The translations under genes were made by a program, and so were the position numbers. This document shows positions 1 through 64,000 of a DNA stretch of 64,000 bases, in pieces. Position 1 is the first letter of the stretch, and each line of letters begins with the position of its first letter. Location: assembly GCA_029339195.1 (NCBI GenBank), contig JAPTJF010000189.1, positions 1-64,000 of the forward strand, written 5' to 3'. The DNA comes from Micractinium sp. NFX-FRZ (lineage: Eukaryota; Chlorophyta; Trebouxiophyceae; Chlorellales; Chlorellaceae). The notes below the pieces were generated by a model, which made no database searches, was not told the origin of the DNA, and saw only the letters and a list, made by a program, of their open reading frames with translations.

Positions 1-10
1 CCAGCCCGCG

Positions 11-37
11 CCCCCCCCCCCCCCCCCCCCCCCCCCC
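11..37. repeat. Homopolymer C tract in COG4 intron
   Basis: An almost pure run of about 27 C lies in the COG4 intron next to the donor at 68. It is a likely site of length error in assembly. Confidence 0.8.
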
Positions 38-68
38 ACCTGCACCGGCATGCCCCATGGCTTCTCAC

Positions 69-861
69 CTTGGCCTGCTCCTGTGCGTGCCTGCTGTCTG
101 CGTCGGCGCCCGCCGCAACCGCCGCCGCCGCCGCTCCCTCCCCTCCCAGCTCATCTTCAAGCTCCAGGTAGCGGGCCACGCACTCGGCAGCTGCCTCGTA
201 ATCTTCCCGGGCCAGCGCTGACTGGATGCCCTCCACCGCATGCAGCCGGTCCAGCACCACTCCAATGTGCCCCAGGGTTGCCTGCACCCGCGACTGCGCC
301 GTGTCCAGCTCCCGAACCTTGCGGGACACCTTCTCTGCCAGCGCCGCCGTGTCGTCGGTGCTCCCCGCCAGCGCCTCTGCCTCTGCCTTCATCACTTGCA
401 GCATCTGTGCTAGGGGGGATGCGTTCAGGGCGGGGGCGGGGGGAGCGATCACACTGACAAGTGGTGGTGAGCACACATCGCAGAGTTCCCCAGCAGGCAA
501 AGCAGGCACAGCCAGGAAGCGCACCAAGCTCTGCTTGCCACTCAGCCACCTGCTCTGCTCGTGCGTGCTGCCGGTGCCATCACCCCAGTCTCCGCAGCTT
601 GCCCGTACCCCCCCCCCCCCAGTAGGCACCCACCTCCTCCGTCGATGCATGCAGCTCCACTAGGCACGACTCCAGCTCGCTGCGCTTGGACAGCAGCTGC
701 TCCAGCTCATTGTCAATAGCACGCTCCCGGGCGCTGGCCTCATGCAGCAGTCGATTCACGTCTGCAACCGACGCCAGCTGCCGCACCGCCTCCAGCCCAA
801 AGCCGCCGCTGCCGACGGCGGTGGCGGCGGGGGCCAGACCGGCAACCGCCGCGGACGGCAT
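69..861 (-). CDS. COG4: Conserved oligomeric Golgi complex subunit 4, 5' part
   Basis: COG4 is a core subunit of the COG tethering complex, which catches retrograde vesicles at the Golgi. Two exons are visible: 861-634 (start ATG at 861) and 404-69. They join in phase 0 and give 188 residues; the gene runs off the left edge after a GTGAG donor at 68. The protein shows the COG4 N-terminal coiled-coil pattern: a helix with 'RERAIDNELEQLL' near residue 45, then 'KVRELDTAQSRVQ' and 'GIQSALAREDYEAAAECVARYL', matching the human 'SSKVRQLDLAK...ALRSEDYEQAAAHTHRYL' region. The intron between the exons and the one at the left edge carry long C runs. It is divergent from the V-ATPase gene. Family assignment rests on the spacing of these motifs and I am fairly sure of it. 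Confidence 0.82.
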
Positions 862-1520
862 GGTTGCCGATGTGAGCTGGGCGGTCTGATCAGCGGGGGG
901 AGGCAGCTAGGCAGGGACGGGGCAGGCAGGGAGCGCTGCAGCACAAGTGGGTTCTGCAGGCGCAAGTTGTAGTCGGGGGTGCGCCCATAACACGGTTCGG
1001 AATGCCGATCACAAGCACAGGGGCAGGGGCAAGGGAAACGTCCAACTCGGTCGAGAGCGAACACCTGGCATCGGCTGAGCTGGCGAGGCTTCGAGGCGAC
1101 GCTCCCATCCCTTACGCCACAGACAAAGCAGCAACGCAGCCCACCATCGCGATCCGGAGCGGCTCAGCCCCCCCGATCGCCCAGCCACGGAGTCCGCTGA
1201 CCCGCGCTGAGAGGGGACTAGCCGCAGGAAAAAGCTTGCAGGTGGGTGGGGCAGAAGGCAGGCTGCAGCACGCCAGCGGCCTGGCGAGATCGCGAGTTGC
1301 CCTCAGGGTTTCTGGCCCTGCAAGCCCTCCCCCAACCCCCAGCCGCCTGCTGCCAGCCCCTGGGCGTCCAATCGGGGTTCGAGTGCAGCCCGGAACCGGT
1401 GAGACGGGCGCCGTAGTCTCGGGGCAGGCAAGGCTCACCGTGCCGCCGCCGCCGCCTCCGCCCTCCCCCTGCAGTCAGCCGGCGAGGCCGTCGTCAGTGG
1501 CAGGAGCAGCGGCAGCAGCC
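862..1520. promoter_or_regulatory. Shared upstream region of divergent COG4 and V-ATPase B
   Basis: This 659-base stretch separates two divergent start codons and must hold both promoters and 5' leaders. An open frame runs in from 1002 to the V-ATPase start, but the protein family begins at the ATG at 1521, so I treat the rest as leader. No TATA box is obvious. Confidence 0.5.
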
Positions 1521-6215
<4,695 letters not shown>

Positions 6216-6412
6216 GCCTTTTGAGCTGGCGCTCAGCACAGCAATAGGCGGCGCTGACGAAGCGGCCAGCTCTCGACGGCTGCTGCATCTGCCACGCGTG
6301 CCCCTTGCCCCCCGCCACCACCACACATTTTGGAGAAGGCCAGCTCAGCAGCAAGCAGCGCCCATGTATTATTGTGCCCCCCCTGTGTACTCTCAGCTGG
6401 TGATGTCCGCAG

Positions 6413-6417
6413 TGTAA
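6413..6417 (+). terminator. TGTAA polyadenylation signal, V-ATPase B
   Basis: TGTAA lies 198 bases after the stop codon, within the 320-base gap shared with the converging SRP19 gene. The gap 6216-6535 holds only 3' UTR sequence that I can see. Confidence 0.5.
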
Positions 6418-6535
6418 TCACATTGTCAGCTGATGGGTCAGGGGAGCAAGAGAGAAGCGAGCATGGGGGGGAGGTGGCAGCAGAAGCAAACAACAGCGGC
6501 AAGGCAGGGCCAGCACCCTGGAGGCACAGCCCCCC

Positions 6536-8091
6536 CTACTTCTTCTTCCCCTTCTTCTTTTGCTGCTGCTTTGAGTTCCCTGCCCCGCTAGCCGCCGCCT
6601 GCTGCTGCCTCTCTGCTGCCGCCACAGCCGCCGCGGGCCGCCCGTTGACGCGCCCCGGGTGCCGCGGCACCAGCTCGGCAACCTTCAGCAGCAGCACTCG
6701 CCCTGCACAGCAAAGCACGATCAGGGCAAGGGCAGGAAGGCGAGACGGTAGGTAGCGGGCTGCCACTCTGGGTGGGCAGGGCGGTCAGCAGGAGGAAAAT
6801 GAGCTAGCTGGGTGACTGTGCAGAGCATGGATGTGAGATGGCATGGAAAGTGAGAAGCAGGGTGCAAAGTAGCGGCAGCTTGATGTACGGGGCCCAAACT
6901 CAGAGCCGCTGCCAGCGCTCCCCGAGGGGAGCCGCAGGGCTGCCAGGTATCGGCCACCGCTAGTTGCTCTGGGCTGCCTACGACTCCGCGCCGCGCCAGG
7001 GAAGTGTGGAGCAGCGGCGTGGATTTGACTGGAGCCCGGTCAGGTGCATGGCGGCAACGGGTGCATTGGGCACGCGTGCAGCAGATGAGCAGAGATGCAG
7101 GGTGCAGACACAGGCATCGTGCAGTGCTGGCGCTCATGCGTCTGGCAGGGCAGCAGCTGTATTGAGTGGGAAGCAAGCAGCGGGGCAGCGGCACATGCAC
7201 CGCGTGTGGGAGCCTGTTGGGCAGGGCAGGGCAAAGCGGAGCCAAAACCCCAGCGTTGCTCACGGCTGGGGATCTCGGGGTTGATGGCGCTGCCGTCCTC
7301 ATTCCGCAGCTTCACCCGCACCCGCCCCGGCACCATCCAGTCCCGAGGGTACGACTTCATCTGCAAGACAGCGGAGGTGGGGGCAGGGGAAGATGTGGGT
7401 GGGTGGGGTGGCGGGGAAGCAATGGCACTAAATTCATGCGGAGGTGCATGTGCACACTGCACCCACACAGCACGCAGGTACAGGGACTGAAGAACCCAAT
7501 GCAGGACCAGCTTGCTGTACACTAGCTAGTCAAATGTGTGGGTTGACTGCGGGGTCTAACAACGCGCACCTCTGCCTCCGCCTCCAGCTTCAGCCCCTTC
7601 TGAATGCAGTCCATGATCTCTAGAGCATTGGGGTCCTCGCATGCTGCAGGGTCCATACGTGCAGGCACAGGCGGCATCACGTTAGCGAGCAAAGAGCCAA
7701 GGCTACGGGCGTGCTGGGCACCTGCATTCACGGCATACCCGGGAGGCAGCACCCAGCTCTCCAGGTCTCACCCAGCTCCTTTGGGATGCGGCGCCCTTGT
7801 GCCACCGTCTTCTGGTTGTTCAGGTAGTTGGGGTAGATGATCACGCGCTGCGGGCAGAGAAGTGGGGGCCGGCTGGGTGAGGTGGGAAGGCGACAAGTGC
7901 AGGCGGGCACCCACCGCGAGTGGCGGCAGCGGACCGATTGGCCCGCTGGCTTGCTGTGGAGCGGCTGCTGCGCGCACCAACCCGGGCCTGCTGGAGTGGT
8001 ATGCCACGGCCACTGGCGCGGACCAGCAGCGCTCCGTGCGACTATTCTGGGCACATCGCGTCGAACTCACTTTGTCGTGCTCAAACGACAT
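6536..8091 (-). CDS. SRP19: Signal recognition particle 19 kDa protein
   Basis: SRP19 binds helices 6 and 8 of SRP RNA and promotes SRP54 loading during targeting of ribosomes to the ER. Five exons: 8091-8071, 7847-7772, 7643-7570, 7360-7264, 6702-6536, giving 144 residues, the same length as the human protein. Exon 1 encodes only 7 residues (MSFEHDK). The RNA-binding core is clear: 'RVIIYPNYLNNQKTVAQGRR' (human 'CIYPAYLNNKKTIAEGRR'), then 'YPRDWMVPGRVRVKLRNEDG' (human 'YSREW...YRGRVRVQLKQEDG') and 'INPEIPSR'. The end is the typical lysine-rich tail, here 'KQQQKKKGKKK'. The start ATG is supported by the donor AAA|GTGAGT directly after it. Very confident. Confidence 0.95.
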
Positions 8092-8532
8092 TGCTGCTGC
8101 CTGGGTGGTGCTACACACCGCGATCCCAACTGCTGAGTCCGAAGCGAGGGTAGCGGGCGGCGTCCAAAGCGAGAGGCGGGAGCTAGTCGTGTGCCGCTCG
8201 GAGAGGGGAGCTGAGCTGCAAGTAAGGTAGCAACCTGAGCAAAGGTGAAGGGCAAGGGATCGGCGATCGCAGCCTGGCCTCATGAGGTGGCTGGCGGCAG
8301 TGGGGCGGCAGCGGGGTGGGGGCGCATCGACCTGGGCGGCAGCTCGAGCCCAACTCGTGCACCAGAGTCCTGACAAACCAGCATCCTGCATAAACTCGTT
8401 TCAATGTCAAGGATGCAAGGGATCACCTGATTTGTTGTACAACAATTGCAAGGGTAGGGTACACAAGAGCAGAAACCACATGAACAGGTGCAGAGGCAGC
8501 AAGCAGCAGCATCGCCCCAGCCAGCCGCCGTG
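8092..8532. other. Intergenic, SRP19 leader and 3' flank of ankyrin gene
   Basis: This 441-base gap between two minus-strand genes must contain the SRP19 promoter. I see no further gene or clear motif in it. Confidence 0.5.
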
Positions 8533-11500
8533 TTATGCTGCGCCATCAGCCGGCGGCTTCAGGAGCGGCAGGCACAGCGTGTGACCACCCTCGCGTGCTA
8601 GATCTGCGGCCGTCCTGGCGCCTTCTGCCGTGCACAGCCCCACGTCGGCGCCGTGTGCTCGCAGCACTCTGCAGGCGTTGAACTGACCCCCTGCTGCAGC
8701 ATGGTGCAGCGCCGTCCAGCCGCGCGCATCCTGGCAGTTGATGCTGGCAGCATGCCGCGCATGCAGCAGCTCAGACAGCAGCTTGTGCTGCCCCAGGCGG
8801 GCTAGCGACATGAGCAGCGTGTCGCCGGCATTGTCAGCGCAGTCGACGTCTGCACCAGTCGGGGGAGACGCGGGGCAGGGGAGGGCAAGCAGGATCAATT
8901 TTGGAGGTCAGGGCAGGCAAGCATCCCAGCAGGGCAGACAAGAGCAGGCGGCGGCGAGCACTGATGTGCTAAGCAAAGGAAACACCTTGCTCCTTTTTCC
9001 CCAAAAAGCCCACCCGGCACACTGCCCGCCCAGCGGCGGCCCACCTGCCCCTGCATCCAGCAGCAGTCTCAGCACCACGGGGTTGCAGGCGCGTGCGGCC
9101 AGCATGGCTGCCGTGGCGCCCGAGGGGTCCCGAGCCTCCAGGTCAGCCCGCCCCGTGGCCAGCAGGTCTGCCACCAGCAGGGGCTGCTGCCGAGCGGCGA
9201 GCAGCATGAGGGGGGTGCGCCCCGTGGCGGGCTCCCTCACAGTCAGGTCCAGCCCAGGCAGCGCCAGCGTCTGGCGCAGCTGCTTGTGGGTTGCCGCCTC
9301 GATCTGCAGCGAGGAGAGTGCAGCGCCAGCCGTGTGAGGAAGGGGAAGCAAGACTGGCAAGCGGGGTGCTGCAGGCCGTGACATCGCAGGCCAGCGCTGG
9401 CCGCCGGTGGCGCACGCGGTTGCCGTGGCGCAGCATGCGACTCACTGCAAACACCATAGCATTGCAGCCTGCCCACGCATGCCCCCTTCCCCCACCCCGC
9501 CCCACCCGCTCACCTGTGCCAGCAGCACGTGCTTCCCCTCCCTCAGCCTGTTCACGTCCCCCACACACTTGGCACCCAGCTCAGCCAGCAAATCGTATGC
9601 CTTGGCAGCCGCGCCAGCAGCCACAGCAGCCGCCTCGGCACGGCGCTGAGGTGGCGCTGAGGTGGCCACCATGTGAGCCAGCAGCTCCTCTGCAAACCGA
9701 CGGTTCTTGCAGGCAAGGGCCACCCCCACCGCATCCCGCCCCTCGCTGTCCTTCTGCTGCAGGTCCAGCGCTGGAGCCTGTTGCTGGCGCTGCTGCTGAG
9801 CCTGCTGCGCCTGCCGCTGGTGCTGCGCTGCCTGCTCTGCGCCTGCTGCTGCCTCTGCTCCTGCAGCTGCTTTCCCTGCATCTGCTGCACCGTTGGCACT
9901 CCCCGGGCCCGGCTGCTGCTGCTCCAGCTGCTCTGCATGCCAGCCCAGCAGCTGCTTGGCGGTTTCCAGCATGCTGGGGCGTGCGGCCAGGAGCATGAGG
10001 GCTGTCATGCCGCAGGTGGTGGCCTGGTTGGGGTCGGCGCCGCGCTGCGAGAGGGCAGGTGGGTAGGCAGGCAGAAATAGAAGGGCAGGCAAGGAGTTTG
10101 ATGGGCAGGCAAGCGGATGTACAAGCTTTGCTTGCTGGCCGGGCCGACCGCTGCTTCCCCAGTGCGAGCATTCACAGCATGTGGCCCGGCGCCCTGCTGC
10201 CGCCCTGGAGGCTCTTGCCAGCCCTTTAAACCCTCCAGTAGCTGCTCACCCTCAGCAGGCGCAGCATGGTGGGCCAGCCGTGGTGTGCCGCCGCCATCAG
10301 TGGGAAGCTGCCGTCGGTCGGGTCCACACACGACCCGATGCGCACGCCGGCTGCCAGCAGTGCATCTAGGAGCGCCTCGCTGCCGGCAGCGGCGTGAGCT
10401 AGGCAGCTTGGGGTGACTAACTGACGCACGTGAGCCGCTGCCTCGGCGCTGACGGCGTGTGCGCCCAGCAGGGCCAGGAGCAGCATGCGGTAGCGCTGCC
10501 GCTCCCGACCCAAAGCTTCCAGGCTGGCGGGCTTGCTGCGCTGCGTGGCGCCCGAGGCCCAGCCAGTCTGCCACGCCTGGCTGGCGTTGGCCAGCTGTAG
10601 GCACGGCACGCCCTGCGCTGCCTGAAGCGCTGCTGCCACATGCCGTGCCGGACCTGCTGGCTGCTGTGCTGTGCTTGGGTCTCCTGCTGCTGCTGCTAGT
10701 GCTGCTGCTGTTGTTCCTGCTGCCACGACCTCCCCGCTGTGCTCCAGCAGGCGGCGCAGCGCTGCCAGCTGTCCGTGCTGCAGAGCGAGCGCTGCAGCCA
10801 TCTCCTCACGAGCATTGGTGGTGAGCGGGGAGGCGCCCGCAGCCAGCAGGCTGTCCACCACAGCCAGGTGCCCATTGGCTGCACATGCCAGAAGAAAGCA
10901 ACAGGCAGCCGAGCAGCAGTGAGAAAGAGGGTGAGACGGCAAGTTTGGGGTGACAAAGCGAAGCTAGATGGAGGGCAATGCAGTCGATTTCCCACCACCA
11001 AGCTCCCTGCGCAAGCTGCCAGCAAGCTTGTGCTGCCCACTCTTGCTCTCAACCCCGCCTGAGCAGCAGCCCGCGCGCACCTGCCGCCAGCATCAGTGGC
11101 GTGCACTGGACGACGCCCGCCCACACGCTGCGGTCATGGCTTGGCGGCGCCCCCAGCTGCAGCAGGCGATCCACGACCGCCAGCTGTCCCCGCTCAGCAG
11201 CTGCCGCCAGGGGGTGCAGGATGGTGCGGCGGCGCACCACGCCCAGCATGGCAGCGGAGCCCCCTGCAGCACCCAGGGGAGGCGGCGGGGCAGGCAGGCA
11301 AGCAGCGGTGGGGGAAGGGGCCAGGGAGCAATACATGCAAACGAAGCAAGCCCGTGCCTTCGTCCAAGGCACATGAGCAGTAGATCCTTGCCTCGCAGCT
11401 CACCCTGCCGGTGCCAAGCACCCCCCATGTTTCACCACCATCCACCCCCGTCGGCCACCCTCCCACCCACCCTGCAGCGCCGCAGCCAGCTTTGGGTACA

Positions 11501-13021
11501 TGAGCTCCACTGCTGCCAGCCGGCCGCGCTGGGCCGCCAGCACCACTGCCCTCAGCGCCGGGTGATCCTGCCCGATGCTGCCGCCGCCCTTGCGGGGGGC
11601 GCAGGCGCCGGCATCTACCAGCTGCTGCACAAGTGCATCGCTGCCTCCCAGCACAGCGGTGCTCAGCGCACTGCAGGGGGGCCATGGGGGAGGGGGCTTC
11701 AGTGTTTAGAGGCGACCGAGGGACATCCACATTGGCGCTCAACGTCGTACTAGCAGGCACACAGGGCAGCTGGAGGCCGGCCAGCTGCCCTGCCTAGCAA
11801 GCAAAGCCCCAGCCCTCATCCAGCCCAGCTCCCACCCTGGCCCCCTGGCCCCCCTCCCACCTCGTCCAATCCACGCCGCTGGTGCCCGGCAGCACACACT
11901 TTTGGTGCAGGTCGGCACCCGCCACCAGCAGTGCGGCGACCATGTCTGCGCTGCCGGTCTGCACGGCGGCCACAAGAGGGGTGAGCGCCACAGGCGCCTG
12001 CGCATCCCCAAGCTGCACAGTGCACTGCCGGTTCACGTCTGCCCCTGCTGCCACCAGGCGATCCACCAGCTGCGTGCTGCCTGCCACAACTGCCAGCACC
12101 AGGGGAGTGGGCTGCACCGCCACTGCAGGGTGGCCGCCTGCGCCGCCAGTGTCCCCGCTGCCGCCACCGCTGCTGGGGCTGCCCTCCCGCCGCTTGCGCT
12201 TGCCAGGGCTGCCGCCGCTTGCCGGGCTTGCTTTGCCTCCTGCGGGAGAGGCTGCCGCTGCCGCTGCTGCCTCTGCAGCTGCTGATGCCCATACGGGCGG
12301 CTCAGGCTGCGCTCCGGCATCCAGCAGCAGCCCTGCTGCCTCCAGGTGCCCCGCCGACAGGGCGGCAACCAGAGGGGTCAGCCCGCTGTCATGCACCTCG
12401 CTGGGGTCTGCTCCCAGCTGTAGCAGGCCGGTGACAATGCTGGGCAGGCCGCGGGCTGCCACTGCCGCGGCAACGGCCGCTGCAACGCTGCTGTCATCTT
12501 CTTCCTCTGCGCGGCGCTCGCTGGCTGCACCACTGCAGCCGGATGGGTACTGCAGCGCAGCCAGCAAGGCGTCGCCCGCTGCCGCCCGAAGTGCATCGCT
12601 GCCCGGCGAATGCTCGGCAAAGGCATGGTGCTGTAGGAAGGCAGGCACGCCGGCAGCTCCTCCTCGCGCAAGGCCAAGCAGCACAGCTGCGGCTGCAAAT
12701 ATAGGCGGCAGGAGAAGCGTTGGGTGAGGGTGCCAACGCACAGCGGCAGCGCTGGTCGGAACAGCGGAGGCGGCGGGAGAGGTGGCCCCCCAGCAGCGCA
12801 CCTGGCGTCTTGGGCACGATGCCATCCGGCTCTTCGTCCTGTTCTGGGCCCGCATCAAGCCACGCTGCGCTCCCTAGAGCGCTCGGCAGCTCCAAGTGAT
12901 TAGGCGCAGCGGTTCCGCTGTCTTGGAGGCCCTGCCGCCGTCGGCTTTTGGCTGCCACCGCGGCATCGCGCTGCGCTGCGAGGAGCCAGAAGAACGACCT
13001 GTCTTCTTCCTCGGCTGCCAT
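8533..13021 (-). CDS. Large ankyrin-repeat protein
   Basis: Eight exons give 1054 residues: 13021-12802, 12686-11861, 11670-11471, 11263-11081, 10878-10250, 10044-9514, 9303-9045, 8849-8533. All junctions are GT-AG and in frame. At least nine ankyrin-like repeats run through the protein, for example 'GLTPLVAALSAGHLEAAGLL', 'TPLVLAVVAGSTQLVDRL', 'TPLVAAVQTGSADMVAALL', 'ANGHLAVVDSLLAAGA', 'GRTPLMLLAARQQPLLVADL' and, at the end, 'GWTALHHAAAGGQFNACRVL'. Spacers are low-complexity: an Ala/Ser/Gly stretch with 'GKRKRREGSPSS' near residue 225 and a Gln/Ala tract near residue 750. No enzymatic domain, signal peptide or membrane segment is visible, so a protein-binding scaffold is likely; the basic patch could be a nuclear signal. 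Specific function unknown. The start ATG at 13021 begins 'MAAEEEDRSFFWLLAAQRDA'. Confidence 0.85.
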
Positions 13022-13574
13022 GGCGGAGATGCCTGCTGACAGTGTTTAGCAGGGCGTAGCGGCGCCCTGAGCGCGCTGAGTATAATCCCAAGTGGACAAT
13101 TTACGGGGAGGTGGCTGGAGCGCCAAAGTAGTTAGCACAGTCGACAGGCGCCAGGCAGTCCGCCTTGCGTGCCGCCGCGCCCACAGCTCAAACATCAGCC
13201 AGCTACCCCGCTAAATTTAGTGCGGCCGCCATCTTTGCCCTAGAGCAAGGCTTGTGCATGGTCACATGTTTACAGTGGACCTGCAACACTACAGCTGCTT
13301 GCTGTGAAGCGCATGCACGGGGCAGGTATGGGTGAGGTGCAGAGATACTGTGTGATACATCACGACGGCAGTCGGCAGATGAAACTCACAAAACAATAAC
13401 ACCATGGCGTTAAATTAGAGTGGACGTGTTGCAGGCGTGGAGCCCTCAGAAAGTCGCGCTGTGCAACTGAAGCGCGACACACCAAAGGCACCGCTGCCGC
13501 CATCAGCTGTCTGGTGCTGCCAGTGCAGCTGCCGAGAGCAGTGCAGCACGCCGGCTGCCTGCACATGCTTGCGC
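13022..13574. other. Intergenic, ankyrin gene promoter and gene A 3' region
   Basis: This 553-base gap must contain the promoter of the ankyrin gene. On the minus strand a TGTAA lies at 13274-13270, about 300 bases after the proposed end of gene A, and may be its polyadenylation signal. No gene seen. Confidence 0.45.
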
Positions 13575-14988
13575 CTAGGCCATCCGCACACACCGCGACT
13601 TGGTCTTGCCGGGGTGCGGAGCACCCTTGCTGCACATAACCGGACAATCGTATAGCCTATCGTATAGCAGGAAGACAGCTGAGCACAGCAGGCAGAGCAT
13701 GGGAAGCCAAGGCACAGCGGCCAGCTCAGCAGCCCGCCCCCCACGCCGGCGCTCACCGCTTGCGGGTGGCAGAGGCAGCGGTGATGCCGTGGTAGAGCCG
13801 CAGGTCCTGTGGAGTGACAGGTGCACAGAGCGGGCAGCATAGGGGGGGTGCATTGTTGGCTGGGAAGGCTTGAGGCAGAGGGTGCAGGTCACGCCAGCTG
13901 GGTGCATGGCTGCTGGGCAGTGGGCGTCACACTCCCTGGCGGTGCTCGTCCCAGCGCTGCGGCTGCAGCACCAGCTCACCCGCCCCGTCATGCCCGCCAC
14001 GCTGACGTGGCGCTCCAGGAAACCCTCGCTGGGCTCGTTGCCCGGCCAGTTGCGTGGGTCTGCAGGGGAAGGCCAGCCAGTGTGCCGGCTCAGGAGTGGA
14101 TTGGCAGGGCACACCAGCAGCGCACACAGGAGCTTAACACACGAGCAGGGGCTGCGAGCCACCAAGGCTGCATGCACACGCAGCCCCGGGCCGCCGCCAC
14201 CCTCCGGCAGCAGCTATCAGCAGTTGTTTCACCCCGCTGCCTGCTGCGCAGCAGCCATCCCCAGTGCCCCCCCACCTCCCTGCCTCACCCTCCTTGTCTT
14301 TGGGGCTGCGGCGCCCCCCTTTCTCGCACTTGGCAGCCAAGTAGTCCAGCGCCGCCTGAGGCAGCACCGAGGCCTGGCAGCCCGGGCACTCCTGCGGCAC
14401 ACGCCACACCTCCTCCCTCCACCGCCGCTCCACACAGGCCGATGCATCCGCCACTGCTGGCTCCACCGCTGCCCCTGCCTTGCACTCCACCTGCGCCCCC
14501 CCGCCTAACGCTGCCTCTGTCTGCGCGCCTGCCATCGCTGCCAGCAGAGGCAGCGCTGCTGCCGCCCTTGCCCTCTGCTCTCCCCCCTCGTGCTCTGCCC
14601 TGGCTTTGCCGCCTGCTGCTCCGCCTGCTGCTGCGGCAGCGGCCTGCAACGAGCGACCCCCTGCTGCTGCCGCATCATCTTCTGCAGCTGCGGGTGGCAC
14701 CACATCCAGGCAGGCCGCCTCGGCAGCCGTGCCGCCACGAGCTGCCCGTTGTCTCCGCTGCTCAACTGCGTGCGCTGCGCCAGCACTGTCTGGCCGCTCA
14801 GGGGGCTGCCAGGGTGCGGCACAGCTGTGTCTGTGCAAGGCAGGGGCAGGGGTCGGAGCTGCAGGGGAGGCGGGCGGGCTGTCTGTGGCTGGCGGCAGCA
14901 GGCCCGCCCCGCCCGCTTCGGGGCCAACGCCGAGCAAGGGGATGTGAAAGAGCTCTGGCTGGGAGTCGAGCTGCATGTCAGGCTGCAT
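13575..14988 (-). CDS. Family paralogue A: CxxC / PRNWPGN module protein
   Basis: I do not recognise the family. Exons: 14988-14289, 14059-13980, 13806-13757, 13629-13575 (about 294 residues). The N-terminal 190 residues are Ala/Pro-rich. Then comes the shared module: 'ECPGCQASVLPQAALDYLAA' with a third Cys in 'KCEKGGRRSPKDKE', an 80-base exon encoding 'DPRNWPGNEPSEGFLERHVS' plus 'VAGMTGR', and an exon 'DLRLYHGITAASATRKR'. Intron phases are 1, 0, 2 as in paralogues B, C and E. The third exon could instead end at an in-frame TGA overlapping its own donor (13753). I prefer splicing to the basic tail 'KGAPHPGKTKSRCVRMA' because B, C and E splice at this spot in the same phase. The ATG at 14988 may lie in an intron: an acceptor 'ATGCAG' directly precedes residue 3, in the phase used by B to E, so a short upstream exon may be missing. 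Confidence 0.65.
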
Positions 14989-15843
14989 ATGCAGGCAGGG
15001 AGCAATGGCTGGGTAGTAATGAGGGGGAGTCTTGGGGCGTCTGCAAATCCACTGCCAGCCTGGGCGGCAACGGTGCCCGCCGCCCGCTGGCCTTCACCTT
15101 CAAGGCGTTCCTCCCTGCCTTCCTAGGCATCCCGCACCTTTGGAGTGACCTCTGCCTTCGAACGCAACGCACAAAGCGTCCGGGAGTAGGCAGACGGTTT
15201 GAGCGAGGCGGATGGCGGGAGGGCGCCGCTGCCAGTGCCTTGGGTACAGCCGCAGGAACCTTACGCTGGCACAGCGCACCAGGCACTGCCAGCAGGCCGC
15301 CTGGACTCTTTCAGCTGGCGGCGCTGGGTGAACGGGCCGCACGAGTCTATACGTCAGCCTGTCTGCTTGACGTGGTACGTCACGCAACAGAAGGGCGTTG
15401 GCTCGCCCTTGGAGCAGTAAACCACAGGTGATCCTGTTGCCCGCCCCACAGCAGGCACAGCGCCGGCCGCCGCAGCCGCCGCCGCAGCAAAAAGAGAAGG
15501 CAAGCAACAAAAAAGGTCCCCAGCCCATCGTTCTTTCAGGGCGCTAGGTGGGATGTTAAGACGAGCCTTGCATAGGGCTGATGATCCGGAGCGATCGCCT
15601 GCCAGGCCTGCACTGTGAACCGCCACAGGCGGGCGCTGCGGGCCACAGTGCAGGCGCTGGGGGCAAGGGAAGGTTGAGCAGCAGTGCCAAAGGAAGCAGT
15701 ACTGATGAGACTGAGCATGCACAGAGATGCGAAACCCTTAAAAAACCAACCACGAAGAGAAAGTGGAGCAAGTGTGATAATGTAAACAGGAGCCAAAGTA
15801 AACTACAAAAAGCAGCACACTCGAGATCCTGCAAATCTCCACT
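14989..15843. other. Intergenic between paralogues A and B
   Basis: This 855-base stretch should hold the gene A promoter and perhaps a short, unidentified first exon of A. Base composition falls around 15750-15830 (A-rich). Nothing else recognised. Confidence 0.4.
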
Positions 15844-18610
15844 TCAACGGCGGCGGGCACGCCCACGGCTGCTGCCCGCCTGCCTGCCTGCCTGCTCAGT
15901 TGGCGCCTCGTCAGTGCGGGCCCGCTTCCTGCCGCCGGCCCCGCCGCCCGCCCCCTCCGTCGCCAGTTCCTCGCCAGAACGTTGCCTGCTAGTAGTGCCC
16001 TCCTCCATCACCTCCGGCGGCTGGCCAGAGCGCGCCCTCCCGCTGCCTGCCCGCCTGCCAGCCGTGCTGCCTGCCCGGCCGCTGCCTGCCCGCCTGCCAG
16101 CCGTGCTGCCTGCCCGGCCGCTGCCTGCCCGCCCACTGCCTGCCCGGCCGCTGCCTGCCCGCCCACTGCCTGCCCGGCCGCTGCCTGCCCGCCCGCCCGC
16201 CCGCCCCTGGCCGCCGGCCTCCTGCTCAGCTGGAGGCACGTTGCCAGCGGGCGCCGCCGTCACACCAATACAGTGGAGCGTCTTCTGGGCCTTGCGGGAC
16301 AGGTCGATGCCGTATTGCCTGCACAGCCAAACAGCACAGGCCCGGCAGTTGGTGGCTGCCCTATGTCAGCAGGGCCCAGCAAAGGCGCTGCAGCCATCAG
16401 TGGCACCCAGCTCAGGCACCTGCGGCCATGTCGCTTACTTTGCCCGTCTGGTGAGGAAAGACTTGTCGTAGGCGTGGTAGCACACGGCGAGCTGCAGCCC
16501 GGCGGGGGGCGTTGGGACCAGGAATGGGGTGAGGCAATGAGGGGTACAGTAACTGTTCTTACTTGCGGGAAGAGCAGTTGAGGTGCTCGGGGACCCCAAA
16601 TTCAGGAGGTGCAGACGGTGGCAGTTGAGATTGCTGACCATCCGTTCGCATTGGGGCGTGAAGGGGATGCACAGGTTAGGGCCGGCCAGCTAGATCGGGC
16701 TACTGCCTAAGAAGAATGAAAGCAGCTGGGGACAGCCGCGGGCAGCCCAGCAAGCACGCAAGGCTGCCTGCAGCTACGGCTCACCATTGCCGACATGCTG
16801 GCGTCAATCAGGTGGCTCCTCAGAAAATCCTCGGTAACCAGGTTCTCAGCCTGGTTGCGCCGGTCTGCAGGCCACATTGCAGCACAGAAGGTCGTGGGCG
16901 TGAGTGTCGGTGCCAGGACCCGGACATTGCAGGAGGGCAGGAGACGGGGGGGCAGGAGCGCAGAAACGAGGGCAGAAGGGCTCTGCAGAGGGGCATGCGG
17001 GGCACATGCAGACGGGCACATGCAGACGGGCACATGCATGCAGGCGGGTTTCGTGGGCACGGGGCAGGTGATAGAGCGCACATTGTGGAGGGAAGGCAGG
17101 CGGACAGTTGAGAAGCAAGCATGCAGAAGGGAGGCCGGGAGGCTGGCTGGCCACCAGTGGGCAGGCAGCAGGGTTTGGCAAGCAGCAGGCAGAGAGCACG
17201 CCAGGAGGCAGGCAGGGCACAGGAGGTGAAGGCAGGGAGGCAGGGAGGCAGACACGCAAGCAACCAGGCTGGCTCTCACCCTCCGGGTCGCGCGTGCTGC
17301 GGCGGCCACGCTTCGCCGCCATGTCCAGCTCAGCCTGATCCCGCGCTGGCGCGCAGCAGCAGGGGCAGCAGGCCTCAAGGAGGGCGTCCTTGCGCTCTCC
17401 CGAGTCCACCACGCTCCGGATGACCATGGAGGGACCGGGGGCAGCGCCCTCTGTGGCTGCTGCGTGGGTGCTGGCGCTCGCGGCCGCCTGTGCGCCGCCG
17501 GGCTCTGCAGTGGCCACCTCAGCAGAGGGGGGCGGCGCAGCTGCCGCCGTGGGCCGGCCCTGCTGCTCTACCGTGCCCTGGCCCTCCACGCCACCCTCAC
17601 CGCCTGGCTTCTCTCCTCCTGCCACCTCCACTCCATCGGCCGCCTCGGCCACTGGAGCGACCAGGGCCAGCGGCTGGGGCAGGCATTGAGCAGGAGCCGA
17701 GCTGGAGGCGCCGGCGCCAGGCAGCGCCATGGGCGGCACGCCCATCTGCCCGCCACCCAGCGCTGCTGCTGGCTCCACCGCTGCGCCCCCCACAGCTGCA
17801 TCTGCCCCCTGACGCGCCGCCATGTCGGCCTGCGCTGCAGCCGCTGCCTGGGCCGCCGCTGCAGCCTCTGGCCCTGCATCCCTGAACAGCTGCAGCAGGT
17901 CTGCAACTGCGCCGGATGCGTGCATTCCCTGCCCCGCTGCCGCCCCTGCCGCCGCTGGCCCACACACCGCAGCCCCGGCAGCCGCCGCAGCGCTCATGCC
18001 CAGGGCTGGGCCGTGCCAGGCAGAGGCGCCGGGCTGCACAAAGGCAGGCCCTCCAGTGGGCAGCACAGCCCCAGCCACATCAGCGCCCGAGCCAACCGGG
18101 ACCCAGCGCGGAAACTCCCGGGGTGTGGCGGTGGTGGGCAGCAGCGGCGCATGCTGGCCCACCCCCGAGGCAGCGAACCCAACACTCGGCAGCGGCATGC
18201 TGGGCGCGCCCACACTGAGCAGATCAGGAGGCATGCTGGGTGCGCCCATTGTGGTCACCAGGCCGCCCAGAGAGGCAGGGGATGTAGCGCCGGCGGCCCA
18301 GTGCGGCGGAGTATGCTGAACAGCAGCCGGGGTGGACATGGGGACGTAGCGGTGCAACGGGGGAGAGAGGTGGAGGCAGCACTGCAGGGTGTGGGCGCAG
18401 GGTGGCAGCGTGGCCCAGGTGAGGTCCCTGTAGGAGCGGTGCCCATGACCCCTTGCCAGTGGCGTCGGCGATGGCTGTCAACATGCGTCACCAAGGTGTT
18501 CTGCAGTGCAAGCAGCTGCACGGCATCCATCGCTTGCCCTCGGCTCTCCCCCTCCCACAGTGGCAGCACAGGGCACCCACCTCATTGATGCTGATGCGCT
18601 CGATGCTCAT
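15844..18610 (-). CDS. Family paralogue B: diverged CxxC / PRNW module protein with AGSGR-repeat tail
   Basis: Five exons: 18610-18581, 18381-17280, 16864-16785, 16491-16439, 16318-15844; 579 residues. Exon 1 encodes only 'MSIERISINE'. The middle is Ala/Pro/Gly-rich and clearly paralogous to C ('FPRWVPVGSGADV' against 'LPGWVPVGSGADV'). The shared module is degenerate: 'ACCPCCCAPARDQAELDMAA', then 'DRRNQAENLVTEDFLRSHLI' where other members have PRNWPGN, then 'LAVCYHAYDKSFLTRRA'. The tail 'QYGIDLSRKAQK' resembles gene E 'GYDLKFPSQPKW'. It is followed by a minisatellite-encoded AGSGR stretch and a basic end with 'GRKRARTDEAP', a likely nuclear signal. The start is uncertain: the frame stays open upstream to about 19087, and an internal ATG at 18339 exists. 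Function unknown; nuclear role inferred. Confidence 0.7.
16030..16205. repeat. Coding minisatellite in paralogue B
   Basis: Tandem copies of about 15 and 36-45 bases built from 'gctgcctgcccgcc' and 'ggccgctgcctgcc' encode repeated AGSGR and STAGRR on the minus strand. Confidence 0.8.
16940..17265. repeat. Purine-rich simple repeats in paralogue B intron
   Basis: The intron between exons 2 and 3 contains three tandem copies of about 16 bases ('gcacatgcagacgg') near 17000 and many CAGG/GCAGGCAG iterations further on. No coding signal. Confidence 0.6.
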
Positions 18611-20053
18611 CTCCCGCCACGGTGCCCGCACAGTACTCCCCTGCATGCGGTGCTTTGGTGGGTGCTTAATCTCTTCTGCTGCACTGTGGGGCATGGGTAG
18701 GGACTCAGGAGGCACGTGCGCGATAGGTGATGAGGCAGGGCCTCGAGGGCTCGCGGGCGGCACTGGCGGGCAGCGCTGCGTGGTAGGGAGGAGTGTCGGC
18801 AGGGCAGGCTTCAGTGATCGAGCCCACCTGTGCGCCAGGAACCCCGAGCCCGGCCCAGCCTCGGTCTGCAGCGTGCCTAGCTGACAGCAGGGCTTCAGAA
18901 GGGCCACGGCCTGGAGCCGCTTGATCCTCGCGGGGTCGTCTTCGTCCTGCAGTCGGGACGGAAGGCGGCCACTGGGGATCCCGTGGGCCTCCAACGCTTT
19001 CAGATGTTTGAACACAGCGAGCCGCCGGCGGAGGCCGCCGTGCGGCTTTGCAGCGACATGCCCGCGTGATGGGGCGACACTAGCCACCCTACCTGCTTTT
19101 GCACAAGCTGATCAATGATTTCAGTGCACCAGCATAGAAAGAGCCCGCGCCCAGCGCAGAGCTCCCGCCACCTCAGCATGCCAGGCAGAGCGGCGGGACA
19201 GCCGTTGGCCAAGGCGGATACGAAACACTCCACCTTACTCACGTGTCACGGTCATTGTTTCCTGCACACCACCTCATGCCAACATGCTGTACTGTTATCC
19301 ATACCTTAAGCATACTCTTCCTTGGTTCTCAGCCTTCGGCCAGCCTGTCTGCCCGCCTCGCGGTGCGTGCTGCCTGTACGAAGGCACCGCCCGCCAGGTC
19401 ACTCGTGGATGTCAAACTCTGGCATGGCCCCCTGCTTAGGCGTACAAACTGTGTATCCATTGCACTGGAAACCCCATAGCGCCCCTCCTGAGCTTTCTAT
19501 TTTTGCACTCACACGTCCGCGCCCTCTGCCTTCCAGCCCTCGAGCGAGGGAGCCACCACACGCCTGCCGCCCGTCCTCTCACCAGCCTGCTGGCAGCACC
19601 GCTCATCCAAGTACTTTGAATTTGACAAAACAAGACCTTCTACACCTGTATTGAGTGTATCATAGCAGTCATCGACCAATGCTGCACTGTGGCCAGCCAC
19701 TGGCTCCGTGGTGCGGAGGGGAAGGCAAAGAGGCAGTGCAAAGGACATGCAGCACACGTGCGGCGACAAGAACAGCAGAAAGAGAAAGTGACACAGAAAC
19801 GAACGGAGATTGAAACACACCTGTAAAGCACATGCGGTGCTGCAAGTTCTAGTGCACAGGAATAGGCAGTGAATAGGCATGCAGCAGGTTGAAACTGCAG
19901 CTGCCCAAGGCGCTGGCAGCTCAGACCTACTAATGACTGCTTGCAGACACGACTGTGATGGCACGCACACTGCGGTGGGAGGAGTGCAGGAGGAGGATGC
20001 ACCCTGGGTTTGCTGCCAGCTCAACCCTCGGACGTCTCGTTACCGCAGCGGCG
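18611..20053. other. Intergenic between paralogues B and C
   Basis: This 1.44 kb stretch contains the presumed B leader, an open frame on the minus strand up to about 19087 that may be extra N-terminal coding sequence of B. It is followed by about 950 bases in which I see no gene. Composition is less GC-rich between 19240 and 19880. Confidence 0.4.
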
Positions 20054-22217
20054 TTAGCGCCGGCGGGTGCGCTTCCGGCTGCTGGGCCCTGCCTCGCTGT
20101 CAGAGTGCCCCCGGCTGGCTCCCTCTTGCCTGCCTGCCCCACCGCCAGAGCGCTCCTGCCTGCCGCCCGCCTGCTCGCCGTCAACCGGCCCGTCTGCCAG
20201 GGGGGCAGCCGGCTCGCCATCTCCCTGCCCGCCTGCCGCTGGCTGCGCCTGCTGGACGCCACCCTGCCACCAGTCCATTTCACTGCACGGCAACGTGACA
20301 AAAGGGCTACTTCAACTCAGCGGCAGCAACAGAAGCATACAGATAAATACCTTGGACAGCTCCTTGTCTGGCCTGTTCAACATGTGGTCTCACAGCACCA
20401 GGCAGCGCCCACCTCAGCTCGCGGCGGATCTTCCACACCGATACGCCATGGTATGGCCGGAGCCCCTACAGAGCAGCCAGGAGCAACTTTGGGCGCGTTG
20501 ATCGCAAGCTCAGTAACCACATGCGCTCCCTGGGCCACGCCCCGCCAGCGCCTGCCAGCATGCACCATTGTCGGCACATGACAACCCCCTGTGCACCACC
20601 ATCTAGTTAAAGGGCGGCTGGCCCAGGCCCAGCGGCCCCACAGCGTGCACCCGCTCTTCATGCTCACCCGCTGCGACATGCCGTACAGGTGGATGTGGAG
20701 GTACAGGAACTCCTCGGTGGGCTCGTTGCCGGGCCAGTTGCGCGGGTCTGGAGGGAGGTGGGTGCACACAGAGCGGGGCTTCGTGTGAAGTGGTGCGCAA
20801 GTGGGCAGTGCACTGACTGGTGCGTGGGTGGGCTGCTTGCACCTCCATGCCACAGCCTGCCAATTTCCATGGCTCGTCAGCATGTCTTGACGACACCGCA
20901 TGTAGCCCAGTGCGCCACTCACCATCGTCATCCTGGAGGCTGTGACGGCCCCCATTGACAGACTCGGCGTGCAGGTGGTCCAGTGCCTCCTGCGGCAGCA
21001 CCTCCTGCCAGCAGGCGCGGCAGTAGCGGGCAAACGTGCGTCTCTTGCCCTTGTACCGCCGCCACACCGTCTCCAGCCCTGCCGCCGCGCCCTCCTCGCC
21101 AGCCATGCCCCCTGCTGCAGTCGCTGCCGCCGCCGCCGCAGCTGCAACTGCTGCCTCCCCTTCTAGCGCTCCCTCCTCCAGCTGCTCCCCCCCCTCATCT
21201 GCCGCTGCCGGCGCTGCCGCCTGCGGTACACCCTCCTCCATGCCTGCCTCCTCTTCACCAGCTGCACCCTCTCCAATCTCCATCCCACCAACCGCCTCGG
21301 CTGCTGGTGCGGCCAGGGACAGCGGCTGGGGCAGGAATTGAGCAGGAGCCGAGCTGGAGGCGCCGGCGCCAGGCAGCGGCATGGGTGGCATGCCCAGCTG
21401 CCCCCCACCCAGCGCTGCAGCTGGCCCCACCGCTGCGTCCCCCACAGCGGCATCTGCACCCTGAAGCGCCGCCATGTCGGCCTGCGCTGCAGCCGCTGCA
21501 GCCGCCGCCGCTGCCACCGCCGCCTCTGCATCTGCATCTGTCAGCTGCAGCAGCTGCTCCTGCAACAGGTCTGCTGCTGCGCCGGGTGCCTCCATCCCCT
21601 GCCTCCCTGCCGCCGCTGCCACCCCAGCAGGGCCTGCTGTCCCTGCCGCTGCTTTGGCAAATGGCGCAGCCCCGGCAGCCGCTGCAGCGCTGGTACCATC
21701 GGCGGCTGCAATCCCGCTGCCTAGCGAGGCAGGCGGGGTGGGCTGTGCAATGGGCGCCCCGCCAGTGGGCGGCACAACCCCAGGCACATCAGCGCCTGAG
21801 CCCACTGGAACCCAGCCAGGAAGCTCCCAGGTTGTGGTGGTGGTGGGCAGCGGTGGCACAAGCATGCCCACCCCGCCTGCAACAGGCTGGCTCAGCAGAG
21901 GCATGCCGGGCGCGCCCACCGCAGCCGAGCGCATGGCGATGGCAGCAGAAGGTGTCGTGCTGGCGCCGGTGAGCAGCTGGGCGGTGAAGCCATGGTGCGG
22001 GGATGACGCGTGCGCGCTAAATTCCGGGCGCGGGCGCTGGAGGCCACTCTGCAGCATGCAGGGGCGCAGCCAGCGAGGCGGCACGGCCACCACGCCGCAG
22101 TCAAATTACCAATTGGCCAACCTTGCCAGAAGAAAATTTGGCAGCAGAGCGGTGCGACACGGAAGCGGCGGCAGCACTTACCGCGCTAGCGCTAGCGCTG
22201 CCGTGGGCGCCGTCCAT
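20054..22217 (-). CDS. Family paralogue C: CxxC / PRNWPGN module protein
   Basis: Five exons: 22217-22182, 22048-20923, 20747-20668, 20372-20311, 20282-20054; 510 residues in frame. Exon 1 encodes 'MDGAHGSASASA'. The long exon is Ala/Gly/Pro/Gln-rich and shares whole blocks with B. The module is well kept: 'RRYKGKRRTFARYCRACWQE' followed by 'VLPQEALDHLHAESVNGGRH', then 'DPRNWPGNEPTEEFLYLHIH' and 'LYGMSQR'. The third Cys seen in A, D and F is Ser here. The next exon, 'GIYLYASVAAAEL', matches the LYHGV exon. The tail exon ends 'SSRKRTRRR', like B. The donor after exon 4 is weak (AA|GTAGCC) but keeps the family phase. Likely nuclear; function unknown. Confidence 0.72.
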
Positions 22218-24057
22218 GCTCAAAGGACGGCAGGGTGTGACGCGGTGACGGTGCGGTGGATTTGCAGGCCCGCAGACTGCCTGCAGCATTGTGGAGCGTT
22301 TGCCAGAGGGACAGTGGGGTGGAGGGTCAGAAACAGTTCCGCGCGGGCTCTGGTTGTGGTCGTGATGCGCGTTGCGTTGACTCATGGGCGCGTGCCGAGC
22401 GGGGCGCAGCCTGCAAGTGGTGGCATCAGCCAAAGCTTGCCCCTTTGACAAGTTCAGCGCCGGGTTCAAGGACTTCTACAGGCAGGAGGGCAGGCTCAAT
22501 TCATGTTTGATCTCACTGCAAGACATCCGCCGGGCGGAGCTGCGGGCGCACGCGCCCGCCCCTTGCCGCCGCTGCGGCTGACCGCCCGTGCTAAGCGCTC
22601 CACGAGGCGCGCATCAGGCACCCTCCTTCGCCCATTTCTCACTTTTGTGCCTCCAGCAGCGCCTTTCGGCTCAAGATGCCCCGTTCCAGACAGCGCTCGA
22701 GTTCTATCAGTTTCTATTGTCTGATAATCGGCAGATGGCTGTGTGCCTGCAACCAGAAGCAGGAGAGTAGTGGTTTGCGATCACATTTAACACCGTTACA
22801 AGGTCGGTCGCTGCCTTAGGGCGCGCCATGCGGCAGCGCAAAAAATGCTCGTCACTCACCCGCGCCATAGGAGGTTGCAGTCTACAGAAAGGCGGTTTAT
22901 CCATACACGGCGTTGGGTTAGGTAGGGATGCCCGACAAGGCGGCATGATGAGCGACATGGCCTGCTGGGCATGCTGAGCTCGTTCGCCGACGACTGCATG
23001 TCTTTACCTGGTGTGTCTTCAAGGCTTCTTATAACTTGGTATCTGTGCGTCTCACACTTCAGGCAAATGTTTCAGCTCAGGCAACTTGGTTTGATTATCC
23101 GTCTATCCTCCAAAAGCCAATGGATGTTATCCTCCTGTCTTTGGGTCAGCTTCCGTCGCTTGCTCATGACATGCACTTGGCGCCCGGGCGGTGCTTTATG
23201 TGTGCGCTGCTGGCAATGCCCGCCTCCAGTACTCCTCAGTCCCTAGTCACTGTGGAAGCCAGCCGAAGTAAATGCTGCCAGGAACTGAGCGCCTTGGCTT
23301 GCGCTGGAGCGCCTGCCCACTAGCATGCCATGCGGACGACGGTGGGCGCTGTCGGCGCCATCCCTTCCAAACTAGCAACGATGAGGTGTGGTGGCGATCA
23401 GGCTCACATCACGTCATTGCGTTAGTCTCATTACATTATCAGGTAGAAGCTATATAGAGAGCGCCAGCTTTTCCAAGTGGCTGGCAGCGACGTCACAACT
23501 CGTCGCGTCGTGGCCGGTAGGGGATGAGCTGGGAAAGGCGAGCAACAGTTCGAATGAAAGACTACTTAAAATGCACGCAGGTGCCTCACAGGCAGTCACA
23601 CACCCACAATACAACGGCCACAAGTACAGCAGCAATGCAGTGAAGGAAATTGAAGCACACGGCAGCACGTCATTTCAGTGCTGCACCTGGGAATCATGCA
23701 AAATCAAGTGCAGGTGACGGCGCGCATACTACACGCTGGTCTTCTCATGCCAGTGACGCTGGCAGGCCGGGCTCCACTTGGTCGCTGCCCTCCCCCTAGA
23801 GTACGAGGCGTGGGCACCTTTCGGGAAGGGCAGCAGCCAGGAGTCTTGTGGCACGTGGGACGAGCGGCCACATGTGCCTTGTCAACAGCCCATCTGGGGA
23901 GTTGACAACGACCTCTCACTGGCCGGCTTGTTCGGTTGCCTTCCTGCGAGGCCACACGTTTGGCAAGTCGAGTCAAGCAGAACGCCAACTCAGGGAGGCA
24001 GCCTGATCAGACGACCATGGCAAGGTACGCCTCTACTAGGAGTATGAGTGCAGCTTC
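22218..24057. other. Intergenic between paralogues C and D
   Basis: This 1.84 kb stretch has no recognisable gene. On the minus strand 23896-23704 is open and could be a tail exon of D (see findings). A minus-strand TGTAA near 23431 could end such a transcript. Composition around 22980-23700 is noticeably less GC-rich than the genes. Confidence 0.4.
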
Positions 24058-26303
24058 TCACCGCTTGCGGCAGCCAGTGCTGGGGGTGACGCAGTGCTGG
24101 AAGAAGATCGCCTGCAGCAAAGGAGGGAGGCACAGTGTGGGCAGGGTAAGGCTCCACCCCAGCCTTACCCCAAAGCGAAGCAAACGGGACACCAAAGGGT
24201 GCGCCGCCGGGGAAGTGAGCATGGCCTGGCCACACACACAAACCTCACAACGACACCACGTTGTGACATGCACGATGGCCTGCCAAGCATGCCAACGTGC
24301 CACAGCCGCCCACTCACCCGCAGGGACATGCCGTACACCACTGTGTGGAGGTGCAGGAACTCCTCGGTGGGCTGGTTGCCCGCCCAGTTGCGCGGGTCTG
24401 CAGGGTGGGCCAACCATGGGCATGCGTGTGAGTGTGCACAGGGGCGCAGGCGGGCAGTACACATGGGCAGTGCCGATACATGATGTGCTTGCACGCAACG
24501 CTTGCATCTCTCAAAACTGCCCGGCCAAGCAGAGCCAGCTGGCTGCCTGGAGCAGCGGCAGCCCCTGCAAGCCACCAGTCCTTCTGGACCATAACATGAT
24601 GCCCCTCCACGCGCGTGCTGCCCACCCTGCATGTTCCTGTGGTTGTAGCGCCCGCCTTTGGCGCACTTCTCCTCCAGGTAGTTGAAGTCCGCCTGTGACG
24701 GCACTGGCTGGCCGCATCGGCAGACGAGGCGGCAATCCCGTGTCTCGCCCTTGTACTGCCGCTGCACCAGCGCCGCCTCTGCGACCCCGCCTGCATCACC
24801 CGCCATGCCGTCCGCTTCCATCGGCTCAACCTCCTCTGCCGCTGCCGCCCCCATCACCTCTGCCCCCACCGCCTCCTCCGCTGCCGCCCCCACCACCTCC
24901 TCCTCCCCACCCTCCTCCTCCGCCTCGTCCTCCTCTTCCTCAGCTGCCGCCTCCTCCTCCTCCTCCTCCTCAGCTGCTGCCTCCTCCTCCTCCTCCGCCT
25001 CCTCAGCTGCTGCCGCCGCCGCCTCCTCCTCCGCCTCCTCAGCTGCTGCCGCCGCCGCCTCCTCCTCGGCCTCCTCCTCTATCTCTGCCTCCTCCTCACC
25101 TGGTGCATGTGGCTCCTCACCTGCTGCCGCCCCCATGCCTATTTGCACCGCTGCCGCATCCTCCGCGGCCTCAAAATCCCCCCCTGCTGCCGCCGCTGCC
25201 GCCGACGCCACGCCAGAAGCACCCAGCAGCGCTGCGCTACCCAGCGCAGTGGTGTGCCTGTCAAACTCGTCAACCAGCCAGGGCTGCGGCGGCACAGGCT
25301 TGCAGACGTCAAAGCACGGGATGGGCGCACGGGCAGCGCGCGTGGAGGTGGTGGGCGGCATGTCCATGCACTCGACCTGCCCACCAAACTGAGGCGGGCT
25401 GGGGGAGTGCAGGAAGTGGGTGCGGGGCTTGGGGGGCCCATGCAAAGGGTTTGTGTGAAGGGGGGAGGGTGTGGGGAAGGGGTGTGTGCTGGCGGTGGAG
25501 GACGAGTGGGTGGGTTGTGTGCGAGGAGGTGGGGTCCGGTACGAGGGTGCTTGGTCGTGGCGAGCTGCTGCAAGGATGTCCCGCGCCTCGTGTGTCAACG
25601 GAAAATCGTCAAAAGGGAGCAGTTTGTCCTGCAGCATCGTGATGGGCCTGGGGTCAGTGGGCCAGTGGGCAGCAGGTGGGGGTGGGTGGTGCAGGCGCCG
25701 AGTGGCAGGGGGGCAGGGCGGCAGTGAGGGCGGGGGGAGCAGACGGCAGTGGGGGGCCAGGTGGGCAGGGGGGAGCAGATGGCGGTGGGCCAGGGGGCAG
25801 GTGGCAGCGACTTGGTGGGGATTCAGTGAGCAAAAGCTTAAGAAAGAGCATTGAAGGAGAACACAGCGGGGCGATGGGCTGGGGAATTGGAGACAGCAGT
25901 GTAGCTGTGGGCCAACACGGGTTGGGGCAGCACCGAGGTGGTGGGCCAAGCGAGTTGGTGCGTTGATTAGCAGGGGACGCAGCTGCTTGATGGGACAGCG
26001 GCTCAGAAGCAGTGGTGGGGAGAGATATCAGGTGACGGAGTGCGTGGCGAGACAATGGCAGGAGGGTGGTGCAAGGTGGTGCAAGTGCCAGGGGGCGGGA
26101 TGCGCGAGTGCCAAGAGAGCACAGGGGGCTGTCTCGTGCAGCGGCCAGTGACAGGTTGCAGGAACAATGCCCGCGGGCATAGCAGTCGCATGCTTGCATC
26201 CCAGCCAGCCACTCCTACGATGAATTTGACGGCACCGCCCCGCCACACTCACCTCGCCGCATGCATGATCGACGTTGTAGACGTCCTGCGAGAGGTAGGA
26301 CAT
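24058..26303 (-). CDS. Family paralogue D: CxxC / PRNWAGN module protein with acidic tract
   Basis: Exons: 26303-26253, 25628-24626, 24397-24318, 24111-24058; 395 residues if the TGA at 24060-24058 is used. Exon 1 encodes 'MSYLSQDVYNVDHACGE', matching in position and phase the first exons of B, C and E. The long exon begins 'DKLLPFDDFPLTHEARDIL', then Pro/Ser/Thr-rich sequence, then a Glu/Ala tract of roughly 90 residues. The module follows: 'RQYKGETRDCRLVCRCGQPV', 'EEKCAKGGRYNHRNMQ', 'DPRNWAGNQPTEEFLHLHTV' with 'VYGMSLR', and 'AIFFQHCVTPSTGCRKR'. As in A, the terminal TGA overlaps a consensus donor (CG|GTGAGA), so a further tail exon is possible. Function unknown; the acidic tract is the kind seen in chromatin or activator proteins. 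Confidence 0.72.
24880..25100. repeat. CCT/GCC trinucleotide tract encoding Glu/Ala in paralogue D
   Basis: A long run of 'cctcctcct' mixed with 'gctgccgcc', including a near-perfect 42-base duplication around 25000-25060, encodes EEEAAAAAAEEAE units on the minus strand. Confidence 0.8.
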
Positions 26304-27539
26304 GGCGGCCGTAGGGTTGGTGGGTGGCGCTGGTGGGGCGGCTCCTTAAGACGCCTTCTCTCCTGCAGGTTCAAGGGTTGTTGGGGAGCGAAGACCGAGT
26401 TCTGTGAGGGGGAGTGCAGCGCCGTGCATGGTGGCGGCGGCTGGCGCTTGTGGCAGGCGTGGGGGCGCCGTTGCGTTGCGTACAAAGGAGTCGTGGTAGA
26501 GCAGGGCACACAGGGCAGCGCAGCCGGGGGGGCACCTCTGGACCCTCACACACGCCTCTAAAGCTCTCGGCAGCACGAGGCCAAGGCCGGTAGAGGAGGT
26601 TATAAATGCAAAGGCGGCATGCAAACCTACTTCCTTGTGCCAGCCTGCCGGGCCCCTGCCCCACGCCGGCGGCCGGTGCACCAGTGACCGATCCAGGACG
26701 CGCCCACCCCTCCGCTTGCTCAGTCGCAGTCATCAAACCTGCCTGGAAATGACCGACTGCTCGGGCTACCCGGCGGCGAGGGACTCGAACGCCTTGGCTC
26801 GAGGGTTGGTCGTGCCCCCTGCAAGCGGCAGTCGGGGCGGCGCATATCTGTCAGTAGTAACGCAAATTCAGCTTCAGAGGGCCGCCAGGCCGTCACCGTC
26901 GGCCATCAGCGGGGCGACATGCGGCAGAGCAAAGGAAGCGGTATTCGGCCCTCTCACCTGCTTTAAAAGCGGAAGAACGATTTCACACAAGCTGGAGAAG
27001 CATTGATCGAGGCAGAGAGGCGTGCCAAGCTCGCTAGAAGGCTCTGGCGCGCTGACCTGGCACCGCCGCTGCCCGTCCAGCGACGTGCGTCCATTCAAGC
27101 CCCAATGGCTGACAACCTCAGGTTGATGTTTTCATGCTGTCTTGTTGGTAAGTCATGGTGCTGCTTCCGCGCTCCAGCTGCCGCATTCAGCAGCGCGGTG
27201 TTGACGCACAGTACACCCGCCCGCCTGCCGCCCGCCCGTTGCCCGCCTGCCCACGCACTCGCCGCCAGCACACCCGCCTACTCTCTGCACGCAAGGCCAC
27301 TAGCACCGGTGCCTTGTAACTTACCTCCTCAATGATCCACGTCAAACACCTGGTCACTTGGGCGAGCCAACATCCACCCACACGTTTCATGCATAGTGCC
27401 GCACTACTGTCCGGCGACGAATACGAGCGCCACGAGGCCATGCTGTTCTTTCGTGACGTAGCCTGTCAGGGCCATGACCCGCAGCAGCGCTGTATGCAAA
27501 AGTTATCCCTTCCCATCAAAACCGCTTGCTTCATCAAAC

Positions 27540-27800
27540 TGCTTTAAAAAGTACTGGAAATTTTTCGGCTTTAGAACTTGTTTGATATTAATTGGCCAAA
27601 TTAGATTTAGAGTGAAAAGCTTTGTCGGACAATAAACCATTCGCTGTTTTTCAAAAGGCTCCTAAATCAAATCGTAACTCTTCGACCCCATCAAGGCAGA
27701 CAAGTTACTGGTAAATTGAAAGCCTGTGCAATATTGTTTCAATTGTGTTCGTTCAGGTGCGCTTAACATGCAGCGCGCTGACGAGTGATGTTGTTGATGA
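27540..27800. other. AT-rich island
   Basis: About 260 bases rich in A and T ('aaatttttcggctttagaac' and similar) sit in otherwise GC-rich DNA, with no long open frame. Confidence 0.65.
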
Positions 27801-27954
27801 GACGGCATTCATCATGTTTAGTAGGCTGCTGGTGTTCAGGAAGATGAGGCAAGGGAGGCAATATTCAACCCAAGCAAGTCTCACATCTGAAACAGAACTG
27901 AGAGGACGAGCGGCTGAAGGCTCCCACCACGCGTCCCAGGATTCTAAATGCTTG

Positions 27955-28405
27955 CCGCCGGTCGCTGGCGGCAGGCAGCGGCCGCCGCCCGGCGCCGCCC
28001 ACCGCCGCCGCTGGCAGGCGGCCCCTGATGTCCGCCTGTTGGCGGCCGCTGAGTAGTTGCATTTGGCATCAGCAAAGCTCAATTGGGGCCGCGCAGCCTG
28101 GAGTGATGGAGGATGACACGACCGACTGCCAAGTCTGCCAAAACCCCGTCCTCCGTCCCTGTCCCCTGTTCACACTAAAACGATAAAAAGTACTCCAGAT
28201 TGACAATCAGGTGCGGCGGGCATCGACAGGCGTAGGCTTAGCGCGCCAGGCTGCAGCCCGGCCCGCTGCGTGACGCAGTGAGCTCTGCTGATAGGAAAGC
28301 GCGTGCAAGATGTCAGCTTGACCGCCGACGCGGCGGACGCATGGTGCCGCTTGCCAGTGGCGGCAGCGGGCGGCGGGGCCACTGCCTGCCGCCAACAGGC
28401 AGTTC
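27955..28405. repeat. Imperfect inverted repeat
   Basis: Arms at about 27955-28060 and 28316-28405 read as similar sequence on opposite strands (shared 'tggcggcaggcag' and 'gctggcaggcggc' against 'actggcaagcggc'). They flank about 255 bases. Confidence 0.55.
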
Positions 28406-29067
28406 TGGCCTACAAAATGCGGGCTGGTGCCGCAGCTGCAGGCGTCGTGTGGCCCCACATTCTACGGGGTGCAGAACGGAATGCATAGCTGAATGATTGC
28501 TGGCCCCTCCCAATGGCCTAGTACCTGCATATTGCTCGCCCCAGCACACCCAAAGCTAAGCGGTTGTGAACAAGCAAGCTTGCTGGTCAGCGGCATACGC
28601 ACCCATTGCCTGCCCCGCTGCATGGAGTCTTGATGCTCTGCGGCAGCGAATCATGATTGCCTTTGTGCTTTGGCACTGGTGTGCGGTCTTACACACACTT
28701 TGCATGCATGACGTGTGCGTGAGCCGGTTCAGCGTGTGCACACATGAGATGTTGATGCACAAGTTCCCAAGTCCCGGATGAAAAGTGCAAAAGTTGCCCA
28801 CAGGGAGGGGCCGGTGAAGCGGAGTCAGCTATCGTCACGCTATTCGGTGAGGAAGGATCATGCTCAGCAGTAAGAGAATCAAGGTGTTGCTCACGCGCGC
28901 GGGGAGACGCGAGACGACGAGGGGGCACATGACGTCACCCACACACGTGGGGAGTTGAAGTGCAGCAGTGTATACTGCTCATCTATTGTTGGAGAATGAA
29001 ACGAGGGAGAAAAGGTTCACGCTGCACTACACATACGCTGCACTACACATACGCACGCGGTTACAAG

Positions 29068-29090
29068 GGAGGGAGGGAGGGAGGGAGGGA
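29068..29090. repeat. GGGA tetranucleotide microsatellite
   Basis: About five uninterrupted 'ggga' units. Confidence 0.85.
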
Positions 29091-29214
29091 GTAACGACGC
29101 GAGGTACTTTTCCAAGGAAGGAGAGGGAGGAAGGGCGGCTGACTAGCGAAGGGTGCACGGCAGAGTGGAAGAGCAATGTTAGGGTCTCAGGTGACAAAAG
29201 GTGAGCCGGCAGCT

Positions 29215-29290
29215 GGAAGAGAGGCTGCCAGCTGGGAAAGTCGAGTAGGCTGGGGAAGAGGGGCTGCCAGCTGGGAAAGTCGAGCAGGCA
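29215..29290. repeat. Two-copy tandem repeat
   Basis: The segment 'ggctgccagctgggaaagtc' plus flanks occurs twice with a period of about 45 bases. Confidence 0.75.
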
Positions 29291-29592
29291 CCTAGGTGTT
29301 GTACAAAGTACATAGAGAAGCACTGAGGACAACGGACCGTGCTAACACATGAATGGCAAAGTGGCACCCCACAACTCCGTGCTGCATCTGTGTGGGAGGG
29401 CACGGGAGCGGGGCCCGGGGGTACATGGCCGACGGCGGTAGCCAGCAAGCACGGGCAGGCATGTCCATGTCCCAGCTTTGCAGCTGGGGTGGAGGGAGAG
29501 GGCCGGAGGGGCCGGGCACGGCAGCCACGGTGCGACCGCGCCGCCAGGTCAAGCAGTGCCTGGGGTTTTGTGAAACTGAGGTGACGGGCACG

Positions 29593-32477
29593 TCACTTGC
29601 TGCAGCGTGGGCGCTTGCCGGCCATCCGCTCCTCCGGTCCCTCGCTGGCACCCTCCTCCTCGGCGGGCTCCTTGCCAGCGCGCCTGCGCCGCTTGGCGCT
29701 GGTGCCCGCCTCCTGTGCGGTCTCCTTGCCGGTGCCTGGCTCCTCCTCGGCATGCGCCTGGCTGGTGCCTGGCTCCTCCTTGGCGGGCTCCTTGCCAGCG
29801 CGCGGGCGCTTGGCGCGGCCGCGCGCCAGCTCGGCATGTGCCTTGCTGGTGCCTGGCTCCTCCTCCGCCGCCTGGCTCGTGCTGGCACCCTCTGCCAACT
29901 CCCCACCATCACCTGCCTCCTTGTTGGGCGGCGCCTTGAGGTGCCACTTGGGCTGCGAAGGGAACTTGAGGTCGTAGCCCCTGCACGGGCAGCGCCACTC
30001 TGTTCACACTGCACACCATCTGCCTGTCTTTGGGCGTGGCCCTTGCTGCACAGGCAGCTGCTGGCAAGAAGGCGTTAATAGCAGATTGAATGCACCCCAA
30101 CCTCAGGCACGGTGCTCACTTGGCCATGCGCTGGATGGTGGTGTGGCCCGTCTCGTAGTCGCCGTAGCGGTAGCACGCCAACATCTGCAGCAGCAATGAA
30201 AGCCAGCAGCAGGCACTTGGCACACCAGTGAGTGCCACACCGAGCACTACATTGAAAGGGTCCAGGGGTAGGCAGACCTCACCCGCAGTGACAGGCCAGC
30301 TTTCAGGTGGCGCTTGAAGAAGGCCCTATCCAGCTCCGCACGCCGCCCTGCAGCTCACAGGAGGTGAGAGGACGTGACGTTCTCAGTTCTCATCCATAAA
30401 CAACAAGACAGAACTTTGTGTCCTCACAGGCAGGAATGCAGCAAGCGGGCTGGCCAGCCGGCCGGCAGGAAGGTAGGTGGAAGGCACGGCCAGGCAGGCA
30501 TGCGAGCATGCGAGCATGCATGTGAGCATGCAAGCATGCAGGCAAGCAGGCGGGCAGGCAGGCGGGAGGGCATGCAGGGTGCTCACTCTTAATCACGGCG
30601 GCTGGGGGGCGGCCTGACTTGCGCTGGGTCTGCTCGTCCACCTCCAGCGCTGGCGCGCCGCAGCCGCAGGGGCAGAAGGTGGGGATGGGGAACAGCTTCC
30701 CATCCTGCCCCACACCCACAGCCATGAGCACATCACCAGGGGCAGGGGGTGCGCCCGAGGCGGGGAAGTGCACAGCTGCGCGGGAGCTGGCCGGCTGGGA
30801 TGTCACCTCGGCTGCTGCCACCGCCGCTGCCATGGGCGCACCCTGCTGCCCGTCCGCCTCCTGCCACTCCACTGCTGCCTCCTCCTCCACTGCCGCCTCC
30901 TCCTTCACTGCTGCCTCCTCCACCTGCGTTGCTTTCACCTCCGCTGCTGTAATCTCCGTTGCCGCCTCCTCCACCGCCACGGTGCCCAGCGACGCATCTG
31001 ACATGTCCCAGCACACTGCCGCCATCGTCGATGCCAGCGGAGTGCAAAGGACGACCTCTTGCACGTCCGCTGCCGCCGCCTCCTCCACCACCTTCAGTCC
31101 CGCCAGCCACTCCTCATCATACTTGCACTCGTCTGCCGTCCCTGCCGCCTTGGCCGCAGCCGTCGCTCCTGCGCAGGTGGGAGGGAAACAGGTGTGGAAC
31201 GGGGCGGCAGCACCCTGCTCCTCCGACACGAACACCGCAGGCGCCGCCGGCGGCAGCAGAGCAGCCAGCACAGACCAGAAGGCAGCAGGTGTGGCACTTG
31301 GATGCATGTGGGCAGAGTATGAGCAGGGAATGGCAGGCTTGAAACTCCCTCGCAGGTTGCGCCGCCAACGGATATGAGCAGATTGCTGCAACGGGAGGAC
31401 CTTTGGTCACAGTGCAGGCTGCGGAGGTGGTGGGCAGCAGGGACATGCATTCACCAAATGAGTCTCACCGTACAGAGGGCAGGTTGTGGTCAGGGCGGGG
31501 CCGGGGGGCATGCCGAAGAGAGCACGGGCGGTAAGCAGTGTGATTGCGCTGTAGTCCTGCACGCCACCATTGGTTGGGCCAGACGCCAGGTGTGTGTCGG
31601 GCGTGCCCCACTGCAGCATGGGATGGCATGACATTTTGTGTACAACAGCCGAGGCAATCACCTCGCCAGGTGAGCAAACTGGGCTGGCTGAAGCTGCGCC
31701 TTCCTGGAGGAAACTGCCAGCCAGGAAGGACGGAAGGAAGGAAGGAAGCCAGCCAGCCAGGGGAGGGGAGGCTGGCAGCGGAATGCTCCCAGCCTGGGAG
31801 GGGCAGGGCAGCCACGTGAAACCACTTGCCTGGTTGGTGTTGACGCAGTTCATGCCCTCCATGACCAGCGGGGAGGTGTCGCCAGCCGGCGCAGGCAGGG
31901 CCGCTCGCACATTGGTGCGTGCGCGCCTGCGCCTGAGAGCAGGCTTGCGGGGCTTGGGCGTGGAGGTGGTGGGCGGCAGGGGCGTGCCGCTCTGCTGCGC
32001 ACCGTGCACAGGCGGGATGGGGACGGCCAGGGTGAGAGGGGGAGGCGTGGTGAAGGGTGCGAAGCCAGGGGGTGGTGCCGAGGTGTCGTGGCCCGGCAGC
32101 TCCTCCTCCGCCATCAAAGTGGTGCTCGTACTCCCATGCACAATGAACTGGTGGTCGTACTGCAGCGTATCATGTTGAGGAAGGGACGGCAGGCGGTGAG
32201 AGGGAGCAGGCGGGGCCGAGGGAGCAGGACGGCGGGGGGGCAGGCAGGCAGGGGGACAGAAGCGGAGCTGGGCTCTGTCCGAGAGTTGCGCCGGTGCACA
32301 ACTCGTGGATAGCCAGGCTGGCGACTGGAGGCGAGAGATGTGGCGAGAGGCGCACAGAGCGGCGCAGGCGGTGGCTGTGGCAGCACGTACCTCATCGTTG
32401 TTGATGACGTACATGTCGGGGCCGGCGGGCGTCATGGGGCCGGCGGGCGTCATGGGGCCGGGGGCGGGCTGAGACAT
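29593..32477 (-). CDS. Family paralogue E: most diverged module, basic/acidic repeat tail
   Basis: Seven exons: 32477-32391, 32159-31830, 31610-31469, 31168-30587, 30347-30283, 30184-30120, 29980-29593; 552 residues, all phases consistent. The intron after 31830 has a GC donor (CAG|GCAAGT). Exon 1 ends 'GPDMYVINNDE', like D 'SQDVYNVDHACGE'. The module is recognisable but altered: 'FPIPTFCPCGCGAPALEVD', then 'RRRAELDRAFFKRHLKAGLS' with PRNW lost, then 'MLACYRYGDYETGHTTIQRM' (compare B 'LAVCYHAYDKSFLTRRA'). The tail starts 'GYDLKFPSQPKWHLKAPP' and continues with repeats of the type 'EEEPGTSKAHAE' and 'AKRPRAGKEPA', ending 'GKRPRCSK'. Several basic clusters suggest nuclear location. Two additional exons (110 and 47 codons) precede the usual long exon. 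Function unknown. Confidence 0.72.
29610..29870. repeat. Degenerate coding repeats in paralogue E tail
   Basis: Repeated units such as 'tggctcctcctcggcatgcg' and 'cgggctccttgccagcgcgc' encode alternating EEPGTS and KRPRAGKEPA blocks on the minus strand. Confidence 0.75.
30480..30585. repeat. GCATGC-rich intronic repeat
   Basis: Many overlapping 'gagcatgc' and 'caggcgggcagg' iterations in the intron after exon 4 of paralogue E; GCATGC is self-complementary. Confidence 0.7.
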
Positions 32478-34169
32478 GAGTTCCGCAGTCCTGCAGCAAT
32501 GTGTGGGGTGGCCAGGGGCGCAGTGAAGGGCTGCGAGGGAGGAGGCAGTGCTGTGCTGGGGGTGGCAGGCGGCCACGACTGCAGGAGGCACCGCTTAACG
32601 CCGAGTGGTTCGTCCAACGAGCGGTTCGTCCACCGAGGCGCTGCTGTGGAGCAGGAGGCACGCTATGCTGTGTGCAGCTGGCCCACACTCACCTGCGTGT
32701 TCTGCACAGCCCCTTTTAGAGCAGCCCTGCGCCAACCAGTTAAACGAAAGAGGAAAAGCAGTGTACGTGGGTGAGGGCGTGGCTGTAAGGCTCTGCGCCG
32801 AAAGCGGCGGCGGCGGCCGCAACACAACGCAGGGATCCACCCAATTCAGCACGCCCCCGCCCCGTTCCGCCAAACGCCACAGTCTTACTCTGGCCTCCCA
32901 AAGTGATTGCGGCTATCTGCAAGTGAGCAGCACGGTACACGGCGGGCTCGAAAGTTTTTGGCTCCCGCGATGGAGCGTGCCACCTGCAAACGGGGGCGGG
33001 GCCGGTGTTGGCGATCGCATGTCATGCCATCCATCTGCAGCGCTCTGCGGGGCGTGCACAGCCAGGAGCGGCTTCCCTCGCGCTGATGGCGACATGCTAG
33101 CGCTTGATCGCGCCCTACCTGGGCTCAAAAGAACCTTGATGCAATCAAGAATACAATTGGCGCAGAAAAGTGCGGCAGAGTGCGGGCTTCCAGCGCTCAA
33201 ATGAGCAAGCACGGTGACCTGGCGGCGCACGCTGCGGCGTCCAAGCCGTCCAAGCCCGGATGAGATCAGCATGCAGTCTTGCAGGACACAGTGGGGGGCC
33301 TTCATTCTACACCTTAATTCAGACAGTTTACATCGCTAACTGATACATACATGAGCAAGAAGTGCCAGCGGATTGTCCGCTCAACCCCCGCCCCCTCTCC
33401 GGCACACCCGCCGCCCGCCTGTGCACCCGCCGTCCGTCTGCGCATTGCCCGACATGGTGATGCGCACACACTTGTCCGCAGCTGCCCTGCGCCCCAGACT
33501 GACGCACCCAGCACTCTGAATGGGTCGGCACTTTCGTTGTTGTTGCTGCCATGACTTGTCAACGGCCAGCGGCACCCCACACACACCGGCCGCGTCATGA
33601 CCAGCGCCGCCCACTCCACCCTTGAGCCATGCACACACAAGTGGAGAGGCTGTGATACGGGTACCCAGAGTGTTTCAAGCTTCCCTGTGCCCTGCATGTA
33701 CATGCAAGGCACTCAGTCCGACGCTCAGTCTTGTCGCCACCGGTGAGCGAGTCGCGCACTGGTGCGGCCCCTCGTGCGTGGCCTGCCATCAATGGTGCTT
33801 GGTTCATGGTTTGCAGCCTAAAGAGCTGAGAAGCGCCTTAGATCCGATCCGAAGGCATGCTTATGGTAGAGAGAACATGGTGACGGAGGCACGCTTGCCC
33901 TTGCTGCAGCCGGCAGTACTGCGCCGCCTCCCCTGCAGTACTGAATTTTGAGTCGAGCCTGCAGTGGTTCAGTTCCCGGGGGTATTGTACGTGTTGGCCA
34001 CACGCTCTAACTTCTATAGCGGAGGGTCCGCAGCGCTGGAGCGGGACCAGGAGAAACGTGTCCACGCGGCCCGTCGCGCGCTGCAGCTTTAGCCCAGGAG
34101 CGGGCTTCTTTGCTAACACCTCGGAGGGAGCAGACTGCCTGCGGGCACGTCCCGGAAACGGCGCTGCCC
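32478..34169. other. Intergenic, divergent upstream regions of paralogue E and the ULP-like gene
   Basis: This 1.69 kb stretch separates two divergent starts and should contain both promoters. I see no gene or clear regulatory motif in it. Confidence 0.45.
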
Positions 34170-37100
34170 ATGGATGCTGGCGCCACCACCGGCGGCGTGC
34201 CGCCGCCCGAAGCACTGGGGTGCAGCCCAATCAGTTTGGAGGACCTGGACAGCGTGCTGCCCGGCAGGAGCTTCTCTGAGCGTGCTTTGGAGGCCTTCTT
34301 TAGGTGAGAGGCGTCTGTTGCACACAGCACGGCTTGTCGGGCAGGAGGTGTGGGCAGAGGTGTGCGGCAGGAGTGCCTGGGCAGGGTGAGAGTGTTGTGT
34401 CACGACAGGGGCTGACGACCTGTGCCGAGGGTGTTGCAGGCCGGGCTGCGGGTCAAGGCTCGCTTATGCGGTCCTGGGCAGGACCGGGGCACAGGGTTGC
34501 AAGGCGCACAAACCTGTTGGAATGGGTTCGGCCCGCCCGCCTCCGCTTGCCTCACCACACACTCTCCCTAATGCTCACCTGCCGCCTGCTGCCCGCCTCC
34601 ACCTGCCGCACCACTCTCTCTCCCGAATGCCCACATTCTGTTTGCTGCAGCAACCTGCACTCCAGCCTGCTGGCCGCCGGCGCAGCACGGAACTTTGAGC
34701 GGTGCCTGGTCTTCCAGGGCCCCGGTGTGCTGGCCGACCTGCGTCAGCTGCTCCTGCCAGGGCAGCGGGAGGGGGAGGTGGCCCCCGCTGCCCTGCCCAA
34801 CCTGGAGCGCTTCCTGAAGGCGAGCCTCACAGTGGGATGGGATGTAGCCACATGCCGTGGCTAAAGGCTGGGAGCGTGCATGAAGGCATGGGGGACGCCG
34901 GCTTCCGGGCGGCGCCTGTCGTGATATTCAGGCCTCAAGCTGCACTGCATGGGCCCGCTCCCGGTGCCGCTCCAGCTTGCCTGCAAACCACTTCGGCTTT
35001 CTGCCTGTGTGCCCGCCCCCACCCCTGCAGTCAAACAACCCGCTGAGCAAGCAGTTCCTGCTGCTGCCCCTGGTGGACGCCAGCCACGCCTCCCTGCTCA
35101 TCGTGTGCCAGCTGGGCGAGGGCCTGCGGGCAGCGCTTGGCGGCAGTGGCGGCATGGGTCCCGAGCGCAGCGCCGGTCCCTGCATGCTGCACCTGGACTC
35201 CCTCTCACGTGAGTGCCTGCAGCATGTGCGGCCCGGCGTGGAAGGCCGCCGTGAGTTGGTAGCCTCTTGCGGCTGTACTGGCAGGCTGCAGGGAGCGCCA
35301 CCCGGCAGGCGCCGACAGCCCAGCCACTGCGGCAGGTGCTGGCCGCCCAGCCAATGCAGGCAGGCGCAGGCGGCTGGGCCACTGGGAAGCTTACCCCCCA
35401 GGCATATGCCCTCCCTCTTGCCCGCGCCCTTGCAGTGCGCACTGGCCGTGGCCACACACCCAACCTCGCTGCGCTTCGAGCGGAGCTGCAGCGTGCAGCG
35501 CAGCAGGTGCGTGGGAAGGGCGCTGGCGTGAGCCTGGTCTTGCTGACCAGCAGCACCGCGCTACCTTGCCTCCCCAACTGCGTTGCTTTGCCTTGCGCCA
35601 TGGCCGGTGCACCTTTGCGGCATTCACAGCTAGTGTTCACTGCACCACGCACGTTTGCAGTGGGACCCCAGCGCTGCAGCTTGGGAGCTGAATGACGACA
35701 CCCTTCCCCTCGTCACTGCCAGCGTAAGCTCATGCCCTGCCCACGCATGGGTGTGCCTGGCAAGGTGGTGCATGCATGCATGAGCGGCTCGCACGGAGCT
35801 GGCCCCGCCTTCCTGCCACCTGAAGAGCGCGCCCTCCTGCCGGTCCGCCCCCCGCCTGCCGGCGTGCTGCCCGCCGTGGTGCCCTCACTGACCTACCAAC
35901 CTCCCACCGTCTATCTCTCCTGCCTGCAGGTGCCGCAGCAAAAGTCGGATGACGGCGGCGCCGCCTACATGTGCACCAGCGCACTTTACTTCCTGGCCAA
36001 CCTCCCGCCAGGTGTGGGGCACTATCACTACCGGGCTGCCATTGGGTGCACTCCCGGCTCTTGCTCTGGCCGCTGGCCGCTAGCAAACGAGGCAAAGCAG
36101 AGTGGACCCCACGGCAGTGCTGCTGCTGTGTGCCAATGACATCACCGCTCTCCCCCGCGCTGTGCTGTGCTGTGCGCAGAGGTGGATGCGCAGGATGTGA
36201 GGAAGCTGGCGGACTACAAGGCCCATGCGTGCGACCTGTTTGAGGGCACCCCGCACTGCTACCCAGGTGCAGCGTGCCTCGCAGAGCCCACACCCTCCTT
36301 GTTGCATTACCGCCAGCCCTGTAGCATGCAGCACGCCAAAGGAGGAGTGCTGAGCACAGAAGGCTGTATCTGTTGCGCCCACTTTTGTATGTCCGAAGAT
36401 GTGCTTGCCCGCCCAGCAATCATGCTGCCCCCCCGCTGCCCTGCTGTGCGTGCCTGCAGGCTTCCTCACGCGGGACTGGTACCCCGACAACGTGCCCGAG
36501 TCGCTGCGCAAGCTGGTGCTGCGCCAACTGCAGGTGGGTGCCCGCCTAGCTGCTGCTGCTGAGGTGGCGCTGAGGTGCTGGGCTTCTAAGAACGGTGAAG
36601 AAAAGCGCATGCAAGGGCAGGCCGGCAGAGCGGCTTCCTTGCCTGATGTGCTGTCGACATCACAGTACCTTCCGTTGTCGGTGCGCTGCCGGCTGGCCCC
36701 ACCTGCAGGTGACGGTGTCGACAGCCACCCAGAGCGCTGCAGTTGCCCGCGGGCTGCAGGAGCGTGCGCACGCGGTGGCGGCACAGCTGCAGGCAGCATC
36801 CAAGCGCCCGGTGAGCTTGCTGCGCTGCAATGGTGCGCCCGTGCAAACTAGCCGGTAGCAGAGCATGCGCAGCAGGGTCCTTTAGCTGCTCCTTTCTCAC
36901 GCACACAAGCCGCCAGGTGCACACAGGAAGTCAGGTAGCTCTGCGCAACATGCTTGCTGCTGACATGTAGTCCGGCTTGCCCGCCCCCTGCAGTTCATGA
37001 TGCCAGAGGCACGGTGGCTAAAGCAGCAGCAGCTGAAAGACGCACGGCGACGGCAGTTGCACCGACAACAGCCGCCGCAGCAGCAGCAGGAGGAGACGCC

Positions 37101-37620
37101 GGAGGCGCTGCCACCGCAGGCACCTCAGCAGCCACCAAAGGAGCAGGGCGCATCACCAAAGTTACAGCAGCAGCCGGAGCACCAGCCCACACAGCAGCAG
37201 GAGCAGTCGATGCCGCCGCCGCCGCAGCAGCAGGAGCAGTCGATGCCGCCGCCGCAGCAGCAGCAGGCGCAGTCACTGCTGCCGCCGCCGCAGCAACCGG
37301 GGCAGGAGCAGCTACCGCCACATCCACCACAGCAGGCTGTTGAGCAGCAGGAACACATCGGGGGCAGCTCGCAGTTGCGGTCTGTTCCGGCGCGGCCACG
37401 GTCACTGCCGCCGCTGTCTCCTCCGCTGTCGAGAGTGCCGCTGCAGCAACAGCTCAGTGGCGGCAGCTTGCAAGCAATGGCAACTAGCCGCCCTTTGGCA
37501 GCAGCCAGGGCACCGGCATCATCAGCCGGTGGTCTTCAACCTGAGCACAAGCAAGGTGTTGCAGCAGAGGCTGGGGCGCCCAGGTGCGTCCCACGGATGG
37601 CACCGGTTTGCCTTGCATAG
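34170..37620 (+). CDS. ULP/SENP (C48) protease-like protein lacking the catalytic Cys, Gln/Pro-rich tail
   Basis: The family cleaves SUMO or NEDD8 from proteins. Nine exons: 34170-34303, 34651-34819, 35031-35208, 35436-35506, 35930-36011, 36180-36266, 36460-36533, 36709-36810, 36994-37620; 507 residues. The second intron has a GC donor (AAG|GCGAGC), required by phase. Family features: 'PISLEDLDSVLPGRSFSERA' near residue 20; the His site 'PLVDASHASLLIVCQLGE'; the Asp site 'MLHLDSLS' followed by 'GHTPNLAALRAELQ'; and the oxyanion Gln in 'VPQQ'. The normal 'DCG' of the catalytic Cys site reads 'SDDGGAAYMCTSALYF', so the nucleophile is missing and the protein is probably a pseudoprotease. The Trp after the active His is Ala. 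The C-terminal 200 residues are Gln/Pro-rich, beginning 'MMPEARWLKQQQLKDARRRQ'. The fold call is good; loss of activity is inferred. Confidence 0.65.
37083..37345. repeat. CAG/CCG trinucleotide tract (poly-Gln/Pro)
   Basis: Repeated cag and ccg codons encode Q-rich and P-rich runs, including two copies of QEQSMPPP. Confidence 0.8.
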
Positions 37621-37819
37621 GTGCCAGTGCGCCTTGCATAAGTGCCAGTGCCCTGGCTGTGCACATGCTTTCCATCCGGCCTGCCTTTGAGACCGACCAA
37701 TGACTGACCCGTGGGCCCTCGTGTGCTTCCCACCCATGCACAGGGAAGGCGAGCAGCCTGGCCTTCGGCACGCCGGCGGCAGCCCGCACCGTCAGCGGCG
37801 GGCCAGCGCAGCAGCAGCG

Positions 37820-40800
37820 ATGCAGCGCCTTGCGGTGGACAGCGCTGCCGCTGCTGCTTCATCTGATGGCAGCGAGCGGGGGCGCAGCAGCAGGGATGGG
37901 AGCTTCAGCGACTACTCAGAGGAGCACAGCGGGCTCAGCAGCAGCTCCACAGAGCACGAGTACGACCCCTCCCAGGCAAGCAGAACAACCTGTCCTTTTT
38001 ATCCATTAGCAACAGAGCCTGAGGGTAGGCTGTCCTCTGTGCGGCTGCTTGCAGCGCTCCTGTGTGTTGCGCCTGCTGGTTGCTGGCCCCTGTGCGGTGC
38101 GCCTGCTGGTGCCGCGGCCATGCGCTGCCTGCTGCCTGCTGCCTGCTGCTGGTTCTCGTTTGTCTTCAGCCCGCGCCGTACCACGCGCTGCCCACTGCGC
38201 TGCCTCCCGCCACCTGGACTCCCCCTGCAGGACGGTGACGATGAGTTCAAGTGGCCGGCACACCGCAAGCGCAGGCGCCTCAGCGCTACCAGCGGGGCGG
38301 CCGCAGATGCCGCTGTCCACCCAGCCGCCAAGCTGCCCAAGCAGGCAGACCCGGCACCGCAGGCACCTGCAGCAGCCGCGGTGGCACAGAAGGCACAGCT
38401 GGACCTCCCGGAAGGGGCGGCAGCGCATCAGGCGGCGGCAGCACAGCAGGCGGGGCAGGCGGCTGCTGATCGGGCGGCACCGCCCCCGGCCATGGACCCT
38501 GCTGACGCTATGTCGGGTGCCACTAGCCGAGGGCTCAAGCGGCTGGTGAGCAAGGATGCTCGCGGCCGCGTCACCATAGCAGGCACCGGATATTACCTGG
38601 GGCGGTTTGGCACGGCATGGGCAGCCGCGCACGCTGAGGACATGGCGGTGCTGTGGAAGCTGGGAGCAGAGGTGGCAGGTGCGAGGGCGCGGCACCCTGG
38701 GGCAGCGCCTGGGCAGTGCATGCATGCTGCGGAGGCGGAATCCGACGCGTTGCTGTTGCTGCTTCCGCCGCTGTGCATGTTACTGCTGCCGATGTGGGCT
38801 GCCTGCCCGCCACGCGCTTCTCTGAGTGCATGCTACACTTCAAGCTTAAGGCACACATGCTGTGCACAGCTGATGCGCATGCGCTTTGCTTGCTGTGCGG
38901 TGCAGAGGCCAAGGAGAAGCTCAACTTTCCTGCGGCGCACTACAGCCAAGGTGAGTGCGGCTGCGTGCTTCCTGTGCAGTGCGCACCACCCCCACACGGG
39001 CGCACGCCTGCCGAGCCTTGCACTCCGTATCGTACACGGCCGCCCCGTTGCACTCTTCATATGAGCACACAGCCCAGCACCCATCATCAGGTGTGCGTGC
39101 CCACCAGCACTGCTCCCAGCTAGATCCTCTTGGTCCTTGTCAACTAGTGTGCATGCGTGCCTCTGCCTCGTGCAGATGAGGGGCTACTGGAGGCCATAGC
39201 CGGGTGCAAGGACACCGAGGCCTTGAAGGCGCTGGCACAGCAGCGCTATGGCGGCGCCAGCGTGAAAACGGGCAGGCGGCCAAAGGGTGCAGCGCCCAGC
39301 GGTGCCCACCCTGCCCCAGGGGCGCTGGCTTCCTCCACTGCAGCTGCGGCCTCGCACGTGGCAGGTGGTGGCGAGCCGAAGGGTGTGGCTGGGCAGCACG
39401 GCGGAGCTCACGCCGCAGCAAGCAGCAAGCGGCCAGGGTTGGATGCGACAGCGGCTGGTGCGCCTGCCGCCAAGAGGCAGCATGTGAGCGGCCCAGCTGG
39501 CACAGCTGGGGCTTGGGATGCAGCCAAGCAGGAGCAGCACGCGGGGCAGCAGGAGGAGAAGGCGCCCCTCCCGACACCAGCAGCGCAGCTGCGGGAGCCC
39601 AAAGAGGAGCCCAAGGAGGAGCCCAAGCAGGAGCCCAGGGAGGCGCCCAAGCAGGAGGTTGACGTGGCGGAGAGCCTGCAGCACGCTCTGGCACTCATGG
39701 CGGCCGCGGAGTGCGCCGACGAGGGGCAGCGGTCGTCCCAGCAGCTGAGCGCAGTGGTGCAGGCCTTACGGCTGCTGCGAGTTGAGGCCAACCTGCAGCT
39801 GGTGAGTGCGAGGCTGCGTGCTCAACTGTGCTGAGCGCATCTCCAAGCCCTTTCGGGCCCCCCTGTGCGCCTGCCAGCATCCCTGCCTGCCTGCCCCCCT
39901 CTGCCCCTGCCTGTATGACTACCTGCCTGCCTGCTTGCCTGCCTGACGTAACAGTCGTGAGGCATCAAAATCGCTACCGCTGCCCCTCTGCCCCTCGTGC
40001 AGGCGTATGTGGAGTTGTATTCTGAGTTGCCAGCGGAGCAGCAGGACGTGCAGTTCGTGGCCATCTACGATTTGCTGCAGGATGTGGATGCATGCGATGC
40101 CACTAAGGAGCTGGAGCGCTTGGTGCAGCAGCAAGTCGGTGAGTGGGAGGCGGCAGAGCACTTGGCATTACGGGTTTGGGGGTGGAAAGTTTTATCACCA
40201 CTTTCTTTAGCATGGGTTGTTCTTGTTTCTGGAATTTTACTAAGTTTGATTACTTACCTTAGTTATTGGTCAGCATCTGTTAGCACCAGGCAGCAGGGAG
40301 GTGCGCTTTGGCAATGCAGCTGAGCAACTGCGGGCAACACACCAGCGCTGATGCTGTCTTTCTTGTGACCATCCCCTTGCTTTATGCCGTGCAGAGCCGA
40401 CAACAGCAGCAGCAGCACGGCCGTCGCCAGCAGCAGCGACTGCAACAGCAGCAGACAATCTTGCTGCTAAAGCAGCATCGGTGGCAGCACCGGCGGCAGA
40501 TGGTGCAGAGGGAGCAGCAAAGGCGGGGGCGGCACAGCCGGCACAGGCGGCAAAGGCAGGGCCAGCAGAGGCGCAGGCGGCAGAGGCGTTTGTGAAGCGG
40601 CGGTATCGGCAGCACTCGGCATGGGTGCACGCGCGGTGCCCTGGCTGCCAAGGCCCGGTGCTGCCTCAGGAGGCGCTCGACCATCTGGCTGAGAAGTGCG
40701 GGAGGGGGGGGAGGCTTAACCCCAAGGATCAGAAGGGTGAGGCGGGGAGGGGTGCTTTGGCGGGGGAGTTGGGGTGTGGGGGACGCTAAGCAAACGACAC

Positions 40801-41286
40801 AGCTTTGCGCAGCCTTGCGTGCCCGCTGCTGCCCGCTAGAGGCAGCGTCAGCGTGCTTGCATTCTGAAAATCAGGTGATAGCCTGGTTGCAGCGGCGTGG
40901 GGTGGCTTTCGACTGGATGTAGTGCTGCCGCTGGTTGCTGCCCCTTCTGCCGCACCGGTGAAGCAGGGTACCCCTGAGCCTGCACGTTGGTCCTTCCCCC
41001 GTGCAGACCCGCGCAACTGGCCGGAAAACCAGCCAACCGCTGATTTCCTGCACCAGCACTTGAGCGTGGCGGGCATGTCGGCGCGGGTGAGCACTGCTCT
41101 GCCACAGCTGCAAGGACAAGACGTGCAAATTTGGTCAATTTGGGGGTGCAAGTGTCGCCTTGTCCCGTGCCCATGGCGCAGCCAATAATCCTCTAGCTCC
41201 CCCCCCCAATGCAGGCCCTCATCTTGTACCACGGCGTCGCCGCCTCAACTGCCATTCGCAAACGGGCAGCACTTGACGCAAAATAA
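37820..41286 (+). CDS. Gene F: AP2-like protein fused to a copy of the A-E module
   Basis: Eight exons: 37820-37975, 38231-38678, 38906-38950, 39176-39801, 40003-40138, 40395-40736, 41007-41086, 41215-41286; 634 residues, every junction in frame. The first intron has a GC donor (CAG|GCAAGC). Order of parts: Ser-rich N-terminus; a basic patch 'HRKRRRLS'; an AP2-like domain about residues 160-220 ('GYYLGRFGTAWAAAHAEDMA' then 'EAKEKLNFPAAHY'); a low-complexity Ala/Lys/Glu region; a domain shared with gene G ('VVQALRLLRVEANLQLAYVE' and 'VQFVAIYDLLQDV'); then the family module 'RCPGCQGPVLPQEALDHLAE', 'KCGRGGRLNPKDQK', 'DPRNWPENQPTADFLHQHLS', 'ALILYHGVAASTAIRKRAAL'. The intron 40139-40394 joins the two halves in phase 1; if it is not used, the last three exons form a separate gene. 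The start could also be at 37700 or 37736. Probably a DNA-binding regulator (inferred). Confidence 0.68.
40188..40282. other. AT-rich patch within the fusion intron of gene F
   Basis: About 95 bases such as 'tggaattttactaagtttga' are far more AT-rich than the surrounding DNA. One frame would read as a hydrophobic segment. Confidence 0.6.
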
Positions 41287-41880
41287 CTGTGCCACAGAGG
41301 AAGCCACATTCGGAATGTAGTGTCAGCTCAGCGCTTTACCTTAAAGGATGTAGGGCACTTGAAGGCGTGAACGCAGATGTCATGTAACACGCTGTTTATG
41401 AACATAGCTGCAGCAGAGGGCGGAATGGCAAGGGTCGACATGGCTTTTTTTGCATTATTGATTTTTTGGAACGGTTCTGAACGCGACCATGTGCATTTCA
41501 CGTGCACACGTGAAACGTCGTCTTCCACACGTCTTCCACATGCTGTCCACATGGCTTCCACAACTCCTCCCCCCGCTTCTTTCTTGGGCTCGATTCCCTC
41601 ACAGCGCGCATGCTTACGTAGAGCTGTGTTTCTTCGCACCTTGCTACGCTTGCGGGACTGCGACCGCTCAGGCGTGTGGTCGGGGCGTGTGGTCTGACGG
41701 GGGACTGCCACCAATGAGCGCCTCCCTCGCGAGTGAAGCCCGGCAGGTTGGTGGCCAGCCATTCTGAGCTTTATTACCGCCCGCAGCGGCCTTGTTACCG
41801 CCTGCAGTGCTTTTCCCATCCCACCGGGTGCACGCGAGACTTGCCCGACTCGCACGTCTTGCAGCCAGCGCGTAAGAACC
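41287..41880. other. Intergenic between genes F and G
   Basis: This 594-base gap starts with the F 3' UTR (TGTAA at 41383-41387, 97 bases after the stop) and must contain the promoter of gene G. A short AT-rich stretch lies at 41442-41475. No gene seen. Confidence 0.5.
41383..41387 (+). terminator. TGTAA polyadenylation signal, gene F
   Basis: TGTAA is 97 bases downstream of the stop codon, the expected position for a green-algal 3' end. Confidence 0.5.
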
Positions 41881-44800
41881 ATGCCTTGCTATGTGCAGGA
41901 CCCCGTGCGCGGGGTTGAGGCTGTCGGCCCGCCAGAAGCCCAAACTGGCGACGCTGGCGGCAACAGCGGCGGTGGCAAATACCCCAGCCTGGAGCGTGCG
42001 GCAAGCAGCAAGCTGGGCAGCACAGTGGGGGTGCAGACACACAAGAAGTGGGCTCCCCTGTTTGTAGCTCAGGTAGGCGTTGCGCGCCAGCTGCCCCACG
42101 GCGCTGCGCCGCCCACCACCGTGCCTGAACAGCTTGCACCAACCTGCCTCGGTGGAGTGGACTGCAGCCCGCCTTGCCGAACACCCGCCCCTTGTGACCC
42201 CGCTGCTCCTGCAGATTCAAGCTCCTTCCGCCACCAGCAACAAAGTGCAGTGCCAGTGGCTGCCAAAGTACCCCACCAAGGAGCTGGCAGCGCTGGCGTA
42301 CGATGTCGCCAACGTGTGGCGTGCCATCCACAGCGTAGCGGGCGTGACAGAGCACAACGTGCGACTTGGGGCAGGGAACAGCCAGTGCTTGTTGGGTTGC
42401 TGCAGTTGCGTTGACGGTTGCAGTTGTTCTGCTGTGCAGATGCCCAGCCCTGTGCCAGCCATGCCCCTGCAGAGTGCGGCGTGCACTCGCAGTGCGCACT
42501 TGCAGGCAGCCCTGACCCGCCTGCTGCTGCCTTCCCGTGGCTGCTCGCAGGCGCGCCTCAACTTCCCAGAAGCGGGCTACTTTGAAGACAGCAGCTTGCG
42601 CGAGGTGCTGGCTGCCTGCCAGAACTTCAAGGACCTCAGAGCACTCATCAAGTTCCAGCTGCTGCCGCGATCCCCACAGGCACGGCAGGCCACTGCCGGC
42701 GGCAAGGTGAGGCAGGCAGGGCGGCGGTTGGTGCGGCGGCAACTCGGGGAGAAGCATTCACCTGGCTCCTCCCTTCCATGGGCGCAATTAGCATTCTTTC
42801 AGAGGTCCCGGCTGGCTCACGGCACCCTGACCTGCCCCTCCATGCCTCGCCACCCCACCCCATGCAGCCGCACACCGCCAAGCCTGGCAAGCCGCTGGGG
42901 ACGAAGCCGGGCTGCATCCGCATCACCCTCACAGCCGCCAAGCTGCGGGAGGGCCGCGTGTACCTCAAACGTGAGCTGCCGTCGTGGCACCGGGGCTTGC
43001 TGCCAAGGAGCTGCGGCAAGTGTCATCAAGGCACCAAGGAGCTGCCATGATGGCGTGCGCTTCTCAAGCCCTGCATCCCCTCTCTATCCCCCACCATCCT
43101 GTCCCATTTCTTCATCCCCTGCACCTGCAGCCGAGGCCCTGCGCGAGGCGTTCTATGTGGCGGAGGAAGACGATGAGCAGCTGGCGCGGCAGCTGAGCCA
43201 CATTGAGGCCACCATCATCGGCGCCGTCCCCGGCCAGCAGCAGGCCTTCGCGCTGCCGTTTGGCACGCTGGGGCGAGACGGCCTGCCTTTCGTGGTGAGC
43301 CAGAGTGCATGCCGGGGTGTGCTCCCGCCCGTGCAGCCTGGGACGGCTGCCAGGTGATGCCACATGCTAAGATGCCCGTGCAGCTGCTGCCAGGCAGGAT
43401 GGATGGCGCCTCGCCAGCTGGCGTCGGTGTCATGACGCGCTGCACCGCTGCCAGCTTCTGCAGGTTGCACATGCTTTGCTGCTATTCTAACCTCGGTCAA
43501 CCTTGCGTCTGCCCCTCCTCCGTGGCCGCAGGCTGCCAACCTGCGCACCATGCTTGATGCCCTGGGCACGCAGCCAGGCGACGTGCTGCACTTTGAGTAC
43601 CAGGGGCAGAAGGATGGCGTGGTGCAAGTGGCGGCCTCACTGCTGAGCGCGCGCATGCCGCCGCGCATCACTGCGCTGGCGACGTTGGATGGCTCCGCCG
43701 CAGAGCCGGGAGTAGCCGAGGTGCTGGAGGGAGCAGCAGAGGCAGAGCTTCTGCTGGGAATGCGGCACACCCATGCAGCAGCAGCAGCAGCAGCAGAGGC
43801 GGCAGCAGCTGCGCAGGCACCAGAGGCCGGCCTGCCTCAGCTTGGCACAGGGCAGGAGGCCACGGTGCCGATCGGCGGCGGCTGGGCAGCTGCCCTGGAG
43901 CCAGCAGCACCTCCGCCTTCTGTTGCTGCCGGGGAGCAGGCAGAGCACAAGCGCCAGCGAGAAGGCAATGGCGGCGGGAGCGGCGATGGCGGCGGCAGTG
44001 GCGGCGGCGGCGAACCTGCTGCGAAGCGGCAAGCAGTGGGGGCAGACGGCGGGATGGATGCAGCGGGCGTGCGGCCGCTGCCGCAGCCAGGGGCGCAGCC
44101 GCAGCAGCAGCCAACGTCACCGCAGCGGCAGCCACTGCCGCCGCCCATGCAGCCTCAAAGCATCAAACGGGTGGGTTCACCAGGCAGCGAGCGGCTGCCC
44201 ACGGAGCCTGCTCGCAGCAGCAGCCAAGGCGCGCCCCCTGGCCCCATGGGCCCTATGCATGCAGCACTGCCTACCGGCAGCGCAGGACCAGGCGCCGGCA
44301 GCAGCACCGGCTTGCCACCAGCACCAGGCACGGCAGACGATGTTCAGCAGGCTGCCGGTATGCTGCTGGCAGCGGCACTGGACGCGGACGAGCAGCAGCG
44401 GCCCCGAAAGCAGATGCACGCTGTGATGCAAGCGCTGCGGCTGCTGGGGGTGGAGCGCACGCTACGCACGGTGAGAGTCGATGGGGGCTTGGGGCGGGTC
44501 TGTTGTGATTTGATGGGGGGGGAGGCCGGCCAGATGAGGAGGGCGCGCTGTGCTTCTGCAACACATTCAGCTGGCTCGCCAAAGGGTGGCCAAGGGTGGA
44601 CACAGCTGGCACCCCTTGGTGCGATGTTGGCGCGCCACTTGTGGTGGATATCGGGCGGCGGCGGAGGAGGTGTGGACGTGGAGGGGCTGAGGAGGTTGGA
44701 GGGATGGAAGTGGAGGCGTACCGTGTGTATAGGTGGGGGGCCGCGTCATCGGACTTGTTGCCCCGACGCAACACGCCCCAACGCAACACGCTGCTCGCCG

Positions 44801-45024
44801 GCTGTTCGCCCTCGGTTCATACAGCCCCTTCTCCCACCCTCACCCACCCTTCTCCCTGCACCCCTCCTTCCCTGCAGGATTACTCTGTCTACTACACCAG
44901 GCTGACGCCAGAGCGGCAACGGCAGCAGGTGGTCATCATCCACGGGCTGCTGCAGGGCGCGGGCGGCGCCGAACAGCAGGTTTTGCAGTGGGTGCGGCGG
45001 AAGACCGGGGCGGCGGCCTCCTGA
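41881..45024 (+). CDS. Gene G: AP2 plus B3 domain (RAV-like) transcription factor
   Basis: Seven exons: 41881-42072, 42215-42358, 42551-42706, 42868-42970, 43131-43294, 43532-44470, 44878-45024; 614 residues. AP2 domain about residues 45-125: 'VGVQTHKKWAPLFVAQI', 'YPTKELAALAYDVANVWRAI' and 'NARLNFPEAGYF', matching the AP2 pattern of WxAxI, F/YxTxExAAxAYD and LNFP. A B3-like domain follows at about 165-285: 'CIRITLTAAKLREGRVYLKP', 'EALREAFYV', and near its end 'LRTMLDALGTQPGDVLHFEY' (the LxxGDVxxFE signature of B3). A low-complexity Ala/Gly/Gln region with 'EHKRQREGN' follows. The C-terminal domain ('MQALRLLGVERTLR', 'VVIIHGLLQGAGGAEQQVLQ') is shared with gene F. AP2 plus B3 is the layout of plant RAV factors. 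AP2 fairly sure; B3 moderately sure; targets unknown. Confidence 0.72.
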
Positions 45025-45616
45025 TTTGTTTCCTATCAAGTGCCCACGACCCTGGAAGCGTGCTTGGGCGCCACACATGTAATTTGATCTTCAAACGCGT
45101 CTCATGCGAGTTGGATGGAAAGTGCTGGTGCACGAGCCAAGTCCCACACGAACATGAGGTCTCCCGTCAAAATCCAGCGTGTTTACTGTATCTTTCGACC
45201 CATACTAGACCCCCGCAGTGATCAAACTACTCTTCAAGGGCGAAAACACGCAGGTGCGGCCAGCATGCCTTTCGACGGGTTCGACGTCCGCTAGAGGCCG
45301 ACGAAAGCCGCGCAGCGCCTTGCCTGGGAGTGTGGGTGCATGATCAAAGTCAATTCTGCGCAGAAGTAGTGTCCGCGAGCTCTGTGTGCGCCCCGATCAA
45401 TGCGCCGGGGCGACTGGCCGGGCGCCCCCGCGCATTTTCGCCGCGCCAGTGCGCAATTGAGTTCATGCCTAGCGTTACACGGAGTATGGGCCTGCTTCCG
45501 CCCCATCCAGCGGATCAACATTTTCTGCCGCCGCCCGCCGCCCGGCCCCGCTGCTCACGCACGGGCTTTCCCGTGACCCCCCGTCCCGCCCCACTGCCTG
45601 CAGGACCTGCTTCATC
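45025..45616. other. Intergenic between gene G and the coiled-coil gene
   Basis: TGTAA at 45078-45082 lies 54 bases after the G stop and is its likely polyadenylation signal. The rest should carry the promoter of the next gene; no other feature seen. Confidence 0.5.
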
Positions 45617-48298
45617 ATGCCACCTGTGGAGCGAGATGCCGCAGGTGGAGAGGTCAGCAACGTGGCGTGTGCAGGTGAGGCAGGGGGACCTGTGGGGGAG
45701 GCAGGGGCTGCACGGAAGCCCGTTGCGATTGTTGGGTTCGTTGCGTGGCGTTCGGCGACGCGTCGTCTTGCTGTGCGCTTGGGGGAGCATTGTTCAACCC
45801 TCGCGTCGCTCAGCGCTGGCATGATGCACGCTCCCACTCACTGCTGCAGGCGGCCAGGGGAGCCCCAAGCGGCGGCGGCTCCACACCCCAGACTCCGCTG
45901 TGTCGGCGGTGGCGGTGTGGGTGGAGGCGGGGTGCGCTGTCCAAGATGTGATTCTGAACTTACAGGTGAGGCACCGCACCCGTGAAGGCTTGGTTGGCAG
46001 GAATCTTGATGCAGAGGACAGCTGGCAGTGCTGCGCCAGCTCCTGCCCCGTCGCTGCGCATGTCGCCTTCGCCTTCCGTTGGCGTCGTGCCCTCACTGTC
46101 ACCATTCCTCACAAGAACCCTGTGCCCTGCGTTCACAAGAACCCTGTGCCCTGCGTTCCTGACTGTGCAGGAACAGGTGGCCGAGCTGTCAACCACCAGC
46201 GCGCGGCAGCAAAAGGAGCTTGAGCAGATGACGGCAGCACATGAGAAGCAGCTGGCAGCGACCCGGCGCCTGCATGCCGTAGATATGGAGGCAATGGTAG
46301 AGGCAGTGCGGTGCGAGGAGCAGACCTCCGCGCAGCAGCAGCGGGCGCTGGAGCAGCAGCAGGCGGCTGCACACGAGCAAGCGCAACAGCAGGTGGCCGA
46401 GCAGCTTGCTGCAGCTGAGCAGCAGAGGGCAGCAGCGGAGCAAAGGCAGCGCGACGCTCAGGCACAGCTTGCACAGCTTGCACAGCTTGCACAGCTTGCT
46501 GCAACAGAGCAGCTGCGGGCTGCGGCGGAGCAGAGGCAGCAGGAAGCTCAAGAGCAGCATGCACTTGAGCTGGAGAACATGCGGCAGCTGCATGCAGAGC
46601 GGCAGCGTGAAAGCGAGCGCCAGCTGGCGGCAGCTGCACAGTGTGCCGATCAGGAGCTGAACGCGCATCGGCGCCAGAGCGACCGCGACCTGGCTGAGGT
46701 AGGGCGGGAGCACAGCCGGCACCGGTCTCAATGGCAGAGCGAGCTGGCGGCAGCTCAGGAGCGTGAGGCGGCAGCAGCACAGCAGCATGAGGCGCAGCTT
46801 GCGGCAGCGGCACAGCAGCTTGAGGCGGCGCAGGAGGAGTCTGCCCACCAGGTGGCGGCTCTGCAGACACTGCTGGCTGCGTCTCAGCAGCGCGAGAAGC
46901 AGGTGGCGGCAGCCCAGCGGCAGCGCGAGGAGCAGCTGGCAGCAGCCAGGGCTGAGGCAGCAGCCTCCAAGGCGGATGCGGAGGCAGCCAGGAGCGAGGC
47001 AGCAGCCAGCCAGGCAGGCGCTGCGGCAGCTCAGGCAGCTTTGGCAGCCAGCCAGGCAGAGCTGGAGCGGGAGCGGACGGGCCGGCAGCAGGATGCGCAG
47101 CGCGAGACAGCGCTGCAGCGGGAGGCCAGCCGGCTGCGGGAGCAGGTGGCAGCTGAGGCTGGGAAGCTCAAGACCGCCAAGCAGCAGCACACCGCCGAGC
47201 TCAAGGCAGCTCTGGCTGGTGCAGCCTCGCGCCAGGCTGCGGTGGAGGCGGAGCTTGCAGAGGTGCGGGCGCAGGCAGATGTTGTCCGTCAGCAGCTGCG
47301 GGACAACGAGCTGGCCAAGGGGCAGCTGGCGGAGGAGCACGACAGGGCAGAGGCGGCAGCAGCAGGGCAGGCTGCTGAGGTGGCTGCGCTGCGCAGCGAG
47401 ACAGCGGACCTGCGGCAGCAGGCGGAGCAGGCTGCTGCGCAGCTGGCAGAGGCGCAGCAGCAGGCAGCAAAGTCGGCTGCTGAGGCGCAGGCTGCCAAGG
47501 CGGGCGAGCAGGATGCTCTGCACAGGCTGGTGAAGGCGCGCGAGGCTGCCGAGCAACTCGAGCAGAACAGGCAGCAGGTGCTCAAGGCCGCAATGGAGGC
47601 AGCACTTGAGGTGAGTGCATTTTACGTGCAATCTTGAGCATTGATGTGCAGAGGACGCGGTGCTTGCTTGCCAGCTGCATGCATCACGTTGACACGAACT
47701 GTGACCTTGCCTCGCCATCTGCGATTCTGTGCGACAGCTGAGTGCCTTGTCTTCCCATCTTCCCATTGTTGCAGGGCCGGGTGGGGACCGGACGGAGGGC
47801 GGTGTCCAAGGCGACACTCAGCAAGGAGGAGGTGGGCAAGGCGCTCGCCGACCAGAAGGCCGTGCTGGACAAGAATTGGAGCGCACATGGTGAGTGGGGC
47901 TATGCGTGTGCAAGGGCTGGGTGCGGATGATGCAAGGCTGGGCAAAATCACGGCACGAATGTTTGAGCCTTGTACGCTGCCCACCCCCACCACAAACAGT
48001 CACAAAAGGGCATGAAGCATCCGCGGCCACTCAAATGCTGCACTCTTGAGTAACATCACGCCGCTGCCTCATTCCCTGCCCTGCAGTCAAGGGCCTGATG
48101 CACGAGGAGCAGTGCAAGCGGGCAGAGGTGGAGGAGCGGCTGGTGCAGCTGCAACGGATGTATGAGCAGCTGTTGGCTCTTCGGGACGAGGACAGGCAGG
48201 CAAATGTTGTGCTGCACGAGCTATGTACGCACCTGAAGAACGTGCTGGAATCTCACGGCGTGCTGGGCACAGGCAAAGGCGACAGCGCAGAGGCATGA
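45617..48298 (+). CDS. Long coiled-coil protein
   Basis: Not assigned to a family. Exons: 45617-45674, 45850-45965, 46171-47610, 47775-47889, 48087-48298; 646 residues. The N-terminus carries a likely nuclear signal, 'GSPKRRRLHTPDSAVSAV'. Exon 3 alone encodes 480 residues of almost uninterrupted Gln/Ala/Glu/Arg-rich heptad sequence without prolines, a long parallel coiled coil. It includes three exact 'LAQLAQLAQL' turns encoded by a short tandem repeat near 46470. The C-terminal part is less repetitive ('SKATLSKEEVGKALADQK', 'EEQCKRAEVEERLVQLQRMY', 'LCTHLKNVLESHGVLG') and likely also helical. No enzymatic domain, membrane segment or signal peptide. A structural, chromosome- or cytoskeleton-associated role is possible but not shown. 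Confidence 0.78.
46115..46162. repeat. Two-copy tandem repeat in intron
   Basis: The 24-base unit 'aagaaccctgtgccctgcgt' plus 4 bases occurs twice in tandem next to the acceptor of exon 3 of the coiled-coil gene. Confidence 0.85.
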
Positions 48299-48925
48299 TT
48301 GAGGGGTCAGCGGAGGCAGCAGCGCAGGGGACACAATCGAGGCGTTTTCAGCAGTCGGGGGAATGCGTGGCGTACCAAACATGTCATAATTATCACTAGT
48401 GTGCCTTCATATTGCACATGATGTAAAAGAGTTGAAAGAGACAGAAGAGAGGCAGACAAGCTGCGCGGATGAGTGGTGGTCAGTAGGGAGTACTTATGGT
48501 CAGTTTGGTGTACGCCTGCGCGTTGCGTTGCATGCTCGTCGGGACTTGACCCAGTGGACACATGTCATGGACTGGCGGACACGACATGCCCTTCTCGCCC
48601 TTCGTGTCTGCTCTTTCAAGAATAGAGAGCAGCCTCAAGCGGCACACAGCGGTGTAGGCGCGTGCAAGGCAGGTGAGCGGGTGGGAGGTCGACGCGTTCC
48701 CCCAGCACTCGCCGTGCCCACTAGCACTCGACATCTTGACGCCGCCCTGTCTTGAACTTGAAGCGTTTGAGCGGCAGGGCTGCGCTTGAAGCCAGTGGGC
48801 CGCTCCGCTCGCCCTCGAGCACCCATCCGCTCCTGCCTGCGGCGTCTTGCAGTTCAGACGCCACCGCACGCGGCAAATTGTCATCAAGTAGCGAGCAAAG
48901 CCGCGCCAGTTAGCAGCAGGAGGGC
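48299..48925. other. Intergenic between the coiled-coil gene and the poly-Q gene
   Basis: TGTAA at 48422-48426, 124 bases after the stop, is the likely polyadenylation signal of the coiled-coil gene. The remainder must hold the next promoter. No gene seen. Confidence 0.5.
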
Positions 48926-51837
48926 ATGGACCCACAGCCAGGGGCGGGTGCTGCTCCGCCGCCGCCGTCACCGCCATCGCCGCCAGCTGGTGTACCGAGC
49001 GCCCAGCCACCGCCGCCTGCTGAGCAGCCTGCTGTGGGGCACAACCGCGGCACCAAGCGCAAGGTGATTGCGGAGGAAACGATGCAGCCTGGGTGCCCCT
49101 TTGACCTGCTGCCGGTGGTCAAACGGAACACGTTGCGTAGTCCCGTGAGCAACAGGCAGACGTCCTTACTCCCTACCAAGCTTCCTCACCCCCGTGCAGA
49201 CCCCCGGCAATGCTGACAAGCGGTCGCGCCGTCGCATGTACTCTCACTCCAAGGGGGAGTGGATCAAGGACCTGTCAAAGAACAACTTCTCGGCAAAGCG
49301 CATCTTCCTTCCCTGTGAGCGCGTGCCGCAACTGCCTGCCTGCCTCCCTGCCTGCCTGCCTACCAACCCAATCATCGGCCGCCTAGAGCATGCGCATCTG
49401 CCTGCCTGCCTGACTGCCTGCATGCATGCGTGCACGCTTCCTGCCTGCCATGATACCACTAAGACTGTATTACGAACTCCGTTAGTGCACTCTGCCGGCG
49501 CTCAACAACTCGGCCCGACGCCCATCCCTTTGCACCCCCCCCGCCGCCCCCCCCGCCACCTGTGCAGGCGACGTGCTGAAGGAGGCGTTTGACTGGGAGG
49601 CCACCGCGGCGCAGAAGGTGCCCACCCTGCGCATCCGCTACACCACCGCGGCTGGGCAGCAGACGCAACTGGACTGCACAGCCAACGACAAGTCCAAGGA
49701 CAACAACAAGGACGTGCACCGCCTGGGGGTGCGTGGCTCTGCCGCTGCTTTGCTGCTGCTGCCGCTCGTGTTTGCCAGTGCGTGTCTACATGCTGCTGCT
49801 GCAAGCTGATGTCCTGGTGCTGCCTTTTCAACGTGCGGCTGCTGCTGCCACCGCATGGCTTGCCTGCTGCCGAACACAGACTTTTGTGGTAGCCAGGCAT
49901 GCACCCTCGCTTGCCTCTACTGCTGTTGACACTTTGCCTGCCACCTGGGACATTAAAACCACATTCACGTGTTTCACAAAAAGTATCCGCTCTTTTTGGC
50001 AGGCTCACTGCACTATGCCCAAGCGTTACGGCCCCTTCCCAAGCTCTGCGTGCTCTCTCCCCGTGCTGCCGGTTGACCTCGCTGCTGGTGCCTCTTCTCC
50101 CCTCACGTGTCCTCCCCACCCCACCCCACCATCTGCAGACTTCCTTCATGGGCATCCTTGTAGAGATGGGGGCAGGCGAAGGCGACACCATGGTCATGCG
50201 CAGCGACCCAGCAGCGGAGGGAGGCGCCGACCCCGCCAGGATCCACGTCACCCTCACCCTGCAGCGCCCAGCAGCCGCAGATGCGGGTGCAGCAGCAGCG
50301 GCTGCCCCGCTGCCCCAATCACAGCAGCAGCAGCAGCAGCAGCGGCAGCAGCAGCAGCAGCCACACGAGCAGCCACAGCCGCGACCACAGCAGCAGCAGC
50401 AGCAGCAGCAGCTGACCGGCCTGCCCTCTCTGCTGGAGGCAGACGATGTGGAGGAGTACTCTGCTTCCCGACGTGACACAGGTGCGGACAGCTGGCAGCT
50501 CCTGTTGTTCCGCGTGCGGCGGCCGGTCAACTGCTGCAATGAAAGGGTTTCGCTGGCACCGGCGTCGCCACTGCACCGCTGCTGTGGTGTGCGCTTCTCT
50601 TGCTGCTGCTCTGCCCGCCCCTTTCCCCCTCATCTGCTGCCGTGGGCTGCATGCCCTTCATCCGTACTTCACCTCGATGGTTCCTACCTTCTGCAGATGA
50701 GGAGGATGTGGAGGGTCTGGATGCAGCTGATACAGCAGCAACCAGCGGCCAGTCAGCGGCAGGCGGTGCTGCCAAGCACCACGCCCCTGCCACAGCGGGC
50801 GTAGCAGCGTCCCTTGCACCACCTGGTGCTGGCGCCCTGGAGGCAGCCCTGCCCAAGGCTGAGCCAGTCGAGGCAGCCCTGCCCAAGGCTGAGCCTGTCG
50901 AGGCAGCCCTGCCCAAGGTTGAGCCAGCCGAGGCAGCCGTGCCGTTCTCAGCAGCAGCAACAGCAGTGAGGGCTTCGCCAGTGGGCCTGTCTGGTGCGAC
51001 TGCAGCGGCGCCGCTGGCAGCAGCAGCAGGAGGCGCACCGCCGGCAGCAGCGCCTCCCGCGGTGCCGCCGGCCAAGAGATTAGGGGAACGGGCCGCTGCG
51101 ACGGCACCTGGCAGGGGCAGGCAGGGGACACCTGACCTTGACGCCGCGGGCGCTGCGNNNNNNNNNNNNNNNNNNNNNNNNNNNNNNNNNNNNNNNNNNN
51201 NNNNNNNNNNNNNNNNNNNNNNNNNNNNNNNNNNNNNNNNNNNCGCTGCGACGGCACCTGGCAGGGGCAGGCAGGGGACACCTGACCTTGACGCCGCGGG
51301 CGCTGCGCCGGCACCTGGCAGGGGCAGGCAGGGGACACCTGACCTTGCAGCCGCGGGCGCAGGCGAGCACGGCGGTCCAGAGTCCAGCGGCAGAAGCCAG
51401 CAGCAGCGGCAGCAGCAGCAGCAGCAGCGGCGGCCGGGCCCTCAGCCAGGCGACTTTGACCATGTGGACACTGAGGACGCTGCCGACATGTTTTCAGCGG
51501 TGATTCCGATGGTGGCGACCTCCAGCCTCACTGCAGAGGAGCAAGAGGTGGGTGCACGGCGGGGAAGCTGAGCGGGCTGCTGGGAGTTGCTGTGGGCACG
51601 ACTTGGCAGGCCTGCTGCGCTGCCGTGCCCCTCCAATGCTCCCTAGCTCCCCCGTCTTCTGTGAGCTTTGCTGAACGGGTCCCTTTATTGCTGCAGGAAT
51701 ATTGCTTCTTGTTCAGCGAGGGTGGCATCAAGGAGCAAGTGAAGCAATTCATCTACCTGCGGGTGCAGTTCAATGGGGAGCGCAGCGAGAGCATTGCGCG
51801 CTGGGCCCGACGCTACATCATGCGAGGCAGCATCTGA
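48926..51837 (+). CDS. Poly-Q, repeat-bearing nuclear-type protein (contains assembly gap)
   Basis: Not recognised. Exons: 48926-49144, 49200-49314, 49568-49728, 50139-50481, 50697-51547, 51697-51837; about 609 residues counting the gap, which happens to keep the frame as written. N-terminus Pro-rich, then 'HNRGTKRKVIAEE' and 'ADKRSRRRMYSHSKGEWIKD', two basic patches that suggest nuclear location. The middle part ('DVLKEAFDWEATAAQKVPTL', 'HVTLTLQRP') looks like a small folded domain. Poly-Gln tracts near residues 225-265 follow, then three copies of 'EAALPKAEPV', then copies of 'APGRGRQGTPDLDAAGA' around the gap. The end, 'EYCFLFSEGGIKEQVKQFIY', is non-repetitive and likely folded. Transcription-related role is only a guess. 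Confidence 0.72.
50310..50415. repeat. CAG trinucleotide tracts (poly-Gln)
   Basis: Runs of 'cagcagcag' encode Q7 and Q8 stretches interrupted by R, P, H and E. Confidence 0.85.
50842..50930. repeat. 30-base coding repeat, three copies
   Basis: Units starting 'gaggcagccctgcccaaggc' encode EAALPKAEPV, EAALPKAEPV and EAALPKVEPA. Confidence 0.85.
51085..51360. repeat. Minisatellite around assembly gap
   Basis: Units of about 54-63 bases containing 'ggcacctggcaggggcaggc' encode PGRGRQGTPDLDAAGA. One copy precedes and two follow a run of 86 N at 51158-51243; the flanks on both sides of the gap are the same repeat. Confidence 0.9.
51158..51243. other. Assembly gap (86 N)
   Basis: Unsequenced bases inside a coding minisatellite. 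Confidence 1.
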
Positions 51838-51889
51838 CGGTTACGTTGAGGCAGCATGCTCAGATACGCTCGAACATCACACTATGCAC

Positions 51890-51894
51890 TGTAA
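51890..51894 (+). terminator. TGTAA polyadenylation signal, poly-Q gene
   Basis: 53 bases after the stop codon; only 298 bases separate this gene from PEX1. Confidence 0.5.
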
Positions 51895-52135
51895 AACGCA
51901 GCCAAACCCTGCATTTCAGTTGCACACGCCATGCGGGGACACAGGACAGATGGGACGGGGATGAAGCGCCGCCATGTCACTGCTGCCGTCACCACCGCTG
52001 CCATTCCAAGTGCGCCCATCGCCACCAGCGCTGCTCGATTGCGTACTGGGAATTCCGTGTAACGCAATGGTGCAAGCAGAAGCCGGTTTCGTTAGCTAAA
52101 GCTGACAGAGGCTTTGTGAAGCCAGCCTGCGCTCA

Positions 52136-55100
52136 ATGCCCACCCTCGAGTTCTTCGAATCGCTGTCATCAGGCGGAGATGTGGGCAGGTGAGCGAGTAT
52201 AGTGCAACGTGGAGGTCGCCTCACCCTTCCGCCACCTTGTCGACACTTTGGCAGCGCTTTAGCAGCGCCCAATATCGCGCGCTCTCCATGCTCTCTGTCA
52301 CCCCGTGCAGCCAGCTCATCGTGCAGCACACGCATGCGCACAGCGGCTGGGCAGCCCTGCCGCCGGCGCTCAGCTCCCGCCTGTTCCAGTCGGGCCCGGC
52401 GCTGCCGCTGGTGCTGGAGCTGCGTCTGGTGCAGCAGCGCGCCGGCGTGAGCCTGCCCTCCGGCAAGCCAGTCTACGCAGCCTGGGCGGGCGATGGCAGC
52501 GCTTCACCCGGCTGCATCGGCCTGCCGGCGGGCCTGGCGCGCGCTCTGCGGCTAGCGGAGGGCGCCGCCGTCGCGCTGCGCCCACTGCCCGAGGCGCCGG
52601 AAGCGGTGTCAGTTACTGTGGAGCCTGCCAGCGAGGATGACTGGGAGATAGTGGAGCTGAATGCCGAGTACCTCGAGGATCAGCTGCTCAATCAGGTGTG
52701 CCTGGGCTGCCTGGGCTGCCTGGGTTTTCCATGTGCCTGGGCTGCCTGCTTTTGTGGGTTGGCATGTGCTGCCTGCGTGGTGATGGCGGGCTCGAGGCCT
52801 GGGCCTGCCTCAAGTGTGGCTACCTGCTGTGGGTCCTGCCGCTGTGCTTGGTGATGGAGGGCAGGTGAGGAAGCTGGTTGGAAGCTCTGGCATCTTTGGT
52901 GGCCTCCCCTTCTCTCCACCCCATCCCCCGCCGCACCCTCCCTCCCCCACCGCTGTGCAGGCAGGCGTGGCCAGCCCGCAGCAGCCGCTGCCGGTGTGGG
53001 TGCGCAGCCTGGGCGTGGTGCTGCGCGTCACTTCCATGGTGCCAGCTGGGCCCGTGGCAAGGCTGGTCAGGGGGACAGAAATCTACGTGGCACCTCGGCT
53101 CAGGGTGAAGCCCTCTGTGGGTGGAGCGGTTGCTGCTGGTGGCGTGCTCCTGCCGGGACATGCGCAACGGCCTAACGGTGGCAGTGGCATCGATGGCGAC
53201 GGCAATCTGGCGGGGCGGCAGCAGCATTCAGGTGCAACTGAAGCAGGCCAGCAGCAGCCGCAGCAGCAGCAGCATGATGGGGAAGCGTCGGATGCGGCTG
53301 CCGCCCCGCTGCAGGCTGTGCTGCGGGTGCAGCGGGTCAGCAGCAGGGTGGCATCTAGCGTGCAGGCCTCATCTTTGTCTTCCCAGGCACCCTCGCCCAC
53401 CAACGGTCAGCAGCAGCACCAGCAGCCACAGCCGCCGCAGCAGGCACAGCACCAGCAGCAGCTACCGCCGGGCATGCAGCGTGTGTTTGCCAGCCCCGCC
53501 ACGCTGGCCCGCTGCGGGCTGCGCCCAGGGGACTGGGTGCGCCTGGCGGGGCGGGACACGCGCTCGCTCACAAAGTTTGCCAGCCTGGCAGCGTCCGAGC
53601 TGGCGGCGCCCGGCCACCTGGCGCTGACAGCGCAGCAGTGTGAGTGGGCGGGGGCGCCGCCTTACTCACACATCCTCTTGCAAAGGCTCACACCTGGGCA
53701 GAGGGAGCTTATTGCAGAGGCAGCAGAGCTGCAGCGATCCACAGCTGGCGGCAGCGGCAGGACCACAGGCAGCAGCAGGGCCACGCTGGGAGGCATGCTG
53801 GGGCGCCCAGCTGGCAGCGGCAGCGGCAGCGTTGGCACGCTGCAGCCGGAGCAGCCAGCAGAGGCGGCAGCAGGCCAGCAGGACACGGAACAGCAGCAGC
53901 AGCAGGAGGAAGAGGAGGAGCTTGCTGCCTCAGGTGCAGCAGCTGCGCTGGCCGGTGCCAGCTGGCTGCGGCCCGCTGCCGAGCAGGCGCTGCGGCACCT
54001 GCTGCCCGTCCTGGGGCTGACCCCCCGCAGCCTGCTGCAGGTGTGGGGCAGCCCGGGGGAGCGGGGGTGCACTTGCCTGTGCCTTGCATGCAGCAGCTGT
54101 GCTTCCCCTTGACACTACTGCTGAAGTGCTCCTTCCAGCATGCCGCCCAGCATGTCAAAGTCGATCCCTGCGCACCAGGCGTCACCCTGCTGTCCATTCC
54201 CTCTCTACTTTATGCCCCGCAGAGCTGGGGCGCGCCGCGGCCCGGCGGCCTGCTGGTCACCGGCCCCGCCGGCAGCGGCAAGTCCGCCCTGCTGGCGGCG
54301 GCAGCAGCGGCGCTGCAGCAGCACCCGGAGTGCCTCACATTCTGCGTCACCGTGAGCTGTCGTGACATCAGCGCTGAGGGCGCCAGCCAGGCGCAGGCGC
54401 AGATCCTGCCAAAGGTGCACGGGGGACCAAGGGGAGGGAGGAGTGTGTGAAAGGGGTGGTGTGCGTGGGTGTGGAGACTGGGTGGAGGAGAGTGATGGGA
54501 TGTTGGATGTGTGCTGCTGCGATGCACGGCTGCACCGGCACACCGCCCAGGACACAGCAGTAGGATCAAGCCACAACGGGCAAGCAGCCGTGCATCTGGG
54601 ATTGAATACCCCCAGCTGACAACGTTCACTAGGGCACCCAGCCCAGGTGGGGCACTCCCATCTCACCTCAGGCGACACTTCTTCCCCCACGGGTCATGCC
54701 GCTGCAGGTCCAGGAAGCTCTGGAGCACCTGCCCTCCCTGCTGGTGTTTGATGACCTGGACGTGCTGTGCCCCGCTGAGGCAGCGGGCGCTGACGGGGCG
54801 GCCAGCTCAGCAGACCCTGCGCTGCTGACCTGGCTCTGCGACCTGCTGGACCACCTGGCCACGCCCAGCCCTGACTGGGGCTGCCTGCCACTGCCTGCTG
54901 CCGGCAACGGCTCCACGGGCGCCAGCACATCAGCTTTCGCAGCAGTGCTGGGCGGTGCTGGCAGTAGCAGCAACAGCAGCAGCAGCAGCATTGGTGGTGG
55001 CAGTGGTGGCGCCGCGCTGTGGCCGCCGCTGGCGGTGGCAGCCACCTGTCGCGATGTTGCGGCACTGGCGGCGCCGCTGCGGGCAGCGGGGCGGCTGGAC

Positions 55101-57591
55101 CACACGGTGTCGCTGCCTGCGCCCACGGCAGAGAGCCGAGCGGCCATGCTGGCGGCGGCGGCCGAGGGGCGAGGGGCGCAGCTGGCGCCGCAGCACCTGC
55201 GTTTTGTGGCTGAGAAGGCCGACGGGTTTGATGCCGCTGACCTGGGGGTGCTGCTGGATCGAGCGCTGCACATTGCCGTGCGACGCCAGCTGGCGACAGC
55301 TGGCAGTAGCGCGCACGCTGACGGCGCTGACGGCAGCGGCGGCCTGCAGCTGGCAGCAACCAAAGTCGGCAAGCCTGGCGCTGACAATGGCGATGCAATC
55401 AGCGGCAGGGGCAATAGCAGCAGCGGCAGCAGCGGCAATGGGAGTTATGGCATCCAGCTGACTCAGGGGGACATGGAGGCGGCGCTTGAGGGGTTCACAC
55501 CCGCCGCATTCTGGGGCACCGGCACGCGGCACTCGGTGCAGGCGGGGGTGGCGGGGTGGGCGGACGTGGGTGGCATGGAGGAGGCGAGGCAGGCGCTGCA
55601 TGAGGCGCTGGAGCTGCCCACCAAGTATGCACGCCTGGTGGCCAAGGTACGTAGCTGATGGGGTGAAATGTGGGGGGCGGTGGTTGATAGGGAGTGTGCA
55701 GGGCGCTGCTCCAGAATGCTCGCCTGGTGGTGCCTCTGCATGGGTAGCAGCGGGTTGTAGCTGAGAGGTTTGATGGAGGGAACTGGCAGGGGCGGCCTGC
55801 TTGCTGCACCGCTGCGGTGCTGGGATTTTGGCCAGGGAAAGTGTTGCCAGCATGCTGCCCATTCTCTGACATCCACTCTGTCCTAACCTAGACCTCCCCT
55901 CGCTCTGCTCTGCCCTTCTGCTCACTCCGCCCTGCCCTGCCCTGCCCTGCCCTGCCCTGCTGCACAGGCGCCTTTGCGGCTGCGCACCGGCGTGCTGCTG
56001 TATGGCCCCCCTGGGTGCGGCAAGACGCACATCGTGGCAGCCGCTGTGGCCGCCGCAAACGTGCGCTGCATCACCGTCAGGTGAGCGTGGGCGGGCGCTG
56101 CGCCTGCTGCAGTCACCATGCTGCCTGCCAGGCCTCATGCAAGCACCGGCCTTCCCTGCCTGCCCAGCATAGTGGCTGTTGACTTAGTTTCGACGGCTAC
56201 TGTCATCTACCCCTTCTCTCCCTGCAGCGGTCCCGAGCTGCTGAACAAGTACATTGGCGCCAGCGAGGCGGCGGTGCGCGACGTGTTTGCCCGCGCCGCC
56301 GCCGCCGCCCCCTCCGTCCTCTTCTTCGACGAGTTTGACGCCATCGCGCCCCAGGTGTGGCTGTGCATAGGCTTCAAAGTGCCGCTATGTCGAGTTGGAC
56401 GCGTCGTGCCCCGGGTGTATATGCAGGGGGGAAGCCTCATGTGATGCGGGGTGCTGAAACGCCGCGCAAGAGTGACGCGCTCCCTGTCTTCTAGAGGTGC
56501 TCGCCTGCATGCCTTCTTGCCTGCATGCCAGCCTGCCGCCCCTCCCTGTCCCCTCCCAGCCAACCCCACGCCTTACACGTGTCGCCCGGCCCCCTGCGCC
56601 CCCTTGCCCCTTGCAGCGCGGCCACGACAACACGGGCGTCACCGACCGGGTGGTCAACCAGCTGCTGACCGAGCTGGATGGAGTGGAGGGGCTGCGGGGT
56701 GAGGACTGGGTGTGTGCGGGGCTTGGATGGGTGGGTGGGTGTGCGCGATTAGGTGTGCATGGGGCGGGCAGGGGCGGTGGGGGGGTGCCAGGTTGTGGGC
56801 AGAGGAAGCTGCCAGCCTGCCTTGCACAAGCATTCCAGGCCATCTCCTCCTCACTGAGCCCTCTCCCCTGGCCCCGTTGCTCACCAGGCGTGTGCGTGGT
56901 GGCCGCCACCTCCCGACCCGACCTCATAGACGCCGCCCTGCTGCGCCCCGGCCGCCTGGACCGCCTCGTCTTCTGCGGCTTCCCCTCGCCCCTGGAGCGG
57001 GGGCAGGTGCTGGTGGCGCTGGCCCGCGGCGTGCAGCTGGCGCCGGAGGTGGACCTGGGGCAGGTGGGGTGCTGCTGTGCGCACTGTGCGGCGTGCTATG
57101 CTGTGGTTGATGCTGGGGTTTGAAGCAGTGTGTGGGGCAGGGTGCGAGGCATGCGGCCCGACGGTCCCCTGCACCCCTTCAATCACCCACCCATCTCTCT
57201 CCCCGCCCCGCATCCGCAGGTGGGCTACAATGCCGAGTTTTATTCTGGAGCCGACCTGGGCGCGCTGCTGGCAGAGGCACAGCTGGCGGCGGTGCACGAG
57301 ACCCTGGAAGAGGAGGAGGCAGCGGAGGCAGCGGCAGCGGCGGGTGGCACTGGAGCAGCAGGGACGCGCAAGCAGGGGCACGCCGCCCACGCCCATGCGC
57401 ATCACCGCCCCCCGGTGATTCAAGTGCGGCACCTGCAGGCGGCCCTGCAAGCGGCGCGCCCCTCAGTGCCAGAGGCAGAGCGCGAGCGGCTGGAGGCGGT
57501 CTATGCTGGGTTCCGGCAGGACCGGGAGCCGGGGGGCAGCGGGGGAGGGGCGCGGGACAAGGGGAAGGGCAAGTTGGTCAGCTGGGCATGA
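52136..57591 (+). CDS. PEX1: Peroxisome biogenesis AAA+ ATPase PEX1
   Basis: PEX1 with PEX6 forms the hexameric AAA motor that extracts the import receptor PEX5 from the peroxisomal membrane. Ten exons: 52136-52188, 52311-52695, 52961-54040, 54223-54414, 54708-55646, 55968-56080, 56228-56354, 56617-56698, 56888-57063, 57220-57591; 1172 residues, close to plant PEX1. The N-domain has '[20 protein letters not shown]', diagnostic for PEX1. D1: Walker A '[11 protein letters not shown]', Walker B '[10 protein letters not shown]'. D2: '[19 protein letters not shown]', pore region '[14 protein letters not shown]', Walker B '[14 protein letters not shown]', '[15 protein letters not shown]', and the SRH '[20 protein letters not shown]'. 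Low-complexity Gln/Ser inserts separate N-domain and D1. The start ATG at 52136 is chosen because '[17 protein letters not shown]' splices in frame to the conserved part. Very confident. Confidence 0.95.
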
Positions 57592-58240
57592 TTTATTGGC
57601 AGTGCCTGCCCGTGCCTCCCCGACTTCCTGTTGACAACCCCTTACTTCTGCCTTGCCTGTCTCCCCGCCTTTACCCCACGCTGGGTCAGCCTTGTAACAG
57701 TCTGCAACTTGCCGTCCTGTGTTTGTGAGCCCCAGGTGTGGCAAGAGGTGAAGCTCTGCCAGCGTTGGCTGCCCGCCTATGCTGGCAGTGTACGGGCATC
57801 CCCAACGCGGCACACGGGGAACGTGTGCTTTGCCAGTATTTCCCTCCCGCTCTCCACGGCCTTTCACTGCTTGATGGAATGTGGGTGGATGATATGAGGT
57901 AGCCCATCCTCGCAGCCTGGTCCCAGGGGGCTGCGGCACAACACACCACGCCCCACGGCACCGGTTGTGATCGGCCGGGGGCAGCCGCTGTCACATGCCC
58001 TCGTCCGGCCAGCCCTTTCAGAACCACCTCTATTTACACCCTAGCCAAGAAAGGGATGTACTGTATCTGATAAGCTGGGAAGAGGTGAGCAGACCCTCAA
58101 CCGGGACAGCTGTCAGCAGCCGAGCGGGACAGTGCCATGCTGCCATGATCCACTTGCCATCTGCTCCCTCACCATTCCCTCGATTTCTCTTGCTCGCCCC
58201 TCGTCTCGCTGCATCCAGCCGCCAGAAAGCCTCAGCAAAC
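57592..58240. other. Intergenic after PEX1
   Basis: A TGTAA at 57693-57697, 102 bases after the stop, is the likely PEX1 polyadenylation signal. The rest should carry the promoter of the secreted-protein gene. No other gene seen. Confidence 0.5.
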
Positions 58241-61200
58241 ATGAGCTCCCGCACCCTTGCCGGCCTGCTCGTCGGCCTGCTGCTGCTAGGCAGCGCTTCT
58301 GCAGCAGGTGAGCCCCACCCCACCCAGGCTGGCAAGCATCCTAGTCGAGGGCAGAGCGCGGGGGGATGCTTGCCTGGTTGAGGAGGGCAGCACAACCTCG
58401 GCCTGCCTGGCATGGCTCTTTCGCTGACTGCATGGCTGCATGGCTGCTCGAAGCCCGCCTGTGCCCCCCTGCCCGACCCCCTGCAGGCAGCCGCCGCCTG
58501 CTGCAAGAGAGCACTGCCACCGCCGCCGCCGCCGCCTTTGCTCAAGCGCTCGGGTCAGGCCAGGCCACCGCCGCCGCTGCCGCGCTGGCCAAGGCAGGCA
58601 ACGACGCCGCCACCGCTGGTGAGGCGGGCCAGGCCAGGTTGCAGGCGCTTTGCCGGCGGGGGACAGCTGAGTGTTGTGCCTGCGCTTGGTTGGCACGGGA
58701 CAGCTGTCGGGCAGCTGTCCGTTCACTCCTGCACCCCGAGCCCTGCCCCCCACCTTCACCCCTCTCCCTTCCCCTGCCCTGCCCCCTCCAGATGCCCTGG
58801 CGCAGGCCATCAGCCAAGGGCAGGGCACTGCCGCGGCAACTGCCGCCGCTCAGGCAATGACGTCATCTGCCGGCGGTCGCGCCCAGGCCGTCACAACTGC
58901 TCTTGCACAGGTGCGCTCGAGCCTGCTGGAGTTTGTTTCCGCTGCTCTGCTGTGGGCGCACAGTGCAGCACCGCTCTCTCCAGGCTGTCCCCTGCTGCCC
59001 CTCACACCATGCTTCCCCTCCTCCCCTTTCCTTCCTGTAGGCCATCGCGCAGTCCCTCTCTGGTTCCCAGGTGCAGAGCCTGCTGCCGGCCGTGCAGACG
59101 ATTGGCGCTGTGCAGTCGGCAGGCGTGGAGTCGTTGACCGCTGACGTTTGCTCCCAGCTGGCGGCGCTTGTGATTTCCGCGCTCCAGTCTGGCGACGCCA
59201 CCAACGCCCCCGCCCTCATCTCCGTGGCCTTCATGCAAGGTGGGCCCTTGAGGCGGGGAGGGCAGTGAGGCTGGGGTGAGGGCATGCGCGGTGGGCTGTT
59301 GTGGCACCAGCTGGCTGTTCTGTTCCGGCCGAGCCAGCACCCAACAGCCCCTTTTGCTCAGCACCCAAGTCCCGCTTATGACCAACCTCCTCCTTGTCAC
59401 CTGCTAACAATTAACCAGCATTTTAATCCCAACCAATCTGCAGGCGGCCCTTGCGCCAAGGCCATCGCCGATGGGCTTGTCAACGCCAAGCTGGGCTGCG
59501 GCGTCCTGGTGCCCACCCTGGCCTCGGCTCACAAGCTGGCCAAGGATGCAGGTGGGTGCTGGCCAAGGTTTGGCTTGTGGGGGAGCGGGAAGAGGGGGCA
59601 GGGCAACGTCTGCTTTGAAGGCTTGTGCTGTCAGAGGGCAGTAAGCCCGCCCCTTCCTCACGCCTGCTCCTCCCTGCCTCTCCTCCCCTCCTCTCCCACT
59701 CCAGGCGCCGAGCCCGCTTTCGTGGCCACCTTTGCCGACCAGCCCGCGCTGGTGGCCGTGATCCGTGCTTGCCTCTCCCCCGCGCAGCTGCTCGCAGGCG
59801 CCGCCCTGCCTGCCCCTGCGGCGGCTGAGGTGCGTGGGGCTGCAGGGGTTGTGCCTGCTGCGCTCTTACTTGAAGCTTGCCAAGCGTTGGGGGGCATCTA
59901 GCAGCTCACTTACTCCTGCGTTGTCATGCCCCTCCCCTCCCTACCTTGTAACTGCAGGCGCAGTCCACCGAGGAGCCTGCCAGCCCGCCCCCAGCCCCGG
60001 TTCCCGCCAGCCCCCTCCCCCCTCCGGTGGCAGCCAGCCCTGCCCCGACCCCTGCCATCCCCACCACCGCAGCCACCCAGGCCAGCGCCACAGCCGTGCC
60101 CACCCCGCCCGCACGCCCAGTTCCCAGTGCTCCGTCCGCCTCCGCCGCCGCCCAGGCCACAGCGCAGGTGAGGGCGTGACAATGTGCCAGCTTGTCACCG
60201 ACCCTTTGCTCGCCTTGTTGGCTGTGAACCTGGTCCCTCTGCCACTGGTCGTGGGCGCACACATCCCCCCGCTCTGCCTGCCCCTTACAGGCCACCGGCT
60301 CCGGAGCCTTGGCCCAGGCGGCGGCACAGGCATCTGCACGTGCCACCGGCTCTGGCGCCTCTGCACAGGCGGCTGCGCAGGCGGCCGCGCAGGCCAACGG
60401 CGGCAACGCCACCGCCTCTGTCATTGCTCAGGTGGGTGTGGGGCAGAGCCGGGGGCTGGCGGAGCAGGCAATGCCAGCTGCTGCCAGATGCAATGTCCCC
60501 CATGCGGGCCTATGCCCACGCCCACCCCTCCCGCCTGTACCCGGCTCCCCTCCCACAGGCCCAGGCGTCCACCCAGACCCAGCAGCCCTCCCCCTCTCCC
60601 CAGCCCAGCCCCTCCCCGGCCGCCCAGGTGCGCTGTGTCATGGCCCGCTTGCAAGGGGGGGACGGGAGGGTGGCCTCCAACCCCGCCTTCTCCCCTCGGC
60701 CCTCGACCCGCACATGGCACTTCCTGCACATTCTGTACCGCCTTCACTGAGACCTCCCAACCCCACTCCCCCTGCTCCCCTGCAGGCCCAGTCGGTGCCT
60801 GAGGCCAGCCCCTCCCCCCAGCCCTCGCCTCCCGCCCCTTCCACCGCCAAGGCCACGGCGCAGAGCCAGGTGGGTGCTGCATTTGGAGCAGCACGGCGGG
60901 AGCTGGTTGCATGGACAATTGCGGGTGCCTGGGCAAACAGGAGGGGCAGGCACGACAGCACCCTCCACACCCACCCAGCAACTGACATCCCTGCACCGGC
61001 CTTGCGTGCAGGCATCCGCCACCCCCGCCAGCGCCACCGCCACCACCAACTCCACGGCCGAGGCCACCGGCAGCGGCACAGCGGAGGGCGCTGCCGTGGC
61101 CGTTGCTCAGGCGTCCAACGGCACCGCTGTTGCTGCCAGCACCGCCGATGCCAAGGTGGGTGGCGCAGTGGCGGAGTGGGGTGGGGCTGGAGTCAAATGC

Positions 61201-61336
61201 TGAGTGCAGCGCATGCAAGACCGCCAGAAACAGCATGCATGTGGATGGCTGCTTTTGCCCCAAAAGAGTGGTTGACCACACTTCATGTCCTCCTTGCATC
61301 CTGCTGCAGGCTGATGCCACCGGCGCCACTGCCTGA
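58241..61336 (+). CDS. Secreted alanine/serine/proline-rich protein
   Basis: Twelve exons: 58241-58307, 58487-58618, 58792-58910, 59041-59239, 59444-59551, 59705-59829, 59958-60167, 60291-60431, 60559-60627, 60786-60869, 61012-61155, 61310-61336; 474 residues. A clear signal peptide 'MSSRTLAGLLVGLLLLGSAS' is followed by AAG and 'SRRLLQ', a motif I know to be common just after the signal peptide in green-algal secreted proteins. The first half is Ala-rich but ordered, with six Cys-containing or hydrophobic segments such as 'TADVCSQLAALVISALQSGD', 'GGPCAKAIADGLVNAKLGCG' and 'VAVIRACLSPAQLL'. The second half is Pro/Ser/Ala/Thr repeats ('PSPSPQPSPSPAAQ', 'ASPSPQPSPPAP') like algal wall glycoproteins. 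Most of its exons are phase 0-0, start with Ala and end in CAG, which suggests growth by exon duplication. Probably extracellular or cell wall; no enzymatic motif. Confidence 0.8.
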
Positions 61337-62146
61337 GGGCGCTGACGTCAGCTGCCCGTCCCGCTGCTGAGGAAGCGGCGCTCGGGGACCAGGCAGCCAA
61401 AGAGACCACCGCCGCTTGCCTGCGGCGCTGGTGTGCCCGGTCCCCTCCATCTCACTCGTCCTTGTGGCCCTGAGGGCCATGGCCTCAAACTGTTTTACTG
61501 TATGACCCCCCGCTCCAATGAACTGCCCCCTGCCATCCCCTCCGAGCAGCCCTCTCTATATCCTTTTCCCGCGTCCCCCACTTGACAATCTTCAAAATTA
61601 TATCTGCCCCTATACCTGCCCCTGGATGTCTCAGACCTATATTAATGTCATCGTGTTTTGGCTGAAGTGCGCTGTAAGCAACACCGCGCGCAACCAACCA
61701 GAGCATGGCAGCGGGGGTGGGAGAGCATGGGGCAGCCTGGCATTCGACGCTTGACCTGGGCACGTGGGGAAGAGGTGCCTTTGCTGGCGCCCCGCCACTT
61801 CTGGCTCAGCAGCTGGTGGACCCTGCTTCTTCGTTGTGCTGGTGCGCCGCTCTGTAGCTACATGTGTCTGCTCCCCGCCTGTCCCCCGCAGCAGGCAGGC
61901 ACGGCGGCAGCGGCAGCACCCACCCACCAAGGAGGCGGCTCGGAGCTGCACTGATTCTCTCCTTTGTTTGTTTCACACCCAGGGCTGGCGGCAGGAGCAG
62001 CGGGAGCGTCCTCCAGCATCAAGCTGTGCGACGGTGGCGGCGCTGGCCTTCCTGCCGTCGCATCTTCCCCCAGAGGCACCACCGTGTGTCTCGCCTTCGG
62101 CTTTTCTTCTCCTTCGTGTTCTTCCTTCTCTGCACATCTCACTGCC
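61337..62146. other. Intergenic before the right-edge gene
   Basis: TGTAA at 61673-61677 may end the secreted-protein transcript. The frame of the next gene is open back to about 61964, so its leader may be partly coding. Nothing else recognised. Confidence 0.45.
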
Positions 62147-64000
62147 ATGCCGCGCCCACGCGATAGAGGCCCATCGTGTGCCGGCCCGCCCGGCGACACC
62201 ATTTTCGGGGCTATGGGCGAGGCGGCGCGCTTCGTGGAACAGATGACGAAAAACGCGGCCGAGCATGCAGCGCTGGCTGCCGCGGCAGGCAACACGCAGG
62301 GCTGGCAGCAGTAAGCCGAGCCGCCACCGCCGCTGCCGCCTGCTGCCTGCTGCTGCCGGTTTTACAGCGCCATCCAGCCAGCCTGCTCACTACCTCCTCT
62401 CCCCTTGCAGGTACCAGGACCAGGCGGTGAGCGAGGACCACGATAGGACCCGGCTTGGGCGCCCCGTTCCGCTCCTTCTGCTCGGCTTTGGCGCGCCCGC
62501 GGGGCGGCCCTCCCTGGCCACCGAACTCATCCGAGCGATCATTGCCAGCCGCCAGCAGCTCAGCTCGGAGTACAAAGTGTACTTTCCAGTGCTGGGCATC
62601 TCAGGTGTGGTCGTGGGTCGGCTGGGGGTGCACCTGGGGCCCTGCTGGGACAGCGCCTGGTGGTGCGCCTGAGGCATCACTGTGCAGGCGGGGCTGCCTT
62701 GTGCTGGCACCCGCCCTCTCTTGTTGCCTTCTCTTGCTGCTGTGCCCACCCCTGGCGGGCACAGGGAACCTTCCCATGTAACCCTTGCTGCTGGCTGTTT
62801 TCTATCTGCCGCCCCCGGTGCTACCAGCGGCCTCTCCTCCTGCTACCCCTGCTGCACCCTCCCTCCCACCCCACCCCTCCCACCCCCGGTGGCGCCCCTG
62901 CAGACGGCCAGGGCAGCTTCAGCCCTCACTCCAAGATGCCCCGCCTCTACGCCCTGGCCGCGGGGCTGTCTGATACCGGCATGCTGTCGGTGGCTGTGGG
63001 GCCGGCGGAGGAGGGGCAGTCGCTGCGGGGCAACGGATACTGCAACACGCAGGAGGTGCGGTGGGGGGTGCTGTTGCACACCACCTGTTGACATCACTTG
63101 TAGCAAGACAGCTGTATGGCTGGCCCTGACCCAGAATCTGATGGCGGCACAGGGCACGGCGCAGCCTCGATGCGGGGGATGCTGTGGATGGGTGCTGTGC
63201 ACGCTGCAAATGCTGGGCGTGCTGTGCATGCTGGGAAGTCACTGAATGGACAGGTGTGCCATGGGCATCGCGACCTGGGCCAGTGTGCCTGCCTCCACTT
63301 GCCCGATAAGGAAACTGCAGCCGCCCCACGCCTCGAGCGCAGCATTTCCAGGTGTGCACGCCCGCCCCCAACTGTAACACCCGCGGTTAGCCCCTCTCCC
63401 TGCCCACCCCTGCCGGCAGGTGGTGGAGCACGGCGGGCACCGCGGCTGCGTGCTGCTGGACCTGGCCGAGGACAAGAAGGCGCAGACCAAGGCGCTGGCG
63501 GGGCTGCTGCACGGAGGGCAGCAAGGTGCGCTGCCAAGAGGGGCGGTGCTGCGGTGCACCAAAGCTTGTGGGTGCCCTGCCTGCAGGGGTGCTAGCTGTC
63601 GGCGCTGGCTGTGCCCGCCCGCTGGTGGTGTTGTTTTGGGGAGCAAGGAGACCGGCAAATTCAGGGATGATCCTTGTGCAGTGTGTGTGTACCCGTTGCC
63701 TAGCAATCCATGCAACCCGGACGCATTTAAAAGCGCTGCACTGGTTGCTGCACCCACACGGCTTGCAGGCTATTTTGCGGTGGTGGTGGGCAAGCGGTCC
63801 GAGGCTCAGACGGCTGCCATCGCCCGCGCCTTCCCACCCGACCGCCTGCTGTGCCTGCGTGCTGCCGACCTGGCTCCGGCGGCAGAAGGGCTGCGGGTAC
63901 GCTGAGCGGGTGTTGCCGGGGGCACTTGCTAGTGGCAGCTGCCTGGGCCTGCACTTGATTTCTGGGCGCTCCACCCCTTGGTGCTGCTGCTGCTGCAGGC
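62147..64000 (+). CDS. Unidentified protein, 5' part, runs off the right edge
   Basis: I do not recognise this gene. Visible exons: 62147-62310, 62411-62604, 62904-63055, 63420-63525, 63769-63896, and a likely next acceptor at 63998; 248 residues in frame. The start could be the ATG at 62147 ('MPRPRDRGPSCAGPPGD') or the downstream ATG before 'GEAARFVEQMTKNAAEHAAL'; an upstream in-frame extension is open. Conserved-looking stretches with alternating hydrophobic strands and Gly are 'GRPVPLLLLGFGAPAGRPSL', 'ELIRAIIASRQQLSSEYKVY', 'GLSDTGMLSVAVGPAEEGQS', 'HRGCVLLDLAEDKKAQTKAL' and 'GYFAVVVGKRSEAQTAAIAR'. This reads like an alpha/beta globular domain, but I see no catalytic signature. No signal peptide or membrane segment is evident. 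Confidence 0.6.

Follow-up and report, generated by a model that had tools for sequence, protein, structure and literature searches.

Based on its sequence, the 64,000-nucleotide window from Micractinium sp. NFX-FRZ (the whole stretch of DNA analysed here) contains five or six clustered duplicate genes (A to F) that share a spliced module. With two further genes located elsewhere in the genome (G and H), they constitute a real, small and probably regulatory family, whose module combines a cysteine knuckle with a predicted helix-turn-helix (HTH) and is named by no library that we scanned. The cluster is tandem, with F inverted (Table 1). A sequence-only reading had placed it at 13575..41286, and both ends proved exact, as the stop codons of A and F lie at these two positions. 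GC content is 62-68%, and an Rfam scan of the window gave no match at gathering score.

Table 1. Positions of genes, exons and other features in the window (the first leave-one-out score is that of the best exon).
Feature	Position	Strand	Basis or remark
Gene A	13575..14988	-	Model; leave-one-out 33.1 and 32.5 bits
Gene A exons	14988-14289 (knuckle at end), 14059-13980 (exon 2), 13806-13757 (exon 3), 13629-13575 (basic tail)	-	
Example of predicted HTH exon pair, gene A	13757..14059	-	Register from G, H and consensus through alignment A9
Gene B	15844..18530	-	Model; leave-one-out 20.3 and 17.5 bits
Gene B exons	18530-18492 (weak donor), 18381-17280, 16864-16785, 16491-16439, 16318-15844 (basic tail)	-	
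Gene C	20054..22217	-	Model; leave-one-out 30.8 and 13.8 bits
Gene C exons	22217-22182, 22048-20923, 20747-20668, 20465-20413, 20282-20054 (basic tail)	-	
Gene D	23916..25637	-	Model; leave-one-out 33.3 and 13.8 bits
Gene D exons	25637-24626, 24397-24318, 24111-24062, 23943-23916	-	Cysteine pair CxC, not CxxC
Gene E (probable, divergent)	29593..32477	-	Read from sequence; leave-one-out profile did not recover it
Gene E first exons	32477-32391 (tiny); second from 32159; knuckle exon ending 30587	-	
Gene E later exons	30347-30283 (exon 2, 65 nt), 30184-30120 (exon 3), 29980-29593 (basic tail)	-	
Gene F	37820..41286	+	Model, eight exons, start predicted; leave-one-out 40.0 and 32.6 bits
Gene F module	40395-40736 (knuckle exon), 41007-41086 (exon 2), 41215-41286 (exon 3)	+	
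Gene F AP2-like segment	38231-38678 and 38906-38950	+	Weak alignment
B-C N-terminal coding block 1	B 17619-17880, C 21271-21532		87% DNA identity, 263 nt
B-C N-terminal coding block 2	B ~18165-18049, C ~21874-21758		83% DNA identity, 117 nt

Gene models were built on GT/AG sites, so these sites are no independent proof of splicing; once spliced, the modelled genes A to D and F are free of internal stops, and the module exons are predicted to be spliced across the family. Exon 2 is 80 nt long in A, B, C, D, F and G, 77 nt in H and 65 nt in E, in agreement with the earlier count of five 80-base copies among six genes. Counted from the intron that follows the knuckle exon, the module phases are 1, 0 and 2 in A to E (read from sequence in E), and F, which has no fourth exon, has phases 1 and 0. 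Phases of 0, 1, 0, 2 had been described as common to all members in which the exon exists; the first 0 does not hold, as the intron before the knuckle exon has phase 1 in F and A has no intron at that place. Four basic tail exons had been counted; the tail exon itself occurs in all five genes A to E, and it is basic in A, B, C and E, with KR clusters in B, C and E. A tiny first exon, proposed for B to E, is plausible for B, C and E (13, 12 and 29 codons, respectively) and unsupported in D, the frame of which is open from its ATG; the first donor of B (GTGACG) is weak. Two introns are probably of the GC-AG type, as the first donor of F (window position 37976) and the exon-3 donor of H (locus L058, ~4586) both read GCAAGC. 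The N-terminal parts of the proteins are long and largely low-complexity.

In a leave-one-out analysis of the eight members, we ran a profile of the remaining ones against six-frame pieces from the window and from two further loci, and seven of the eight were recovered. Best-exon scores for A to D and F are given in Table 1; G scored 37.7 bits and H 17.4 bits, and the best reversed decoys reached 6.3-8.4 bits. Gene E was missed, with 4.5 bits vs 8.0 bits for its decoy. The claim that six genes share the module thus holds for A to D and F (20.3-40.0 bits, decoys 6.3-8.1) and fails for E on sequence score. Based instead on its layout, intron phases, C-rich start, the segment 'FFKRHLKAGLSLR' and a B-like tail, E is a probable family member. 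Motif and tblastn scans gave clear matches to the module exons of A, C, D and F and weak ones to those of B, and E was spotted by eye. Among A, B, C, D and F, blastp aligned the module in nine of ten pairs (39-64% identity), the exception being B vs D. When the module introns of these five genes were compared in pairs, nothing useful emerged, the single match (30 nt) being between introns that do not correspond, which suggests that the exons have been kept.

We also searched the genome (66,065,352 bases in 838 contigs, the window being C189) with module queries, using only the first exon for A. Gene G (contig C232) was found through weak matches with F and B and is supported by a profile E-value of 1.9e-10 for exon 2; H (contig C19) was found through a weak match with G (E 0.11), with a profile E-value of 4.9e-6. 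In both, the module phases read from the sequence are 1, 0 and 2, the same as in the cluster. The genome thus holds at least eight members (A to H) on three contigs, and the description of the family as locally expanded is right for the cluster but not for the family as a whole. With H as the query, the search returned only H itself and, weakly, G (E 0.18); with E, it returned E itself and one weak place on contig C37 that has no profile support. Weak places on C105, C326, C92, C63, C37 and C95 yielded nothing convincing by profile (best E 0.17), and further weak matches fell on C617, C294 and C8. Gene G runs on into a 775-residue open frame (locus L042, 5754-8081) that is rich in Gln, Ala and Glu and contains KRRRR; this frame has no Pfam domain at E 0.1.

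We consider it rather likely that exons 2 and 3 encode an HTH behind the cysteine knuckle. In G, exons 2 and 3 together with the beginning of exon 4 look like a classical HTH ('GMSLRDIGSYHGYTISTLSRRAK'): counting from its first glycine, the turn glycine is 11 residues on and a core residue of helix 3 is at 17. H can be read likewise. Exon 2 would then supply helix 1 and the start of helix 2, and exon 3 the rest of helix 2, the turn and helix 3, placing an intron inside helix 2. This register, with its turn glycine and the spacing of its hydrophobic core, is seen in G, H and the consensus, none of them over any cut-off. The matches from four libraries often fell on HTH domains in this one register, all below the cut-off or from a library without one.

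The best Pfam match was HTH_38 (PF13936), at E 0.0048 (17.0 bits) for G and E 0.0026 (17.9 bits) for the consensus, below the curated cut-off of 27. The consensus HTH segment matched three Pfam families only, namely HTH_38, MarR and HTH_psq (E 0.09, below cut-off); when the segments were scanned singly, one of the eight members matched an HTH family and another an unrelated peptidase. Against the PDB, G matched FixK2 (E 0.13) and the HTH profile matched the LacI headpiece (E 0.47) beside an unrelated rhoptry protein chain; H and the consensus had no PDB match. A full-module profile matched XPF, zinc-finger and RING chains in the PDB, and a profile of the first five members matched RING and zinc-finger chains. 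Of four NCBIfam queries, two had no match; the families matched were TrpR (0.2) and a sigma-70 family (0.064). In PHROGs, G matched HNH-endonuclease and terminase-small-subunit families (0.053-0.3), which we take to carry HTHs, and H matched a family of unknown function; H had no HTH match in Pfam, PDB or NCBIfam. As a control, 40 shuffled peptides scanned at E 1 gave one match each to four families, none of them an HTH (0/40). Aligned by hhalign to four LacI-family headpieces, the real alignment scored 17.2 with a probability of only 9%; none of 100 column shuffles reached that score, the top shuffle listed being 15.1. Classical HTHs prefer a small residue after the hydrophobic position of helix 2. 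This residue is large in A, B, C, D and F (R, V, R, F and I, respectively), and a proline lies inside helix 2 of C; these copies may therefore be altered.

The residues that never vary in the alignment of all eight members (A6) are two Cys, two Arg, one Phe and the His of helix 1; seven members also have a His close to where helix 2 ends, and E has Arg instead. A third cysteine in the knuckle exon ('KC') is present in A, D and F. From these residues we infer a putative Cys2-His2 zinc site that would tie the knuckle to the HTH. Pfam zinc families matched the knuckle below their cut-offs: Zn_ribbon_Com for the F module (E 0.021, 14.7 of 22.9 bits) and zf_C2H2_13 for the consensus knuckle (E 0.015, 15.3 of 26.5 bits). 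A UBZ-like finger was considered for the knuckle and dropped, its His not being conserved.

FastTree analysis of the eight modules joined A, C, D and F in a single clade (support 1.00) and B with G (0.79), with H and E placed apart. DNA repeats at 76-85% identity link A, C and D around exon 2, and the knuckle exon of A with that of F. B and C share two blocks of N-terminal coding DNA (Table 1), one of which was also seen among the DNA repeats, whereas their modules have ~40% protein identity and fall in different clades, suggesting that module and N-terminus have separate histories; the simplest reading is that gene conversion or unequal exchange likely took place between these tandem neighbours. 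Differences in exon 2 are spread evenly over the three codon positions (77, 81 and 82 in ten pairs). Among A, C, D and F, dN is about equal to dS, and dS exceeds dN in four of five pairs with B; with GC3 at 0.78-1.0 these ratios are uninformative and were set aside, and strong constraint was not seen.

Gene F had been described as fused to an AP2 protein. This fusion is plausible but weak. A segment N-terminal to the module of F does align, in AP2 register, to a genomic AP2 exon (E 0.0031, six-frame pieces of 12 pre-selected loci); however, Pfam AP2 (PF00847; cut-off 33.3 bits) gave no match to F even at E 10, and the segment is absent from the 15 places found in a genome-wide AP2 search, none of which lies in the window and two of which pass the AP2 cut-off. 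The scanned frames of A to E had no AP2 match at E 0.1. Several of the AP2 matches of the genome are clustered on single contigs, C220 (loci L016, L017), C211 (L014, L015, L024) and C192. Directly upstream of F, on the same strand, lies a glutamine-rich open frame (36964-37617), followed in another frame by a Cys/His-rich stretch (~37600-37690); neither has a Pfam match at E 0.1.

Scans of modules, frames and consensus sequences against Pfam, PHROGs, NCBIfam and PDB sequences identified no family at cut-off, in agreement with the earlier reading, which could match the module to no known family. Neither the window alignment nor H matched viral contigs, and the 27-residue exon-2 peptide of C matched no plasmid. 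H had eight phage matches over the HTH stretch, all to Arthrobacter phages at E 3-9, which we judged to be noise. In a set of 5.8 billion proteins, which may not include algal proteins, nothing matched the window module or F at E 10, and none of the papers listed in literature searches described such a family. The family shares with HTHs such as HTH_38, the LacI headpieces and FixK2 a single register for helix 2, the turn and helix 3; in contrast to these, with matches below cut-offs, the family adds a CPxC knuckle and a DPRN linker before the predicted HTH and has His residues at core-like positions and an intron that splits helix 2. RWP-RK proteins have a short, Arg-rich HTH and are common in green algae. 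The module resembles them in its predicted short, Arg-rich HTH; however, RWP-RK was absent from all Pfam scan matches and its spacing before helix 2 differs, and this identity was dropped. The HHCC domain of integrases is an HTH stabilised by zinc, and the putative zinc site here repeats the idea of two His and two Cys; however, the order here is CC then HH, and there was no sequence match.

On balance, we slightly favour a small family of nuclear DNA-binding regulators, a reading to which the low-complexity N-termini, basic tails and predicted HTH point. Each protein would have its N-terminal part followed by a module of ~100 residues, in the order CPxC knuckle, basic GRR linker, 'DPRN' and three-helix HTH, with a basic tail in four of six. 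Helix 3, with an arginine in all eight members, would read DNA; the linker and tail would provide added affinity and nuclear targeting, and the N-terminal part would contact the transcription machinery. The helix-1 and helix-2 His, at core-like HTH positions, may form a single zinc site with the two cysteines of the knuckle. The sequence-only reading had guessed at DNA or chromatin binding, and this guess is strengthened; the predicted HTH, which it missed along with the two outside members and the separate histories of module and N-terminus, would offer a concrete mechanism. It seems doubtful, if conceivable, that the family represents a new class of eukaryotic transcription factor, built on an HTH around a CxxC and two-His zinc site (helices 1 and 2) in the reverse of the integrase HHCC order, in which at least one tandem pair (B and C) exchanged possibly effector N-terminal sequence while the DNA-reading modules diverged.

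The knuckle and HTH could alternatively be the DNA-binding end of an old transposase that was duplicated after its catalytic part was lost. HTH_38 and HTH_psq, both common in transposases or their descendants, were the best and another of the listed Pfam matches, and the family shares with HTH_psq and pogo-type domesticated transposases the occurrence of an HTH in eukaryotic nuclear-type proteins. We think this origin unlikely, as the scanned frames (three long G/H frames and 20 window frames) contain no transposase or other catalytic domain at E 0.1 and the conserved introns favour an old host gene. Four inverted pairs of at least 60 nt occur in 13000-42000, all of them between exon regions of A, C or D and F, and these are gene copies.

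A metal-stabilised fold that contacts protein or RNA, with a coincidental HTH-like spacing, would fit the sub-threshold level of all HTH matches and the weak zinc-finger matches of the knuckle to zf_C2H2_13 and Zn_ribbon_Com; the clean shuffle controls and the repeated matches of separate libraries to one HTH register make this improbable. We regard it as quite unlikely that most of the cluster is made up of duplicates in decay, with low expression or turned into pseudogenes, and that one or two genes among them still work. The cysteine pair of D, one residue closer than in the others, the missing third Cys of C relative to its clade, the barely recognisable E, the low-complexity N-terminal parts and the near equality of dN and dS among A, C, D and F are all as such decay would leave them. 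However, the modelled frames of A, B, C, D and F are open once spliced, their module exons are similar where their introns are not, which argues that the exons were kept, and dS exceeds dN in most pairs with B.

Taken as DNA-binding regulators, these genes are probably fast-changing. If this reading is true, the zinc-HTH prediction would be directly testable, a DNA-binding module unnamed in the scanned libraries would exist, probably in a green alga, and tandem regulators would be able to change their N-terminus and their DNA-binding module independently.
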